Origin: Micromonospora echinaurantiaca
Lineage (GTDB): Bacteria > Actinomycetota > Actinomycetes > Mycobacteriales > Micromonosporaceae
Length of the DNA: 64,000 nucleotides
Assembly: GCF_900090235.1 (NCBI RefSeq)
Contig: NZ_LT607750.1
Coordinates: 1,934,501-1,998,500, forward strand
Direction: 5' to 3'
Part shown: piece by piece, positions 1-64,000 of the stretch
Position numbering within the stretch: position 1 is the stretch's first letter
Layout: each line of letters starts with the position of its first letter
Position numbers and translations under genes: made by a program
The notes under the pieces: model-generated
What the model saw: the letters and a program-made list of their open reading frames with translations, nothing else
What the model was told of the DNA's origin: nothing
The model's database searches: none

Positions 1-2
1 TG

Positions 3-527
3 CTGCTCGCCGGCTGCGGGGTGCCGGTCGAGGACGCTCCCCGCACCGTGCCCGCGCCGCGCGGCCCGTTCCCGTCGGCGGCGAGCGGCGAGGCGACCTC
101 CCCGGCGGGCCGGGTCGCCGAGGTGCTCTGCTTCGTCCGCGACGACCGACTGGTCCCCGTCGAGCGGCGGTTGGACGCCGCCCCGACGGCCGACGCCCAG
201 CTGGCCCACCTGCTCGCCGGCCCGAGCGCCGCCGAACGCGACCGGGGGCTGACCAGCTCGCTGCCCGGCGCGGTCGGCGGGGCCACCGTCCGGGTCGCCG
301 ACACCCGCGCCGAGGTCGAGGTCGACGCGGTCGACGACGAGGCCGGCCGCAGCGACGAGATGCTCGCCTTCGGGCAGCTGGTCTGCACCCTGACCGCCCG
401 CGCCGACGTGGAGACCGTGTCGTTCCTGCGGCGCGGGCAGCCGCTCGGCGTACCGCGGGCGGACGGGTCGCTGTCCCGGCAGCCGCTCAGCGCGGCCGAC
501 TACACCGATCTCATCACGCCGCGCTGA
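3..527 (+). CDS. Lipoprotein with GerMN-type domain (5' end missing)
   Basis: The reading frame is open from the window edge. Its first visible residues, LLAGCG, form a lipobox, so the lipid-modified Cys is about residue 5 here and only the start of the signal peptide is lost. The mature part is about 170 residues. Its core looks like a GerMN domain: an ATADAQLAHLL-like helix, a 'LLAGPS' turn and a 'V.V...RAEVEVDA' strand pair ending in a 'FGQLVCTLTA' helix. This domain also occurs in actinobacterial LpqB-type lipoproteins paired with sensor kinases. It should be anchored to the outer face of the membrane. Partners would lie upstream, outside the window. The family call rests on pattern only. 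Confidence 0.7.
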   Translation: MLAGCGVPVEDAPRTVPAPRGPFPSAASGEATSPAGRVAEVLCFVRDDRLVPVERRLDAAPTADAQLAHLLAGPSAAERDRGLTSSLPGAVGGATVRVADTRAEVEVDAVDDEAGRSDEMLAFGQLVCTLTARADVETVSFLRRGQPLGVPRADGSLSRQPLSAADYTDLITPR

Positions 528-540
528 CCGCGCGGCTCCG

Positions 541-591
541 TCCGCGCGTGGCGCCGGTCCGCGCGTGGCGCCGGTCCGCGCGTGGCGCCGG
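541..591. repeat. Three perfect 17-bp tandem repeats
   Basis: The unit tccgcgcgtggcgccgg occurs three times head to tail, starting 14 bases after the lipoprotein stop codon. It lies between two convergent genes. No coding role is apparent; it may be a slippage-prone array or part of a transcription-end structure. Confidence 0.85.
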
Positions 592-679
592 TCTGCGCGC
601 GGTCGCGGTCCGCGGCGCGGTGTCCCCGGGACCGGCTCCGGCACGCCGGCCGGCGCCCGGGACCGGATTGCGGCGCCGC

Positions 680-1180
680 TCAGCCGGTCAGCCGGCCGTG
701 CACCACCAGAGCCCAACCGAGCAGGGCGAACGCGGCGGTCGAGGCGACCGCGCGGAGGACGTTCCAGCGCACCCAGGCGGTGGTGAACCGGTCCCGCACC
801 GCGGCCAGGTCGGCCACCCGGTCCGGGTCGCCGGCGGCGGCCAACTGGTTGTTCAACGGCACGTTGACCGTCCCGGTGACCACCAGCACCACCAGGTAGA
901 GCAGCAGCGCGGCGACGAGCCACGGCAGGACGGCCCGGTGCGCCGAGCCGAGGTGCAGCACCGCCGTCAGCGCCGTGCAGACCAGGGCGCCGAGGAAGCA
1001 GACCAGGAACCAACCGTTGATGATGGACTCGTTGATCCGCTGCATCGCGAGGACCAGGGTCCGGTCGTCCGTGCGGACCAGGCCGGGCATCACCGCGTAG
1101 GCGAACGCCGCGAACAGCCCGGCCACCAGGCCGGTGGACACCGCGGCGGCGAGCAGGCTGAGCGTACGCAGCACGGTCAT
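680..1180 (-). CDS. DUF1772 family membrane protein
   Basis: A 166-residue protein with four predicted membrane segments (about residues 5-30, 56-78, 84-105 and 140-160). The second half has the NVPLNNQLA stretch followed by an R..W..WN-type region, typical of DUF1772 (anthrone oxygenase-like) proteins. Members range from fungal anthrone oxygenases to many uncharacterised actinobacterial proteins, so the chemistry here is unknown. The start lies 1 base beyond the stop of the NmrA-like gene at 1182-2033, so the two are almost certainly co-transcribed and may serve one small redox function. Confidence 0.75.
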   Translation of the reverse strand: MTVLRTLSLLAAAVSTGLVAGLFAAFAYAVMPGLVRTDDRTLVLAMQRINESIINGWFLVCFLGALVCTALTAVLHLGSAHRAVLPWLVAALLLYLVVLVVTGTVNVPLNNQLAAAGDPDRVADLAAVRDRFTTAWVRWNVLRAVASTAAFALLGWALVVHGRLTG

Positions 1181-1181
1181 C

Positions 1182-2033
1182 TCAGGCCGCCCACACGCCG
1201 GTCGCGGCGGTGGCCCGCGCGTACCCGGTGACGTCCCGGGGCGGTCGGCCCAGGGCCCGCCGCACGCCGTCGGCCAGGCTGGCGTTGCGCCCGTCGAGGA
1301 CCTCGGTGAACAGGTACGTCAGCAGCGCGACCACCTCGGCCGGCGCGCCGGCCCGGCCCAGCGCCGCGGCGTAATCCGGCGCGGGGACCGGGGTGAACCG
1401 GACCGGCCGGCCGGTCGCGGCGGCGATCTCGGCGACCACCTCGGCGAACGTCAGCAACCGGGGGCCGGTCACCTCGTACACCTCGCTGGCGTGCCCGTCC
1501 CCGGTCAGCGCCGCGACGGCGACCTCCGCGACGTCGTCCGCGTCGACGAACGGCTCCGTTACCCCGTCGACCGGCAGCGCCACCTCGCCCCGCCGTACGT
1601 CGTGGACGAACGGGCCCTCGCTGAAGTTCTGCTGGAACCAGCTCGCCCGCACCACCGTCCACCGGCCACCGGCGGCGTCCACCACCTGCCGGACCGCCTG
1701 CTCGGCCTGCTCGGCCTCGGGCTCGCCCCGGCCGGAGAGCAGCACCACCCGGTCCACCCCGCGGGCGACCGCCAGCCGGGTGAACGACTCCACCGCCGCC
1801 ACGGCGCCGGGCACCGCCAGGTCCGGCTGGTACGACAGGTACACCGTGCCGACGCCGTCCAGCGCTGCCGGCCAGGTCGCCCGGTCGGTCCAGTCGAAGG
1901 GGGGCGTGCCGGTCCGGGATCCGCGCCGGACGGGCCGGCCGAGCGCGGTGAGGCGGTCGGCGACGCGGCGGCCGGTCTTGCCGTTGCCGCCGAGCACCAG
2001 CACGGGGTGTTCGTTGATCGTCATGCCCTCCAT
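1182..2033 (-). CDS. NmrA-family NAD(P)-binding protein
   Basis: The protein has an N-terminal Rossmann motif GGNGKTGRRV (about residues 15-24), a short-chain/NmrA-like body, and 'VVRASWFQQNFSEG' plus 'FVDADDVAEVAVAAL', all typical of NmrA/YwnB-type atypical SDRs. The family includes redox sensors and quinone or azo reductases that often lack the catalytic Tyr. The substrate is unknown. A second ATG at 2024 gives 'MTINEHPVLVLGG' and may be the true start. It is the first gene of a two-gene operon with the DUF1772 gene. Confidence 0.8.
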   Translation of the reverse strand: MEGMTINEHPVLVLGGNGKTGRRVADRLTALGRPVRRGSRTGTPPFDWTDRATWPAALDGVGTVYLSYQPDLAVPGAVAAVESFTRLAVARGVDRVVLLSGRGEPEAEQAEQAVRQVVDAAGGRWTVVRASWFQQNFSEGPFVHDVRRGEVALPVDGVTEPFVDADDVAEVAVAALTGDGHASEVYEVTGPRLLTFAEVVAEIAAATGRPVRFTPVPAPDYAAALGRAGAPAEVVALLTYLFTEVLDGRNASLADGVRRALGRPPRDVTGYARATAATGVWAA

Positions 2034-2181
2034 CCAACGCCGTCCGCCGGCCGGGGGCCATGCGCGGGACGCGCGTCCACATGCGCGCGCGTCTCACCGC
2101 CGCCCGCCTTCCGCCGAACACCGCCCACCGGCCGCCGTCCGCCGGTTCTCCGGCCACCGGCCGCGGCCACCGGTCCTCGGG

Positions 2182-3942
2182 TCAGCGGCCGTGGGCCCGG
2201 CCGGCCGGCGGGTCGGCGCTGAACGCGGTCAGGAACCGGTCGCGGAAGGCGTCCATCGGCCAGACCGGCGCCTCGGGCCCCGGCCGCAGCCCGTCCTGCC
2301 AGCCCCAGCCGGCGATCCGGTCGAGCACCGCCGGGTCGGCGGCGACGATGCTGACCGGCACGTCCCGGCTGGCGTCGTCGCCGGTGACCACCGGGGCCGG
2401 CTGGTGGTCGCCGAGGAAGACCAGCACCAGGTCCCGGTCCCCGTACGTCTCCAGATAGGAGATCAACGTGCGCAGCGAGTACTCGACGGCCTTGCGGTAG
2501 CCGACGCGGGGCTGTGACTTCGGGTTGCTGACCGCCGCGTCGTGGTAGACGCTGCCGTCGCCGACGGCGGTCCAGTCGATCACCTTGGGGATCCGGGTCC
2601 AGGGCGAGTGGCTGGAGATCAGCGGGATCTCGGCCATCAGCGGCGGGCGGTCGGCGACGTCGCGCTCCCGGCGCTGGAAGGTGGCCAGGGTGTACTGGTC
2701 GGGCATCGGGGCGTAGCTGAACTTCGGCCCCTGGTAGTCCAGGCCGGCGGCGTCGTAGTACCGGTCGTAGCCGAAGAAGGAGCCCTCCGGCCAGGGCTGG
2801 GTGGCGGCGGGCATCACCCCGACGGTGTCCCAACCGGCCCGCCGAAAGGCGCCGCCGAGGGTGAGCCGGTCGCTGGCCAGCAGGCTGCGATGGCGCTGCT
2901 CGTTGTCGATCCACAGCCCGGACAGCAGGGTGTCGTGGGCCAGCCAGCTGCCACCCCCGGTGGTGGGCGAGGTGAGGAAGCCGCTGCGGGCGCCGAACCC
3001 GGCCGCCCGCAGCCGCTCGGTGCCGGCGTCCAGCACCTCGCCGACCCGCGCGAACTCCGGGTCCTCGACCGCGTCCCGGCCGTAGCTCTCCACAAAGGCG
3101 ACGATCACGTCCTTGCCGCGCAGCGCGGTCAGCAACTCCGCACCCGGGGTGTGCCGGAACGGGTCGGCGCCCACCTGTGCGGTGAACGCCTCCCGGTCAC
3201 GCAGCCGCGCCTGCGCCTGCCGGGCGTGGTCGCGCACCAGCGCGGTGGCGGCGGTGTCGGCGACCGGCACACCGGGCGCGACCCGGATGCCGGCGGCCGC
3301 GGCGGCCACCCAGAGCACCACCAGCGCGGCGACCACCCGCCGCGCCCCGACCCCGTGCCGGCCGGCCAGCCCGGCCAGCCGCAGCACCGCCGCGGCGAGG
3401 GCCAGCACCAGCACCACGACCAGCACCAGCACGCCGACGACGGCGCCGGTGCCACCGGCTCGGCCGAACGAGTCGGTGAGGAAACCGACCGCGTCGTCGA
3501 GCAGCGCCCAGTCGAGGACCAGGTCGAACGGCCGGCCGAGTGCCGAGCGGAAACCCAGGTCGGCGAGTTTCAGCACGGTCAGCAGGGCGAGCAGCGTCCC
3601 GGTCGCGGCGGCCACCAGCCGGCGTGCCCGGCCCGGCAGGGCGAGCAGCAGGGCGGCCACCAGCAGACCCTCCAGCGGAATGCGCAGGAAGGCGGCGGGG
3701 GTGAGCTGCCCGGGTCGGCTCGGCACGGTGAGCGCGACCAGCACCAGCGCGCCGGCGAGCACGGTGGTCACCCGGGCCGCCACGGCCCGGGCCCGCCGGC
3801 GGTCAGGTCCGGCGGGGGTACGCGTCGGGTCCGCCTCCGCTGTGCGGTGCTCGGACCCGGCGTCCGGGAGGGAGTGTCGCGGTGCGGCGACCCGACCGTC
3901 GGATGCGGTCGACTGTGGACGGGGTGGGGTCTGGATCGACAT
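2182..3942 (-). CDS. Membrane-anchored sulfatase/phosphoglycerol-transferase-like protein
   Basis: About 586 residues when started at the ATG at 3942, which has a GGGAG ribosome site. The frame extends to 4014, but that would overlap the upstream gene. The N-terminal half has about four or five membrane helices, with hydrophobic runs rich in VLVLVVVLVLALAAAV. The C-terminal half is an alkaline-phosphatase-fold sulfatase domain: 'DVIVAFVESYGRDAV', 'SPTTGGGSWLAHDTLLSG' with a candidate metal-bound Thr/Ser nucleophile, and 'VLVFLGDHQPAP' with the metal-binding D-H pair. The layout resembles LTA-synthase-like enzymes. It lies 13 bases after a CDP-alcohol phosphatidyltransferase gene, suggesting work on a membrane lipid or glycolipid head group. 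Confidence 0.75.
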   Translation of the reverse strand: MSIQTPPRPQSTASDGRVAAPRHSLPDAGSEHRTAEADPTRTPAGPDRRRARAVAARVTTVLAGALVLVALTVPSRPGQLTPAAFLRIPLEGLLVAALLLALPGRARRLVAAATGTLLALLTVLKLADLGFRSALGRPFDLVLDWALLDDAVGFLTDSFGRAGGTGAVVGVLVLVVVLVLALAAAVLRLAGLAGRHGVGARRVVAALVVLWVAAAAAGIRVAPGVPVADTAATALVRDHARQAQARLRDREAFTAQVGADPFRHTPGAELLTALRGKDVIVAFVESYGRDAVEDPEFARVGEVLDAGTERLRAAGFGARSGFLTSPTTGGGSWLAHDTLLSGLWIDNEQRHRSLLASDRLTLGGAFRRAGWDTVGVMPAATQPWPEGSFFGYDRYYDAAGLDYQGPKFSYAPMPDQYTLATFQRRERDVADRPPLMAEIPLISSHSPWTRIPKVIDWTAVGDGSVYHDAAVSNPKSQPRVGYRKAVEYSLRTLISYLETYGDRDLVLVFLGDHQPAPVVTGDDASRDVPVSIVAADPAVLDRIAGWGWQDGLRPGPEAPVWPMDAFRDRFLTAFSADPPAGRAHGR

Positions 3943-3955
3943 CACGGCTCCCGGG

Positions 3956-4798
3956 TCAGCGCAGCGACAGCACGGGTGGGGCGACCGGCAGGTCCCGGGC
4001 GCCGGCCGGCTCACCGGTTCCGCTCGGCTGCCGGCGGACCGGCAGCGTCACCCGGCGGGCGGGCAGCGCCGGCGCGGGCGCGGCGCGGCCGACCCGTGGC
4101 CGGGCCGGGCCGGCCCGGTGCCGCCACAGCCAGCCGACGTCGTGGCCGAAGGACTCCACCAGCAGCGCCAGCGCCACCACCAGCACCAGCACGGTCAGCG
4201 TCCGGGGCAGCGCCGCGGACGCGGCGACCAGCAGCAGCACTCCCTGCACGGCGGCGACCACCTTGCGCCAGTAGCGGGCCGGCAGTTGCCCGCGCAGCCA
4301 GGGCAGCGCCCGGGCCGCCGCGACGAAGGCGTACCGCATCGCGCCGATCGCGAGCACCCAACCGCCCACCGACGGCGCCACGTACAGGCTGAGCACCAGG
4401 ATCAGGAACGCGTCGACCTCCATGTCGAAGCGGGCGCCGAACGCGCTCGCCGTGCCGGTGCGCCGGGCGACCCGACCGTCCACCGCGTCCAGCAGCAGCG
4501 CGACAGCGGTCAGCACGATCAGCACCCCGACCGGCGCGGGCCGGTGAGCGGAGTCGGCCACCAGCGCGGTCACGCCGCCCACCAGCACCGCCCGGGTCAG
4601 CGTCACCCGGTCCGCCGGGCCCAGCCCGGCCGCCGCGCAGCGGTGCAGGCCACGATTCAGCACGGCGTGACCGACCGCCGCGTACGCGAGCCCGGCGAGC
4701 CAACCCGCCCCGCCGAGTCCGACAGTTCCGGCGAGGCCGGCGAGCAGGACAATCTGGAAGATCAGCCCGATCACCGGACCAGTTCGAACCGTGGGCAC
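3956..4798 (-). CDS. CDP-alcohol phosphatidyltransferase family protein
   Basis: A 280-residue integral membrane protein with about seven hydrophobic segments. It carries the full class motif D-x2-D-G-x2-A-R-x8-G-x3-D-x3-D, starting at DAVDGRVARR, which binds CDP-alcohol and two metal ions. Such enzymes transfer a phosphatidyl or phospho-alcohol group to an alcohol and release CMP. The acceptor cannot be read from sequence. The GTG start at 4798 has a GGAGG site 5-6 bases away. It is the first gene of a leftward pair with the sulfatase-like gene and is divergent from the dehydrogenase/pterin gene set at 4879. Confidence 0.85.
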   Translation of the reverse strand: MPTVRTGPVIGLIFQIVLLAGLAGTVGLGGAGWLAGLAYAAVGHAVLNRGLHRCAAAGLGPADRVTLTRAVLVGGVTALVADSAHRPAPVGVLIVLTAVALLLDAVDGRVARRTGTASAFGARFDMEVDAFLILVLSLYVAPSVGGWVLAIGAMRYAFVAAARALPWLRGQLPARYWRKVVAAVQGVLLLVAASAALPRTLTVLVLVVALALLVESFGHDVGWLWRHRAGPARPRVGRAAPAPALPARRVTLPVRRQPSGTGEPAGARDLPVAPPVLSLR

Positions 4799-4878
4799 CG
4801 TGCCTCCGTGTCTATGATCGACAACCCCCTGCCGGGGTACACGGAAAATCCGGCCGTTCGGTTCGGTCGGGTGAGGAG

Positions 4879-5865
4879 ATGCCGGTGACCCGCGAGGCCC
4901 ACGCCTTCTGGCTCCGCGCGCCGGGCCAGGGCGAGATCCGCCCGGTCCGGCTGCCCGCGCCCGGCTCCGACGAGGTCCTGGTCCGCACCCGCTTCTCCGG
5001 GGTCAGCCGCGGCACCGAGACGCTCGTCTTCGCCGGCCGGGTGCCGGCCAGCCAGTACGCCGCCATGCGCGCCCCGTTCCAGGAGGGCGACTTCCCGGCC
5101 CCGGTGAAATACGGCTACCTCAACGTCGGCGAGGTCGAGCAGGGCCCCGACGACCTGCGCGGGCGGACCGTGTTCTGCCTCCACCCGCACCAGACCGCGT
5201 ACGTCGTACCGGCCAGCGCGGTGGTGCCGGTGCCGGACGCGGTGCCGCCCGCCCGGGCGGTGCTGGCCGGCACCGTGGAGACCGCTGTCAACGCGCTGTG
5301 GGACGCCCCGCCGCTGGTCGGCGACCGGGTCAGCGTGGTCGGTGGGGGAATGGTCGGCTGCAGCGTGGCCGCCCTGCTCGCCCGGTTCCCCGGCATCCGG
5401 GTGGAGTTGGTCGACGTCGACCCGGCCCGCGCCGGGGTGGCGGCGGCGCTGGGCGTGGAGTTCGCCACCCCCGAGCAGGCGACCGGCGGCCGGGACCTCG
5501 TGGTGCACGCCAGCGCCACCGGCGCCGGCCTGCAACGCGCGCTGGACCTGCTCGCCCCGGAGGGCACCGTGGTCGAGCTCAGCTGGTACGGCGACCGCCC
5601 GGTGCAGGTGGCGCTGGGCGGGAACTTCCACTCCGGTCGGCTGACCATCCGCGGCAGCCAGGTGGGCGCGGTCGCGCCGGCTCGGCGGGCCAGCCGCGGC
5701 TACGCCGACCGGCTCGCGCTCGCCCTGGAACTGCTCGCCGACCCCGCGTTCGACGCGCTGATCACCGGCGGGTCGCCGTTCGCGGAGCTGCCCGACGTGC
5801 TGCCCCGACTGACCACGGGCAGCCTGCCCGCCCTGTGCCACCTCATCAGCTACGACGGGAAGTGA
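4879..5865 (+). CDS. Medium-chain zinc-type dehydrogenase
   Basis: A 328-residue MDR protein. The N-terminal GroES-like domain (about 1-130) contains 'FSGVSRGTET'. The Rossmann domain has 'VSVVGGGMVGCSVAALL' (about 155-170) and an acidic 'VDVDP' that suggests NAD. It lacks the usual four-Cys structural zinc loop and most of the catalytic zinc signature, which is common in this zinc-binding-dehydrogenase subgroup. The ATG follows gaggag closely. It starts a rightward operon: the pterin-synthase-like gene begins 3 bases after its stop. Confidence 0.8.
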   Translation: MPVTREAHAFWLRAPGQGEIRPVRLPAPGSDEVLVRTRFSGVSRGTETLVFAGRVPASQYAAMRAPFQEGDFPAPVKYGYLNVGEVEQGPDDLRGRTVFCLHPHQTAYVVPASAVVPVPDAVPPARAVLAGTVETAVNALWDAPPLVGDRVSVVGGGMVGCSVAALLARFPGIRVELVDVDPARAGVAAALGVEFATPEQATGGRDLVVHASATGAGLQRALDLLAPEGTVVELSWYGDRPVQVALGGNFHSGRLTIRGSQVGAVAPARRASRGYADRLALALELLADPAFDALITGGSPFAELPDVLPRLTTGSLPALCHLISYDGK

Positions 5866-5868
5866 TCA

Positions 5869-6267
5869 GTGTTCAGCGTGACCGTCCGGGACCACATGAT
5901 GATCGCCCACAGTTTCCGGGGGGAGGTCTTCGGCCCCGCCCAGCGGCTGCACGGGGCGACCTTCGTGGTCGACGCCACCTTCCGCCGGGCGGACCTGGAC
6001 GCCGACGGCATCGTGGTCGACATCGGCCTGGCCACCGAGCAGCTCAAGGCCGTCCTCGCCGAGCTGACCTACCGCAACCTCGACGACGAGCCGGCGTTCG
6101 CCGGCGTGAACACCACCACCGAGGTGCTGGCCCGGACCGTCGCCGACCGGCTCGCCGACCGGGTGCGCGCCGGGGACCTGGGCCCCGGCGCGCGCGGCCT
6201 GGCCGGCATCACCGTCACCCTGCACGAGTCGCACATCGCCTGGGCCAGCTACGAACGGTCGCTGTGA
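5869..6267 (+). CDS. 6-pyruvoyl-tetrahydropterin / 6-carboxytetrahydropterin synthase-like protein
   Basis: A 132-residue T-fold protein (about the usual 120-140) with a GTG start. '[22 protein letters not shown]' holds the first zinc His and the H-G-x-x-F segment, and '[14 protein letters not shown]' near the end matches the 'E' motif. The usual second 'HGHxY' pair is degenerate (LHGATF), so metal binding and substrate may differ from QueD. The family acts on dihydroneopterin triphosphate. A GTP cyclohydrolase II gene lies 3 kb downstream in the same gene set, but no queuosine genes (queC/E/F) are present. Confidence 0.75.
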
Positions 6268-6312
6268 GCGCGAGGAGTGAGCTTGCGAGCCCCGCAGTCG
6301 CGAACGGAAGGG
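6265..6312. repeat. Intergenic repeated element, copy 1
   Basis: The element begins on the stop codon of the preceding gene as tgagcgcgaggagtg and ends with tcgcgaacggaaggg, with a variable middle of about 18 bases. A second copy with the same two ends, also starting on a stop codon, lies at 34015-34066. Both sit just upstream of a start codon. Confidence 0.65.
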
Positions 6313-6319
6313 GGCGCTG

Positions 6320-7357
6320 ATGGATGTGGTGCACGTCGTGCTGCCGAACGACATCGACGACCCGGCCCGGCCGAGCGGCGGTAACCACTACGACCGGCGG
6401 CTCTGCCAGGGGCTCGCCGCCGCGGGTTGGTCGGTGCGGGAGCACGCAGTGCCCGGCGGGTGGCCAGACCCGACGCCGCCGGAGCGGACCGGACTGGCCG
6501 ACCGGTTGGCCGCGCTGCCCGACGGGGCGCTGGTGCTCGTCGACGGCCTGATCGCCTCGGCGGTGCCGGAGGTGCTGACGCCGCAGGCCCGCCGGCTGCG
6601 CCTGGTGGTGCTGGTGCACCTGCCGCTCGGCGGGGACGCGGAGGCCGCCGCGCTGGCGGCGGCGACAGCGGTGGTCACCACCAGCGAGTGGACCCGCAGC
6701 CGGCTGCTGGCCGCGTACCCGTTGCCGGCCGATCGGGTGCACGTCGCCCCGCCGGGGGTGGACCCGGCGCCGCTGGCGCCCGGCACCGCGGCCGGCGCCG
6801 AGCTGCTCTGCGTCGCCGCGGTCACCCCGCACAAGGGACACGACGTGCTGGTGGACGCCCTGGCCGGGGTCACCGACATCCCCTGGACCTGTGTCTGCGC
6901 CGGGCCGCTGCACCGGGACCCGGACTTCGTCGCCGGGCTGCGGCGCCGGCTCGCCGCGCGCCGGCTCGCCGACCGGGTGCGGCTGGTCGGCCCGCTGGCC
7001 GGGGAGCGGCTCGCCGCCAGCTACGCCGGCGCCGACCTGCTGGTGCTCGCCTCGCGCGGCGAGACGTACGGCATGGTGGTCACCGAGGCGCTGGCCCGCG
7101 GGATTCCGGTGCTGGGCACGGCGGCCGGCGGGCTGCCGGAGGCGCTCGGTCGGGCGCCGGACGGCACCCCGCCGGGGCTGCTGGTGCCCCCCGACGACCC
7201 GGCGGCGCTGGCCGGCAGCCTGCGCCGGTGGCTCGACGACCCGCCGCTGCGCGACCGGCTGCGCGCGGCGGCCCGCGCCCGGCGGGACACCCTGGACGAC
7301 TGGACGCTCACCGCGACGCTCACCGGCAAGGTGCTGAAGGAGGCGATGCCGGCATGA
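6320..7357 (+). CDS. Glycosyltransferase family 4-like
   Basis: A 345-residue GT-B protein. The N-terminal part starts 'MDVVHVVLPNDIDDPARPSGGNHYDRRL', a GT4-type acceptor domain with a G-G-N loop. The C-terminal half has 'AAVTPHKGHDVLVDAL', 'VRLVGPLAGERLAASYAGADLLVLAS' and the E-x7-E donor motif 'ETYGMVVTEALARGIPVLGT'. It should use a nucleotide sugar to glycosylate a lipid or small molecule on the cytoplasmic side. The ATG at 6320 follows an 'aaggggg' site just after the repeated element. Its stop overlaps the start of the methyltransferase gene (ATGA). Confidence 0.88.
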   Translation: MDVVHVVLPNDIDDPARPSGGNHYDRRLCQGLAAAGWSVREHAVPGGWPDPTPPERTGLADRLAALPDGALVLVDGLIASAVPEVLTPQARRLRLVVLVHLPLGGDAEAAALAAATAVVTTSEWTRSRLLAAYPLPADRVHVAPPGVDPAPLAPGTAAGAELLCVAAVTPHKGHDVLVDALAGVTDIPWTCVCAGPLHRDPDFVAGLRRRLAARRLADRVRLVGPLAGERLAASYAGADLLVLASRGETYGMVVTEALARGIPVLGTAAGGLPEALGRAPDGTPPGLLVPPDDPAALAGSLRRWLDDPPLRDRLRAAARARRDTLDDWTLTATLTGKVLKEAMPA

Positions 7358-8181
7358 CGGTTTCCCTGCCACCGGACTTCGCGCGCTGGCTCGCCCTGCG
7401 CGAGCCCGCCGACGCCGCGGCCCGCGCCGCGGACCTGGTGGACCGGGTCCGCGGCCGGCTGGCCGGCGGCGGCCCGCTGGTGGTCCACGACCTCGGTGCG
7501 GGCACCGGTTCGTTGGGCCGGTGGCTGGCTCCGCGCCTGCCCGGCCCGCAGCACTGGGTGCTGCACGACGGCGACCCGGACCTGCTGCGCCGGGCCGACG
7601 CCGGGATGGCCGGCGTGGTCGCCGCCGACGGCGCGCCGGTCACGGTCGCCACCCGGCACGGCGACCTGACCCGGCTCACCGCCGCCGACCTCGCCGGCAC
7701 CTCGCTGGTGGTCGCCTCCGCGCTGCTCGACATGCTCACCGCCGACGAGGTCGACCGGCTGGTCGGGGCGTGCGCCGGCGTGGGCTGCCCGGTGCTGTTC
7801 ATGATCTCGGTGACCGGGCGGGTGGAGCTGACCCCGGCCGACCCGCTGGACGGCGAGGTCGCGGCGGCGTTCAACGACCACCAGCGCCGCACGGTGGCCG
7901 GCCGCGCGCTGCTCGGCCCGGACGCGGTGGAGGCGACCGTCGCCGCGTTCGCCCGCCGCGGGGTCGGTGTCGACGTGCGGCCCAGCCCCTGGCGGCTCGG
8001 CGCGGACCAGGCCGAGCTGGCGGCCGAGTGGTTCACCGGCTGGCTGGACGCGGCCTGCGAGCAGCGGCCGGAGCTGGCCGGCCCGGCCGAGGCGTACCGG
8101 CGGCGCCGGTTGGCCGACGCGGCGGCCGGCCGGCTCGGCGTCGTGGTCCGGCACAGCGACCTGCTGGCCGCCGGTGATTGA
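7354..8181 (+). CDS. Class I SAM-dependent methyltransferase
   Basis: About 275 residues, starting at the ATG of an ATGA overlap with the glycosyltransferase gene. Motif I reads 'VVHDLGAGTGSLGRWLAPRL' (about residues 42-60), followed by an acidic loop 'LHDGDPDLL' for SAM ribose binding and 'VVASALLDMLTADEVDRLV' as motif IV. The substrate is unknown. Translational coupling to the glycosyltransferase suggests that it methylates the same glycosylated product. Confidence 0.8.
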   Translation: MTVSLPPDFARWLALREPADAAARAADLVDRVRGRLAGGGPLVVHDLGAGTGSLGRWLAPRLPGPQHWVLHDGDPDLLRRADAGMAGVVAADGAPVTVATRHGDLTRLTAADLAGTSLVVASALLDMLTADEVDRLVGACAGVGCPVLFMISVTGRVELTPADPLDGEVAAAFNDHQRRTVAGRALLGPDAVEATVAAFARRGVGVDVRPSPWRLGADQAELAAEWFTGWLDAACEQRPELAGPAEAYRRRRLADAAAGRLGVVVRHSDLLAAGD

Positions 8182-8239
8182 ACCGCCCGGCCCGCCGGCA
8201 CGTGCCTACCAACAGGGAGATCATGCGGGGAGGGCTCGG

Positions 8240-9202
8240 GTGGGGGCAGAGGCGGACGGCGGGGCGTCGACCCGGCCGGCGCGACGGCCGGGTTGGGCGT
8301 GGGCGCGTACCCTCGCCGGAATGGGCGTGCTCGCCGTCCTGCTCGGTTGGTTCGGGGTCGGCCCGTTCCTGGCCGGGCTGCGGCTGATCGACGCCCCCGC
8401 GCTCGCGGCGGCGCTCGGCATCGGCGTGCTCACGACGCTCTGCTGCGCCTGGCGGTGGAGCCTGGTCGCCGGCGGGCTCGGGGTGCGGCTGCCGCTGCGC
8501 ACCGCCGTGGCGCACGTCTACCGCGCGGTGTTCCTGAACGCGACGCTGCCCGGCGGGGTGCTCGGCGACGTGCACCGGGCGGTGCGGCACGGGCGGGACG
8601 TCGGCGACGTCGGCCGCGGCATCCGCGCGGTGGTCTGGGAACGCGTCGCCGGCCAGGCCGTGCTCGTCGGGGTCGCGCTGGTGGTGCTGCTGGCCTTCCC
8701 GTCCCCGGTGCGGCCGTACCTGCCGGCGGTCACCGCGTCGGCGGTGCTGGCCGGGCTGGTGGTGGCGCTGCTGGCCCGCGCGCTGCCCCGCTCCGGGCCG
8801 TCGCGGTGGGCGCGGGCGCTACGCACCGCGGCGGCCGACGTCCGCGCCGGGCTGCTCGCCCGGCGGACCTGGCTGGGCGTGCTGACCGCCTCCGCCGTCG
8901 CGGTGGCCGGTCACCTGGCGACGTTCCTGCTCGCGGCCCGTACCGCCGGTTCCACCGCGCCGCTGACCCTGCTGGCGCCGCTGACCCTGCTCGCCCTGCT
9001 GGCGATGGGGGTGCCCGCCAACGTCGCCGGATTCGGGCCACGCGAGGGCGTGGCCGCGTGGGCGTTCGGCGCTGCCGGCCTGACCGCCGCCGAGGGGGTT
9101 GCCACCGCGACGGTGTACGGGGCCCTCGTGCTGGTCGCGAGCCTGCCCGGCGCCGCCGTGCTGGTGGCCCGCCGTGTCCGCGTACCCGCCGGCACCGTCT
9201 GA
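8240..9202 (+). CDS. Lysylphosphatidylglycerol-synthase/AglD-like membrane protein (UPF0104)
   Basis: I chose the GTG at 8240 because it has a ggggaggg site about 6 bases upstream; the ATG at 8321 is possible. It gives about 320 residues and seven to eight hydrophobic segments. 'FLNATLPGGVLGDVHRAVRHGRD' matches the conserved N-x-x-L-P-G-G-x-G-D segment of this flippase-like family, and 'GVPANVAGFGPREGVAAWAFG' is the C-terminal signature. Relatives move or recognise lipid-linked intermediates. Its place between glycosyltransferase/methyltransferase and pterin-type genes suggests handling of a lipid-linked glycan. Confidence 0.8.
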   Translation: MGAEADGGASTRPARRPGWAWARTLAGMGVLAVLLGWFGVGPFLAGLRLIDAPALAAALGIGVLTTLCCAWRWSLVAGGLGVRLPLRTAVAHVYRAVFLNATLPGGVLGDVHRAVRHGRDVGDVGRGIRAVVWERVAGQAVLVGVALVVLLAFPSPVRPYLPAVTASAVLAGLVVALLARALPRSGPSRWARALRTAAADVRAGLLARRTWLGVLTASAVAVAGHLATFLLAARTAGSTAPLTLLAPLTLLALLAMGVPANVAGFGPREGVAAWAFGAAGLTAAEGVATATVYGALVLVASLPGAAVLVARRVRVPAGTV

Positions 9203-9213
9203 TGAGGAGTTCC

Positions 9214-9870
9214 ATGTCCGAACCACTGCCACCCGCCACCGTCCGGACCCAGGTCACCGTCCCGCTGCGGTTCCCCGACGGGTACGCCACGGACGCCCGG
9301 GTGTTCACCTTCGACGGTCTGGCCGACGGCCGGGAGCACCTGGCGTTCGGGTTGGGGGACTGGCCGGGGGCCCGCGACCGGAGTGCCGCCGGCGGCGCCC
9401 CGCCGCTGGTCCGCCCGCACAGCGAGTGCCTGACCGGCGACGTCTTCGGCAGCCAGCGCTGCGACTGCGGCCCGCAGCTGCGGGAGGCGGCCGAGCGGAT
9501 CAGCGACCGGGGTGGCTTCCTGCTCTACCTGCGCCAGGAGGGCCGGGGCATCGGCCTGTACGCGAAGCTCGACGCGTACGCCCTGCAGGATGCCGGGCTG
9601 GACACCTACGAGGCGAACGAGGCGCTCGGCCACCGGCCGGACGAGCGGGACTACACGGTGGCCGCGCAGATGCTGGCCGCCCTGGGCGTGCCCCGGATCG
9701 CGCTGCTGAGCAACAACCCGGACAAGGCCGCGCAGCTGCGCCGGCACGGCGTGACGGTCACCGGGCGGGTCGGCACCGGGGTGTACCTCTCCCCGGCCAA
9801 CGCCGGCTACCTGGCGACCAAGGCCAGCCGCGGCGCGCACGCCCTCGACCTTCCGCTGGTCCGTGACTGA
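9214..9870 (+). CDS. ribA: GTP cyclohydrolase II
   Basis: A 218-residue protein (the usual single-domain length) that opens the imidazole ring of GTP. 'HSECLTGDVFGSQRCDCGPQL' contains the three Cys zinc ligands, 'LRQEGRGIGL' is the catalytic loop, and 'DAYALQDAGLDTYEANEALG' keeps the Tyr and the D-T-x-E-A-N block. 'LLSNNPDKAAQL' is the GTP-binding motif. The ATG at 9214 has a gagGAG site; an in-frame ATG at 9202 has none. There is no DHBP synthase domain. The frame overlaps the next gene by 8 bases. No ribE or ribH is nearby, so this may feed a pathway other than riboflavin. Confidence 0.93.
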   Translation: MSEPLPPATVRTQVTVPLRFPDGYATDARVFTFDGLADGREHLAFGLGDWPGARDRSAAGGAPPLVRPHSECLTGDVFGSQRCDCGPQLREAAERISDRGGFLLYLRQEGRGIGLYAKLDAYALQDAGLDTYEANEALGHRPDERDYTVAAQMLAALGVPRIALLSNNPDKAAQLRRHGVTVTGRVGTGVYLSPANAGYLATKASRGAHALDLPLVRD

Positions 9871-10555
9871 GCGCCCGTACGTCGTGCTCAGCTGCGCGAC
9901 GTCGATCGACGGCTACCTCGACGACGCCAGCGAGCAGCGGCTGCTGCTGTCCAACGCGGCGGACCTGGACCGGATCGACGGGGTCCGGGCCGGCTGCGAC
10001 GCCATCCTGGTCGGCGCCGGGACGGTCCGGCGCGACGACCCGCGGCTGCTGGTGCGCTCGGCGCAACGCCGGGCCGCCCGAGCCGACCGTGGCCTGCCCG
10101 CCTCGCCGACCCGGGTCACCCTGACCGCGTCCGGTGACCTCGACCCGGCCGGCCGGTTCTTCACCGTCGGCGAGACCGACCGGATCGTCTACTGTGCCAC
10201 GGCTGCGGTGGAGAAGACCCGGGACCGGCTCGGCGCGCTGGCCGAGGTGGTGGACGCGGGCGAGCCGGTCGACCCGGCGTGGGTGCTGGCCGACCTGGGC
10301 GGCCGGGGCGTACGCCGGCTGATGGTGGAGGGCGGCGCGAACGTGCACCGGCAGTTCCTCGCCGCCGGGCTCGCCGACGAGCTGCACCTGGTGGTCGCGC
10401 CGTTCTTCGTCGGCGACTGCCGGGCGCCCCGGTTCGTCGGCGACGGCCGGTTCCCGTGGCACCCCGGCCGGCGGGCCCGGGTCGCCGAGGTACGCCAGAT
10501 CGGCGACGTGGTGCTGGTGCGCTACGCCCTGTCGGACCGCTGCGTCGAGGGCTGA
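9863..10555 (+). CDS. RibD C-terminal-type pyrimidine reductase (DHFR-like fold)
   Basis: A 230-residue stand-alone reductase without the deaminase half of RibD. Features are '[15 protein letters not shown]' at the N terminus, '[21 protein letters not shown]' (typical RibD/HTP reductase motif), and '[35 protein letters not shown]' for NADPH and substrate binding. It overlaps ribA by 8 bases with a GTG start. The pair should convert GTP to a ribosyl- or ribityl-aminopyrimidine. The missing deaminase suggests a dedicated, non-riboflavin pyrimidine intermediate or partnership with an enzyme encoded elsewhere. Confidence 0.88.
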
Positions 10556-10660
10556 CCGGTCGGTCGCGGTTGACGACGCTGCCGCCCGGCGGTGAAGGTG
10601 GCGGGAACCGGCGACGCGGAAGCCCGGCGCGTGCCGCAGCCACCACCACGAGGGGGTCCA

Positions 10661-11689
10661 GTGCGGCTGAGTGTCATCCTGCCCTACGCCGGCGACGTCC
10701 GGGCCACCGCCGAGCGGGCGGTCGCCTGGGAGCAGGCCGGCGTCGACGTGCTCTGGGTGCCCGAGGCGTACGGCTTCGACGCGGTCACCGTGCTGGGTTT
10801 CCTGGCGGCCCGGACCCGGCGGGTCGGCCTCGGGTCGGCGATCCTGCCGATCTACACCCGCACCCCGGCCCTGCTCGCGCAGACCGCCGCCGGGCTGGAC
10901 GCGCTCTCCGGCGGCCGGGCGCTGCTCGGCATCGGCGCCTCCGGACCGCAGGTGGTGGAGGGCTGGCACGGGGTCGCCTACGACCACCCGGTGGGGCGTA
11001 CCCGGGAGGTGGTCGAGCTGTGCCGGCGGGCGTGGCGCCGGGAGACGCTGCGTTCCGAGGGCCACTACCGGCTGCCGCTCCCGCCGGAGCGGGGCACCGG
11101 GCTGGGCCGGCCGCTGAAGATGCTGACCCGCCCGGTGCGGGAGCGGATCCCGATCTACGTGGCGTCGCTCGGCCCGGCCAACGTCCGGATGACCGCGGAG
11201 GTCGCCGACGGCTGGCTGCCGGCGCTGTTCCTGCCCGAGAAGGCGGCGCAGGTGTGGGGGGAGGCGTTGGCCGCCGGCGCGGCGAAGCGCTCGGGCGAGC
11301 TGGGCCCGCTGGAGGTGGTCGGCGGCGGCCCGTTCGCCATCGGGTCGGACCTGGCCGCGGCGCGCGAGCACGCCCGCCGCTGGATCGCCCTCTACGTCGG
11401 CGGGATGGGCGCCCGCGGCCGCAACTTCTACCACGACCTGGTGGCCCGGTACGGCTACCCGGCCGAGGCGGACCGGATCCAGGAGCTGTACCTGGCCGGG
11501 CGCAAGGCGGAGGCGGCCGCCGCCGTGCCGGCCGAGCTGCTGGAGGCGGTCTGTCTGATCGGCTCGCCCGGTCACGTCCGCGAGCGGGTGGCCGCATACG
11601 CGGCGGCCGGTGTCACCATGCTCCAGCTCGCGCCGGTCGGCCCGGACCCGCTGGGCGAGCTGGCCGCGGTGCGCAAGCTGCTGCCTTAG
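10661..11689 (+). CDS. LLM-class (F420-dependent type) oxidoreductase
   Basis: I chose the GTG at 10661 ('[12 protein letters not shown]') after an agggggt site. The longer frame from 10592 adds 23 low-complexity residues. About 342 residues in a bacterial-luciferase-like TIM barrel: '[26 protein letters not shown]', '[39 protein letters not shown]', '[16 protein letters not shown]' and '[25 protein letters not shown]'. This pattern is typical of F420-dependent LLM enzymes in actinobacteria. The substrate is unknown. It is separated from ribA and the reductase gene by about 105 bases, so it may or may not share their transcript. Confidence 0.85.
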
Positions 11690-11787
11690 CGGGTGTTCAA
11701 GCGTGGAATTTCGCCGGACGACCGGCGGGGCGACCCGGCGTTACGGTGGGGCACCGTTGCGTGTCCACCGTCCGATTCGGAGAGTCC

Positions 11788-13269
<1,482 letters not shown>

Positions 13270-13280
13270 CCGGCACGAGA

Positions 13281-13310
13281 AGGGCGGGGCGGCGTCGGCC
13301 GCCCCGCCCT
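13281..13310. terminator. Strong hairpin between convergent ahcY and P450 genes
   Basis: A perfect 13-bp stem, agggcggggcggc with gccgccccgccct, surrounds a 4-base loop (gtcg). It lies 11 bases after the ahcY stop and 17 bases before the stop of the leftward P450 gene. There is no U-run, as is common in actinobacteria. It can work in both directions and marks the left edge of the biosynthetic cluster. Confidence 0.8.
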
Positions 13311-13326
13311 ATCGGGGTACCCGCGG

Positions 13327-14553
13327 TCAGTCGGCCGGTTGCACCCGCTCGTACCGGATCGGCAGCGAGGTGAGCCCGCCCAGCGCCCGCGGCGTGCCCG
13401 GCGGCTCGGCGGCCAGCTCGGGCGCCACCACCCGGCGCAGGAAGGCCGACAGGGCCAGATTCGCCTGCAGCCGGCCCAGCGTGGCGCCGAGGCAGTAGTG
13501 CGGCCCGGCGCCGAAGCTCACGTGCTGCTCGGTGCGGTCCGGGTCGAGTCGGTCGGGGTCGGCGAACCGCTCCGGATCCCGGTTCGCCTGCGCCAGCACG
13601 ATCACCATGCTGTCGCCGGCGCGTAGCCGCGCCCCGCTCGGCAGGGTGGTGTCCTGCTTGACGTGCCGCCACAGGCACTGCACCAGCGGGGTCAGCCGCA
13701 GCAACTCGTCCACCAGGCCGGGCATCTTCTCCGGCTCGGCCCGCATCCGGTCGGCCAACGCCGGCTCGGTGAGCAGGCTGTAGAGCCCGCTGGCGATCAG
13801 GCTGCTGGTGGTCTCGTGCCCGGAGACGACCAGCAGCCACAGGCCGTTGACCGCCTCGGCCCGGGTGAGCCGCTGGTCGCCGCCGCGGCTGGCCAGCATG
13901 GCGCTGACCACGTCGTCCCCGGGCTCGGCGGCCCGGGCGTCGACCAGCCGCTCCAGGTAGCCGCGCAGCTCACCGGAGACCCGGTCCACCTCGGCCGGGT
14001 CCACCGGGTTGGACGGGTCCATCGAGCGGGAGATGAAATGCGACCAGTCCTGCACCCGCTGCCGGTCGTCCTCGTCGGCGATGCCGAACAGCGCGCACAG
14101 TACCCGGATCGGGATCGCGTAGGCGTACTCCCGTACCACGTCGCACCCGGTGCCGCCGGCGAGCCGGTCCAGCAGGGCGTCCACCACCTGAGCGGTGGGC
14201 TCCGCGGCCCGGGCGGCGTGGGCCGCGAACGCCTGCCCGACCAGCAGCCGGTGCCGGGTGTGCTCGGGCGGATTCAGTTCGATGAACGGAGCGTCGGCGT
14301 ACCGCTGCTCCTCCTCGGCGCTGACCTCGCCGGCCGCGGCCCGCTGCTGGTACCAGCGGCTGTCCCGCGGGTCGACGCTGACGGCGGGATCGGCCAGCGC
14401 GGCCTTGGCGTCGTCGTGGCCCAGGACGATGACCTTCCCGTCCGCGTCCACCACGACCGGGCCCTTGTCCCGCCACTCCCGGTACACCGGGTACGGGTCG
14501 GCCTGGTGCTTGACGTACATGTCCTCGATACGGTCGACAATCGCCGGTTGCAT
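13327..14553 (-). CDS. Cytochrome P450 (left arm, A)
   Basis: A 408-residue soluble bacterial P450. The I-helix reads 'LLVVSGHETTSSLIASGL', K-helix 'VDELLRLTPLVQ' gives E-x-x-R, and the heme loop 'FGAGPHYCLGATLG' holds the Cys ligand. The start is the ATG at 14553 (MQPAIVDRIEDMY), six bases after an aggggg-type site; the ATG at 14559 is too close to that site. It hydroxylates or otherwise oxidises an unknown cluster intermediate and needs outside ferredoxin. It is transcribed alone, leftward, divergent from the dehydrogenase gene at 14715. Confidence 0.92.
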   Translation of the reverse strand: MQPAIVDRIEDMYVKHQADPYPVYREWRDKGPVVVDADGKVIVLGHDDAKAALADPAVSVDPRDSRWYQQRAAAGEVSAEEEQRYADAPFIELNPPEHTRHRLLVGQAFAAHAARAAEPTAQVVDALLDRLAGGTGCDVVREYAYAIPIRVLCALFGIADEDDRQRVQDWSHFISRSMDPSNPVDPAEVDRVSGELRGYLERLVDARAAEPGDDVVSAMLASRGGDQRLTRAEAVNGLWLLVVSGHETTSSLIASGLYSLLTEPALADRMRAEPEKMPGLVDELLRLTPLVQCLWRHVKQDTTLPSGARLRAGDSMVIVLAQANRDPERFADPDRLDPDRTEQHVSFGAGPHYCLGATLGRLQANLALSAFLRRVVAPELAAEPPGTPRALGGLTSLPIRYERVQPAD

Positions 14554-14714
14554 GAGCATCCCCTGACCGGTCGGCCTCTGACAGTGGCTGTCGAGGCTAT
14601 GTCCCGTCGCGGAGCGGGGACAACGCGCTCGGATTGCGCGACCGCGCACCCGGTGCCGCCCGGGCGGCCAGGCCCCTATCCTCGCGTCGTGGCGGTCGGG
14701 CGGAGGCGGCGACG

Positions 14715-15872
14715 ATGCGGGTGACCGCCGCGGTGGCACCCGCTCCCGACCACCCGCTGCGCCTGGAGGAGCTGCGCCTCGACGGCCCGGGACCGGGCGA
14801 GGTCCTGGTCCGGGTCGTCGCCTCCGGGGTCTGCCGCACCGACGCCGACGCCCGCTCCGGCCGTTCCGCCTTCCCGCTGCCCGGGGTGCTCGGGCACGAG
14901 GGCGTCGGCCGGGTGCTCGACGTGGGACCGGGCGTCCGGTCGCCTGCGGTCGGCGAGGCCGTGCTGCTCGGCTGGCCGGCCTGCGGCCGCTGCCGGCACT
15001 GCCGGGGCGGCCGGCCACGGTACTGCGCCGACCTGCCCGGGCTGCTCTTCGGCGGGCGCCGCCCGGACGGGGGCGCGGTGTTCCGCCGCGCCGACGGCAC
15101 CCCGGTGGCCGGGCGCTTCTTCGGCCAGTCCTCGTTCGCCAGCCACGCGGTGCTGCCGGCTTCGGCGCTGGTGCCGGTCCGCACCAGCCTGCCGCTGGCC
15201 GCGGTCGCCGCGCTGGGCTGCGGGATCAGCGCCGGCGCCGGGGCGGTGCTCTACGCGGCCCGCCCGGAGCCCGGCGCGTCGGTGGCGGTGTTCGGCGTCG
15301 GCGCGGTGGGGCTGGCCGCCGTGATGGCCGCCCGGTGCACGGCGGCCACCACCATCGTGGCCGTCGACCGCGATCCCGCCCGGCTGGCCCTGGCCCGCCG
15401 GTACGGCGCCACGCACACCGTCGACGTGACCGGGGTCCGCAACGTGGCCCGGGCCGTCCGGGAGCGCTGCGACGGGCCGGCCGACGTCACGGTGGAATGC
15501 ACCGGGGATCCCCGGGTGGTCCGGCAGGCTGTCGACGCGACCGGCATGCCGGGGACGTGCTGCCTGGTCGGGGCCGCCCGGCCGGGCGAGACGTTCGCCG
15601 TGGACCAGCAGACCATGCTGCGCGGCAAGCGGATCCAGGGCTCGCTGGGCGGCGACGGGCGCCCCGAGGAGCTGGTGCCGGCGCTGCTGCGGCTGGCCGA
15701 GCAGAGCCGGTTCCCCTTCCCCGAACTGGTCGCCTTCCGGCCGTCCGACGATCCGGAGGCGGCGCTCACCGATCTGCTCGCCGGTGCCGTGGTCAAGCCG
15801 GTGCTCGTGCTGGAACCGGCCGCGTTGACGGCGCGGACCGACGGATGTGAGGGTTCCGGACGATCGCGCTGA
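14715..15872 (+). CDS. Zinc-dependent alcohol dehydrogenase
   Basis: A 385-residue MDR enzyme. The catalytic zinc site is visible as 'SGVCRTDADARSG' (Cys, Asp) and 'LPGVLGHEGVGRVLDVG' (G-H-E). A Cys-rich structural zinc loop is 'CGRCRHCRGGRPRYC'. The NAD fold is 'VAVFGVGAVGLAAVMAAR' followed by acidic 'AVDRDPARL', so NAD rather than NADP is likely. It resembles class III/aryl-alcohol dehydrogenases. It begins a rightward trio with the SsuD-like and P450 genes and probably interconverts an alcohol and aldehyde made by one of the P450s. Confidence 0.88.
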   Translation: MRVTAAVAPAPDHPLRLEELRLDGPGPGEVLVRVVASGVCRTDADARSGRSAFPLPGVLGHEGVGRVLDVGPGVRSPAVGEAVLLGWPACGRCRHCRGGRPRYCADLPGLLFGGRRPDGGAVFRRADGTPVAGRFFGQSSFASHAVLPASALVPVRTSLPLAAVAALGCGISAGAGAVLYAARPEPGASVAVFGVGAVGLAAVMAARCTAATTIVAVDRDPARLALARRYGATHTVDVTGVRNVARAVRERCDGPADVTVECTGDPRVVRQAVDATGMPGTCCLVGAARPGETFAVDQQTMLRGKRIQGSLGGDGRPEELVPALLRLAEQSRFPFPELVAFRPSDDPEAALTDLLAGAVVKPVLVLEPAALTARTDGCEGSGRSR

Positions 15873-15907
15873 ACGGTGCGTGCCCGTTCGCTCACCCGGG
15901 GGGCGCC

Positions 15908-17077
15908 ATGTCTCTGCAGCTCTACTGGTTCATCCCCGCCCACGGCGACGGTCGGGAGGTGGCGAAGCCGCGCGCCGGCGGGCCACCCGGCGTGGCCACG
16001 CTCCGCCGGGACCCCGACATCGACTACCTGGCCCAGGTGGCCGGCGCCGTCGACCGGCTGGGCTTCGCCGGCGCGCTGGTGCCGTTCGGGATCTTCTGCG
16101 AGGACCCGTGGCTGGTGGCGGCGGCGCTGAGCCAGCGCACCGACCGGCTGCGCTTCATGGTCGCGTTCCGCCCCGGGCTGCTCTCGCCGACCCTGGCCGC
16201 CCAGATGTCGGCCACCTGCCAGCGGATCTCCGGCGGCCGCCTGCTGCTCAACGTGGTGGTCGGCGGCGACCCGGAGGAGCAGCACCGTTACGGCGACTGG
16301 CTGGCCCACGACCAGCGGTACGTGCGGGCCGACGAGTTCCTCGCCGTGCTGCGCGGCGCCTGGTCGGGGCCGGTGGACCTGGACGGGGAGCACTACCGGG
16401 TGGCCGGTGCGACGGTGATGCGCCGGCCGGACCCGCCGCCGATCTTCCTCGGCGGCTCCTCCGCCGCCGCGCAGCGGGTCGCGGCGCGCCGGGCCGACGT
16501 CTTCCTCACCTGGGCAGAACTGCCCGCGCAGACCGGCTCGCTGGTGGCCGGGGTGCGGGCGCTGGCCGCCGAGGCCGGGCGGGAGATCGCCTTCGGCACC
16601 CGGTTCCACGTGATCAGCCGGGACACCTCGGAGCAGGCCTGGGCGGTGGCGGACGCCATGACGGCCAACCTCGATCCGGCACTGGTGGCCCGGACCCAGG
16701 AGCGGTTCCGCCGCAGCGACTCCGAGGGACAGCGCCGGATGGCGGCGCTGCACGGTGGCCGTACCGACCGGCTGGAGATCTACCCGAACGTGTGGGCGGG
16801 TTACGGCCTGGTCCGCCAGGGGCCGGGGATCACCCTGGTCGGGTCGCACGAGGAGGTGGCCGACCGGATCGCCGAGTACCACGCCCAGGGGCTGGACCAC
16901 CTGATCCTGTCCGGACAGCCGCACCTGGAGGAGGCGTACTGGTTCGGTGAGGGGGTGATGCCGGCGCTGCGCCGCCGGGGCCTGCTGGCCGGGCCGGACG
17001 GGCCGGACGGCGACCGGCCGGACCCGGCGCCGCCGCACCGCCGGGCCGGGCAGCGCCCGGAGGTGTCCGTCCGGTGA
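15908..17077 (+). CDS. FMNH2-dependent LLM monooxygenase, SsuD-like
   Basis: A 389-residue luciferase-like protein. The N terminus 'LQLYWFIPAHGDGREV' matches the 'FWFLPTHGDGR' signature of alkanesulfonate monooxygenases. 'RFMVAFRPGLLSPTLAAQMSATCQRISGGRLLLNVVVGGD' and 'IFLGGSSAAAQRVAARRADVFLTWAE' complete the barrel. In SsuD this fold cleaves C-S bonds of sulfonates with O2. In a cysteine-rich pathway it could instead oxidise a thiazoline or thioether carbon (inference). Its stop overlaps the start of the P450 gene (GTGA). No flavin reductase is visible nearby. Confidence 0.85.
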   Translation: MSLQLYWFIPAHGDGREVAKPRAGGPPGVATLRRDPDIDYLAQVAGAVDRLGFAGALVPFGIFCEDPWLVAAALSQRTDRLRFMVAFRPGLLSPTLAAQMSATCQRISGGRLLLNVVVGGDPEEQHRYGDWLAHDQRYVRADEFLAVLRGAWSGPVDLDGEHYRVAGATVMRRPDPPPIFLGGSSAAAQRVAARRADVFLTWAELPAQTGSLVAGVRALAAEAGREIAFGTRFHVISRDTSEQAWAVADAMTANLDPALVARTQERFRRSDSEGQRRMAALHGGRTDRLEIYPNVWAGYGLVRQGPGITLVGSHEEVADRIAEYHAQGLDHLILSGQPHLEEAYWFGEGVMPALRRRGLLAGPDGPDGDRPDPAPPHRRAGQRPEVSVR

Positions 17078-18345
17078 GTCCGCAGCTGACCCGGGCCGCC
17101 GCCGTCACCGGCAGCCTCGCCGACCCGGCCACCTATCTGGACGGTCCGCCGTTCGCCGAGTTCGCCCGCCGCCGCCGGGAGGCGCCGGTCAGTTGGGTGG
17201 CCGAGGTGCCGCTGCGGCGGCACTCGGCCCGGGGCACGGTGGTGCAGCGGGTCGGCGGCTACTGGGCGGTCACCGGGCACGTGGCGGTGGTCGCCGCGTC
17301 GCGCCGCCCGGAGGTCTTCTCCTCCGCCGAGCGCGGCGCGTTCCTCGCCGATCCGACCTCCCGGGCCGACCTGGAGCGCTCCCGGCAGCTGCTGGTCGGG
17401 ATGGATCCGCCCGCGCACACCCGGTTGCGCCGGGTGGTCACCGCCGCCTTCACCGCCCCGGTGGTACGCGGCATGCGCGCGGCCATCGCCGAGCACGCCC
17501 GGCAGATCGTCCGGCGGGCCACCGCCGGCCAGCCGGTGGACGCGGTCGCCGAGGTCGCCGCCGAGCTGCCGCTGCTGGTCCTCGCCGACCTGCTCGGCAT
17601 CCCCCGCGAGGACCGCGGGCTCTTCCTGCGCTGGAGCAACAATCTGGTCGGCTTCGACGACCCGGCCTTCGGCGGCGGGGACGTGGAGGTGTTCAAGCAG
17701 ACCTTCGTCGAGGCGTTCGGGTACGCCCTCACCGCGGCGAAGGCCCGCCGGCGCGACCCCGGTGACGACCTGGTGAGCCGGCTGGTGACCGCCGAGGTGG
17801 ACGGCCGCCGGCTCACCGAGAGCGAGTACTGCCACCTGTGGCTGCTGCTGGTGGTGGCCGGCAACGAGACCACCCGGCACCTGATCTCCGGCGGCCTCGA
17901 CCTGCTGGCCGACCGTCCCGACCTGGCCGATCGGCTCGCCCGCCAACCCGACCTGGTGCCGACCGCGGTGGACGAGATGCTGCGCTGGACGACGCCGATC
18001 ATGCAGTTCCGCCGGACCGCGGTGGTCGACACCGAGCTGGCCGGGCAACGGATCCGGGCCGGGGACAAGGTGGTGCTGTACTACATCTCCGCCAACCGGG
18101 ACGAGTCGGTCTTCGACCGACCGGAAACCTTCCTGTTGGATCGCAGTCCCAACCCGCACATCGCGTTCGGCGTCGGGCCGCACTTCTGCCTCGGCTCGCA
18201 CCTGGCCCGGGTGGAGGCCGCCGTGCTCTTCGAGGAGCTGGCGCCGCACCTGCGCCGGCTGCGCCGCACCGGCCCGGCGGTCCGGTTGGAGTCGAACTTC
18301 ATGAACGGCCTGAAGCAGCTGCCGGTCACCTTCGCCGCCGGCTGA
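17074..18345 (+). CDS. Cytochrome P450 (left arm, B)
   Basis: A 423-residue P450 with a GTG start overlapping the SsuD-like gene by 4 bases. The I-helix is 'LLLVVAGNETTRHLISGGL' (Asn where many have His/Phe), K-helix 'VDEMLRWTTPIMQFRRTA' gives E-x-x-R, and the heme loop is 'FGVGPHFCLGSHLAR'. The 'TTPIMQFRRTAVVDTELAG' stretch resembles CYP125/142-type enzymes that oxidise terminal carbons of lipid or steroid chains. It may act on an alkyl or polyene chain here (inference). Its stop lies 13 bases from the stop of the convergent P450 C gene. Confidence 0.92.
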   Translation: MSPQLTRAAAVTGSLADPATYLDGPPFAEFARRRREAPVSWVAEVPLRRHSARGTVVQRVGGYWAVTGHVAVVAASRRPEVFSSAERGAFLADPTSRADLERSRQLLVGMDPPAHTRLRRVVTAAFTAPVVRGMRAAIAEHARQIVRRATAGQPVDAVAEVAAELPLLVLADLLGIPREDRGLFLRWSNNLVGFDDPAFGGGDVEVFKQTFVEAFGYALTAAKARRRDPGDDLVSRLVTAEVDGRRLTESEYCHLWLLLVVAGNETTRHLISGGLDLLADRPDLADRLARQPDLVPTAVDEMLRWTTPIMQFRRTAVVDTELAGQRIRAGDKVVLYYISANRDESVFDRPETFLLDRSPNPHIAFGVGPHFCLGSHLARVEAAVLFEELAPHLRRLRRTGPAVRLESNFMNGLKQLPVTFAAG

Positions 18346-18358
18346 CTGGCGCGTCTCC

Positions 18359-19555
18359 TCAGTTGCACACCACCCGAACCGGGATCCGGTCGTAGCCCCG
18401 GAAGCCCAGTCCGGTGCGGCGGTGCGCGGGGCCGGTGGCCTCGAACCGGCGCAGCCGGGTGGCGAGGTGACCGAAGACCGCCGCGCCCTCGACCCGGGCC
18501 AGGGTGGCGCCCAGGCAGTGGTGCGGCCCGGAGCTGAAGGCCAGGTGCGGGTTGGGGGAGCGGGCCAGGTCGATCCGGTCCGGCTCGGGGAACCGCCGCT
18601 CGTCGCGGTTGGCGGAGGCGAGCAGCAGCACCACCACCCGGCGGGCCCGGATCACCCGGTCGCCGACGGTGACCGGCTCGCGGACCACCCGGGACGTGGC
18701 GTGGATCGGGCAGTCCCAGCGGAGGAACTCCTCCACCGCGCCGGGCGCGAGGCCCAGGTCCCGGCGCAACCGGTCCAGCAGCTCCGGGCGGTGCAGCAGC
18801 AGCGCGCCGCCGGTGGAGAGCAGGTTGGTGGTGGTCTCGAAGCCGGCGAAGAACAGGAAGATGACGTTGTCGACCAGCTCCGCCCGGCTGATCGTGCCGG
18901 TCGCCTCGGCGTCGCGGAGCAGGTGCGACAGCATGTCGTCGCCGTCCCGGCCGGCCCGCTCGCGCAGCAGCCCGCCGACGTAGCCGCGCAGCCAGCCGAC
19001 CGCCCGGACGGCGTCCGCCCGCTCCTGCTCGGTGGGAGCGCCGGAGCCGAACATCCGCCCCAGCGCGACGGCGTGCGGCTGCGCCTCCGCCCGGTCGGCC
19101 ACCGGGATGCCGAGCAGTTCGGCCGCCACCGTGACCGGCAGCGGGTAGGCCAGGTCGGCGACCAGGTCGGCCGCCGGCGCGTCGGCCATCGCCGCGAACA
19201 GCTCCCCGACCAGCTCGACGATCCGTGGCCGCAGCGCCGCCACGGTACGCGGATTGACCGTCCGGGCCATCGCCCGGCGCAGCGTCGAGTGCTGCGGCGG
19301 GTCCCGGTTGAGCACGGTGGCCCGGAAGAAGTCGGTCAGCTCGTCGGGCTCGCCGGAGAGCCGGTAGACCAGGTCGGGGAACTCGTGACTGAGCCGCGGG
19401 TCGGTCAGCAGGGCGGTGACGTCGGCGTGCCGGGTGACCGCCCAGGCGCCCGGCCCGGCCGGCACCACCCGGCCGGCGGCGCGCAGCTCGGCGTAGTGCG
19501 GGTACGGGTCGGCGAGCCCGGCGACCTCGGCCTCGTCGTAGCGCAGCACTGTCAC
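18359..19555 (-). CDS. Cytochrome P450 (left arm, C)
   Basis: A 398-residue P450. The I-helix is 'LFFAGFETTTNLLSTGG', K-helix 'VEEFLRWDCPIHATSRV' gives E-x-x-R, and the heme loop is 'FSSGPHHCLGATLAR'. The GTG start at 19555 overlaps the stop of the condensation-domain gene by 4 bases, so the two are translationally coupled. Coupling of a P450 to a free-standing condensation domain suggests that it either hydroxylates the carrier-bound or condensed product or supplies the hydroxyl group that the condensation domain acylates. Confidence 0.92.
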   Translation of the reverse strand: MTVLRYDEAEVAGLADPYPHYAELRAAGRVVPAGPGAWAVTRHADVTALLTDPRLSHEFPDLVYRLSGEPDELTDFFRATVLNRDPPQHSTLRRAMARTVNPRTVAALRPRIVELVGELFAAMADAPAADLVADLAYPLPVTVAAELLGIPVADRAEAQPHAVALGRMFGSGAPTEQERADAVRAVGWLRGYVGGLLRERAGRDGDDMLSHLLRDAEATGTISRAELVDNVIFLFFAGFETTTNLLSTGGALLLHRPELLDRLRRDLGLAPGAVEEFLRWDCPIHATSRVVREPVTVGDRVIRARRVVVLLLASANRDERRFPEPDRIDLARSPNPHLAFSSGPHHCLGATLARVEGAAVFGHLATRLRRFEATGPAHRRTGLGFRGYDRIPVRVVCN

Positions 19556-20868
19556 ACCCGGGTCAGGCTGAGCGGCTCCGTGGGCCGGGCGGCCGCCGCC
19601 CGGGCCAGGGTGAGGTAGTCCGCCAGGAACTCCTCCGCCCAGGCCGGCTGGAACCGGTCGGTGGTGTAGAAGAGCATCGCCTGGCAGGCGCCGCTGTGCT
19701 GCGGGATCAGCCCCAGCTCCAGGCCGAACCGGCTGCCCAGCGAGTCCGGGGTGTACAGCTCGAACTCCACGCCGCGGGCCTGCACCTTGGTGCCCGGCGG
19801 CGGGGTGAGCAGCATCTGGAACACCACGTCGTCGACCCGGCCGGAGGTGTTCTGCAGGTTCAGCGGCAGCATCTGGTACGGGATGCCCTCGTGCAGGAAG
19901 CCGTCGATGACGGTGCCCCGGACCCGGCGGACCACCTCGACGAACGGAACGTCCGGATCGACCTGGTTGCGCAGCACCACCATGTTCGCGAAGAAGCCGA
20001 CGGTGGTCTGGACGCCCTTGACCGACCGGTTCGCGAACAGCGACGCCACGGAGATGTCGGTCTGCCCGGTGCGCTGGGCCAACAGCAGGTAGTACAGCGA
20101 GAGCATCACCGCGAACGGGGTGGTCCGCTCGCCCCGGGCGACCGCCTTGAGCCGGTTGAACACGCCGGCGTCGATGGTGGCGACCTCGATCCCGGTGGGC
20201 CGGCCGCCGTCGGTGGCCGGCACCGCCGGCGGCAGTTCGACCAGCTTCATGCCGCGCAGCTGCCGGATCCAGTAGTCCTGGTGCACCTTCAGCGCCCCGG
20301 TGGTCAGCTGCTCGTGCTGCCACCGGGCGAAGTCCGGGTACTGCCACTGCACCGGGGGCAGCCCCGGGTCGCCGTCCGGCCCGGCGTCCAGGAACCGGAT
20401 CAGGTCCTGCAGCACGATGCCGCACGACCAGGCGTCCGAGACCAGGTGGTGCATGTTGAGGCAGAGCATGTGCTCGTCCGGTCCGAGCCGCCAGAGGGTG
20501 ACCCGCAGCGGGTGCCGACCGACGTCGACCGGCGTGTGCAGCTCCCGCTCGACGGCCTCGGCGACCACCGCGTCGAGCCGGTCCGGCTCGGCGGCCAGCG
20601 GCACCACCTCGAACGGCGGTGGCAGGTCGTCGTGGATGTGCTGGACGAGCTCCCGGCCGCGGCGTACCAGCGTGGTCCGCAGCGCCTCGTGCCGACGGGT
20701 CAGCCGGCCCAGGGCGACCTGGAGCTCGGTGACGTCGAGCGGGCCGTGCAGCTTGCACACGACGGGGCAGTTCAGCGACGCGGTGTCCGGGCGGTAGTGC
20801 TCCAGGAACCACAGTAGACGTTGACCGATGGATGCCGGCGCCTCCCGATGAGCCATGGGCAGCAACAT
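19552..20868 (-). CDS. Stand-alone NRPS condensation-domain protein
   Basis: A 438-residue single condensation domain with no A or PCP attached. The catalytic motif is intact: 'LNMHHLVSDAWSCG' (HHxxxDxW). Other C-domain blocks are 'RRHEALRTTL', 'YPDFARWQHEQL', 'SVASLFANRSVKGVQTTVGFFANMVVLR' (the NR..vGfF block) and 'IPYQMLPLNLQ'. It should join a carrier-bound acyl donor to an amine, alcohol or second carrier. This differs from the DxxxxD cyclisation domains of the two NRPS proteins. A second ATG at 20856 may be the true start. It is divergent from the regulator gene. Confidence 0.9.
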   Translation of the reverse strand: MLLPMAHREAPASIGQRLLWFLEHYRPDTASLNCPVVCKLHGPLDVTELQVALGRLTRRHEALRTTLVRRGRELVQHIHDDLPPPFEVVPLAAEPDRLDAVVAEAVERELHTPVDVGRHPLRVTLWRLGPDEHMLCLNMHHLVSDAWSCGIVLQDLIRFLDAGPDGDPGLPPVQWQYPDFARWQHEQLTTGALKVHQDYWIRQLRGMKLVELPPAVPATDGGRPTGIEVATIDAGVFNRLKAVARGERTTPFAVMLSLYYLLLAQRTGQTDISVASLFANRSVKGVQTTVGFFANMVVLRNQVDPDVPFVEVVRRVRGTVIDGFLHEGIPYQMLPLNLQNTSGRVDDVVFQMLLTPPPGTKVQARGVEFELYTPDSLGSRFGLELGLIPQHSGACQAMLFYTTDRFQPAWAEEFLADYLTLARAAAARPTEPLSLTRV

Positions 20869-21159
20869 AGTGGGCCACCGGGTCGCTGGCGAGAAAAGTC
20901 ATCGGCCGAAAATGTGACTGTTCGTCATCGTCAGATAACCAACAGATGTCGATGTCGAACGTGCTGCCGATTGCGCGGGCGGCTTCCCGTTCATAGCTTT
21001 GTGTCCGCGCTCCGTGACGGGATGTTGCGGTTGGGGGCTGAGCAGCAACCTGTCCATTTCGGAGCGCATTGTGCCAATTGGCGGATCGAATTGGTCGAAC
21101 GGACCGGACAAAGCGCAGGCGAAGTTGCATTGCAGACAACTCGGGGGAGTGCCTTGTCG
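20869..21159. promoter_or_regulatory. Divergent promoter region between condensation-domain and regulator genes
   Basis: About 290 bases with lower GC than the surroundings and no convincing coding frame. It holds the half-sites at 20920-20960 described separately and the inverted repeat ccaatt/aattgg at 21074-21094 with a 9-base spacer. A ggggga site at 21143-21148 serves the regulator. I cannot place -10 or -35 boxes with confidence. Confidence 0.55.
20920..20960. promoter_or_regulatory. Candidate StrR-type operator half-sites
   Basis: gttcgtcatc (20920-20929) and gatgtcgaac (20951-20960) are inverted copies matching at 9 of 10 positions. As I recall it, StrR-family sites have GTTCGA-type arms spaced about 11 bases apart. 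Here the arms are about one helical turn further apart. The site lies upstream of a StrR-like regulator gene and its divergent neighbour, fitting autoregulation. Confidence 0.4.
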
Positions 21160-22212
21160 ATGCCCGCACACCAGCTCATGCCCACCTCGTCCGCGGCGAC
21201 GGAGGCCAAGCGACCCATGCAGCCGCCACGGATCCCGAAGCCGTCTCCATCGCCCGAGAACCACCCCGTCACCATGCTGCCGATCAGCAAGCTGCTGCCG
21301 GCGGACTCGCCCCGGCTCTCCGGGGAGGACGTGCAGCACGTCCGGATGCTCGCCGACTCCGACGCCGACCTGCCGCCGATCCTGGTGCACCGGCAGACGT
21401 TGCGGGTCATCGACGGTATGCACCGGCTGCGGGCGGCCGTGCTGCGCGGCCAGGAGGAGATCGCCTGCCGGCTCTTCGAGGGCGGTGAGGACGCCGCCTT
21501 CGTGATCGCCGTCGAGACCAACATCGCCCACGGGCTGCCGCTCTCGCTGGCCGACCGGGAGGCGGCCGCGGCCCGCATCCTCCGGTCCCACCCACAGTGG
21601 TCGGACCGGGCGATCGCCGCCGTGACCGGCCTCTCCGCCAAGACCGTCGGCGTCATCCGGCGGGGAGCAACTGTGGACCAGCCGCAGTTGCACAGCCGGA
21701 TCGGCCGGGACGGCCGGGTCCGCCCGGTCAACGGCGCGGACGGCCGCCGCCGCGCCGGGGAGCTGTTCGCGCTGCGTCCCGACGCCTCGCTGCGCGAGGT
21801 GGCCCGGCGCGCCGGGATCTCGCCCGGCACCGCCCGGGACGTGCGGGAACGGATCCGCCGCGGCGAGGACCCGATCCCGCCCCGCCAGCGCGGCAACCGG
21901 CCCCGGCCGGAGCCGCCGAGCCCGGAGCGGGAGCTGCGCCGGCTGATGAGCGTACGGGGCGGGCCGCTACGCGATCGGGAGACGATCCTGCGCAACCTGC
22001 GTCGCGATCCGTCTGTCCGGTTCACCGACAGCGGACGTAGCCTCCTGCGGTGGCTCGACGCGCGGGCCACCTCACCCGACGGGTGGGAGACGGTCGTGCA
22101 CTCGATCGCGCCGCACTGCGCGTACGCCATCGCCGACCTGGCCTGCGCGATCGCCGAGGAGTGGGTCGCGGTGGCCGAGCACCTGCGCCAGCGGGCGGAG
22201 AACAGCGCCTGA
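21160..22212 (+). CDS. StrR-like pathway regulator with ParB/Srx N-terminal domain
   Basis: About 350 residues from the ATG at 21160; a TTG at 21154 is better spaced from the ggggga site and may be used. The N-terminal ParB-like fold reads 'TMLPISKLLPADSPRLSGEDVQHVRMLADS', 'LPPILVHRQTLRVIDGMHRLRAAVLRGQEEIACRLFEGG' and 'AFVIAVETNIAHGLPLSLADREAAAARIL'. Two helix-turn-helix-like segments follow: 'WSDRAIAAVTGLSAKTVGVIR' and 'SLREVARRAGISPGTARDVRERI'. This layout is that of StrR-type activators of antibiotic clusters. It is the only regulator in the 50-kb cluster and lies 52 bases before the first NRPS gene, so it probably activates the operon. Confidence 0.82.
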   Translation: MPAHQLMPTSSAATEAKRPMQPPRIPKPSPSPENHPVTMLPISKLLPADSPRLSGEDVQHVRMLADSDADLPPILVHRQTLRVIDGMHRLRAAVLRGQEEIACRLFEGGEDAAFVIAVETNIAHGLPLSLADREAAAARILRSHPQWSDRAIAAVTGLSAKTVGVIRRGATVDQPQLHSRIGRDGRVRPVNGADGRRRAGELFALRPDASLREVARRAGISPGTARDVRERIRRGEDPIPPRQRGNRPRPEPPSPERELRRLMSVRGGPLRDRETILRNLRRDPSVRFTDSGRSLLRWLDARATSPDGWETVVHSIAPHCAYAIADLACAIAEEWVAVAEHLRQRAENSA

Positions 22213-22264
22213 CCCCCGCGAACCCGTCCCGACCCCGCCCGACCCCTCCACCCCGGGGAGACCG

Positions 22265-25200
22265 ATGGACAGTCACAGCACCCTGCCCGCGACCGGGACG
22301 CCGCTGACCGCCGACCGGATGCGTGCCGACATCGCCGAACTGGTGGGCGGGGAGACCGCGCTGGACGAGGCCGGCGGCGACCTGATCGCGGTCGGCCTGG
22401 ACTCGATGAAGGTGATGCGGCTGGCCGCCCGGTGGCGCGCCGCCGGCGTGGACGTGAAGTTCGCCGACCTGTTCGCCCGCCCCACCTTCGCGCAGTGGCA
22501 GGACCTGATCGCACAGCGGCAGAGCGCCCCGGCCGAGCCGGCCACCAAGGCCGCCCCGGCTTACGTGGAGGTGGACGAGAGCGCGCCCTTCCCGCTGGCC
22601 ACCATGCAGCACGCGTACTGGGTGGGGCGGGCGGAGAACCTGACCCTCGGCGGGGTGGCCACCCACTTCTACGCCGAACTCGACGGCGCGGCGGTCGACC
22701 CGGGGCGGCTGGAGACCGCCGCCCGGGCGCTGCTGCGCCGGCACGGCATGCTGCGGGCCCGGGTGCTCGGCGACGGCCGCCAGCAGATCCAACCCGAACC
22801 GAGCTGGCCCGGCCTCACCGTCCACGACCTGCGGGAGCTGCCGCCGGCCCGGGTGGAGGCGGAACTGGCCCGGACCCGGGACGCGCTGTCGCACCGGCGT
22901 TTCGACGTGGCCGGCGGCGAGGTCTTCGACGTCGGCGTCTCGCTGCTGCCGGCCGGGCGTACCCGGCTGCACCTGAACATCGACATGCTGGTCGCGGACG
23001 CGCTCAGTTTCCGGATCATCATCAACGACCTGGCCGCCCTCTACGCCGACCCGGCGGCGCAGCTGCCCGCCATCGGCTACAGCTACCCGCGCTACCTGGC
23101 CGACCGCCGGGCCCGGCCGGTGCCCGGTCGGGCGGACGCCGAACGGTACTGGGCCGACCGGCTGCCGGAGCTGCCCCGGGCGCCCCGGCTGCCGCTGGCC
23201 GTCGCGCCGGAGCAGCTCACCCGGCACCGGGTCACCCGCCGGCACCACTGGCTCTCCGCGGACCGCTGGGCGCGGCTCGCCGAGCGGGCCCGGGACCAGG
23301 GCGTGACCCTGTCGATGACGTTCGCTGCCGCGTTCAGCGAGGTGCTCGCCGGCTGGAGTGAGGAGCCGGACTTCCTGCTCAACGTGCCGCTGTTCGACCG
23401 GGAGCCGATCCACCCCGACGTGGGGCTGCTGGTCGGCGACTTCAGCAACCTGCTGATCCTCGGTGTGCACACCGCGCCGGGCGGCTCCTTCCTGGACCTG
23501 GTCCGGCGGACCCAGGCCCGGTTCACCGCGGACGCCGCGCACTCGGCGTACTCCGGGCTGGAGGTGCTGCGCGACCTGGCCCGCCGCGACGGCGCCGCGC
23601 AGACCCTCGCGCCGGTGGTCTTCACCAGCGCGCTCGGCCTCGGCGAGCTGTTCAACCGCACGGTGACCGAGCACTTCGGCACGCTCGGCTGGAACATCTC
23701 GCAGGCTCCCCAGGTGGTGCTCGACCACCAGGTCACCGAGCACGCCGGGGGGCTGCTGCTCAACTGGGACGCGGTCGACGAGCTGTTCTGCGACGGCGTG
23801 CTGGACGCGATGTTCGACGCGTACCTGCGGCTGCTCGACTGGCTGGCCACCGAGCGGGACTGGTCCGCGCCGACGCCCAGCCTGCTCCCCGCCGACCAGG
23901 CGGCGCGCCGGGCGGCGGTGAACCGCACCGCCGGCCCGGAACGGGAGCGTCGGCTGCACGAGTCGTTCTACCGGTACGCCGGCGACCACCCCGACCGGGT
24001 AGCGCTGGTCGCCGGCGACGGCACCACGGTCGGCTACCGGGCGCTCGCCGAGCGGGCCGACCGGATCGCCGGCCTGCTGGCGGGGCGGGGCTGCCGTCCC
24101 GGTGAACCGGTGGCGGTGACCCTGCCGCGCGGCCCGGACCAGGTCGCCGCGGTGCTCGGCGTGCTTCGCGCCGGCGGCGCGTTCGTCCCGGTCGGCGCCG
24201 GCCAGCCGGCCGACCGGCGGGCCGCCATCCACGCCGACGCCGGGATCCGGCTGGTGCTCACCGACGCGGCCACCCGGGCCGCGCTGGCCTGGCCGGCCGG
24301 GGCGACGGCGCTGACCGTCGAGGAGGCGGCCACCGCCGAGCCGCTCTTGCCCGCCGTCGAGGTCGACCCGGAGGAGCTGGCGTACGTCATCTACACGTCC
24401 GGCTCCACCGGCACCCCGAAGGGCGTGGAGATGAGCCACCGGGCGGCGGCCAACACCATCGAGGACATCGGCGACCGCTGGTGGGTCGGGGCCGACGACC
24501 GGGGCTTCGCGGTCACCTCGCTGGAGCACGACTGGTCGGTGTACGAACTCTTCGCCTACCTGTCGGCCGGCGGCGCCCTGGTGCTGCCGCCGGAGGAGGC
24601 CCGCCGGGACGCCCAGCGCTGGGCCGAACTGGTCGACCGGCACGGGGTCACCGTCTGGACCGGGGTGCCCGCCCTGCTCGACATGCTGCTCACCGCCGCC
24701 CGGCCCGGCCAGCTGCGCAGCCTGCGGCTCGCCCTGCTGGGCGGCGACTGGGTCGGCCTGGACCTGCGCGACCGGCTCGTCGCCCACGCCCCGGGCTGCC
24801 GACTGGTGGCGCTCGGCGGGGCGACGGAGGTCGGCATCCACTCCACCTGGCACGAGGTGACCGAGGTGCCCGCACACTGGCGCTCGGTGCCGTACGGCGC
24901 GCCGCTGCGCAACCAGCGGGTGCGGGTGGTCGACGCCCGCGGCCGGGACTGCCCGGACTGGGTGCCGGGTGAGCTGTGGCTCGGCGGCGTCGGGGTCGGC
25001 CGCGGCTACCGGGGCGACCCGGCCCGCACCGCCGAGCGGTTCGTCGAGCACGACGGCGGGCGCTGGTACCGCACCGGAGACCTGTGCCGCTACCACCCGG
25101 ACGGCACGCTGGAGCTGCTCGGCCGGACCGACTTCCAGGTGAAGCTGCTCGGCCAGCGGATCGACCTGGGCGAGGTGGAGGCGGCGGCACGGTCGTATCC

Positions 25201-28200
25201 GGGGGTGGCCCGGACGGTGGCGCTGGTGGTCACCGAGCCGCGCCGGCTCGCCCTGGCGGTGGTGCCGGCGGACGCCGACCTCGCGGTGGACGACCTGGTG
25301 GCGCACCTGCGCCGGCGGCTGCCCGAGCACATGGTGCCCCGGCAGGTCGACCTGCTGACCGCGTTGCCGCTGAACGCCAACGGGAAGGTGGACCGGTCGG
25401 CGATCGCCGGCCTGCTCGCCGACCGGCCCGCCCCGCAGGAGACGGAGCCGCCGCGCGGCGAGACCGAGACCCGGGTGGCCGCGATCTGGGCGCAGCTGCT
25501 GGAGAACCGGGCCGTCGGCCGCTCCGACAGCTTCTTCACCCTCGGCGGCAACAGCCTGCTCGCCACCCGGGTGATCGCCGCGCTGCGCCAGGCCGGGTAC
25601 GCCGACGCCAGCCTGACCCAGCTCTTCGCGACGCCGACACTGGCGGAGTTCGCCCGGCACCTCACCCCCGGCGGGCCGGCGCCCCTGAACGGGGTGGCGG
25701 TCCGGGCGGACGCGGAACACCGGCACGAGCCGTTCGACGCCACCGAGGTGCAGCGCGCCTACTGGCTGGGGCGCCGGCCGGAGTTCACCCTCGGCGGGGT
25801 CGGCTCCCACTGGTACTGGGAGTTCGAGGGCCGTGACGTCGACCTCGACCGGCTGGCGGCGGCCTGGAACCGGCTGGTGGACCGGCACGAGATGCTCCGG
25901 GCGGTCTTCGACGACGACGGCCGGCAGCGCGTCCTGCCGGAGGTGCCGCCGGTACGGATCCGGGTGACCGACGCCGGGGCGGACCCGGCGCCGCTGGTCG
26001 CCGCGATGCGCGCCGAGCTGGCCCACCACGTGTTCGCCACCGACTCGTGGCCGCTGTTCGACCTGCGGGCGGTCCGCTCCGCCGACGGCGTCATCCGGCT
26101 CGGGGTGAGCCTCGACTTCGCGGTGCTGGACGCGCTCAGCATCATGATCGTCTTCTCCGAGCTGTCCCGCCTCTACGCCGAGCCGGAGGCGGTCCTGCCG
26201 CCGATCGGGGTCTCCTTCCGGGACGTGCTGCTCGCCGACCCGGTCGAGCCGGCCCGCCGGGCGGCGGCCCGCGACCACTGGCTCAAGCGGATCGACGAGC
26301 TGCCCCCGGCGCCGCAGCTGCCGCTGGCCCGGGACCCGGCCCAGCTCTCCGGGCACCGGTTCAGCCGCCGCGAGTGCCGGCTCGACGCGGACGACTGGCG
26401 GCGGCTGACCGACCGGGCCGCGCGGCACGGGATCACCGGCTCCACCGTGGTCGCCACCGCCTTCGCCGCCGTGCTGCGGGCGTGGAGCGCCGCGGAGGAG
26501 TTCACCCTGAACTTCACCCTCTTCGACCGGCCCGAGGTGCACCCCGACATCCACCGGGTGGTCGGCGACTTCACCTCGCTGCTGCTGGTGGCCGACCGCC
26601 CGGAACCGGGGGAGAGCTTCGCCGCGGCGGCCCGTCGGTTGCAGCGGCAGGTCTGGTCCGACATGGAGCACAGCGCCTACTCCGGCATCTCGGTGCTGCG
26701 TGAACTGGCCCGCCGCACCGGGGCGCCGGAGGTGCTGATGCCGGTGGTGTTCACCAGCACGCTCGGCGTCCGGGACGCCACCGAACACCGTTTCGACCTG
26801 CGCACCCCGTTCGGCGAGTACCGCACCGGGCTGTCCCAGACCCCGCAGGTGCTGCTCGACCACCAGGTCACCGAGCACGACGGCGGACTGCTGCTCAACT
26901 GGGACGCCGTCGACGAGGCGTTCTGCCCCGGCGTGCTGGACGCGATGTTCGCCGCGTACCGGGACCTGCTGGTCCGGCTGGCCGGGGCGGCCGACTGGGA
27001 CGCACAGGCCCGGGTGCCGCTGCCGGACGCCCAGGCGGCGGTGCGCCGCCGGGTCAACGACACCGCCGGCCCGCAGTCCGGCCGGCTGCTGCACGAGGGC
27101 TTTCTCGCCGTCGCGGCCACCCGGCCGGACGCGCCCGCGCTGACCTGGGGCGACGACGGCGTGCTCAGCTACGGCGAACTCGCCGACCGGGCCCGGCGGG
27201 TCGCCGCCGCGCTGCGCGCCGCCGGGGTGCGCCCCGGCGACCGGGTGGCGGTCACCGTGCCCAAGGGGCCCGGCCAGGTGGTCGCGGTGCTCGGCGTGCT
27301 GGCCGCCGGCGCGGCGTACGTGCCGGTCGGGGTGGACCACCCGAAGTTGCGCCGGGACCGGATCGTCGCCGACAGCGGCGCCCGCACCGTGATCGACGCG
27401 CCCTTCCTCGACCGGGCCGGCGAGCACGCCCCGGCCGAGCCGGTGGCCGTACCGCCCCACCAGCCGGCCTACGTCATCTACACCTCCGGCTCGACGGGCG
27501 ATCCGAAGGGCGTGGTGATCTCCCACGCCAGCGCTGTCAACACCGTCGAGGACGTCAACCAGCGGTACGGCGTCGGCCCCGCCGACCGGGTGCTGGCCGT
27601 CTCCGCGCTCGACTTCGACCTGTCCGTGTACGACGTGTTCGGGCTGCTCGCGGCCGGCGGCACCGTGGTGCTGCCGGCCGAGGACGAGCGCCGCGACCCG
27701 GCCGCCTGGCTCCGGCTGGCCCGCGCCCACCGGGTCACCCTGTGGAACAGCGTCCCGGCCCTGCTGGACATGCTGCTCACCGAGGCCGGCGGCGACCTGC
27801 CGGCGGCGCTGCGGCTGGCCCTGGTCTCCGGCGACTGGGTCGGGTTGGACCTGCCCGGGCGGCTCGCCGCGGCCGGCGCCGGCCGGTGCCGGCTGGTCGC
27901 GCTCGGCGGCGCCACCGAGGCGGCGATCTGGTCCAACGCCTTCGAGGTGACCGAGGTGCCGCCGGGCTGGACCTCCATCCCGTACGGCTTTCCACTGCGC
28001 AACCAGTGCTACCGGGTGGTCGACGGGCCCGGCGGGGACCGGCCGGACTGGGTGCCCGGGGAGCTGTGGATCGGCGGCGCCGGGGTGGCCCTCTGCTACC
28101 ACGGTGACCCGGAGCGCACCGCCGCCCGGTTCGTCGAGTACGCCGGCGAACGCTGGTACCGCACCGGCGACCTGGGCCGGTACTGGCCGGACGGGACGCT

Positions 28201-28804
28201 GGAGTTCCTCGGCCGGGTCGACCACCAGGTGAAGGTGCGCGGCCACCGGATCGAGCTGGGCGAGATCGAAACCGCGCTGGAGAGCCACCCCGCGGTGACC
28301 GCCGCGATCGCCTGCGCGGTCGGCGGGCGCACCCGCCGGCTCGCCGCCGCGGTGACCACCGTCGGCCAGGTGGACCCGGACGACCTGCGCGCCCACCTGG
28401 CCGCGCGGCTGCCCGACTACATGGTGCCCCGGCAGCTGGCGATGCTGCCCCGGCTGCCATTGAGCCCGAACGGCAAGGTCGACCGGGCCGCCGTCGGCGC
28501 GGCGCTGGCCGGCGCGGCCGGCATGGCGGTCGCGGAGCCGCCGCGCGGGCCGACCGAGGAGGGGGTGGCCGGGCTCTGGCGCGGCCTGCTCGACCTCCCG
28601 GTGGTCGACCGGGACGCCAGTTTCTTCGCCGCGGGCGGGGACAGCCTGCTCGCCACCCGGTTGGTCCAGCTGATCCGGCAGCGGTTCGGCGTGCAGATGT
28701 CGCTGCGGGAGGTGTTGAGCGCGCCCTCGGTGGCCGGGCAGGCCCGGGTGGTCGCGGCGCGGCTCGACCAGGCCGGGGCGACCTTCGAGGAGGGGGTGCT
28801 GTGA
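22265..28804 (+). CDS. NRPS, CP-Cy-A-PCP-Cy-A-PCP (azoline-forming)
   Basis: A 2179-residue protein. Domains: an N-terminal carrier (Ser47 in GLDSMK) with no A domain before it, so it is loaded in trans; Cy1 (about 105-540, D240-x4-D245-x2-S248); A1 (about 560-1050, TSGSTG near 711); PCP1 (Ser1097); Cy2 (about 1150-1580, D1284-x4-D1289); A2 (about 1590-2080); PCP2 (Ser2127). My hand-read specificity code for A2 is D-L-Y-N-L-S-L-I-W-K, the cysteine code. A1 reads D-W-Y-T-L-G-L-I-H-K, which is not cysteine and shares Gly/His positions with threonine-type codes. It should build an acyl-azoline-thiazoline chain. It has a gggag ribosome site, and its stop overlaps the next NRPS start. Confidence 0.95.
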   Translation: MDSHSTLPATGTPLTADRMRADIAELVGGETALDEAGGDLIAVGLDSMKVMRLAARWRAAGVDVKFADLFARPTFAQWQDLIAQRQSAPAEPATKAAPAYVEVDESAPFPLATMQHAYWVGRAENLTLGGVATHFYAELDGAAVDPGRLETAARALLRRHGMLRARVLGDGRQQIQPEPSWPGLTVHDLRELPPARVEAELARTRDALSHRRFDVAGGEVFDVGVSLLPAGRTRLHLNIDMLVADALSFRIIINDLAALYADPAAQLPAIGYSYPRYLADRRARPVPGRADAERYWADRLPELPRAPRLPLAVAPEQLTRHRVTRRHHWLSADRWARLAERARDQGVTLSMTFAAAFSEVLAGWSEEPDFLLNVPLFDREPIHPDVGLLVGDFSNLLILGVHTAPGGSFLDLVRRTQARFTADAAHSAYSGLEVLRDLARRDGAAQTLAPVVFTSALGLGELFNRTVTEHFGTLGWNISQAPQVVLDHQVTEHAGGLLLNWDAVDELFCDGVLDAMFDAYLRLLDWLATERDWSAPTPSLLPADQAARRAAVNRTAGPERERRLHESFYRYAGDHPDRVALVAGDGTTVGYRALAERADRIAGLLAGRGCRPGEPVAVTLPRGPDQVAAVLGVLRAGGAFVPVGAGQPADRRAAIHADAGIRLVLTDAATRAALAWPAGATALTVEEAATAEPLLPAVEVDPEELAYVIYTSGSTGTPKGVEMSHRAAANTIEDIGDRWWVGADDRGFAVTSLEHDWSVYELFAYLSAGGALVLPPEEARRDAQRWAELVDRHGVTVWTGVPALLDMLLTAARPGQLRSLRLALLGGDWVGLDLRDRLVAHAPGCRLVALGGATEVGIHSTWHEVTEVPAHWRSVPYGAPLRNQRVRVVDARGRDCPDWVPGELWLGGVGVGRGYRGDPARTAERFVEHDGGRWYRTGDLCRYHPDGTLELLGRTDFQVKLLGQRIDLGEVEAAARSYPGVARTVALVVTEPRRLALAVVPADADLAVDDLVAHLRRRLPEHMVPRQVDLLTALPLNANGKVDRSAIAGLLADRPAPQETEPPRGETETRVAAIWAQLLENRAVGRSDSFFTLGGNSLLATRVIAALRQAGYADASLTQLFATPTLAEFARHLTPGGPAPLNGVAVRADAEHRHEPFDATEVQRAYWLGRRPEFTLGGVGSHWYWEFEGRDVDLDRLAAAWNRLVDRHEMLRAVFDDDGRQRVLPEVPPVRIRVTDAGADPAPLVAAMRAELAHHVFATDSWPLFDLRAVRSADGVIRLGVSLDFAVLDALSIMIVFSELSRLYAEPEAVLPPIGVSFRDVLLADPVEPARRAAARDHWLKRIDELPPAPQLPLARDPAQLSGHRFSRRECRLDADDWRRLTDRAARHGITGSTVVATAFAAVLRAWSAAEEFTLNFTLFDRPEVHPDIHRVVGDFTSLLLVADRPEPGESFAAAARRLQRQVWSDMEHSAYSGISVLRELARRTGAPEVLMPVVFTSTLGVRDATEHRFDLRTPFGEYRTGLSQTPQVLLDHQVTEHDGGLLLNWDAVDEAFCPGVLDAMFAAYRDLLVRLAGAADWDAQARVPLPDAQAAVRRRVNDTAGPQSGRLLHEGFLAVAATRPDAPALTWGDDGVLSYGELADRARRVAAALRAAGVRPGDRVAVTVPKGPGQVVAVLGVLAAGAAYVPVGVDHPKLRRDRIVADSGARTVIDAPFLDRAGEHAPAEPVAVPPHQPAYVIYTSGSTGDPKGVVISHASAVNTVEDVNQRYGVGPADRVLAVSALDFDLSVYDVFGLLAAGGTVVLPAEDERRDPAAWLRLARAHRVTLWNSVPALLDMLLTEAGGDLPAALRLALVSGDWVGLDLPGRLAAAGAGRCRLVALGGATEAAIWSNAFEVTEVPPGWTSIPYGFPLRNQCYRVVDGPGGDRPDWVPGELWIGGAGVALCYHGDPERTAARFVEYAGERWYRTGDLGRYWPDGTLEFLGRVDHQVKVRGHRIELGEIETALESHPAVTAAIACAVGGRTRRLAAAVTTVGQVDPDDLRAHLAARLPDYMVPRQLAMLPRLPLSPNGKVDRAAVGAALAGAAGMAVAEPPRGPTEEGVAGLWRGLLDLPVVDRDASFFAAGGDSLLATRLVQLIRQRFGVQMSLREVLSAPSVAGQARVVAARLDQAGATFEEGVL

Positions 28805-31800
28805 TCGAGCCAGCGGTCACCGTGTCGGAGCTGGTCGACACCCTGGAGGCGCACGGCGTAGAGCTGTGGGAGGAGGACGGCCAGCTGCGCTTCCGGGCGC
28901 CCCGCGGGGTGCTCACCGAGGAGCGCCGGGAGACGCTGCGGGCCCGCCGCCCGGAGCTGCTGGCGTACCTCAAGGGGGCGCCGACGGCCGGGCTGGAGCC
29001 CGACCCGGCGGCGCGGCACGACCCGTTCCCGCTCACCGACATCCAGATGTCCTACGTGCTGGGTCGGCGCAGCGCGTTCGCCTACAGCGGGGTGGGCTGC
29101 CACGCGTACGGCGAGCTGACCTTCCCCGACCTCGACGGCGACCGGGTCGCCGAGGTGTGGCGGATGCTGGTGCGCCGGCACGACATGCTCCGCGCCCGGA
29201 TCGACCCGGCCGGGTCGCAGCGGATCGTGCCGGACCCGCCGCCGCTGGTCGTCCCGGTGCTCGACCTGCGCGGCCGTGGCCCGGCCGCGGTGGCCGCCGC
29301 GATCGACGGGGTCCGCGCCGAACTGGACCACCGGGTGTACCCGCCGGACGGCTGGCCGCTGTTCGAGGTCCGGGTCACCCGCGCCGACGACCGCGCGGTG
29401 CTGCACCTGTCGATCGACTTCCTGGTCGCCGACTACGTCAGCATCCAGTTGCTGCTGGAGGAGTTCACCCGCTGCTACCACGACCCCGGGCACCGGCTGC
29501 CCCCGCTGGAGCTCTCCTTCCGCGACTACCTGCTCGGCGAGCGGCAGCTGCGCGGCACCCGCCGGTACGCCAAGGACCGCGAGTACTGGTGGCGCCGGAT
29601 CGACACGCTGCCGCCGGCGCCGGAGCTGGTGGTGCTCGGCGACCGTCCCGCCGAGCCGGGCGGGGTGCGGTTCCGCCGCTGGCAGCTGCACCTGCCCACG
29701 GAGGCGTACGAGGGGTTGAAGCGGCTCGCCGCCGACCGGGGCGTCACCCCGTCGGTGGCGGTGCTCGCCGCGTACGCCGAGGTGATCGGGCGGTGGAGCA
29801 AGGGGCGCCGGTTCCTGCTCAACCTGACCATGCTCCGCCGCCTGCCCCTGCACCCCCAGGTCGACCGGCTGGTCGGCGACTTCACCTCGGCGGTGCTGCT
29901 GGAGGTCGACGGCGACGCCGGCGCCAGCTTCGGCGAGCGGGCCGGCGCGGTGCAGCAGCAGCTCTGGGCGGACATGGACCACCTGCTGGTCAGCGGCGTC
30001 GAGGTGCTGCGCGAGGTGGCCCGCCGCCGAGGCCAGGACGCCGCGCTGATGCCGGTGGTCTTCACCAGCGCGCTCGGGCTGGGCACCGCCGGGGAGTCCG
30101 GCCCGCAGCGGGTCGGCTTCGGCTACGGCATCAGCCAGACCCCGCAGGTCTGGATCGACTGCCAGGCGCTGGAGCGCTCGGACGGGCTGGTGGTCAACTG
30201 GGACGTCCGCCAGGGCATCTTCCCCGACGGCATGGTCGAGGCGATGTTCGGCGCGTTCCAGACGCTGGTGCGCCAGCTCGCGGCGGGACGGCGGTGGGAC
30301 GACGCGGACCCGGTGGAGCTGCCGGCCGACCAGTTGGCCCGGCGGGCCGAGGTGAACGACACCACCGCCCCGCTCACCGGTGCGCTGCTGCACGACGGGG
30401 TGGTCGCGCAGTGCCGGCGTACCCCGGACCGGCCGGCGGTGATCGGCGCGGACCGCACGCTGAGCTACGGCGAGCTGCTGGCCCGGGCGGCGGCAGTCGC
30501 CGACGCGCTGCGCGCCGCGGGCGCCGCGCCCGGCGACCTGGTCGCGGTGCTGCTGCCGCCGGGGCCCGACCAGGTCGTGGCGGTGCTCGGCGTGCTGCTC
30601 GCCGGCGGCGCCTACCTGCCGGTGGACACCCGGGCCCCGGTCGCCCGCAAGGAGTCCCTGGTGGACGCCGCCGGCGCCCGGTACGCGGTGACCACCGCCG
30701 ACGCCGAGGGCCTGCCCACCGGGGTGCACCGGATCGCGGTGGACGGGCTTCTGCCCGCCGACCAACCGCCGGCGCCGCTCGGCGTCACCGACCGGGACAC
30801 CGCGTACGTCATCTACACCTCCGGCTCCACCGGCCGGCCCAAGGGCGTGGTCATCCCGCACCGGGGCGCGGTGAACACCGTCGAGGACATCAACCGGCGG
30901 TTCGCGGTCGGGCCGGACGACCGGGTGCTCGGCCTGGCCGGGCTCTCCTTCGACCTGTCCGTCTACGACATCTTCGGCCCGCTGGCGGTGGGTGCGGCAC
31001 TGGTGCTGCCCGCAGCCGACCGGCGCGGCGACCCGTCGCACTGGGCGGAGCTGATCCGCGCCCACCGGGTGACCCTGTGGAACTCGGTCCCGGCGCAGTT
31101 GCAGATGCTCGCCGACTACCTGGCCGTGGCGGACACCACCGGGCTGGACTCGCTACGCCTGGCGATGCTCTCCGGCGACTGGATCCCGGTGCGGCTGCCC
31201 GACCAGATCCGCGCCCTGATCCCCGGCCTGGTGCTGCACAGCCTGGGCGGCGCCACCGAGGGGTCGATCTGGTCCATCGGATACCCGATCGACGAGGTGC
31301 CGGCGGAGTGGCCCAGCATCCCGTACGGGCGGCCGCTGACCAACCAGACCATGCACGTGCTGGACGAGGCGATGCGGCCCTGCCCGGACTGGGCGGTCGG
31401 CGAGCTGTACATCGGCGGGGTCGGCGTCGCGGACGGCTACCTCGGCGACCCGGAGCTGACCGCGCGGCGGTTCGTCCGGCACCCGGTCACCGGCGAGCGG
31501 CTCTACCGCACCGGCGACCTGGGCCGGTACCTACCCGGCGGGGACATCGAGTTCCTCGGCCGGGAGGACCTCCAGGTGAAGATCCGGGGGCACCGGATCG
31601 AGCTGGCCGAGATCGAGACCGCGGCGCAGTCGTACCCGCCGGTCGGCGCCGCCGCGGTGGTGGTCGAGGGCGACGCCCCGCTGGAGCGGCGGCTGGTCGC
31701 CTTCGTGGAGCCGGCCCGCCGCGCCGACGGCCCGGACGACCCGCTCGACCTGGCCGCCTCGGCGGTGCGGGAGTTGGCCGCGATCCGCGCCGAGCAGGAC

Positions 31801-34017
31801 GGCGGGCAGGCCGTCCGGTTCGCCCGGCAGCTGGACCACACAGCGCTGCTGGCGATGATCCGCGCGCTGCGCGACCAGGGACTGTTCACCTCGGCCGAGG
31901 TGGGGCACACGGTGGACGAGGTGATGCGCACCGCCCGGGTGGGCGCCAAGCACCAGCGGCTGATCCGGCGCTGGTTGGCCGCGCTGGAGCGGCACGGGTT
32001 GATCCGGCGCGACCCGGCCGGCCGGCTGCGCCCGGCGCCGGAGAGCCTGACCGTCGACGCGGACACCGTGCGCGCCGCCTGGCAGGAGATCGACCGGATG
32101 CAGGACGCCGGCGGCCTGCGCACCGAGCTGGTCGGCTACTTCCGCACCGCCAGCGCCCACCTGCCGGAGCTGATGCGCGACGAGGTCGACCCGGTGCAGC
32201 TGCTCTTCCCGCAGGGCCGGCTGGACATCCAGGAGTCGGCGTACCAGGGCAACTTCCTCAGCCACAGCCTCAACCGGCTGGTCGTCCGGGCGATGTGCGA
32301 CCTGGCCGCCGCCTGGCCGGACGACCGCCCGATGCGGGTGCTGGAGGTCGGCGCCGGCGTCGGAGGCACCAGCATCGACCTGATCCCCGCCCTCGACCGT
32401 TACCCGGTGCGGTACGCCTTCACCGACGTCTCCCAGTTCTTCCTGAACAGCGCCCGGGAGCGGTTCGCCGACTACCCGTGGGTGGACTACCACCTCTTCG
32501 ACCTCAACGTGGACTTCCGCGCGCAGGGCATGACGGCCAACAGCGTGGACGTGATCCTCTGCGCCAACGTGCTGCACTACGCCCGCGACGCCGGCCAGGC
32601 GCTGGCCCGGTTCCGGGAGTTGCTGCGCCCCGGCGGCTGGCTGGTGTTCATCGAGACCACCCGGGACAACTACCAGATCCTCACCTCGATGGAGTTCCTC
32701 TTCGACGCCACCGCCGGGGACTTCGCCGACGTGCGGGCCGGGCGCGACGAGACCTTCATCTCCGCCCCGCAGTGGCGGGAGCTGCTCGCCGCGGCCGGCG
32801 CCGCGCCGGCGGTGCAGCTCTCCGCGACCGACGCCGCCCTGGACGCGATCGGCATGCACGTCTTCGCCGCCCGGTTCAAGCCCGACCGGGTCGACGTCGA
32901 CCCGGCGGCGCTGCGCCGGCACCTCGCCGAGCGGCTGCCGGAGTACATGCTGCCCAGCCGGCTGGAGGTGCTCGACGCGATCCCGCTGACCGCCAACGAC
33001 AAGGTGGACCGGGCCGCCCTGCGCGCCCTGCTGCCCCGGGCGGCGGCCGCCCGCGGCGCCGGATCCGCCGAGCCCAGCGGTGAGCTGGAGACCGCCATCG
33101 CGGCGATCTGGGCCGACGTGCTCAACGTCGAACGGGTGGGCCGGGACGACGACCTGTTCAGCCTGGGCGGCGACTCGCTGCTCGCGGCGCAGCTGGTCGG
33201 CCGGATCCGGGACGACGTGCCGGCCGCCTCCGGCGCGCTCTTCGACACCCTGCTGCGGGACCTGCTGGAGGGCGCGACGGTGCGTACGCTCGCCGCCGGA
33301 CTCACCGGCGGGGACACCGGCGGGGACACCGCCGAGCCGGCGACCGGGCCCGCTGCGGCCCCCGCCCTGCCGTTCCCGGTACCGCCCGAGGGGCCGGTCC
33401 GGCTGGAGCTGCCCGGCGACGCCGCGGCCGAGGACCCGGAGCGGCGGGCCGCCGGCTACCTCCCGGCGCTCCGCGCCGAGCTGTGCGGCCGGCCGGTGGA
33501 GCTGACCGGGCGGGACCTCGGCGGCGTCCTGGCCGCGGAGCTGGCCCGGCAGCTCGGCGAGGCGGGCGTGACCGTCAGCGGGCTGACAGTGGTCGCCGGG
33601 CTGCCGCTGCCAGACGGCGCGCCCGGCGAGCTGGTCGGCGAGTACCTGTTCACCCGCGAGCTCGGGGTGGACCCGGCCGACCTCGGCCTGCCCGGTGAGG
33701 CGGAACTCGCCGGCGCCGTGGAGGCCGGCGACGAGAGCGTCTTCGGCGCGCTGGCCGCGGAGCCGGCCGACTGGCGGCTGGCCCGGATCGCCGCCGTGCT
33801 CGACGTCGACCCGACCGAGCTGACCGCCCGGCACGCCGCGTTCCGGTCCGCGCTCGACGCGCTGGTCCGGCACGGGCCACCGCTGTACGCCGGCGACCTC
33901 ACCCTGGTGTTCGACTTCGACCGGCCCCGCTGGCCGCAAGCGGCGGCGCGGGTGGAACGGCGCTGGCGCGAGGCCTGCCTCGGCGAGCTGCGGGTGGTCG
34001 ACGGAGCGCGGCCGTGA
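28801..34017 (+). CDS. NRPS, docking-Cy-A(MT)-PCP-TE-like (terminal thiazoline module)
   Basis: A 1738-residue protein with a GTG start (GTGA overlap). Residues 1-60 look like a TubC-type docking domain. Cy3 has D206-x4-D211. A3 (TSGSTG near 674) has the cysteine code D-L-Y-N-M-S-L-I-W-K. A SAM methyltransferase (motif I VLEVGAGVGGTS near 1179) is inserted between A-domain cores, as in PchF, where it N-methylates the thiazolidine. PCP Ser1459 follows. The last 250 residues resemble a thioesterase, but the nucleophile elbow reads G-R-D1572-L-G-G, so Asp replaces the expected Ser. Release may therefore need another enzyme. Confidence 0.93.
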   Translation: MIEPAVTVSELVDTLEAHGVELWEEDGQLRFRAPRGVLTEERRETLRARRPELLAYLKGAPTAGLEPDPAARHDPFPLTDIQMSYVLGRRSAFAYSGVGCHAYGELTFPDLDGDRVAEVWRMLVRRHDMLRARIDPAGSQRIVPDPPPLVVPVLDLRGRGPAAVAAAIDGVRAELDHRVYPPDGWPLFEVRVTRADDRAVLHLSIDFLVADYVSIQLLLEEFTRCYHDPGHRLPPLELSFRDYLLGERQLRGTRRYAKDREYWWRRIDTLPPAPELVVLGDRPAEPGGVRFRRWQLHLPTEAYEGLKRLAADRGVTPSVAVLAAYAEVIGRWSKGRRFLLNLTMLRRLPLHPQVDRLVGDFTSAVLLEVDGDAGASFGERAGAVQQQLWADMDHLLVSGVEVLREVARRRGQDAALMPVVFTSALGLGTAGESGPQRVGFGYGISQTPQVWIDCQALERSDGLVVNWDVRQGIFPDGMVEAMFGAFQTLVRQLAAGRRWDDADPVELPADQLARRAEVNDTTAPLTGALLHDGVVAQCRRTPDRPAVIGADRTLSYGELLARAAAVADALRAAGAAPGDLVAVLLPPGPDQVVAVLGVLLAGGAYLPVDTRAPVARKESLVDAAGARYAVTTADAEGLPTGVHRIAVDGLLPADQPPAPLGVTDRDTAYVIYTSGSTGRPKGVVIPHRGAVNTVEDINRRFAVGPDDRVLGLAGLSFDLSVYDIFGPLAVGAALVLPAADRRGDPSHWAELIRAHRVTLWNSVPAQLQMLADYLAVADTTGLDSLRLAMLSGDWIPVRLPDQIRALIPGLVLHSLGGATEGSIWSIGYPIDEVPAEWPSIPYGRPLTNQTMHVLDEAMRPCPDWAVGELYIGGVGVADGYLGDPELTARRFVRHPVTGERLYRTGDLGRYLPGGDIEFLGREDLQVKIRGHRIELAEIETAAQSYPPVGAAAVVVEGDAPLERRLVAFVEPARRADGPDDPLDLAASAVRELAAIRAEQDGGQAVRFARQLDHTALLAMIRALRDQGLFTSAEVGHTVDEVMRTARVGAKHQRLIRRWLAALERHGLIRRDPAGRLRPAPESLTVDADTVRAAWQEIDRMQDAGGLRTELVGYFRTASAHLPELMRDEVDPVQLLFPQGRLDIQESAYQGNFLSHSLNRLVVRAMCDLAAAWPDDRPMRVLEVGAGVGGTSIDLIPALDRYPVRYAFTDVSQFFLNSARERFADYPWVDYHLFDLNVDFRAQGMTANSVDVILCANVLHYARDAGQALARFRELLRPGGWLVFIETTRDNYQILTSMEFLFDATAGDFADVRAGRDETFISAPQWRELLAAAGAAPAVQLSATDAALDAIGMHVFAARFKPDRVDVDPAALRRHLAERLPEYMLPSRLEVLDAIPLTANDKVDRAALRALLPRAAAARGAGSAEPSGELETAIAAIWADVLNVERVGRDDDLFSLGGDSLLAAQLVGRIRDDVPAASGALFDTLLRDLLEGATVRTLAAGLTGGDTGGDTAEPATGPAAAPALPFPVPPEGPVRLELPGDAAAEDPERRAAGYLPALRAELCGRPVELTGRDLGGVLAAELARQLGEAGVTVSGLTVVAGLPLPDGAPGELVGEYLFTRELGVDPADLGLPGEAELAGAVEAGDESVFGALAAEPADWRLARIAAVLDVDPTELTARHAAFRSALDALVRHGPPLYAGDLTLVFDFDRPRWPQAAARVERRWREACLGELRVVDGARP

Positions 34018-34066
34018 GCGCGAGGAGTGCGCCGGGGGCGCGCGCCGCGCGGTCGCGAACGAAGGG
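34015..34066. repeat. Intergenic repeated element, copy 2
   Basis: The element begins on the stop codon of the second NRPS gene with tgagcgcgaggagtg and ends with tcgcgaacgaaggg. Both ends match the copy at 6265-6312, and the middle differs. It provides the gaaggg ribosome site of the next gene. Confidence 0.65.
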
Positions 34067-34075
34067 TGGGTGCCG

Positions 34076-35221
34076 GTGAGCGCGCTGATCGGGGTCGTCG
34101 GCGGGTCCGGCGCGGTGGGCGGCGCGGCGGCCCGCCGGCTGCACCGGCTGCTCGGGCCCGAGTACCGGCTGCGGATCGGCGGTCGCCGGCTGGCCGCCGC
34201 CGAGGACCTGGTCCGCCGCGAGCTGGCCGGCCGGGCCGAGGCGATGGCGGTGGACGTCTACGACGACGCGGCACTGCGCCGCTTCTGCGCCGGCTGCCGG
34301 CTGGTGGTCAACGCCAGCGCCGCCTCGTACCTGGTGGTCGACCGGGTGGCCCGGGCGGCCCTGGCCGCCGGCGCCGACTACGTAGACGCCGGCGGTGACC
34401 TGCCCCTGCTGGACCGGCTCACCCCGCTCGGGCTCACCGGACAGGGCCGGACCGCGCTGGTCACCGCCGGCCTGATGCCGGGGCTGACCGGGCTGCTGCC
34501 CCGCTGGCTCGCCGCCACCGAGTTCCACCGGCCCCGCCGGCTGGTCGTCCACGTCGGGGTGATGGACCGGCTGACTCCGGCCGGCGCGGTGGACTACCTG
34601 CTCAGCCTGCGCACCCGGGACGAGGAGTCGCAGGCGGTCTGGCTGGACGGCCGGCGGGTCACCCGGGCGGCGGGGGCGCTGACCGACGTGGAGCTGCCCT
34701 TCTTCCCGGGCCGGGTCACCGCCTACCCCTACCTCGGCTACGAGGGGGAGCGGCTCGCCGTGCAGCTCGGGCTCACCGAGCTGCGCTGGCACGCGGTCTT
34801 CGACGGCGGGGCGGCGATGATGGCCACGCTGAGCCGGTTGCAGGGCGCCATGAGTGGCGAGGGCGACCTGAGCGCCGCCGCCCGAGACCTGGCCGCCGCG
34901 GCGGAGCTGGACATGTTCGGCAAGCGTCCGTACCAGTTGCTGGTCTTCGAGCTGGGCGGCGTTGGGCCGGACGGGGACGAGCGCACCCGCACGCTGGTGC
35001 TGCGCTCGGCGGACACCTCCGAGATCACCGGTACGGTCTGCGCGCTCGCCGCGGCGCAGGTGCTCGCCGGCCGGGTGCCGCCGGGCGCGCACCTGGCCGC
35101 CGAGGGGCTCGCCGCCGCCGAACTGGTCGAGGCGTTGCGGGCCACCGGGGTGGTGCGCGCGTTCGACCTGTTCGACGGGGCGGCCGCCGACGCCGCGACG
35201 GTCGAGGAGGGGGTGCTGTGA
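34076..35221 (+). CDS. Saccharopine-dehydrogenase-like NAD(P)-binding protein
   Basis: About 381 residues. The N-terminal Rossmann motif is 'LIGVVGGSGAVGGAAARRL', followed by 'LVVNASAASYLVVDRVARAALAAGADYVDAGGDL', typical of the saccharopine dehydrogenase/homospermidine synthase superfamily. The GTG at 34076 is 9 bases from the gaaggg site; the GTG at 34070 is possible. Members oxidise or reduce C=N bonds, so a role in azoline or azolidine redox chemistry is plausible (inference). It sits directly between the NRPS and thiazolinyl imide reductase genes. Its end carries a 20-base sequence identical to the end of the first NRPS gene. Confidence 0.8.
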   Translation: MSALIGVVGGSGAVGGAAARRLHRLLGPEYRLRIGGRRLAAAEDLVRRELAGRAEAMAVDVYDDAALRRFCAGCRLVVNASAASYLVVDRVARAALAAGADYVDAGGDLPLLDRLTPLGLTGQGRTALVTAGLMPGLTGLLPRWLAATEFHRPRRLVVHVGVMDRLTPAGAVDYLLSLRTRDEESQAVWLDGRRVTRAAGALTDVELPFFPGRVTAYPYLGYEGERLAVQLGLTELRWHAVFDGGAAMMATLSRLQGAMSGEGDLSAAARDLAAAAELDMFGKRPYQLLVFELGGVGPDGDERTRTLVLRSADTSEITGTVCALAAAQVLAGRVPPGAHLAAEGLAAAELVEALRATGVVRAFDLFDGAAADAATVEEGVL

Positions 35222-36330
35222 CCCGGCCCCGGGCGGTGGTCTGCGGCACCGGGTTCGGCCGCGTCTACCTCGCCGGGCTCGCCGCGCCCGAGTCACCGGT
35301 GCAGCTGGCCGGCATCCTGGCCCGGGGCAGCGACCGGTCGTCCGCCTGCGCCCGCCGGTGGGGCGTGCCGCTCTACCGGCACCCCGACGAGCTGCCCGGG
35401 GACGTCACGGTGGCCTGCGTGGTGGTCGGCTCGGCGATCACCGGCGGGCCCGGCGCCCGGCTGGCCCAGGCGCTGATGTCCCGGGGGATCCACGTGCTGC
35501 AGGAGCACCCGCTGCACGCCGACGAGCTGGCCGGGTGCCTGCGCGCCGCGCGGGCCAACCGGGTCGCGTACCGGCTCAACAGCCACCACGTGCACGTGGC
35601 GCCGGTGCGCCGGTTCGTCGCCGCGGCCCGGGCGCTGCTGCGCCGGCAGCCGCCGCTCTTCGTGGACGCGGCCGGCAGCGTGCAGGTGCTCTACCCGCTG
35701 CTCGACGTGCTCGGCGCCGCGCTCGGCCGGTTGCGACCGTGGGGATTCGCGCCGCCCGCCCCGCTGCCGGCGGCGGTGCGCGCCCTGACCCCGCTGGACG
35801 TGCCGTTCCGCAGCCTCGACGGGGTGTTCGCCGGAGTGCCCACCACGCTGCGGGTGCAGCACCAGATGGACCCGCGGGAGCCGGACAACCACGCCCACCT
35901 GTGGCACCGGATCACCATCGGCACCGAGGGCGGGCAGCTGACCCTGGTCTCCAGCACCGGCCCGGTGCTCTGGACCGTCCGGCCGCACCTGCCCCGGGAG
36001 GCGGCCGGCGCGGCCGGCTTCGACCGGCTCGGCGTCGACCACCTCGCCCTCGCCGGCACCACCCCGATCGGGCCACCGGCCGCGCCGAGCTGGGCGCAGA
36101 CCCTCGACACGCTCTGGCCCGAGGCGGTCCGGGTCGCGGTGCGGCGGCTCACCGACGACGTGGCCCGCGGGGCGGACCCGATGACCGACGGGCAGTACCA
36201 CCTCGGGTTGTGCCAGCTGACCCGGGAGATCACCCAGCTGCTGGGCCCGGTGGAGCTGGTCCGCCGGGACGAGCCGCGGTTCCTCGCGGCCGGGGACCTG
36301 ATCGAGGGGGAGCACGAGGTGCTGACGTGA
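35218..36330 (+). CDS. Thiazolinyl imide reductase (PchG/Irp3 type)
   Basis: A 370-residue Gfo/Idh/MocA-fold protein. The N-terminal NADPH fold starts 'AVVCGTGFGRVYLAGLA', and 'HVLQEHPLHADELAGCL' is the signature of Irp3/PchG-type reductases. In pyochelin and yersiniabactin pathways this enzyme reduces one carrier-bound thiazoline C=N to a thiazolidine in trans, after which the embedded methyltransferase can N-methylate it. The MT-bearing third module upstream fits the same order of steps. The GTG start overlaps the previous gene (GTGA), and the stop overlaps the thioesterase gene. Confidence 0.92.
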   Translation: MTRPRAVVCGTGFGRVYLAGLAAPESPVQLAGILARGSDRSSACARRWGVPLYRHPDELPGDVTVACVVVGSAITGGPGARLAQALMSRGIHVLQEHPLHADELAGCLRAARANRVAYRLNSHHVHVAPVRRFVAAARALLRRQPPLFVDAAGSVQVLYPLLDVLGAALGRLRPWGFAPPAPLPAAVRALTPLDVPFRSLDGVFAGVPTTLRVQHQMDPREPDNHAHLWHRITIGTEGGQLTLVSSTGPVLWTVRPHLPREAAGAAGFDRLGVDHLALAGTTPIGPPAAPSWAQTLDTLWPEAVRVAVRRLTDDVARGADPMTDGQYHLGLCQLTREITQLLGPVELVRRDEPRFLAAGDLIEGEHEVLT

Positions 36331-37097
36331 ACGCCTATCCGGGCCGGGCGGCGGCGCCCTGGTTCCAGTGCTACCGGCCGGTGCCGGTGGCGACCGCGCG
36401 GCTGGCCTGCTTTCCGCACGCCGGTGGCAGCGCCAGCTTCTTCCGGCCCTGGGCCGACGAGCTGCCGGCCGACGTCGAGCTGCTGGCCGCGCAGTACCCC
36501 GGCCGGGAGGACCGGCTGCGCGAGCCGCCCGTCACCGACCTCGGCGAGCTGGCCGACCGGTACGCCGACGTGCTGCGCGCCACCGACGTGCCGCTGGTGC
36601 TGTTCGGACACAGCCTCGGCGCGGCGGTCGGCTACGAGGTGGCCCGCCGGCTGGTGACCGCCGGCGCGCCGCCGGCGCTGCTGGTGGTCTCCGGCCGCCA
36701 GGCGCCGTTCGACCCGTCCCGGGCGGTGCACCTGATGGACGACGACGCGCTCTGGGCGGACGTCGCCCGGGCCGGCGGCACCAGCCGGGCGGTGCTGGAG
36801 AGCCCGGAGCTGCGCGCCCTGGTGCTGCCGGTGCTGCGCGCCGACTACCGGCTCAGCGAGACCTACCGGCCGTCCGCCGGTCCGCCGCTGACCTGTCCCG
36901 TCCTCGCGGTCAGCGGCGACGCGGACCCGGACGTGGACCTCGCCGTGCTGCCCGGCTGGGGGACCGTCACCACCGCCGGCTGCGAGGTGCGGGTCTTCCC
37001 CGGCGACCACTTCTTCCTCCAACCGCACCGCCGGGCCCTGGTCGGCGAGATCGTCCGGCGGCTGCGCGCCCGCACCGACGCCTGGGCCACGCCGTGA
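36327..37097 (+). CDS. Type II thioesterase
   Basis: A 256-residue alpha/beta hydrolase of the RifR/GrsT type. 'LACFPHAGGSASFFRPWA' is the oxyanion segment, 'QYPGREDRLREPP' is typical of the family, 'VLFGHSLGAAVGYEVAR' gives the Ser nucleophile, 'VSGDADPDV' the Asp and 'FPGDHFFLQPH' the His. It normally edits mis-primed carrier domains. Because the terminal TE-like domain of the preceding NRPS seems to lack its Ser, this enzyme may also release the product (inference). GTG start with a 4-base overlap on both sides. Confidence 0.92.
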   Translation: MNAYPGRAAAPWFQCYRPVPVATARLACFPHAGGSASFFRPWADELPADVELLAAQYPGREDRLREPPVTDLGELADRYADVLRATDVPLVLFGHSLGAAVGYEVARRLVTAGAPPALLVVSGRQAPFDPSRAVHLMDDDALWADVARAGGTSRAVLESPELRALVLPVLRADYRLSETYRPSAGPPLTCPVLAVSGDADPDVDLAVLPGWGTVTTAGCEVRVFPGDHFFLQPHRRALVGEIVRRLRARTDAWATP

Positions 37098-38464
37098 CCG
37101 GCCTGGACGCCCCGGCCGGCCTGGCCGACGGGGCCGACCTGGCCGCCGTGCGCGCCTGGTGCGCCGACGCGCTGGTCTCGCTGGACCGGCGGGACGCCCC
37201 GCTGGTCCGCCTCGCCCACGCCGAGCTGCGCCGCCAGCGCGGCACGCTGAACTTGGTCGCCGCGGCCAGCCCCACCCTGCCGGCCGCCCTGGTGGCGCAC
37301 GCGCTGCTGTTCAGCTCGGTGACCGCCGAGGGCTACGCCGGCGGCCGCTACCACCCGGGCACCGAGGTGGTCGACCAGGTCGAGCAGCTGGCCCGCGGGC
37401 GCGCCGAGCGGCTGTTCGGCGCCCCGCACGCCAACGTGCAGCCGCTCTCCGGCTCGGCGGCCAACCTCGCCGTGCTCTACGGCCTGCTCGACCCGGGCGA
37501 CACCGTGCTGGCCCTGGAACTCGACCACGGCGGGCACCTGACTCACGTCTCCCGGGGCGCCAGCATCGCCAAGCGGGTCACCGCCAGCTACTACGAGGTC
37601 GACGAGCGGGGCCTGATCGACCACGCCGCGCTGGCGGTGCTGGTCAAGCAGGTCCGGCCCCGGCTGCTGATCTGCGGCGGCTCGGCGTACCCCCGGCAGC
37701 TGGACTTCGCCGCGTTCCGGGCCGCCGCCGACGAGGTGGACGCGCTGCTGATGGCCGACGTCAGCCACGTCAGCGGGCTGGTCGCCGCCGGCGCGCACCC
37801 GTCACCGGTGCCGCACTGCGACGTGATCACCACCTCGACGTACAAGCAGCTCTGCGGGCCGCGCGGCGGCCTGCTGCTGCGCGGGGCGTCGTCCCGGCTG
37901 GACGCCCGGGCGCTGGACCGGGCGGTCTTCCCCGGCTTCCAGGGCACCCCGGACTTCGGCGGCATCGCCGCCAAGGCGGTCGCGCTGGGCTTCGCCGCCC
38001 GCCCGGAGTTCGCCGCGGCGATGCGCCGGGTGGTGCGCTACGCGCGGACGTTCGCCGGGGCGCTGGCCGACCACGGGGTGCCGGTGGTCTCCGGCGGCAC
38101 CGACAGCCACCTGGTCCTGGCCGACCTGCGCGCGGTGGCGGTCACCGGCCGGCAGGTCGCCGACGTGCTGCGCCGCCTCGGCGTGCTGGTCAACATGAAC
38201 CTCGTCCCGCGCGACCCCCGACCGGCCGCGGAGACCAGCGGCATCCGGATCGGCACCAACGACCTGGGCTTCCGGCGGGTCGGCGACGCCGAGGTGGCGG
38301 AGCTGGCCCGGGCCACCGCCGCGGTGGTCGCCGAGGTGGCCGGCGGCGGGCGGCCGGACGCCGTGGTGCGCGGCTCCCGAGGACGCGACCTGGCCGGCTG
38401 CGTGGCCGGCATCACCGCTCGCGGATACCGCGAGGACTGGCGCCAGGGAGGTGCGGTGGCATGA
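37094..38464 (+). CDS. Serine-hydroxymethyltransferase-like PLP enzyme with changed active site
   Basis: A 456-residue fold-type I PLP protein clearly of the SHMT family: 'TAEGYAGGRYHPGTEVVDQVEQLARGRAERLFGA', 'NVQPLSGSAANLAVLYGLL', 'LDHGGHLTH', 'MADVSHVSGLVAAG', 'TTSTYKQLCGPRGG' (PLP Lys251). Two conserved positions differ. The I-A-S-E-N block reads V-A-A-A58-S, losing the catalytic Glu, and the residue before the Lys is Tyr250 rather than His. It is unlikely to be housekeeping GlyA. From memory, an SHMT homologue (FmoH) makes alpha-methylserine for the 4-methyloxazoline of JBIR-34/35, so a similar role feeding module 1 is proposed. Confidence 0.85.
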   Translation: MTGLDAPAGLADGADLAAVRAWCADALVSLDRRDAPLVRLAHAELRRQRGTLNLVAAASPTLPAALVAHALLFSSVTAEGYAGGRYHPGTEVVDQVEQLARGRAERLFGAPHANVQPLSGSAANLAVLYGLLDPGDTVLALELDHGGHLTHVSRGASIAKRVTASYYEVDERGLIDHAALAVLVKQVRPRLLICGGSAYPRQLDFAAFRAAADEVDALLMADVSHVSGLVAAGAHPSPVPHCDVITTSTYKQLCGPRGGLLLRGASSRLDARALDRAVFPGFQGTPDFGGIAAKAVALGFAARPEFAAAMRRVVRYARTFAGALADHGVPVVSGGTDSHLVLADLRAVAVTGRQVADVLRRLGVLVNMNLVPRDPRPAAETSGIRIGTNDLGFRRVGDAEVAELARATAAVVAEVAGGGRPDAVVRGSRGRDLAGCVAGITARGYREDWRQGGAVA

Positions 38465-39660
38465 AACTCGTCGTCACGTGTCAGCCGGCGGTCGGCCACT
38501 TCCACGCGGTCGCCCAGCTCGCCCGGGCCGCGGTGGACGCGGGGCACGAGGTGGTGGTGGCCACCGGCCGGGGGATGGGGCACTGGGTGACCCGCGCCGG
38601 GTTCGCCGTCCGGGAGGTGGGGCCGGCCTGGCTCGCCGACGGCCCCCGGGCCGGCGCCTTCGACGACCCGCGGCGACGGCTGCGGCTGATGAGCCTGGCC
38701 ACCGGCTCGATGGTGGCCGGCCTGGTCGACCTGCTCCGCGAGCTGCGCCCGGACGTGGTGCTGCACGAGTCGCTGGAGTGGGCCGCGCCGCTCGCCGCCG
38801 ACGCGGCCGGGGTGCCGTACGCGGCCCTCGGGCAGCTGCCGCGACTGCCTCGGCCGGTGCTCGCCGAGGTGATGGCCGAACCGTGGAACGCGGCGCGGCG
38901 CCGGCTCGGCCTGCCCGCCGACCCGGGACTGGAACGGCTCTACCCGTACCTCTACCTCGACGCGTACCTGCCGAGCTGGCAGCCGCTGACCGCGAACCCG
39001 CTGAGCTGGTTCGACGGCCCGGCCGAGCCGGACGTGGCGCACCTGATCCAGCCGCCGCTCTACCAGGTCGGCGACGAGGTGCCGGCCTGGCTCGCCGCGC
39101 TGCCCGACCGGCCGGTCGTCTACGTCACCATGGGCACCGCGTTCAACCAGGTGGGGCCGCTCTTCGCCACCGTCGCCGAGGCGCTGCGCGACGAGGACGT
39201 GTCGGTGGTGATGACCGTCGGGTCCGGGGTGGACCCGGCCCCGCTCGCCGCGCTCGGCCCGAACATCCACGCGGCGCGCTACATCCCGCAGGAGGCGGTG
39301 CTGTCCCGCAGCGCCGCGGTGGTGCAGCACGCCGGCTACCTGACCACCGTCGGGGCGCTGCGGCACGGCCTGCCGATGGTCGCGATCCCGGTGGCGGTGG
39401 ACCAGCCGTACCACGCGCACCGGCTCGCCGCGGCCGGCGCCGCGGTGCGGCTGGACCACCGCACCCTCGACCCGGCGCGGGTCCGCGCCGCGGTCCGCGC
39501 CGTGCTCGACGAGCCGCTGTACCGGGCCAACGCCGAACGGCTGCGCCGGGAGATGCTCGCCATGCCGCCGACCGGGCACGGTGTCACCCTGCTGGAACGG
39601 CTGGCCGCCAGCGGGCGGCCGGTGTTCGACGGCGCCGACGAGCTGGCGGCCGTCCGATGA
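38461..39660 (+). CDS. GT1-family glycosyltransferase (UGT/MGT type)
   Basis: A 399-residue GT-B enzyme. The N terminus 'MKLVVTCQPAVGHFHAVAQLARAAVDAGHEVVVATG' is the acceptor domain typical of macrolide and other natural-product glycosyltransferases. The donor motif is 'VVQHAGYLTTVGALRHGLPMVAIPVAVDQPYHAHRL', with DQ near the end contacting the sugar. No deoxysugar biosynthesis genes are visible, so a common sugar donor such as UDP-glucose or UDP-GlcNAc is likely. Its ATG overlaps the SHMT-like stop. Confidence 0.9.
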   Translation: MKLVVTCQPAVGHFHAVAQLARAAVDAGHEVVVATGRGMGHWVTRAGFAVREVGPAWLADGPRAGAFDDPRRRLRLMSLATGSMVAGLVDLLRELRPDVVLHESLEWAAPLAADAAGVPYAALGQLPRLPRPVLAEVMAEPWNAARRRLGLPADPGLERLYPYLYLDAYLPSWQPLTANPLSWFDGPAEPDVAHLIQPPLYQVGDEVPAWLAALPDRPVVYVTMGTAFNQVGPLFATVAEALRDEDVSVVMTVGSGVDPAPLAALGPNIHAARYIPQEAVLSRSAAVVQHAGYLTTVGALRHGLPMVAIPVAVDQPYHAHRLAAAGAAVRLDHRTLDPARVRAAVRAVLDEPLYRANAERLRREMLAMPPTGHGVTLLERLAASGRPVFDGADELAAVR

Positions 39661-40505
39661 CCGCCGTACTGCTCACCGGCGCCACCGGCCGGGTCGGTGC
39701 TCGGTTCATCCCGCTGCTGCGGGCCCGGGGGCTGCGGCTGCGGCTGGCCGTCTGGAACCCGGCGGGCGGCCCCGCCGGCGGCAACCGGGACCTGGTGGTG
39801 GGCGACCTCACCGACCCGGACACCTGCCGGCGCGCGGTCGAGGGGATGGACGCCGTGGTGCACATCGCCAGCGCGTTCACCGGCATCGACGCGCGGGAGG
39901 CCGACCGGCTCAACCACCTGGCCACCGACCGGCTCGCCGCCGCCGCGCTGGCCGCCGGCGCCCACCGGTTCGTGCAGTTGAGCAGCTACCTCATCTACCG
40001 ACCGACGCCCGGCCGGGCCACCCGGGAGGACGACCCGCTGCGCGACCCGGCCGGCGCGCCGTTTCCCGCCGCGAAGCTGGGCGCGGAACGGGCGGTGGCC
40101 GGCTACGTCGACAGCCCGCTGGGGGTGTGCGTGCTGCGGGTCGCCTACACCTACGGCGAGGGTGACCCGCATCTGGTGGACGCGTTCGCCTGGGCCCGCC
40201 GCGCCCCCGCCGGGCAACGGCTGCACCTGGTGCACCACGCCGACGTGCGGCAGAGCGTGCTGCACGCGCTGGCGGCCGGCGCGACCGGGGTGTTCAACAT
40301 CGCCGACGACGCCCCGGTGACCGCCGCCGAGCTGGCCGAGCTGGCCGGGCAGGTGACGCTGCCGCACGGCGAGTCGGCCGACGCGCCGGTGCTGGACACC
40401 GACCAGTTCGGCGGCGAGGTGGACACCACGGCCGCGCGGGCCGGGCTGGGCTTCGCGCCGACGTACCCGTCGATCCACGTCGCCGCGTTGGCCGGGGCGG
40501 CGTGA
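39657..40505 (+). CDS. Extended SDR / NAD-dependent epimerase-like protein with Tyr-to-Phe change
   Basis: A 282-residue protein with 'LLTGATGRVGARFIPLL' (G-x2-G-x2-G), 'GDLTDPD', 'AVVHIASAF' and 'FVQLSSYLIYRPT'. The catalytic Y-x3-K reads F136-P-A-A-K140, so the acid/base Tyr is missing; Tyr111 or Tyr114 could perhaps compensate. 'LRVAYTYGEGDPHLVDAFAWARR' is the usual substrate-side segment. It could be a sugar-modifying enzyme, a non-redox partner or a dehydratase-like enzyme. ATGA overlap with the glycosyltransferase gene; its stop overlaps the aldehyde dehydrogenase start. Confidence 0.82.
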   Translation: MTAVLLTGATGRVGARFIPLLRARGLRLRLAVWNPAGGPAGGNRDLVVGDLTDPDTCRRAVEGMDAVVHIASAFTGIDAREADRLNHLATDRLAAAALAAGAHRFVQLSSYLIYRPTPGRATREDDPLRDPAGAPFPAAKLGAERAVAGYVDSPLGVCVLRVAYTYGEGDPHLVDAFAWARRAPAGQRLHLVHHADVRQSVLHALAAGATGVFNIADDAPVTAAELAELAGQVTLPHGESADAPVLDTDQFGGEVDTTAARAGLGFAPTYPSIHVAALAGAA

Positions 40506-41920
40506 TGGAGCCGGTGCCGATGACGATCGACGGCGCCGACGTGCCCGGCGACCGGCAGGTCGAGGTGGTGAACCCGGCCACCGGCGCGGTCTGCGGGCGG
40601 GCGCCAGTCTGCACCCCGGGGCAGGTGGACGCCGCGATGCGGGCCGCGGCCGGCGCGTGGCGCCAGTGGAGCGCCGACGAGACGGCGCTGCGCGCGGGGC
40701 TGCGCGCCGCCGCCAAGGCGGTCGGCGCCGCCGCGGGGCGGCTCGGCGCGCTGGTCACCGCCGAGATGGGCAAGCCGCTGCCGCTGGCGGTCGGCGAGGC
40801 GTACGCCGCCGCGGCCACCCTGCGCCACCACGCCGACCTGGAGCTGCCTCCGGAGGTGCTCCAGGACGACCGGCGCGGCTACGCCGAGCTGGTCCGGCGC
40901 CCGCTGGGGGTGGTCGCCGCCGTCACGCCGTGGAACTTCCCGGTGGCGGTGGCCGCGGCGAAGCTGGCCCCGGCGCTGCGGGCCGGCAACGCGGTGGTGC
41001 TGAAGCCGTCCCCGTACGCGCCGCTGGCCACTCTGGAGCTGGGCCGGGTGCTCGCCGGCGTGCTGCCGGCGGGCCTGGTGAACGTGCTCAGCGGGGACGA
41101 CGCGCTCGGCGCGGCGATGGTGGCCCACCCGGTGCCCGCACACGTCACGTTCACTGGCTCGGTGCCGGCCGGCCGCCGGGTCGCCGCCCGGGCCGGCGGC
41201 GACCTGAAGCGGTACGTGCTGGAACTGGGCGGCAACGACCCGGCAGTGGTGCTCGACGACGCCGACCCGGACGAGTTGGCCGAGCGGCTGTTCTGGGACT
41301 CGTTCGCCAACAACGGGCAGGCGTGCGTCCTGATCAAACGGCTGTACGCGCCGCGGCGGCTGCACGCCCGGCTGGTGGACGCGCTGGCCGACCGGGCTCG
41401 GGCGGCCCGGGTCGGTGACCCGACCACCAAGGGCACCCAGTTGGGGCCGCTGGCGCACCGGCGGCAGTTCAGCCGGATCGCCGACCTGGTGGCCGCGGCC
41501 CGGTCCCGGGGCGCCCGGGTGGCGGCCGGCGGCGCCGCGCCGGACGGGCCGGGCCTGTACTACGCCCCGACCGTGCTGACCGGCGTGGACGACGGCGACC
41601 CGGTGGTCGACCAGGAGCAGTTCGGCCCGGTGCTGCCGGTGGTGCCGTACCGGGACGTCGAGGACGCGGTACGCCGCGCCAACGCCAGCTCCTACGGGCT
41701 CGGCGGGTCGGTCTGGTCGGCCGACCCGGACCGGGCGTGGGCGGTGGCCGACCGGCTCGAGTGCGGCACGGTCTGGGTCAACGGGCACGCCCTGCTCGGG
41801 CCCGACCAGCCCGTCGGCGGCATGAAGTGCAGCGGGATCGGGCTGGAGGGTGGCCGGCTGGGGCTGACCGAGTACACCGCGGCCCAGGTGCGCCGGCGCC
41901 CACCGACCGGGCCGCGGTAG
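40505..41920 (+). CDS. Aldehyde dehydrogenase (NAD(P)-dependent)
   Basis: A 471-residue ALDH superfamily enzyme, about the standard length. 'AAVTPWNFPVAVAAAKLAPALRAGNAVVLKPS' is the cofactor motif, 'VTFTGSVPAGRRVAA' is the Rossmann turn, 'YVLELGGNDPAVVLDDAD' has the general-base Glu, and 'NNGQACVLIKRLYAP' has the catalytic Cys. It resembles succinate-semialdehyde-type dehydrogenases. The ATG at 40505 overlaps the SDR stop (TGATG); a GTG one codon earlier is possible. It is the last gene of the NRPS operon and may oxidise an aldehyde made by a P450 and alcohol dehydrogenase in the left arm. Confidence 0.92.
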   Translation: MEPVPMTIDGADVPGDRQVEVVNPATGAVCGRAPVCTPGQVDAAMRAAAGAWRQWSADETALRAGLRAAAKAVGAAAGRLGALVTAEMGKPLPLAVGEAYAAAATLRHHADLELPPEVLQDDRRGYAELVRRPLGVVAAVTPWNFPVAVAAAKLAPALRAGNAVVLKPSPYAPLATLELGRVLAGVLPAGLVNVLSGDDALGAAMVAHPVPAHVTFTGSVPAGRRVAARAGGDLKRYVLELGGNDPAVVLDDADPDELAERLFWDSFANNGQACVLIKRLYAPRRLHARLVDALADRARAARVGDPTTKGTQLGPLAHRRQFSRIADLVAAARSRGARVAAGGAAPDGPGLYYAPTVLTGVDDGDPVVDQEQFGPVLPVVPYRDVEDAVRRANASSYGLGGSVWSADPDRAWAVADRLECGTVWVNGHALLGPDQPVGGMKCSGIGLEGGRLGLTEYTAAQVRRRPPTGPR

Positions 41921-41995
41921 CTCCCGAACCGCCCGCTGTGGCGCGAGGGCTACGCGGCCCAGACCCCCGTAGCGCGGTGGCTGCTTCGGATCGGG

Positions 41996-42009
41996 CCGCG
42001 GTACCGCGG
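41996..42009. repeat. Perfect 14-bp palindrome between convergent operons
   Basis: ccgcggtaccgcgg lies in the 96-base gap between the end of the NRPS operon and the end of the leftward oxygenase operon. The 13-mer cgcggtggctgct also occurs twice here (41973-41985 and 42005-42017). It may help end transcription, but no long stem is seen. Confidence 0.5.
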
Positions 42010-42016
42010 TGGCTGC

Positions 42017-43060
42017 TCAGACCAGGCCGCTGTAGAACAGCGCGCCGATGAAGGCGCTCTCCTGCTGCGGCAGCCGGGCGTGCGGCACGGCCCGGCCGGT
42101 GAGCGCGAAGCCCTCCCGGGGCCGGTAGACGAAGTCCCGGCCGCCGTCGGGGAACTGGCCGTTGTCGTGCACCCAGCGGTGCAGCGCGGCCGGACCGGTG
42201 GCGGTCCGGTCGAAGTAGGAGCGCATTGGGCCCGGTTCACCGTCCACCGTGAACAGCAGCGACACCTCGCAGGTCGGCTGGTCGGTGTGCACGCCGAGGA
42301 AGTCGCCCGGCCGGTACTCCAGGTAGGTGCACCGGGTCGGGTACATCCGCCGGCCCATCCGCGCCGAGATCTGCGCCACCAGCGCCGGATCCTCGTGGAT
42401 CGCCACCAGCGTCGGCCCGGCGCCCAGGTAGGCGTTACAGGAGCGGCTGACCAGGGCGTCGTGCTCCTTGTCCCAGCCCGGGCTGAGCCCGCCGTCGTAC
42501 GCGGCGCCGGCGCTGGCCGGCAAGGTGGCGATCTCGGCCACGCAGGCCCGCCGGGTGGCCTCCGAGATCAGGTCGCCGATCATCCACCAGGTGTCGTCGG
42601 GCAGCTTGCGCAGGTAGTCCTCCCGGCGGCGGGTGGAGGCGAGCATCATGGCCGCGTACTGCTCGTCGGTCTCCCGGGCGGCGACCTGCCGCACCACCCG
42701 GGCCTGCATCGCCTTGGCGATCAGCGGCCCCTGCGGGAACATCTCGTCGTAGCTGAGCGTGGTCAGCGCCCCGCCGACCTCGGTGGCGAGCGGGGCGGTG
42801 GCCGCCGGCGGCATTCCGGCGGCCACCGCGAGCCGCTCGAAGAGCTTGATCGAGCCGGGCGGGTCCTCGTCGGCGGCGAGCCAGCGGCGCAGCCGCCAGC
42901 GCCGCCACTCCAGGTCCACCTCGTTGAGCCGGTGCCGGGGCCACCGGTGCGGCCCCTGCGGGGCGGACAGTTCCCGGCGGACCGCCGAGGCGTCCAGTCC
43001 CGCCGCGTACGCCACGGCTTCCGAGATCAACTGCGACTCGTCGGGCCGGGAGTCCGTCAT
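42017..43060 (-). CDS. Putative 2-oxoglutarate/Fe(II)-dependent oxygenase
   Basis: A 347-residue protein with no close family I can name. The C-terminal third has a cupin-like pattern: 'YLEYRPGDFLGVHTDQPTCEVSLLFTVDG' gives H-x-D (about residues 257-259). 'GRAVPHARLPQQESAFIGALFY', about 70 residues later, gives the distal His. Arg residues after it could bind 2-oxoglutarate. The N-terminal 200 residues are helical and Trp-rich (W-R-R-W-R-L-R-R-W) and look unique. It is the last gene of a leftward operon with a D-amino-acid-oxidase-like enzyme and an acyl-AMP ligase. It could hydroxylate an amino acid or the assembled product. Confidence 0.65.
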   Translation of the reverse strand: MTDSRPDESQLISEAVAYAAGLDASAVRRELSAPQGPHRWPRHRLNEVDLEWRRWRLRRWLAADEDPPGSIKLFERLAVAAGMPPAATAPLATEVGGALTTLSYDEMFPQGPLIAKAMQARVVRQVAARETDEQYAAMMLASTRRREDYLRKLPDDTWWMIGDLISEATRRACVAEIATLPASAGAAYDGGLSPGWDKEHDALVSRSCNAYLGAGPTLVAIHEDPALVAQISARMGRRMYPTRCTYLEYRPGDFLGVHTDQPTCEVSLLFTVDGEPGPMRSYFDRTATGPAALHRWVHDNGQFPDGGRDFVYRPREGFALTGRAVPHARLPQQESAFIGALFYSGLV

Positions 43061-43106
43061 CCCCGATGTCCCTTCTGGTCGGTCGGTGGGGCCGGCCCGA
43101 CCCGCG

Positions 43107-44042
43107 TCACGACACCAGCAGGTCGGCCGCCTCCCTGGCGCATCCCCACGACAGCATGACCCCTGTGCCGGCGTGGCCATAGTTGTGCACGATCCGCGCC
43201 CGGCCGAGCTTCTCCAGTTCCAGCCGGGGCGCGGGCCGGCCCGGCCGCAGCCCGACCGAGTGCTCCAGCACCGGCGCGTCGGCCAGCCGCGGCTCGACCA
43301 CCGCGCACCGGCGGATGATCTCGGCCGCCTCCGCCTCGTCCGGGGTGGTGTCGGCGGAGTCGCGGTGGGTGCCGCCGAGCACCACCCGGTCGCCGTGCGG
43401 GATGAAACCGGCCCAGATCGGCCCCAGCGGCGCCTCGATGAAGAAGTGCTCGATGCCCGGGTTCGCCACCACGATCTTCGGGCCGCGGACCGGCTTGAGC
43501 TGCCGGTCGCCGGTCAGCTCCGCGGCGCCCAGGCCGGCGCAGTTGGCCACCAGCGGCGCGACCTCGGCCGCCTCGTCCAGCGAGCGCACCGGCTCCAGCA
43601 CCAGCCGACCGCCGGCGGCGGTGAACCGGTCGGCGAGGTGTCGCAGGTACGGCGGCATGTCGACCACCGGCTGGCGGACCCAGAACGCGGTGCCGTAGCC
43701 CTCGGGCAGTTCCTCCGGGCGGCACGGGCGGTAGCCCTCGAACCGTTCCACCCCGGGCGGGACCATCCCCGCCGGCCGGGCCGCCATCCGCCCGTCCAGC
43801 ACCCGTACGCCGGGGGTGTCCGGGGTGAGCCGGCGGACGGTCTCCCGGTGCCAGCCGAGCGCGGGGTCGCCCGGCGCGGCGAAGCTGGGCCCGATCATCG
43901 CCGAGGCCATCATCGAGGTGCTGCGTTCCGGTGGCTGGGTGGCCCGGACGAGCACCCGCAGCCCCGCCTCCTGCAGGCAGATGGCGGTGCTCAGCCCGCT
44001 CACCCCGGCGCCGATGACCAGCGCGTCGACCTCAGCGTGCAC
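43107..44042 (-). CDS. FAD-dependent D-amino-acid-oxidase-like enzyme
   Basis: A 311-residue DAO-family flavoprotein. 'DALVIGAGVSGLSTAICLQEAGLRVLV' is the FAD dinucleotide fold, 'STSMMASAMIGPSF' matches the T-S-x-x-A-x-G loop after the first domain, 'VANCAGLGAAELTGD' and 'VHNYGHAGTGVMLSWGCAREAADLL' are the C-terminal FAD-binding blocks. The enzyme should oxidise a D-amino acid or a cyclic or secondary amine to an imine. It may supply a 2-oxo acid, or oxidise a thiazolidine or thiazoline (inference). GTG start with an 11-base overlap with the acyl-AMP ligase gene. Confidence 0.9.
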   Translation of the reverse strand: MHAEVDALVIGAGVSGLSTAICLQEAGLRVLVRATQPPERSTSMMASAMIGPSFAAPGDPALGWHRETVRRLTPDTPGVRVLDGRMAARPAGMVPPGVERFEGYRPCRPEELPEGYGTAFWVRQPVVDMPPYLRHLADRFTAAGGRLVLEPVRSLDEAAEVAPLVANCAGLGAAELTGDRQLKPVRGPKIVVANPGIEHFFIEAPLGPIWAGFIPHGDRVVLGGTHRDSADTTPDEAEAAEIIRRCAVVEPRLADAPVLEHSVGLRPGRPAPRLELEKLGRARIVHNYGHAGTGVMLSWGCAREAADLLVS

Positions 44043-45675
44043 GGTGGCTCCCTCCGTTGACGTCGCGGAAGCGCTGCCACATCACGCGGCGTCTCGGCTT
44101 TCCGCTGGTGGTCCGCAGGATTGTACCGACGGGAACGCGGAGCGCGATCAACTCGGCACCCTCGGTGAGTCGACCGACGACCGCGCCGGCCCGCCGTTCC
44201 CAGTCCGGCTCGGCGTTCTCCAGCAGCACCATCGCCACCGGCCGGTCGGCGTGTCCGAGCAGGACGGTGTGCCGGTGCCGGGGCAGGCCCGCGGCCTCCA
44301 GGGCCGCCTCCACGTCCTCGGCGAACAGGGTGCGGCCGCGCAGCTTCAGGCTGTCGCCGAGCCGGCCGAGCACGTAGAGCTGCCCGTCGTGCAGGAACCC
44401 GCTGTCGCCGGTGCGCAGGGCGCCGGCGGTGAACCGGGCGGACGTCCCGGCCGGGTCGCCGAGGTAGCCGGCCGCGACGCAGCGCCCGCCCACCTCGATC
44501 TCGCCCACCCGCCCGTCCGGCAGCGGGCGGCCGGCGTCGTCGACGATCCGCACCGACACGCCGTCGAGCGGGGCGCCGCAGCCGACCAGGGGCGCGGCGG
44601 CCGGGCCACCGCCGGGCGCACCGCCGAGCGGGATCCGCGCCGGGTCCACCCGGGCCGTCCGCCACGGCTCGTCCAGCGCGCCGCCGGTCACCGCGAGGGT
44701 CGCCTCCGCCAGCCCGTACGCCGGCAGCAGCGCCCGCCGGTCCAGCCCGTGCGGGGCGAGCAGCCGCCAGAAGTCCGCCAGCGCGGCGGGGGAGACCCGC
44801 TCGGCCCCGACGATCACCGCCCGCCAGGCCGCGAAGTCCAGCCCGGCGAGCTGCTCGGGGCGTACCCGGTCGACCACGTGCCGCAGCCCGAAGGTCGGCA
44901 TGGCGGTCAGCCGCGCCCCGCGCTGGCCGAAGCAGCGTAGGTAGCGCAGCGGGTCGCGGACGAACTGCTGCGGGGTGAGCAGCCACAGGTCGCCCTGGTG
45001 CGCCACCGGCGTGAGCAGGCAGCCGATCAGACCCATGTCGTGGTGCAGCGGCAGCCAGGAGGCGGTGGGATCCGCCGGCCCCTGGCGCAGCCACCGGCCG
45101 ATCGCGGCGACGTTGTGCTCGAGCGCGGCGAACGGCACGCGTACCGCGCGGGGCCGGCCGGTCGAGCCGGAGGTGAACTGGAGCAGGGCCAGCCCGGCGC
45201 GCCGGCCGGCGGCCGGCTCGTCGGCGCCGTCGAGCAGGTCGGCGGTGCGGACCACGCCGGCGTCCCCGGCGACCGGGCGCAGCGGCTCGGCCAGCGTCCC
45301 GCCGGTCACCACCAGCCGGGGCGCGGCCGTGGCCACGATGTGCCGGACGTGCTCCAGGTAGCCGGCGAGGTCCTGGCCGAGCGCGGGCGGTGCGACCGGG
45401 GTCGGCACCGCGCCGGCGAGCATGGTGCCGAAGTAGCCGGCGACGAAGCCCGGGCCGGTCGGCTCGACCAGCACCACCCGGTCATCGCGCCGCACCCCGG
45501 CGGCGCGCAGCCCGCCCGCCACCCGGCGCACCGCGGCGGCCAGCCGGGGGTACGGCCACTCGTCCCAGTCGTCGCCGGCGGCGGCGAACCGGACCACCCC
45601 CGGGCCGGGGCGCTCCACCCAGGACAGCAGCCGGGACCCGGTCGCCGGTCGGTCGTCTTCAGCGGTGGTCGGCAT
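44032..45675 (-). CDS. FAAL-type acyl-AMP ligase
   Basis: A 547-residue adenylate-forming enzyme. 'LLQFTSGSTGRPRAV' is the P-loop. 'ASWLPLHHDMGLIGCLLTPVAHQGDLWLLTPQQFVRDPLRYLRCFGQRGARLTAMPTFG' and 'LLPAYGLAEATLAVTGG' match fatty-acyl-AMP ligases rather than aryl-CoA ligases. FAALs activate a free acid and hand it to a carrier protein without CoA. The first NRPS begins with a carrier domain lacking its own A domain, so this is the best candidate for loading the PKS-derived acid. It is the first gene of a leftward operon, divergent from the first carbamoyltransferase gene. Confidence 0.88.
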   Translation of the reverse strand: MPTTAEDDRPATGSRLLSWVERPGPGVVRFAAAGDDWDEWPYPRLAAAVRRVAGGLRAAGVRRDDRVVLVEPTGPGFVAGYFGTMLAGAVPTPVAPPALGQDLAGYLEHVRHIVATAAPRLVVTGGTLAEPLRPVAGDAGVVRTADLLDGADEPAAGRRAGLALLQFTSGSTGRPRAVRVPFAALEHNVAAIGRWLRQGPADPTASWLPLHHDMGLIGCLLTPVAHQGDLWLLTPQQFVRDPLRYLRCFGQRGARLTAMPTFGLRHVVDRVRPEQLAGLDFAAWRAVIVGAERVSPAALADFWRLLAPHGLDRRALLPAYGLAEATLAVTGGALDEPWRTARVDPARIPLGGAPGGGPAAAPLVGCGAPLDGVSVRIVDDAGRPLPDGRVGEIEVGGRCVAAGYLGDPAGTSARFTAGALRTGDSGFLHDGQLYVLGRLGDSLKLRGRTLFAEDVEAALEAAGLPRHRHTVLLGHADRPVAMVLLENAEPDWERRAGAVVGRLTEGAELIALRVPVGTILRTTSGKPRRRVMWQRFRDVNGGSHRAR

Positions 45676-45775
45676 GGCGGTATCTTGCGGCCGTTGTCGG
45701 CGGCCGGCCAGGCGGGTCAGGATGACACCGCTCCGGCTGCGTGGCACCTGGACGCGACCCGCGCCCGGTGACCAG

Positions 45776-45795
45776 CGCCCCGCTCGAGCGGGGCG
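45776..45795. promoter_or_regulatory. 20-bp perfect palindrome in divergent promoter region
   Basis: cgccccgctcgagcggggcg lies 100 bases from both the acyl-AMP ligase start (45675) and the carbamoyltransferase start (45899). It has no loop, so a protein-binding site or a cruciform is more likely than a terminator. The rest of this 223-base gap holds nothing else I can support. Confidence 0.45.
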
Positions 45796-45898
45796 GGGTG
45801 AGCGAGTGCGGACACTGCCCACTTGAACAACCGGCGGGCCGGGCGCCGCGGCGCCGGGGAGGAACGGCACTCCCAGCCACGCGGCGGAAGGCTTCGAC

Positions 45899-47590
45899 AT
45901 GACCGGTACGGCAGTCATCTGCGGACTCAAGCTGACCCACGACGGCGCCGTCGCGGTGATCACCGACGGGCGCCTGCTCTTCTCCACCGAGGCGGAGAAG
46001 ATCGGCAACTCACCCCGCCACTGCGGGCTCACCGACGCCGGCCAGATCCTCGACGAGCTGCGGGCCAGCGGCGTCGACCCGGCCGAGGTCACGCACGTCG
46101 CGGTCGACGGGTGGACGCCCCGGGTGGACGGCTCCTCGTACGTGGAGCTGCGCGGCCGGGACGGCCGGACGCACCCGCTGGCGGTCGCCGGGTACTCCGA
46201 CGAGCCGGGCGGGCCGGCGGGGCCGGTACGGCCGGTGCACGGCGACGGCCTGCCGCTGCACCCGATGCCGGGCGGCTTCGCCAGCTACACCCACTCCGCC
46301 GGCCACCTGTTCGCCAGCTACTGCACCTCGCCCTTCGCCGAGCGGGACCGGCCGGCGCTGGTGGTGGTCTGGGACGGCGGGATGCCGCCCTTCCTCTACC
46401 GGTACGACCCCCGCGGCGGCGCGCTGCGCCGGGTCGGCTGGGTCGGCCCCGCCTCGGGCGGGCTCTACCCGATCTTCGCCTCGCACTTCCCGCCGTTCCG
46501 GGTGGACCGGCGCAGCCCCGACCGGGACCGGATGTTCGGCATGGAGGCGCTCTTCCCGGTCTCCGGCAAGGCGATGGCGTACGCCGCGCTCGGCAAGCCG
46601 GACGAGGACGCCATCGCGGTGATGGAGCGGGTCACGGCCGACCTGCCGCCGGCGGACACCCACCTGCGGATGTACGGCTGGACGCGGGAGGTGCTGCGCC
46701 GGCTCGACGGCTCGGGCCTGCCCGACGCGACGGTGATCTCCTCGTTCCAGGAGTACCTGTTCCGGGTGCTGCTGGCCGGGGTGCGGGCGGCGCTGCGGGA
46801 CGCCCCGGAGCTGGCCGGGCTGCCGCTCTGCCTCTCCGGTGGCTGCCACCTGAACATCACCTGGAACGCCGGGCTGCGCGCCAGCGGCCTCTTCGAGGAG
46901 GTGTGGGTGCCGCCGTTCCCCAACGACGCCGGCTCGGCGATCGGCGCCGCCTGCGCCGAGATGGTCCGGGTCACCGGCCGCTCCGCGGTGCGCTGGTCGG
47001 CCTTCGCCGGGCCGGGCATCCGCTGGGACGGGGTGGTCCCGGCCGGCTGGTCGGCGCGGCCCTGCGACGTCGCCGGCCTGGCCGAGCTGCTGCACCGGGA
47101 GAACGAGCCGGTGGTGGTGGTCAGCGGCCGGGCCGAGCTCGGGCCGCGGGCGCTGGGCCACCGCAGCATCATCGCCCCGGCGGTGAACGCCGGCATGCGG
47201 GACACCCTCAACCGGCTCAAGCACCGGGAGGGGTATCGGCCGGTGGCGCCGATCTGCCTGGCGGAGCACGCCGCCGAGGTCTTCGCGCCCGGCACCCGCG
47301 ACCCGTACATGCTCTTCGCCCACGACGTCCGTCCGGAGTGGGCGGACCGGGTGCCGGCGATCGTGCACGTCGACGGCAGCGCCCGGTTGCAGACCGTGGA
47401 CGCCACCAGCAGCCCGACCTACGAGCTGCTGCGCGCCTACCACCGGCTCAGCGGCGTACCGGTGCTCTGCAACACCAGCGCCAACCACCCGGGCAAGGGC
47501 TTCTTCCCCGACCCCGGCTCGGCCATGGCCTGGGGACAGACCCGCTACGTCTGGTCGGAGGGAATTCTCTACACCCGCGGTGACAACTGA
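45899..47590 (+). CDS. NodU/CmcH-family carbamoyltransferase (first paralogue)
   Basis: A 563-residue protein of the O-carbamoyltransferase family (as TobZ, CmcH), which makes carbamoyl-AMP from carbamoyl phosphate and ATP and transfers the carbamoyl group to an alcohol. The Kae1-like N-terminal domain starts 'ICGLKLTHDGAVAVI' and has metal ligands H132-x3-H136 in 'YTHSAGHLFASYCTSPF', then 'VVVWDGGMPP' and 'LCLSGGCHLNI.WN'. The C-terminal YrdC-like part contains '[18 protein letters not shown]' and '[17 protein letters not shown]'. It starts the rightward PKS operon and is clearly paralogous to the gene at 48014. Confidence 0.92.
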   Translation: MTGTAVICGLKLTHDGAVAVITDGRLLFSTEAEKIGNSPRHCGLTDAGQILDELRASGVDPAEVTHVAVDGWTPRVDGSSYVELRGRDGRTHPLAVAGYSDEPGGPAGPVRPVHGDGLPLHPMPGGFASYTHSAGHLFASYCTSPFAERDRPALVVVWDGGMPPFLYRYDPRGGALRRVGWVGPASGGLYPIFASHFPPFRVDRRSPDRDRMFGMEALFPVSGKAMAYAALGKPDEDAIAVMERVTADLPPADTHLRMYGWTREVLRRLDGSGLPDATVISSFQEYLFRVLLAGVRAALRDAPELAGLPLCLSGGCHLNITWNAGLRASGLFEEVWVPPFPNDAGSAIGAACAEMVRVTGRSAVRWSAFAGPGIRWDGVVPAGWSARPCDVAGLAELLHRENEPVVVVSGRAELGPRALGHRSIIAPAVNAGMRDTLNRLKHREGYRPVAPICLAEHAAEVFAPGTRDPYMLFAHDVRPEWADRVPAIVHVDGSARLQTVDATSSPTYELLRAYHRLSGVPVLCNTSANHPGKGFFPDPGSAMAWGQTRYVWSEGILYTRGDN

Positions 47591-47651
47591 GTTGTGCAAC
47601 TGAATACGCGCGCACTTCCGCATCCGCGAGGGTCGAACTAACGTCCACGAC

Positions 47652-47933
47652 GTGCCGACTCGAACGGAATCAGAAGTCAGAACGCAGCTCCGGGACATCA
47701 TCCTGGACCTCGCGCCGAACCCGCAGCCTGAGGTCACCGACGAGGCTCTTCTGGTCGAGGATCTCGAGTACCACAGCCTGGCTCTCCTCGAACTCGCATT
47801 CGCGCTCGAGGACGAGTTCGACCTGCCGCCCATCGACGAGGAAAATGCGCGCAACATCCGGTCCATCAAGGACATCGAGGACTACGTGTTGCGCCAGATG
47901 GATGCCAAGAATGGCAATCCGTCAGCCGCCTGA
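47652..47933 (+). CDS. Acyl carrier protein with unusual YHSL phosphopantetheine site
   Basis: A 93-residue carrier protein with a GTG start. The attachment motif reads D-L-E-Y-H41-S42-L-A-L-L-E-L, so His replaces the Asp that almost always precedes the modified Ser. Helices around it ('VRTQLRDIILDLAP', 'LLELAFALEDEFDLPPID', 'IKDIEDYVLRQM') fit the four-helix ACP fold. Codon use is less GC-biased than its neighbours. It lies between two paralogous carbamoyltransferase genes, with 61 and 80 bases of spacing, suggesting a carrier-bound substrate for carbamoyl transfer (inference). It differs clearly from the PKS ACP at 52444. Confidence 0.88.
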   Translation: MPTRTESEVRTQLRDIILDLAPNPQPEVTDEALLVEDLEYHSLALLELAFALEDEFDLPPIDEENARNIRSIKDIEDYVLRQMDAKNGNPSAA

Positions 47934-48013
47934 TCAATTCCACGGGTAATTGTCGTCGGGGCGTCGTACGACGCCGAGCGCCGCACCGGCGGCGGGTGGG
48001 GGTGGTGGTAGGC

Positions 48014-49741
48014 GTGACCGGTCGACAGGTGATCTGCGGCCTGAAGGTGACCCACGACGGCGCGGTGGCGGCGATCGACGGAGACCGGCTGCTCTTCTCC
48101 GTCGAGGCGGAGAAGATCGACAACCGGCGCCGCCACGCGCACCTGTCCGACCTCGCCGACGTCGCCCACCAGCTCGCGCTGCACGACGTCGACGTGGCCG
48201 ACCTGGTGGCGGTCAGCGTGGACGGCTGGGTGCAGTCCCGCGACGGCCGGGCCGGCGCCGAGGTGGTCCGCGAGGACGGCTCGGCGGTCACCCTCGACCT
48301 CGCCGGCTACGCGGTGCTCGGTGGGCCGGGGGAGAGCCCGGAGGCGCTCACCGGGATCACCGGCGCCGGGCTCACGGTGGCCGGCCGGGAGCTGCCGCAC
48401 ACCAGCTACCCGCACGCCACCGACCACGCCCTGGCCAGCTACTGCACCAGCCCGTACGCCCGCACCGGCCAACCCGCGCTGATCCTGGTGTGGGACGGCG
48501 GGATGCCGGCGGTGCTCTACCGGTTCGACCCGGTGGCCCGGTCGCTGACCGCGCTCGGCCCGGTGCTCGGCACCGCCGGCGCGCTCTACCCGGTCTTCGC
48601 CTCGCACTTCGCCCCGTTCCGGGTCTCCGCCGAGCAGCGCCGCTCGCTCGGCGGGCTGGGCGACTTCGCCCAGCTGGAGGCGCTGCTGCCGATCTCCGGC
48701 AAGGCGATGGCGTACGCCGCGCTGGCCGAACCGGACGAGGCGGCGATCGCGGTGATGACCGAGCAGACCCGGCGGCTGCTGCCGATCGAGGTGACCCGCG
48801 GCTTCATCTGGAGCGCCCAGGTGCTGCGCAAGCTGGCCCCGCTGGGGCTCTCCGACGCGGCCGTGCTGGCCAGCTTCCAGGAGCACCTGCTGCGGCTGCT
48901 GCTGGCCGGCCTGCGCGCCGGTCCGGCCGCCCGGTACGCCGCGGCCGGCGAACCGCTCTGCCTCTCCGGCGGCTGCGCGCTGAACATCAAGTGGAACTCG
49001 GCGATCCGGGCCAGCGGGATGTTCTCCGACGTCTGGGTGCCGCCGTTCCCCAACGACGCCGGCTCGGCCATTGGGGCGGCCTGCGCCGAGCTGATCCGGC
49101 GTACCGGCACCTCCGCGCTGACCTGGTCGGTCTTCGCCGGGCCCGCGGTCGGCTACGGCGACGCCCCACCGGCGGGCTGGACCTGGCGGCCGTGCGAGAT
49201 CGAGGAGGTCGCCGAGCTGCTGCACCGCGAGCGGGAACCGGTGGTGGTGCTGCACGGCCGCGCCGAGTTGGGGCCGCGGGCGCTGGGGCACCGCAGCATC
49301 ATCGCCCCGGCCGACGACCCGGGGATGCAGGACCGGCTCAACCGGATCAAGCTGCGCGAGGCGTACCGGCCGGTGGCGCCGATCTGCCTGGTCGACCGGG
49401 CGCCCGAGGTGTTCGACCCGGGCACCCCCGACCCGTACATGCTCTTCGAGCACCAGGTGCGCGCCGGGTGGCGGGACCGGGTGCCGGCGGTCGTGCATGC
49501 CGACGGCAGTGCCCGGTTGCAGACCGTGGGGCCCGACCATCCGCTGCTGTTCCGGCTGCTCACCGCGTACCACGCCCGCAGCGGGGTGCCGGTGCTCTGC
49601 AACACCAGCGCGAACCTGCCCGGCCGGGGCTTCTTCCCGGACGCCTTCTCGGCGATCAAGTGGGGCGGGGTCCGGTACGTCTGGTGCGACGGGCGGCTCT
49701 ACTCCAGCGGGGACGCCGGTGCCGGGTCGGGGCCGGCATGA
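48014..49741 (+). CDS. NodU/CmcH-family carbamoyltransferase (second paralogue)
   Basis: About 575 residues. I chose the GTG at 48014 because '[21 protein letters not shown]' aligns with the start of the first paralogue; a GTG at 47996 is possible. It has the same architecture: metal ligands H134-x3-H138 ('[17 protein letters not shown]'), '[16 protein letters not shown]', '[45 protein letters not shown]', '[18 protein letters not shown]' and '[18 protein letters not shown]'. The two look more than half identical by eye, so they arose by duplication. Both keep the catalytic motifs, so two carbamoyl groups, two substrates or a heterodimer are possible. Confidence 0.92.
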
Positions 49742-50751
49742 CGCTCCGCCGCGGCGACATCTCCTCGATGCTGGAGGTGCTTCCGCCCTTCGCCATCCGG
49801 GTGGCCGCCACCCTGCGCCTCTCCGACCACCTGGGCGACGGCCCCCGGTCGGCCGGCGAGCTGGCCCTGGCCACCGGCGCGGACGCCGACGCGCTCGGTC
49901 GGCTGCTGCGCTACCTCTGCTCCCTCGGCCTCTACCGGGAGGACGCGCCGGACCGCTTCGCGCTCACCCCGGCCGGCCGGATGCTCACCGGCCGGTCCAC
50001 CGGCGACCTGCGGCAGTGGCTCGACCTGGACGGCGCCGGCGGCCGGATGGACCTGGCGTTGACCGGGCTGCTGCACGCGGTGCGCACCGGCGGGCCGGGC
50101 TACCCGGCGGTGTTCGACCGGCCGTTCTGGGACGACCTGGCCGCCGACCCGGCCCGGGCGGTCTCCTTCGACGAGCTGATGGCCGCCAAGTCCGCCCGGG
50201 TGGTGCCGGACCTCGCCGCGCTGGACTGGAGCGGGGTGCGGCACGTGGTGGACGTCGGCGGCGGGGTGGGCCGCACCCTGGGCGCCCTGCTGCGCGCCCA
50301 CCCGCACCTGCGCGGCACCCTGCTGGACCGGCCGCCGGTGGCCGAGGAAGCCCGCCGGCGGCTGGCCGAGGCCGGGTTGGCCGGCCGGTGCGCGGTGGTC
50401 GGCGGGAGCTTCCTGACCGAGGTGCCCGCCGGCGGCGACGCCTACCTGCTCTTCGACATCCTGCACAACTGGGACGACGAGACCGCGCGGGAGATCCTCG
50501 GTCGGTGCGCCGCGGCGGCCGGCCCGACCGGCCGCGTGCTCGTGGTCGAGGAGGTGCCCGCCGACGACGACCGCAACGGCCGGGCGATGGACCTGAAGAT
50601 GCTGGTCCTGTTCGGCGGTCGCCAGCGCACCGAGGCGGGCTTCGCGGCGCTGGCCGCCAAGGCCGGCCTGGGCGCGCCCACCGTACGCCGGCTGCCCTGC
50701 GGGTTCTCCGTGGTGGCGACGGCCGGCACGAAAAGCCGGGGGGACGGATGA
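49738..50751 (+). CDS. SAM-dependent O-methyltransferase (family 2)
   Basis: A 337-residue protein with an N-terminal winged-helix dimerisation domain (about 1-100, '[37 protein letters not shown]') and a C-terminal class I domain: '[33 protein letters not shown]' for SAM, and '[23 protein letters not shown]', whose 'HNWDD' contains the catalytic His of plant-type and antibiotic O-methyltransferases. Such enzymes usually methylate phenolic or enolic hydroxyls, consistent with an aromatic or enol group in the polyketide part. ATGA overlaps on both sides place it inside the PKS operon. Confidence 0.92.
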
Positions 50752-51527
50752 GCGAGCGGATCAGGCCGGGTGCGCCGGAGCCCGACGCCGGCGGGAGCGG
50801 GCACGTGCTGGTCACCGGGGCGTCCCGGGGCATCGGCCGGGCGGTCGCGCTGCGGCTGGCCGCCGCCGGCTTCGACGTCACCGGCTGCTACGCCGGCCGG
50901 GCCGACGACGCGGCGCAGACCGAGAAGGCGGTCGCCGACCTCGGCGTCCGGACCTGTTTCGCCGCCTGCGACGTCGGCGACCTGGCCGCGGTGACCGCGC
51001 TGGTGACCGACGCCGAGGAGCGGCTCGGGCCGCTGACCGCGGTGGTCAACAACGCCGGCATCACCCGCGACGCGACCACCGTGCTGATGGCCGAGCGGGA
51101 CTGGGACGCCGTGCTGCGCACCAACCTCACCGGCACCTGGAACGTCTGCCGCACGGTCGGCTACCGGTTCCTGAAGCGGCGCCGGGGCGCGATGGTGAAC
51201 ATCTCCTCGGTGGCCGGGGTGTACGGCCACGCCGGGCAGTCCAACTACGCCGCGGCCAAGGCCGGCATCATCGGGCTGACCCGGTCGCTGGCCAAGGAGA
51301 TCGCCCCGTACGGGCTGCGGGCCAACGTGGTGGCGCCCGGCTTCATCGAGACCGAGATGACCGCGGGGCTGCCCGACCGGCTGCGCGTCAAGGCCCGCGA
51401 GTCGATCCCGCTGCGCCGCTTCGGCACCCCCGACGATGTCGCCGGGCTGGTCGCCTTCCTGCTCTCCGCCGACGCCTCCTACATCACCGGCCAGGTGTTC
51501 CAGGTGGACGGGGGGATCGTGCTGTGA
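50748..51527 (+). CDS. 3-oxoacyl-ACP reductase (FabG-like ketoreductase)
   Basis: A 259-residue SDR. Motifs are '[18 protein letters not shown]' (cofactor, about residues 20-37), '[14 protein letters not shown]' (typical of FabG), catalytic Ser in '[11 protein letters not shown]', and Y-A-A-A-K in '[18 protein letters not shown]'. The C terminus is '[11 protein letters not shown]'. It reduces beta-keto-ACP to beta-hydroxy-ACP with NADPH. As the only ketoreductase beside a KS/CLF pair and dehydratase-like proteins, it points to a highly reducing polyene-type type II PKS rather than a classical aromatic one. Overlaps both neighbours. Confidence 0.93.
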
Positions 51528-51934
51528 CCGACCTCCTCGACGCCGTCCGGCCGCTGGTCGCCTGCGACCGGGTGACCGCCATCGTGGACGGCGACGTCCG
51601 GCGGATCACCGGCGAGCTGCGGGTGCACGGCGACGGCCCGTACCTGCCGGACCACTTTCCCGGGCTGACCATCTTTCCCGGCGTGTTCGTGCTGGAGGCG
51701 GTGGTGCAGGCGGCGGCCGCGGCATTCGGCGAGCCGGACGGCCGCCGGCTGCGGCTGACCGCCGTGCGGTCGCTGCGTTTCCTGGTGCCGCTGCGCCCCG
51801 GCGACCTGCTGCGGGTGCTCGCCGAGGCGACCGCGGTGTCGCCGCCGCACCCGGTCCGGCTGCGCGCCGACTGCCGGCGCGGCGACGGGGTGCGGGTGGC
51901 CACCGCGACGGTGGAGTGCGGGTGGTCGGGGTGA
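51524..51934 (+). CDS. Hot-dog dehydratase, FabZ-like (catalytic subunit candidate)
   Basis: A 136-residue hot-dog protein. '[29 protein letters not shown]' matches the FabZ active-site helix, keeping the His (DHFPG) and the Glu (LEAVVQ). '[19 protein letters not shown]' is the following strand pair. It should dehydrate beta-hydroxyacyl-ACP to the enoyl form. The next gene overlaps by 4 bases and encodes a second hot-dog protein, so the two probably form a mixed dimer. GTG start. Confidence 0.87.
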
Positions 51935-52413
51935 GACTCGACTTCCCGCAGCTGCGCCGGACGCTGCCGCACGGGCCCGGCATGCTGCTGCTCGACCGGG
52001 TCGAGGAGCTGCGCCCCGGGGTGGGGCTGACCGCCGTGAAGACCGTCTCCGGGATCGAGCCGTGCTACGCCGGGCTCGACCCGGCCGACGGCGTCGAGGC
52101 GTACGCCTACCCGTCCTGCCTGCTGCTGGAGTCGTTCGGCCAGGCCGCGGCGGTGCTCTGGCTGCACAGCGCCGGGGCGACCCGTCCGGACGAGGTGCTC
52201 ATGCTCGCCGCTGCCCGGGACTGCGAGTTCGTCGGGCGGGCCTACCCGGGCGACGTGGTGCGCCACGTCGTCGAGCTGGAGCACCGCAGCGACGGGGCCG
52301 CGTTCGTCACCGGCCGCAGCAGCGTGGGCTCGCGCCCGATCGCGACCTACGGCTCGCTCACCGCGGTCGTCCGGCCGCGCACCGCCCTACCGGCACGGCC
52401 GGACGGCACGTGA
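51931..52413 (+). CDS. Hot-dog FabZ/FabA-like protein lacking the catalytic His
   Basis: A 160-residue hot-dog protein with a GTG start. 'LLDRVEELRPGVGLTAVKTVSG' is the N-terminal FabZ-like strand. The helix 'YAYPSCLLLESFGQAAAVLWL' keeps the Glu (L-L-E-S-F-G-Q) but has no His where H-F-P-G is expected. 'ARDCEFVGRAYPGDVVRHVVELEHRSDG' is the C-terminal sheet. It probably pairs with the complete subunit encoded just upstream. In aryl-polyene type II PKSs paired dehydratases are known (ApeI/ApeP, from memory). An isomerase role is also possible. Confidence 0.82.
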   Translation: MRLDFPQLRRTLPHGPGMLLLDRVEELRPGVGLTAVKTVSGIEPCYAGLDPADGVEAYAYPSCLLLESFGQAAAVLWLHSAGATRPDEVLMLAAARDCEFVGRAYPGDVVRHVVELEHRSDGAAFVTGRSSVGSRPIATYGSLTAVVRPRTALPARPDGT

Positions 52414-52443
52414 CCACCAACCGATCGGAGGGAGCAGTTGACC

Positions 52444-52701
52444 ATGGCTGACGGCGACACGCGTCTGGCGGAGCTCAGGGAACTCGTCGCGGAGGTCCTC
52501 GAGGTCGAGCCGGAGGAGCTGACCGACACCGGGGACTTCCAGGAGGAGTACGAGGCGGACTCGCTGCGGGCGATCGAGATGCTCGCCCGGATCGAGAAGA
52601 AGTACAAGATCGAGATCCCGCAGCAGGAGCTGGCGAACATGCAGAACCTCAAGGCCGTGTACGCGGTGACGGCCGGCTACGCCGGCTGGTCCGAATCGTG
52701 A
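52444..52701 (+). CDS. Acyl carrier protein of the type II PKS
   Basis: An 85-residue ACP. The phosphopantetheine site is canonical: 'EEYEADS40LRAIEMLARIEKKYKIEIPQQEL'. The start is either the ATG at 52444 or a TTG at 52438; the ggaggg site at 52427-52432 is closer to the TTG. It lies between the dehydratase pair and the KS gene, so it should carry the growing polyketide. The KS start follows its stop with 1 base between. Confidence 0.92.
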   Translation: MADGDTRLAELRELVAEVLEVEPEELTDTGDFQEEYEADSLRAIEMLARIEKKYKIEIPQQELANMQNLKAVYAVTAGYAGWSES

Positions 52702-52702
52702 C

Positions 52703-53908
52703 ATGAGGCGGGTGGTGATCACCGGCCTCGGACCGGTGTCGAACATCGGGATCGGGGCGGCGGCGTTCGAATCGGGGCTGCGCGGCGGACACAACGGCAT
52801 CTCCGCCATCACCAGCTTCGACACCGCCGGCTTCCCCCGGACCATGGCCGGTGAGGTGCGGGCGTTCGAGCCGGAGCCGATCCTGCGCCGGCTCGACACC
52901 GCCGCCTGGGGCCGGTCCAGCCTCTTCGCGGCCGCCGCGGCGCGGCTCGCGGTGCGCGACGCCGGCCTGCGCGTCGACCGGGTGCCACCGCACCGGGTCG
53001 GCGTGGCGGTCGGCACCACCAGCGGCGAGTCGAAGGTGACCGAGGAGATGGGCCGCCGGATCGTCGACCACGGCTTCCCGGCGCTCCCCGGTGACCTGGC
53101 CGAGCACCTGCCCGCCGGGCGGCTCGCCGCCGCGGTGAGCGAGGAACTGGGCGTCACCGGGGAGTCGGTCACCCTCGCCACCGCCTGCTCGGCCAGCAAC
53201 TACGCGTTGGGTTACGCGTACGACCTGGTGGCCAACGGTGACGCGGACGTGATGCTCACCGGCGGCGCGGACTCGGTGTGCCGCTGGGCGCACGCCGGGT
53301 TCGTCCGGCTCGGCGCGGTCGCCGACAAGGCCTGCGCGCCGTTCGACCGGGACCGCTCCGGCATGATCACCGCGGAGGGCGGCGCCATGCTGCTGCTGGA
53401 GTCCGCCGACCACGCCCGCGCCCGGGGCGCCACGCCCTACGCGGAGGTGCTGGGCTATGGCCTGAACTGCGACGCCCGGCACATGGTCGCCCCGGACGCC
53501 GCCTCGATCGCCGAGTGCATGCGGCTGGCGCACCGCAACGCGGGCGTCCGTCCGGACGACATCGACTATGTCTGCGCGCACGGCACCGGCACCGCGGCCA
53601 ACGACGCCACCGAGGCGGCCGCACTGGAGGACGCCTTCGACGGGCGGGTGCCGCCGGTCAGCTCGATCAAGTCGATGCTCGGCCACACCATGGGCGCGGC
53701 CAGCGCGTTCGGGGTGATGGCCGCGGCCCTGGCGATCGCCCGCGGGTTCCTGCCACCCACCATCAACTGGAGCAACCCGGACCCGGCGATGGCCCGGCTG
53801 GACCCGATTCCCAACCACGCCCGGCCGGCCCGGGTGCGGGTGGCCCAGAACAACGGCTTCGCCTTCGGCGGCAACAACGCCATCGTGCTGCTGGGAGCTG
53901 TCTCGTGA
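52703..53908 (+). CDS. Ketosynthase alpha subunit (FabF-like)
   Basis: A 401-residue KAS II-type enzyme with a complete triad: C162 in 'LATACSASNYALGYAYDLV', His in 'VCAHGTGTAANDATEAAAL', and His in 'SSIKSMLGHTMGAASAFGVMAAA'. 'QNNGFAFGGNNAIVLLG' is the usual C-terminal loop. It extends the chain by decarboxylative Claisen condensation with malonyl-ACP. The gene just downstream encodes a shorter KS homologue without the Cys, so the two are the likely KS-CLF heterodimer. A KS1/CLF/KR/DH/ACP set in this order is typical of polyene-forming type II PKSs. Confidence 0.94.
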   Translation: MRRVVITGLGPVSNIGIGAAAFESGLRGGHNGISAITSFDTAGFPRTMAGEVRAFEPEPILRRLDTAAWGRSSLFAAAAARLAVRDAGLRVDRVPPHRVGVAVGTTSGESKVTEEMGRRIVDHGFPALPGDLAEHLPAGRLAAAVSEELGVTGESVTLATACSASNYALGYAYDLVANGDADVMLTGGADSVCRWAHAGFVRLGAVADKACAPFDRDRSGMITAEGGAMLLLESADHARARGATPYAEVLGYGLNCDARHMVAPDAASIAECMRLAHRNAGVRPDDIDYVCAHGTGTAANDATEAAALEDAFDGRVPPVSSIKSMLGHTMGAASAFGVMAAALAIARGFLPPTINWSNPDPAMARLDPIPNHARPARVRVAQNNGFAFGGNNAIVLLGAVS

Positions 53909-55002
53909 GCGCGCTGCAGATCATCGGCTGGGGTGTCACCAGCCCGGCCGGCACCGACCACCCGGCACTGGTCGGGGCGCTCGACCGGCCGCCGGCGCCG
54001 GTCGAGGTCGCCGGCCGGTACGACGCCCCGCTGCCCACGCCGCGCGCGCACGCCCTGCTCGACTTCGACGTCCGGGCCGAGCTGGGCCGCAAGGGCACCA
54101 GCTTCTTCGACCGGCGGACCGCGCTCACCGTGGTCACCTGCCGCCGGGCGCTGGCCGACGCCGGGCTCCAGGTCACCGACGCCAACCGGCACCGGATCGG
54201 GGTGGTGCTCGGCACCACCGCCGGCAGCGTCCGGTCCTCGGTGGACTACGCGGTGGACACCTTCACCCAGGACCCGCCCTACATGGTGAACCCGGCGCTG
54301 TTCCCGAACACGGTGATGAACTGCGCCGCCGGGCAGTCGGCCATCTGGTTCAACCTGACCGGCGTCAACGCCACGCTGGCCGGCGGCCGGGTGGCGTTCC
54401 TGTCGGTGCTGCGCTGGTGCGCCAACAGCTTCCGCTCCCGGCAGGCCGACTACCTGCTCGCCGGCGCGGTCGAGGAGTTCACCCCGCACACCGCCTGGCT
54501 GTCCCGGCACGGCCGCGACGACGACCTGCCGGCCGGCGAGGGCGGCGCGGTGTTCGTGCTGCGCCCGCCCGGCGGCACCCACCTGCGCGGCCCGGACGCC
54601 GAGGTGCTCGCCGTGACGCTGGGCTTCTGCCCCCGGGGTCGGGAGCGCGCCGAGGCGCTCGCCGGCTGCCTGCGCGGCGCGCTGGACCGCTGCGGGGTAG
54701 ACGGCGGCGAGGTGCGGATGGCGGCGATCGGCGGGGCCGACGACGGCGCGGCCCGGGTCGCCGCGTGGCGGGCGGTCGAGTCGGCGCTCGGCCACTCCCG
54801 GGCCCGGCGGATCGCCGTCGACGAGGCGATGGGCGACAACCCCACCGCCGGGGGCGCGCTGGAACTGGCCACCGTGCTGGCCGCGCACCGGCAGGATCCG
54901 CGGCTGGACGGGCAGCTGTCGGTGCTGGTGGCGCAGAACCGCGAGGGGGCGGTGGGCGCCGCCGTCGTCCGGGGGTGGGGCCGTGGCACTGATCGCGGCT
55001 AG
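53905..55002 (+). CDS. Chain-length-factor-like ketosynthase beta subunit
   Basis: A 365-residue KS-fold protein with a GTG start and GTGA overlap. The active-site segment reads 'TGVNATLAGGRVAFLSVLRW', with Thr aligned to the catalytic Cys of the KS before it. The two His motifs are also absent: 'IAVDEAMGDNPTAGGALELATVLAA' stands where the G-H-x-x-G-A-A block should be. This fits a non-catalytic CLF that sets chain length. It resembles the short CLF proteins of aryl-polyene systems more than classical aromatic-PKS CLFs (impression from motifs only). Confidence 0.88.
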   Translation: MSALQIIGWGVTSPAGTDHPALVGALDRPPAPVEVAGRYDAPLPTPRAHALLDFDVRAELGRKGTSFFDRRTALTVVTCRRALADAGLQVTDANRHRIGVVLGTTAGSVRSSVDYAVDTFTQDPPYMVNPALFPNTVMNCAAGQSAIWFNLTGVNATLAGGRVAFLSVLRWCANSFRSRQADYLLAGAVEEFTPHTAWLSRHGRDDDLPAGEGGAVFVLRPPGGTHLRGPDAEVLAVTLGFCPRGRERAEALAGCLRGALDRCGVDGGEVRMAAIGGADDGAARVAAWRAVESALGHSRARRIAVDEAMGDNPTAGGALELATVLAAHRQDPRLDGQLSVLVAQNREGAVGAAVVRGWGRGTDRG

Positions 55003-56107
55003 CGCGGTACGCAGCTGCTTCGGCGACGGCGCCGCCACCTTCGACCGGCTGCTGGCCGGCGAGTGCGGCGTCGGCCCGTTGCGCCACGTCGACCCGGCCG
55101 CGGTCAACGTCACCCACGCCCACCACCTGCCCGCCCCGCGCGGCGCGGACGAGCCGGACCTGCCCGCCAGCGACTGGCTCGCCGGGTGCGTCACCGCCGC
55201 GCTCGCCGCGGCCGGGCTCGACCCGGCGACCGCCCGGGTGCCGGTGCTGGTCGGCACCGGCCTGCGCGAACTGCGGGCGGTGGAGCGGCAGGCGGTGTCC
55301 GGCCGGCCGGTCCGGGCGGCCCGGCTGCACTTCACCGGCGCGCTGCGGGCCGCCGCCCCGCGGCTCGGCCCGGTGCTCACCGTCGCCAACGCGTGCAGCG
55401 CCTCCGGGCACACCCTCGCCCTCGCCGCCGACCTGGTCGACAGCGGGGCGGCCGACGTGGCGGTGGCCGCCGGCACCGACGCGATGACCGCGTCCATGCT
55501 CGCCATGATCGGACGGGTCACCGAGGAGCCGACCGAACAGGTGCGGCCCTTCGACGCCGACCGCACCGGGGTGCTGCTCGGCGAGGGCGCCGCCGCGGTG
55601 GTGGTGGTCTCCGGGGCGTGGCGCGGGCCGGTGGCGGCCCGGCTGCTCGGCGTCGGGCTCTCCTGCGACGCCCACCACGAGACCGCCCCGTCGCTGGCCG
55701 GCATCAGCCGGGCGATGACCGACGCGCTGGCCCGCGCCGGCCGGTCCCCGTCCGAGGTGGACGTGGTGGTCAGCCACGGCACCGGCACGCTGCTCAACGA
55801 CGTCACCGAGGCGGAGGCGATCCACCGGGTGCTGGTCGAGGCCGGCGGCGACCCGTACGTGACCGGCATCAAGGGGGCGCTCGGCCACACCTCCGGCGCC
55901 TCGGCGCTGATGAGCCTGGACGTGGCGATCCGGTGCCTGCGCGCCGGGCGGGTGCCGCCGGTGGTGGGGCTGCGCCGGCCGTTGCCGGAGGCGAAGGCGC
56001 TGCGCCTGGTCACCGGCGCGCCGGTGCGCTGCGCCGCGCGGGTGGCCCAGGTCAACTCGTTCGGCTTCGGCGGGGTCAACGCGGTCACCCTGGTGGCGGC
56101 GGCGTGA
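54983..56107 (+). CDS. Second active ketosynthase
   Basis: A 374-residue KS that overlaps the CLF-like gene by 20 bases, with a GTG start. The triad is present: Cys in 'LTVANACSASGHTLALAADLV', 'VSHGTGTLLNDVTEAEAI' and 'IKGALGHTSGASALMSLDVAI'. It is shorter at the N terminus than KS alpha. Polyene and cinnamoyl-lipid clusters often carry extra KS enzymes whose roles are starter choice or pairing with alternative CLFs. It could pair with the truncated KS-like protein encoded next (inference). Confidence 0.9.
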   Translation: MALIAASAVRSCFGDGAATFDRLLAGECGVGPLRHVDPAAVNVTHAHHLPAPRGADEPDLPASDWLAGCVTAALAAAGLDPATARVPVLVGTGLRELRAVERQAVSGRPVRAARLHFTGALRAAAPRLGPVLTVANACSASGHTLALAADLVDSGAADVAVAAGTDAMTASMLAMIGRVTEEPTEQVRPFDADRTGVLLGEGAAAVVVVSGAWRGPVAARLLGVGLSCDAHHETAPSLAGISRAMTDALARAGRSPSEVDVVVSHGTGTLLNDVTEAEAIHRVLVEAGGDPYVTGIKGALGHTSGASALMSLDVAIRCLRAGRVPPVVGLRRPLPEAKALRLVTGAPVRCAARVAQVNSFGFGGVNAVTLVAAA

Positions 56108-56973
56108 CCGGGTACGGCGTCGCGGTCACCGGGTGGAGCGCGCACCTGCCGGCCCTGCCGCCCGGTGCCCGGCTCGCCGGCTGGGAGCCGGGTCCGGCGT
56201 GCCCGCCCGAGGACGCCGCGACGCTGCTCGGCCGCAAGGGGCTGCTGGCCAAGGAACCGGCGACCCGGCTGGCGCTCTGCGCCGTGCACCGGGCGCTGGG
56301 CCGGCCGGCGCGGGCCGGCCGCCGCGTCCCGGACACGCCACCGGATCCGGACACCGCCGTGGTGGTCGCCACCAACCTCGGCAACTGCGCCACCGTCGCG
56401 GCGGTGGCCACCGCGGTCGCCACCGACGGGGTACGGGCGGTGAGCCCGCTGGACGCGCCGAACGCGTCGAGCAACGTGGTCAGCAGCACCGTGGCGATCT
56501 GGTTCGGCTGGGGCGGCCCCAACCTGACGGTCTGCTCGGGCCACCCGGCCGGCCTGGACGCGGTCGCGCTCGGCGTGCTGCTGCTGTCCGCCGGCCGGGC
56601 CCGGCGGGTGGTGGTGGTCGGCGCGGAACCGGCCGACCCGGTCGCCGCCGGGCTGCTCGACGCCGCCGCGCCGCTGCGCCCGCTGGCCGCCTGCGTGCTG
56701 CTGGAACGCGACGGTGACCTGCGGCTCGGCCCGGTCGAGGAACTGACCGGGCCGCCGCCCGGGGGAGCGGACCTGCTGCTCGCCCCGGCCGGCCTGGCCG
56801 CCGACGCGGTCGACCTGACCGGCGCGGTCGGCGCCGGCTACGGCGCGCTCGGCGTCCTCCAGTTGGCGGTGGCCGCCGCCGTGCTCGCCGAGCGGGGCGG
56901 CAGCGCCCGGATCGTCTGCGGCGACCCGGACGACGGGTACCGCACCACCCGGCTGTCGAGGGGGACCGGATGA
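56104..56973 (+). CDS. Truncated ketosynthase-like protein
   Basis: A 289-residue KS-fold remnant or short KS. The N-terminal half aligns with KS proteins ('AVTGWSAHLPALPPGARLAGW', 'VVVATNLGNCATVAAVATAV'), and 'PNLTVCSGHPAGLDAVALGVLLLSAGRARRVVVVGAEP' retains a Cys at the elbow. It lacks about 100 residues with the His-containing motifs; the end 'GYGALGVLQLAVAAAVL' stands for the G-H-x-x-G-A block without the His. GTG start with 4-base overlaps on both sides, so it is a maintained gene rather than debris. It may be a second CLF partner. Confidence 0.82.
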   Translation: MTGYGVAVTGWSAHLPALPPGARLAGWEPGPACPPEDAATLLGRKGLLAKEPATRLALCAVHRALGRPARAGRRVPDTPPDPDTAVVVATNLGNCATVAAVATAVATDGVRAVSPLDAPNASSNVVSSTVAIWFGWGGPNLTVCSGHPAGLDAVALGVLLLSAGRARRVVVVGAEPADPVAAGLLDAAAPLRPLAACVLLERDGDLRLGPVEELTGPPPGGADLLLAPAGLAADAVDLTGAVGAGYGALGVLQLAVAAAVLAERGGSARIVCGDPDDGYRTTRLSRGTG

Positions 56974-57743
56974 CGTCGCCGCAGGCCCACCTGCTCTCGC
57001 CGGGCACCGACACCGGCCCGTGCGCGGTGTTCGTGCACGGCATCGAGGACACCTGGCGTACCTGGACCCGGCTGTCGCGCTGTCTCGGGCCGCAGTGGCG
57101 CACGGTCGCCCTGGACCTGCCCTGGCGGGCCGGCAACGACTACCGCTGGCGCTGGTCCGGCGGCCCGGGGGACTGGGTCGGCGCCGGGCTGGAAGCGCTC
57201 GGCGGCCGGCCGTTCCTGCTGGTCGGCCACTCCTTCGGCGCGAACGCGGTGCTCGCCCGGCTGGCGGCCGGAGAGCCGCGGGCCACCGCCGCGGTGCTCG
57301 CCGCGCCGTTCTTCCGCCCGGCCGAGCACCGGGTCACCTGGGAGACCTTCGACCTGTCCCGGGAGACCTTCCAGCGGCAGATCAGCGACGGGATGCGGCT
57401 GCGGCTGCGGCGTACCGCCCCGCCGGACGTCTTCGAGGTGATGATCGCCCGCACCTGCGAGCGGATCGGCCCGGTCGGCTTCCTCGCCGTCTTCGAGCAG
57501 TACGTCGCCAGCGGCCACCTGCCGCTGTCGCACGTGGACATCCCGGCGGCCATCCTCATCGGCGAGGCGGACCCGGGGATGTTCCGCCCGCACATGGAGG
57601 CGCTGGCCCGCCGCCTGCCCCGGGCCACGGTGGCCGCCGGCGACGACTTCGACCACTTCTGCCACGTGAACCACGCACCCGAGGTGGCCCGGCTGATCGA
57701 GGAGTTGGCGGCCGCCGGCGCCGGCCTCCGACCGACCGATTGA
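56970..57743 (+). CDS. Alpha/beta hydrolase
   Basis: A 257-residue alpha/beta-fold hydrolase. 'AVFVHGIEDTWRTWTRLS' is the H-G oxyanion segment, 'LLVGHSFGANAVLARLA' holds the Ser nucleophile, 'ILIGEADPGMFRPH' the Asp, and 'DDFDHFCHVNHAPEVARLI' the His. It has no lid or signal peptide and should act in the cytosol. In this operon it could release the polyketide acid from the ACP, hydrolyse a CoA ester, or catalyse a cyclisation. ATGA overlap with the truncated KS gene. Confidence 0.88.
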   Translation: MTSPQAHLLSPGTDTGPCAVFVHGIEDTWRTWTRLSRCLGPQWRTVALDLPWRAGNDYRWRWSGGPGDWVGAGLEALGGRPFLLVGHSFGANAVLARLAAGEPRATAAVLAAPFFRPAEHRVTWETFDLSRETFQRQISDGMRLRLRRTAPPDVFEVMIARTCERIGPVGFLAVFEQYVASGHLPLSHVDIPAAILIGEADPGMFRPHMEALARRLPRATVAAGDDFDHFCHVNHAPEVARLIEELAAAGAGLRPTD

Positions 57744-57754
57744 GGAGGGGATCC

Positions 57755-58648
57755 ATGTCCAGTCCCGAACCGGAGCGCGGCACCGTCCGCCGGCTCCGTC
57801 CCCGGTACGCGGGCGCCAACATCCGCACCTGGATCGGCTTCAAGACCTTCATGTACCTGGCCGAGGAGGCCACTCTGGCCTGGTTCCGCGAGCGGGACCT
57901 CGGCCCGCAGACCCTCTACCACCGGTACGGCCTCGGACTGGAGGTCGTGGACAGCTCGGTGCAGCTGCCCGCCGTCCTGGAGGTCGACGACGAGGTGGAG
58001 GCGCGGGTCGAGCCGCGCGGGCCCGGACGGTTCGGGGTGCGGCTGCACCTGCGTCGCGACGGGCAGCCGGTCACCGTGCTGCGGGGCACCGTGACGGTGG
58101 CGCTGGTCACCGAGCGCGGCGCCCCCGCCGGGGACCCGCCGCCGGCGCTGGCCCCGCTGGTGGTGCCCGGCGTGGCCGCGGTGGCCCCGGCCGACCCGCC
58201 GCCGCCGGCCGCGGAGGCGTACCGCTTCGGGTGGCGGGCCCGCTACTTCCACTGCCACTACTCCGACCGGGTCCAGCACGGCAGCCACGTCGCCGCGCTG
58301 GAGGAGGTGGTCGACCGGTTCCTCGCCGACCGGGGCCTGTCGGTGCCCCGGCTGCTCGCCGAACGCAGCTGGATCCCGGTGGTGTCCCGGGCCCGGGTGC
58401 GGCTGCTCGCCGACGCGCACATGGACGACGAGATCGAGACCACCTTCACCGTCACCGAGATCGTCAAGGACCGCGCCTTCGACGGCCGGATGGACGCCTT
58501 CGCCACCGGGCCCGGGCGGGACCGGCCGCGGCACGTAGCGACCGCCCGCATCCTGCACGGCTACGCGGTGAGCGCCGGGTCGGCCGCCGGCACCCTGGCC
58601 GAGCTCGACGCGGAGACGGTCAAGGCCCTCACCGGGGGCGCGTCGTGA
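57755..58648 (+). CDS. Tandem hot-dog thioesterase-like protein
   Basis: A 297-residue protein with two hot-dog units: about residues 20-130 ('RTWIGFKTFMYLAEEATLAWFRERDLGPQTLYHRYGLGLEVVDSSVQLPAVLEVDDEVEARVEP') and 150-270 ('YFHCHYSDRVQHGSHVAALEEVVDRFLADRGLSV', 'LLADAHMDDEIETTFTVTEIVKDRAFDG'). The second has the Y-S-D-x3-Q-H-x-S-H pattern of 4-hydroxybenzoyl-CoA-type or acyl-ACP thioesterases. It probably hydrolyses the finished acyl-ACP to the acid that the FAAL activates, or acts as a cyclase/dehydratase. The ATG follows gaggagggg. Confidence 0.8.
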   Translation: MSSPEPERGTVRRLRPRYAGANIRTWIGFKTFMYLAEEATLAWFRERDLGPQTLYHRYGLGLEVVDSSVQLPAVLEVDDEVEARVEPRGPGRFGVRLHLRRDGQPVTVLRGTVTVALVTERGAPAGDPPPALAPLVVPGVAAVAPADPPPPAAEAYRFGWRARYFHCHYSDRVQHGSHVAALEEVVDRFLADRGLSVPRLLAERSWIPVVSRARVRLLADAHMDDEIETTFTVTEIVKDRAFDGRMDAFATGPGRDRPRHVATARILHGYAVSAGSAAGTLAELDAETVKALTGGAS

Positions 58649-59328
58649 AGCGCGGACCCCGGGTGCACTTCTCCTTCCGCAGCCCGTTCAGCTGGATGGC
58701 GATCCACCGGCTGCGCCGCCGGCTGCCCGACGCCCACCAGCGGCTGGACTTCATCCCGTACTGGGACCCGGACGAGCGCACCAGCGCCGACCTGGCGGCC
58801 GCCGGGGCGGAGTTCCACTACACCCCCATGAGCAAGGCCAAGCACCTCTACATCCTGCACGACACCCGGCGGCAGGCGGCCAAGCTCGGCCTGCGGATGG
58901 TCTGGCCGGTCGACGTCGACCCGTGGTGGGAACTGCCGCACCTGGGCTACCTGCTGGCCCGGCGGCTCGGCCGCGGCGAGCAGTTCTACGACGCGGTCAC
59001 CGCCGCCCGGTGGGAGCGCGGCGAGAACGTCTGCGAGCCGCCGGTGCTGCGCGCCGCGGCCGAACGGGCGGGGCTGGACGGCGACCGGATCGTGGCCGCC
59101 GCCGAGTCCGCCGAGATCCGCGCGGCCGGGGTGGACTGCCTGGTCACCGCGTACCACGACGACATCTTCGGGATCCCGTACTTCCGGGTCGGGCCGCACC
59201 GGTTCTGGGGGCTGGACCGGCTCGACGACTTCCTCACCGAACTGCTCGGCCCGGCCACCGTGCCGGTGCCCACCGGCGCGCCGGAGCGGGTGCTCGTCGA
59301 CACCGACACCGCGGGCGGCTGCGGATGA
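58645..59328 (+). CDS. 2-Hydroxychromene-2-carboxylate-isomerase-like DsbA-fold protein
   Basis: A 227-residue protein with a GTG start. 'VHFSFRSPFSWMAIHRLRRRL' matches the F-x-F-x-S-P-Y-S start of HCCA isomerases (kappa-class GST fold), 'MVWPVDVDPWWELPHLGYLLARRLGRGEQFYDAV' is the helical insert, and 'VDCLVTAYHDDIFGIPYFRVGPHRFWGLDRLDDF' is the thioredoxin-fold end with the cis-Pro. HCCA isomerases convert cis and trans double bonds through a thiol. In a polyene-type PKS operon, it could isomerise one double bond to allow ring closure. It overlaps both neighbours. Confidence 0.87.
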   Translation: MKRGPRVHFSFRSPFSWMAIHRLRRRLPDAHQRLDFIPYWDPDERTSADLAAAGAEFHYTPMSKAKHLYILHDTRRQAAKLGLRMVWPVDVDPWWELPHLGYLLARRLGRGEQFYDAVTAARWERGENVCEPPVLRAAAERAGLDGDRIVAAAESAEIRAAGVDCLVTAYHDDIFGIPYFRVGPHRFWGLDRLDDFLTELLGPATVPVPTGAPERVLVDTDTAGGCG

Positions 59329-60551
59329 GCGGCACCGCGGTCCGCGCAGCGGCGCTGTTCGACCCGGCGGACCCGGCCGTCGCCGACGACCCGTACCCCA
59401 GCTACGCCCGGCTGCGCCGAAAGGCCCCGGTGCTGCACCTGCCGGCGGCGGACGTCTGGGCGGTGAGCCGGCACGCCGACGTGGCGGTGGTGCTGCGCGA
59501 CCCGGCCACGTTCTCCTCGAAGGTGGGCATGAGCCCCGACTTCGGTGGGCGCAAGGTGATCCCGGACGCCGGGGTGCGCTACCGGATCGGCGCGCCCGAC
59601 GTGCGGGTGCTGATCGCCACCGACCCGCCCGAGCACCAGGTGTTCCGGCGGGCGGTGGCGCGCGCCTTCAGCCCGTCCGCGGTCGCCGCCCTGGCGCCGC
59701 GGGTCACCCGGATCGCCCGCGACCGGGTCCGCCGGCTGCTGGCGTACGACGGGCCGGTCGACTTCTTCGCCGAGGTGGCCGAGCCGGTGCCGGCGCTGGT
59801 GCTGGCCGAGATGCTCGGCGTCCCGGCGGAGATGCAGCACGAGTTCCGGCAGTGGTCGGCGGTCATCACCGCCGACCTGAGCCAGGCCGGGTCCGGCGCC
59901 GACGGCATCGGTCGCGGCATGGACATGTTCCGGTTCTTCGGGCGGCGGCTGCGGCACGGCACGCCGCACGACCCGCCCGACCTCTTCGACGCCATCGCCG
60001 CCGGGCGTCGGGCCGGCATCACCGACCAGGAGGTGCTGGCCTTCTGCGCGTTCCTGCTGGTCGCCGGGATCGAGACGACCACCAGCCTGGCCACCAACCT
60101 GCTGCACACGCTGATCGGCCAGCCCGAGCTCGCCGACCGGCTGCGTCGGCACCCCGAGCTGGTGCCGGCTGCGGTCGAGGAGGGCATCCGGTACGACACC
60201 TCGGTGCAGGCGCTGTGGCGCGGCACCACCCGCGAGGTGACGCTGCGCGGGCAGCGCATCCCGGCCGGTGCCCGGGTGCTGGTCCTCTTCGGCTCGGCCA
60301 ACCGCGACGAGACGGTCTTCACCGACCCGGACACCTTCCGCCTCGACCGCCACCCCAACGACCACCTGAGCTTCGGCGGCGGGGTGCACTACTGCCTCGG
60401 CGCCCGGCTGGCCCGACTGGAGCTGACAGCGGTCTTCACCGAACTGCTCGCCGCGACCCGGGCGATCGAGGCGGCCGGCCCCGGCCGGCGTACCGGCAGC
60501 CTGGTGCTGCGCGGCTTCACCCACCAGCCGGTCCGGGTGGTGCCGCGGTGA
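59325..60551 (+). CDS. Cytochrome P450 (PKS operon, D)
   Basis: A 408-residue P450. The I-helix is 'FLLVAGIETTTSLATNLL', K-helix 'VEEGIRYDTSVQALWRGTTREV' gives E-x-x-R, and the heme loop is 'FGGGVHYCLGARLAR'. The N terminus 'FDPADPAVADDPYPSYARLRRKAPV' is typical of soluble CYP107-like enzymes. Placement inside the PKS operon, coupled to the HCCA-isomerase-like and thiolase genes, suggests that it oxidises the polyketide chain or ring, for example to create the hydroxyl that is carbamoylated, methylated or glycosylated. Confidence 0.93.
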   Translation: MSGTAVRAAALFDPADPAVADDPYPSYARLRRKAPVLHLPAADVWAVSRHADVAVVLRDPATFSSKVGMSPDFGGRKVIPDAGVRYRIGAPDVRVLIATDPPEHQVFRRAVARAFSPSAVAALAPRVTRIARDRVRRLLAYDGPVDFFAEVAEPVPALVLAEMLGVPAEMQHEFRQWSAVITADLSQAGSGADGIGRGMDMFRFFGRRLRHGTPHDPPDLFDAIAAGRRAGITDQEVLAFCAFLLVAGIETTTSLATNLLHTLIGQPELADRLRRHPELVPAAVEEGIRYDTSVQALWRGTTREVTLRGQRIPAGARVLVLFGSANRDETVFTDPDTFRLDRHPNDHLSFGGGVHYCLGARLARLELTAVFTELLAATRAIEAAGPGRRTGSLVLRGFTHQPVRVVPR

Positions 60552-61687
60552 CCGGGCTGACCGACGCGGTGATCGTGGACGCCGTCCGCACCCCGATCGG
60601 GCGGCGCGACGGCGCGCTGTCCACCGTCAAGCCGGTGGCGCTGCTGCGGCACGTGCTGCTCGGGCTGATCGAGCGCACCGGCGTCGACCCGGCGGCGGTG
60701 GAGCAGGTGATCGGCGGCTGCGTCAGCCAGGTCGGTGAGCAGGGGCTCGGGGTGACCCGCAACGCCTGGCTCGCCACCGGGCTGGACCCGGGCGTCGGCT
60801 GCACCACCGTCGACGTCAGCTGCGGCTCCGCGCAGCAGGCCAACCACCTGGTCGCCGCGCTGATCGCGACCGGGGCGATCGAGGTGGGCATCGCCTGCGG
60901 CGTCGAGTCGATGAGCCGGGTGCCGGCCGGCGCCAACGCGCCCGGCGGCGTGGACGAGCACAAGCTGCCCGACTACCCGTGGGACGACCCCCCGGGCGTG
61001 CAGTTCGGCGGGGCCGAGCGGATCGCCCGGCGCGAGGGGCTGACCCGCGCCGACCTCGACGGCTACGGCGCGCTGTCCCAGCAGCGGGCCGCCCGGGCCT
61101 GGGCGCACGGGCGGTACGCCGCCGAGGTGCTGCCGCTGGGCGGCCTGGCCCGCGACGAGGGGCTGCGCCCCACCACCGTCGAGACGCTGGCCGGGCTGCG
61201 CCCGGTGATGCGCGGCGGGCTGCACACCGCCGGCAGCACCTCGCAGGTCTCCGACGGCGCCGCCGCGGTGCTGTGGATGTCCCGCCGCCGCGCCGACGAG
61301 TTGGGGCTGCGGCCCCGCGCCCGGCTGCTGCACCAGGTGGTGACCGGCGCCGACCCGTACTTCCTGCTGGACGGGCCGACCGTGGCCACCCGGCGGATCC
61401 TCGACCGGGCCCGGCTGAAGCTCACCGACCTGGACGTGGTGGAGGTCAACGAGGCGTTCGCCGCGGTGGTGCTCTCCTGGGCCCGGCACCACGGCGCCGA
61501 CCTGGACCGGGTGAACGTCAACGGGGGAGCGATCGCGCTCGGGCACCCGATGGGCGCCACCGGCGCCCGGCTGCTCACCACCGCCCTGCATGAGCTGGAA
61601 CGCATCGACGGGGAGCTGGCGCTGGTCACCATGTGCTGCGGCGGCAGCCAGGGCACCGCCTCGGTGCTGCAACGGATCGCGGGGTGA
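60548..61687 (+). CDS. Thiolase (acetyl-CoA acetyltransferase family)
   Basis: A 379-residue thiolase. The nucleophile is in 'CTTVDVSCGSAQQANHLVAAL', the His in 'NVNGGAIALGHPMGATGARLLTTAL', and the second Cys in 'LVTMCCGGSQGTASVL', so all catalytic residues are present. 'VIVDAVRTPIGRRDGALS' is the family start. It may make an unusual starter such as acetoacetyl-CoA, cleave a beta-keto end, or join two acyl groups. GTG start overlapping the P450 stop by 4 bases. Confidence 0.92.
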   Translation: MTGLTDAVIVDAVRTPIGRRDGALSTVKPVALLRHVLLGLIERTGVDPAAVEQVIGGCVSQVGEQGLGVTRNAWLATGLDPGVGCTTVDVSCGSAQQANHLVAALIATGAIEVGIACGVESMSRVPAGANAPGGVDEHKLPDYPWDDPPGVQFGGAERIARREGLTRADLDGYGALSQQRAARAWAHGRYAAEVLPLGGLARDEGLRPTTVETLAGLRPVMRGGLHTAGSTSQVSDGAAAVLWMSRRRADELGLRPRARLLHQVVTGADPYFLLDGPTVATRRILDRARLKLTDLDVVEVNEAFAAVVLSWARHHGADLDRVNVNGGAIALGHPMGATGARLLTTALHELERIDGELALVTMCCGGSQGTASVLQRIAG

Positions 61688-61691
61688 GCCG

Positions 61692-62591
61692 GTGCGGATC
61701 GGACTGCTGCTCGACCGGTTCGACTGGCCCGGTGGCCCGGCCGCGCAGGGCCCCACCCTGCGCCGGATCGCCGTCGAGGCGGAGCAGGCCGGGGTGGCCA
61801 GCATCTGGATCAACGACCACTTCCTACAGATCCCGCTCTTCGGCGAGGTCACCGACCCGATCCTGGAGTCGTGGACGGTGCTGGCCCACCTCGCCGCCGT
61901 CACCCGGCGGGTCGAGCTGGGCACCCTGACCACCGGCGGGCACCACCGCCACCCGGGGCCGCTGCTGAAGATCGTCACCACCCTGGACGTGCTCTCCGGC
62001 GGGCGGGCCTGGCTCGGCGTCGGGCCGGCCTGGAACGAACGGGAGCAGCTCGCCCTGGGCATCCCCACGTACAGCTGGCCGGAACGGTTCGCCCAGCTGG
62101 AGGAGCTGCTCCAGGTCGCGCACCGGGCCTTCGCCGGCGACCGCAGCCCGTACGCCGGTGAACACCTGCGACTGGCGGAACCGGTCTTCTCGCCCCCGCC
62201 GCTGCGCCGCCCCCCGATCCTGGTCGGCGGCGCCCACGAGCGCCGGGTCTTCCCGCTGGTCGCCCGGTACGCCGACGCCTGCAACCTGTTCGAGGCCGGC
62301 GGCCTGCCGATGCTGCGGCTCAAACTCGACCTGCTGCGCCGCCGCTGCGAGGAGATCGGACGGGACTTCGCCACCCTGCGTAGGACCTCGTTCGGCCCGC
62401 TGCACCTGACCCGCACCGGCGCCGGCGACTCGCAGACCGTCCCGGCCGCGCTGGAACGGTTCGCCACCCTGGCCGGCGAGGGCTTCGAGCTGGCCATCGT
62501 GGCGCTGGCCGACCCGCTCGACCCGGCCGCGTTCGAGTTGCTCGCCGAGCTGGTCGAGGCACTCGCTCCGGTCACCGCCACGCCCCGGTAG
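61692..62591 (+). CDS. LLM-class oxidoreductase (F420-type)
   Basis: A 299-residue luciferase-like barrel with a GTG start 4 bases after the thiolase stop. Features are 'RIAVEAEQAGVASIWINDHFLQIPLFGEVTDPILESWTVLAHLAAVTRRVELGTLTTGGHHRHPGPLLKIVTTLDVLSGGRAWLGVGPAWNEREQ' and 'PPILVGGAHERRVFPLVARYADACNLFE'. This pattern matches F420-dependent LLM family proteins of actinobacteria. It could saturate or desaturate a C=C or C=N bond using F420. It ends the tightly packed PKS operon. Confidence 0.88.
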   Translation: MRIGLLLDRFDWPGGPAAQGPTLRRIAVEAEQAGVASIWINDHFLQIPLFGEVTDPILESWTVLAHLAAVTRRVELGTLTTGGHHRHPGPLLKIVTTLDVLSGGRAWLGVGPAWNEREQLALGIPTYSWPERFAQLEELLQVAHRAFAGDRSPYAGEHLRLAEPVFSPPPLRRPPILVGGAHERRVFPLVARYADACNLFEAGGLPMLRLKLDLLRRRCEEIGRDFATLRRTSFGPLHLTRTGAGDSQTVPAALERFATLAGEGFELAIVALADPLDPAAFELLAELVEALAPVTATPR

Positions 62592-62650
62592 CCCGCCCGC
62601 GCCGGTCGCCGCCACACCCCGGTAGCCCGCCCGCGCCGGTCGCCGCCACG
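62583..62650. repeat. Two 34-bp direct repeats overlapping the LLM gene end
   Basis: The unit, beginning ccccggtagcccgcccgc, occurs twice in tandem and differs only in the last base. The first copy contains the LLM stop codon. A third partial copy (ccccgtggcc) follows. Confidence 0.8.
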
Positions 62651-62988
62651 CCCCGTGGCCGGCCCGCCCCGGCCACCGTGCGTTGAGCCCCAGCACCTCG
62701 GCGTCGGCCATGGTGGCGTGCACCGCGTCCGGGAAGAGCGCGTCGCGGCCGGGCGGACCTGCGCGCCCGGCGGTGTCGCGACCCGAAATGCGGCTCGCGC
62801 TGGGCGGTGTCGCGACCGGGAATGCCGCTCGCAGCGGGCGGTTCGGCGGGCCGGTGGGCCGCCAGCGCCGGGCGGCCCCGGTGTGCAATCCGCGCTCCTT
62901 GTCGGTCTCCGCGGGCCGTTGGGAGACTGGCTGCGCCGTGACGGTGGGCGACGAGTCGCGTGCCATCTGCGTACACATTGGAGGTCCG
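62592..62988. other. 397-base gap with direct repeats, no supported gene
   Basis: No frame here has a plausible start, ribosome site and protein-like composition. A leftward frame crossing it reads like decayed protein (DALFPDAVHATMADAEVLGLNA) but has no recognisable family. The stretch before 62989 holds the ggagg ribosome site of the next gene and presumably its promoter, since the tight operon spacing is broken here. Confidence 0.6.
62771..62832. repeat. Two imperfect direct repeats, 34-base period
   Basis: cggtgtcgcgacc(c/g)g, followed by (a/g)aatgc(g/c)gctcgc, occurs at 62771-62798 and 62805-62832. The 34-base period equals that of the other repeat pair in this gap. Confidence 0.65.
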
Positions 62989-64000
62989 ATGAGCGTGACC
63001 GGTGAAGCGGCGCGGGACACCGCCCGCAGCGGCGCGGACGTCGTCAAGGCCACCGAGCTGCTGGCCCCGGAGTTCGCCGAGCGGGCCGCCGAGGGCGAAC
63101 GGCTGGGCCAGCTGCCGGCGGATCTGTTCACCAAGGCGCAGGACGCCGGCCTGATCGACCTGATGCTGCCGCGCGCGCTCGGCGGGCTGGAACTGGACCC
63201 GCTCACCGTGGTCGAGGTGATCAGCACGATCTCCGCCGCCGACGGGTCGGCGGGCTTCACCATCCTCACCCTGAACGCCACCTGCTACGTCGCCTGGCTC
63301 GCCGAGGACGCGGCCCGCACCGTGCTGGCCGGCGAACCGCGGGCGGTGGCCACCGTCTTCACCCCCCGGGGCAGCGCGGTCCCGCAGGACGACGGCAGCC
63401 TGCTGGTGACCGGCCGCTGGCCGTTCAACACCGGCTGCCGCAACGCGTCCTGGTTCTGCAACGGGGTGATGGTGCTCGACGGCGACAAGCCGGCCGTCGT
63501 ACCGCCCGGCCGGCCGGACTGGCGGCTGGTGTTCGCCCCCCGCGAGCAGTGCGGGATCCTCGACACCTGGGACGTCGCCGGGCTCAAGGGCACCGGCAGC
63601 AACGACACCGTGATGGAGCGGGTGCGGGTCACGCCGGAGTTCACCGCCAACCCGATCTTCGAGCCGCCCCGGCACGACGGTCCGCTGTACCGGTGGTCGT
63701 TCTTCGCCCTGATGGGGGTGCAGTTCGCCGGGTTCCCGCTGGGCATCGCCCGCCGGGCGCTGGACGAGTTCGTCGCGCTCGCGCCGAAGAAGTCCCGCGG
63801 CAGCAAGCCGCTGGCCCAGGAACAGTCGGTGCAGCTCGCCGTCGCCCGGTGCGAGGCGGACCTGCGCTCGGCGAAGGCCTTCGTCACCGACGTGATGGGC
63901 GCCGCCTGGGAGCGCACGCTGCGCGGCGACGAGATGAGCATGGACGACCGGGTGGCGGTGCGGCTGGCCACCGGCCGGGCGATTCGGGCCGGCGTCGAGG
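62989..64000 (+). CDS. Acyl-CoA-dehydrogenase-type flavoenzyme (3' end missing)
   Basis: The frame is open to the window edge: 337 visible residues of perhaps 390-400. The ATG has a good ggagg site 5 bases away. Features are 'EFAERAAEGERLGQLPADLFTKAQDAGLIDLMLPRALGGLELDP', 'SAADGSAGFTILTLNATCYVAWL', 'LLVTGRWPFNTGCRNASWFCNGVMVLDG' and 'ILDTWDVAGLKGTGSNDTVMERVRVTPEF'. The G-R-W-P-F-x-T-G-C and D-T-W-D-x-x-G-L-K-G-T-G-S-N-D blocks resemble HsaA-like flavin monooxygenases as well as dehydrogenases. It may aromatise or hydroxylate the PKS product. Confidence 0.88.
   Translation, partial: MSVTGEAARDTARSGADVVKATELLAPEFAERAAEGERLGQLPADLFTKAQDAGLIDLMLPRALGGLELDPLTVVEVISTISAADGSAGFTILTLNATCYVAWLAEDAARTVLAGEPRAVATVFTPRGSAVPQDDGSLLVTGRWPFNTGCRNASWFCNGVMVLDGDKPAVVPPGRPDWRLVFAPREQCGILDTWDVAGLKGTGSNDTVMERVRVTPEFTANPIFEPPRHDGPLYRWSFFALMGVQFAGFPLGIARRALDEFVALAPKKSRGSKPLAQEQSVQLAVARCEADLRSAKAFVTDVMGAAWERTLRGDEMSMDDRVAVRLATGRAIRAGVE

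Follow-up and report, generated by a model that had tools for sequence, protein, structure and literature searches.

Cinnamoyl clusters are described, in the portions of PMC9321520, PMC6510318 and PMC9381841 consulted, as carrying two or three KS/CLF pairs together with an isomerase, and in the same jointly cited portions the isomerase of the youssoufene cluster is termed glutathione-dependent. A polyketide-peptide pairing of the kind considered here appears in PMC4182475, where cluster 6 of M. lupini (43546-43581), containing a thiazolinyl imide reductase (43551), is tabulated as 'NRPS+PKS' and given as conserved in Salinispora tropica; in S. tropica, sid3 and sid4 are adjacent orphan NRP clusters after slm (PMC7888443, Table 1 excerpt). 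The consulted part of PMC4182475 gives no product for cluster 6, that of PMC12838356 holds nothing on the cluster described below, and among the matches listed from the open-licence literature we found no product of a type II PKS-azoline NRPS hybrid. The pairing is thus already on record in PMC4182475; by our own analysis the cluster family is real, conserved and uncharacterised.

The window, that is, the whole stretch of 64,000 nucleotides analysed here, comprises bases 1934501-1998500 of the 7,203,133-base single-contig genome of Micromonospora echinaurantiaca. The nearest named relative found was Micromonospora sp. C28SCA-DRY-2, with cluster proteins 93-99% identical, and in Amycolatopsis rubida the genes between the LLM monooxygenase (15908) and the acyl-CoA dehydrogenase that crosses the window edge, both included, stand in the same order and are 47-77% identical; DH1 is among them, and there are a few additional genes relative to the window. 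Because the genes at 11788-15872 have no orthologue in the A. rubida cluster stretch or the 15 kb searched upstream of it, the left border of the conserved cluster lies at about 15908, and not at 13327 as an earlier note on this DNA had placed it. On the right, further cluster-like genes are present in the 18 kb beyond the window end, and in both A. rubida and C28SCA-DRY-2 they likewise continue past the matching point. Neither the Rfam scan nor the tRNA scan returned anything for the window. The genes of the conserved cluster are as follows (percentages refer to the A. rubida orthologue; 13/13 means found in all 13 compared clusters).

15908-17077, +, LLM monooxygenase (Pfam; 70%), left end of the conserved cluster
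17074-18345, +, P450b (Pfam; 65%)
18359-19600, -, P450c (Pfam; 64%)
19552-20868, -, free-standing condensation domain (Pfam; 71%)
21178-22212, +, probable pathway regulator (weak HTH matches; 55%), which we read as StrR-like
22265-28804, +, NRPS1, T-Cy-A1-T-Cy-A2-T
28801-34017, +, NRPS2, TubC-Cy-A3(MT)-T-degenerate TE
34070-35221, +, saccharopine-dehydrogenase-like protein (13/13)
35218-36330, +, thiazolinyl imine reductase, Irp3-like C-terminal domain (13/13)
36327-37097, +, discrete type II thioesterase, GHSLG motif (13/13)
37094-38464, +, SHMT-like enzyme, three active-site-region positions altered
38461-39660, +, glycosyltransferase (64%)
39657-40505, +, NAD-dependent epimerase-type SDR (51%)
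40502-41920, +, aldehyde dehydrogenase (61%)
42017-43180, -, protein without Pfam match, conserved HxD...H (60%), read by us as putatively 2OG-oxygenase-like
43107-44042, -, DAO-type flavoenzyme (57%)
44032-45675, -, FAAL-type ligase, start position chosen by us (best PDB match 3pbk, fatty acyl-adenylate ligase; 13/13)
45899-47590, +, carbamoyltransferase 1 (64%)
47652-47933, +, ACP0 (63%)
47996-49741, +, carbamoyltransferase 2 (65%)
49738-50751, +, O-methyltransferase (domain scan)
50748-51527, +, KR
51524-51934, +, DH1, FabA-like dehydratase
51931-52413, +, DH2, FabA-like dehydratase
52438-52701, +, ACP1
52703-53908, +, KS1 (best PDB match 6kxd_A)
53905-55002, +, CLF1 (best PDB match 6kxd_B)
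54983-56107, +, KS3, of a second KS/CLF-like pair
56104-56973, +, KS4, short, CLF-like, partner of KS3
56970-57743, +, alpha/beta hydrolase
57755-58648, +, 4HBT_2 protein
58645-59328, +, DsbA-family protein, probable isomerase
59325-60551, +, P450d (60%)
60548-61687, +, thiolase (72%)
61692-62591, +, LLM oxidoreductase (51%)
62995 to beyond the window, +, acyl-CoA dehydrogenase (66%)

Domain scans found three carrier domains in NRPS1 along with two A domains and two of condensation type, while NRPS2 has one each of A, MT, carrier and condensation type in addition to its TubC docking domain; the Cy motif DxxxxDxxS is present in all three condensation-type domains, and the best PDB matches of both proteins are or include heterocyclising NRPSs. 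The Cy-domain line with thiazolinyl imide reductase and embedded MT reported in the earlier note was thus recovered, as were its FAAL-type ligase, whose best match is a solved fatty acyl-adenylate ligase, and its A-less N-terminal carrier, the T domain with which NRPS1 opens. Stachelhaus-type codes, obtained by alignment to a GrsA fragment, read DWYTLGLIH for A1, DLYNLSLIW for A2 and DLYNMSLIW for A3; A2 and A3 match or nearly match the cysteine code and are predicted to specify cysteine, and the code of A1, as aligned, is non-canonical. The terminal TE-like domain of NRPS2 lacks the Ser nucleophile in all eight aligned orthologues and the discrete type II thioesterase retains GHSLG; the product may therefore be released by this discrete enzyme or by a further one. 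When modelled with AlphaFold, at low confidence (mean pLDDT 62), the NRPS2 tail gave mostly thioesterase domains among the 50 PDB matches listed; none of them passes E 0.001, and the support for a TE fold is weak.

The polyketide half contains KS, CLF, KR, two dehydratases, ACP and extra KS genes, as the earlier note had listed, all within 50748-56973, with the KR, dehydratases and ACP encoded discretely in the PKS operon. KS1 scored 359 bits against 6kxd_A, versus 255 for the best FabF-type protein and 177 for the actinorhodin KS, CLF1 found its best match in 6kxd_B (127 bits), and the second-best match of both after 6kxd was 9s5h. By these scores, KS1/CLF1 is assigned to the polyene (HR) subgroup and not to the FabF or aromatic KS groups. 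Sequences read by eye indicated that the active-site Cys is retained in KS1 and KS3, as are the two His motifs, that CLF1 has no catalytic Cys, and that KS4 is short and has no C-terminal His region. KS3 resembles, under the NCBIfam cut-off, AmcF, given as the cispentacin KS in the part of PMC10698177 consulted. The DsbA-family protein (58645-59328), a candidate counterpart of the cis-trans isomerases Sky27 and YsfG, shows weak likeness to HCCA isomerase and GST kappa (PDB match E 0.0006). As an inventory, the KS/CLF pairs, KR, DHs, ACP, hydrolase, 4HBT_2 and DsbA-family proteins resemble cinnamoyl-type cassettes.

Two descriptions of the acyl part can be set against these data. The 6kxd pair, to which KS1/CLF1 is closest, is what we take to be the ishigamide polyene synthase Iga11-Iga12, so that a single pathway could make an ishigamide-like open-chain polyene, loaded directly by the FAAL, while the thiolase and acyl-CoA enzymes act elsewhere. 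The second KS/CLF-like pair and the DsbA-family protein, which the consulted portions of the papers cited above tie to ring-forming cinnamoyl clusters, argue against such a chain, as does the association of the thiolase with linked cassettes described below, and we regard it as unlikely. Because the cassette has two KS/CLF-like pairs and a DsbA-family protein, and the described cinnamoyl clusters have two or three such pairs and an isomerase, a ring-closed aryl starter is plausible, and we consider it likely. The earlier note had named a polyene or a cyclised aryl acid as type II PKS starter; the second is the likelier of the two.

To what extent the two halves belong together was judged from their distribution. 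Of 249 genomes from the order, 20 contain the reductase and 20 contain KS4, with both in 13 against 1.6 expected (hypergeometric P 3e-12, a value that ignores kinship). In 10 of these 13 genomes, the window included, reductase and KS4 lie on one contig within 34 kb; they are on different contigs in two (G208, G212) and 1.1 Mb apart in G162. When an alignment of the isomerase was used for scanning, 74 loci were found; 56 of them have cassette genes, and the 18 without were excluded. The reductase occurred in 25 of the 54 genomes behind isomerase loci (the genome of locus L062 being outside the reductase search), and in 20 of the 25 it shares a contig with the isomerase, 14-36 kb away. The remaining five comprise G282, with the two genes 3.5 Mb apart, and G275, G276, G298 and G300, where they are on different draft contigs, that of the G300 isomerase (L111) being only 7.5 kb long. 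In Actinomyces gerencseriae both the PKS and the NRPS halves are on a 68 kb contig.

Since this linkage recurs across genera, the single-pathway inference is well supported, and it is very likely that the HR type II PKS and the three-module azoline NRPS form one pathway; the hybrid cluster put forward in the earlier note is borne out by 20 genomes, from several genera, in which reductase and isomerase are linked. Two independent pathways, polyketide and azoline peptide, made neighbours by chance would fit the separate transcription blocks of the halves and the 36 of 56 cassette loci for which no linked reductase was demonstrated. Chance would have to account for the linkage repeated in those 20 genomes, and for a FAAL and a discrete thioesterase in all 13 compared clusters, which makes it highly improbable.

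A FadA5-like thiolase was found within the fetched flank of 19 of the 20 linked cassettes versus 6 of the 36 others, where a match had to reach 60 aligned residues and 55% identity and the flanks measured 10 kb at most. Requiring 60% coverage left it in 9 of 19 linked loci (A. gerencseriae not yet among them) and in 4 others, the counts being lower because many matches run off the fetched flank. The Fisher test (P 4e-10) belongs to an earlier table, 19/0 vs 6/31, made before A. gerencseriae was counted as linked; that species has both halves and no thiolase match on its 68 kb contig, giving 19/1 vs 6/30. Six cassettes have the thiolase without a linked reductase, and in M. globbae a CoA-transferase III lies between thiolase and KR. 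The presence of the thiolase with 19 of 20 linked cassettes therefore suggests chain shortening to an aryl acid, by CoA-level processing such as cinnamoyl to benzoyl; that the thiolase itself shortens the chain is possible, at somewhat less than even odds. The window thiolase scores above the cut-off of an NCBIfam steroid thiolase family, and a right flank devoted to steroid catabolism was considered and rejected, because in 25 of the 56 loci a thiolase of the same kind adjoins the PKS cassette.

The earlier note called the product metallophore-like. A pyochelin/yersiniabactin-like metallophore with an unusual cap would agree with the Cy/A(MT)/reductase architecture, which pyochelin-type lines share, and its phenol could be installed by the P450s. 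Allowing up to 3 mismatches to the DmdR/IdeR consensus, the window contained no iron box, and no siderophore transporter was found among the window gene models scanned, the six downstream genes (Pfam; one MFS only) or nine genes of the cluster in G224, presumably S. tropica; nor did any Pfam family for salicylate or aryl-chelator synthesis appear among the window and downstream gene models scanned. The scans thus speak against the metallophore, which we consider improbable. The note's other structural comparison, karamomycin, was rejected as a guide: the consulted part of PMC12971057 proposes a partial menaquinone pathway for karamomycin-type naphthoates, and domain scans of the window showed no menaquinone-pathway genes.

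In a 13-cluster gene matrix with a 60% coverage filter (NRPS1 of Sphaerimonospora missing at a contig end, NRPS2 of Qaidamihabitans split), orthologues of the SHMT, glycosyltransferase, SDR, DAO, 2OG-like protein and both carbamoyltransferases were found only in C28SCA-DRY-2 and A. rubida. By this orthologue distribution, these tailoring genes mark a subfamily consisting of the window, C28SCA-DRY-2 and A. rubida. The first module varies along the same line. Of 21 clusters in which the A1 code was read (those of L161 and Sphaerimonospora not being among the 21), these three have DWYTLGLIH, sixteen have DL[FY]Q[LV]GLIH and one each has DLYNLGLIH and DLYNLSLIW; the first residue of the Cy1 motif is D in the three DWYTLGLIH clusters and the one with DLYNLSLIW, and E in the remaining 17. 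The cluster SHMT was present in 3 of 20 genomes searched, again the DWYTLGLIH clusters, and absent from the cluster stretches of three further genomes (G015, G224, G240). Read by eye, it has Ala, His and Tyr in place of the Glu, Tyr and His of both aligned solved SHMTs, at positions with catalytic roles. The A1 code, Cy1 motif and SHMT co-vary across the clusters compared; because the three SHMT-bearing clusters are related, this represents one or two events and not proof. That the SHMT supplies residue 1 of the NRPS is nearly an even bet, and residue 1 might, as a guess by analogy with the JBIR-34/35 pathway, be an alpha-substituted Ser or Cys. The joint change offers a way into the question of how heterocyclisation modules gain new substrates.

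Taken together, we propose the following scheme, which as a whole has a probability of roughly 65%: a single cluster, starting near 15.9 kb and running past the right end of the window, makes one product family. Its chemical steps are all inferred, whereas gene content, linkage and motifs are computed. The HR type II PKS (KS1/CLF1, KR, DH1/DH2) would build a polyene on ACP1, into which the DsbA-family protein would bring a Z double bond; after further extension by KS3/KS4, ring closure and oxidation would give a cinnamoyl-type aryl chain, which would be released and activated with CoA before the thiolase, perhaps, shortens it. FAAL and ACP0 would load the acyl chain on the N-terminal carrier of NRPS1, and NRPS1 and NRPS2 would extend it by three residues that can cyclise: an unusual one first (perhaps SHMT-made in the window subfamily), then two cysteines. 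The Cy domains would form azoline rings, the reductase a thiazolidine and the MT a methylated product, with release by the discrete thioesterase or another enzyme followed by glycosylation, carbamoylation and P450 steps. More speculatively, and rather doubtfully as a whole, the cluster may represent a widespread unrecognised class whose azoline line carries, instead of salicylate, a ring-closed, shortened aryl cap provided by a thiolase and an HR type II PKS of cinnamoyl type, the window subfamily having a remodelled SHMT co-evolved with Cy1/A1, a quaternary amino acid and a glycosylated and carbamoylated non-metallophore product. Such a pathway would unite HR type II PKS and azoline NRPS logics in one conserved route, from Micromonospora and Amycolatopsis to an Actinomyces.

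Among the homologues, that of M. lupini contains the only reductase match in its genome, at a distance of 34 kb from the isomerase. One genome (G224), presumably the S. tropica chromosome, carries the locus at about 3.19-3.24 Mb with type I PKS-like matches at its left edge, which fits the position of sid3/sid4 after slm; sid3 and sid4 together are probably the homologue of the window cluster. If the proposal is true, they would be one such pathway, and at least this pair of siderophore-named orphan clusters may be a single non-siderophore pathway, in a much-studied marine strain. The core genes of M. lupini cluster 6 and of the G224 locus, presumed to be sid3+sid4, are mostly 40-70% identical to those of the window and grouped in the same way in the stretches compared; they differ in their A1 code and Cy1 motif and in having no SHMT-glycosyltransferase-carbamoyltransferase block in the stretches and genomes checked.

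Compared with pyochelin/yersiniabactin-type NRPSs, the window line shares the Cy domains, Cys A codes (two of three here), imine reductase, TubC docking and an MT within the last A domain, but has an extra module, a dead TE and a starter apparently derived from a type II PKS, no salicylate genes being seen. The ishigamide HR type II PKS provides the best PDB matches of KS1 and CLF1 (the 6kxd chains), whereas the ishigamide system is not known to have a second KS/CLF pair, isomerase or azoline NRPS. As far as the consulted portions of PMC6510318, PMC9321520 and PMC9381841 describe them, the clusters for cinnamoyl-containing nonribosomal peptides (CCNPs: kitacinnamycin, epoxinnamide, skyllamycin, WS9326A) also have an HR type II PKS adjoining an NRPS, in which KR, dehydratases and ACP accompany several KS/CLF pairs, and they have an isomerase, for which the DsbA-family protein is the candidate here. 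The CCNPs described there are macrocyclic (depsi)peptides, whereas the window NRPS is not a multimodular depsipeptide line but a three-module heterocyclising one with imine reductase, FAAL and N-terminal carrier; the window cluster is thus a variant of HR type II PKS-NRPS pathways.

Just beyond the right end of the window, the adjoining stretch (L060) carries genes that probably sit inside the right part of the cluster, where they may possibly serve in maturation or self-protection:
L060:485-2911, rhamnosidase-like protein
L060:10761-12278, amidase
L060:13936-15360, MFS transporter

A compact form of the hybrid was observed in Actinomyces gerencseriae DSM 6844 on a 68 kb contig (L165-L168), which contains the highly reducing type II cassette, the azoline NRPS, a SacDH-like protein, an imine reductase and a thioesterase, and in which no match to the thiolase was found. 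Relatives of the DsbA-family protein (31-38% identity) were also detected in further loci (L117-L132 and L134), mostly from Acidobacteriota-type MAGs; none of the other cassette genes was present inside their fetched flanks, and these proteins probably have a different function.

Among related clusters, that of M. globbae, which is without SHMT, has its PKS cassette flanked by two genes not seen at the corresponding places in the window:
L154:3115-4386, CoA-transferase III
L154:13203-13940, class II aldolase

Additional genes were noted elsewhere. In Amycolatopsis rubida the acyl-CoA dehydrogenase gene is followed downstream by one for a third carbamoyltransferase, and G224 (probable Salinispora tropica) has a glyoxalase/bleomycin-resistance-type protein:
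L137:14420-16090 region (in the joined A. rubida sequence, 54420-56090), third carbamoyltransferase
L051:15119-15895, glyoxalase/bleomycin-resistance-type protein

The G224 cluster, probably sid3 plus sid4, also includes several acyl-CoA dehydrogenases and DAO flavoenzymes.
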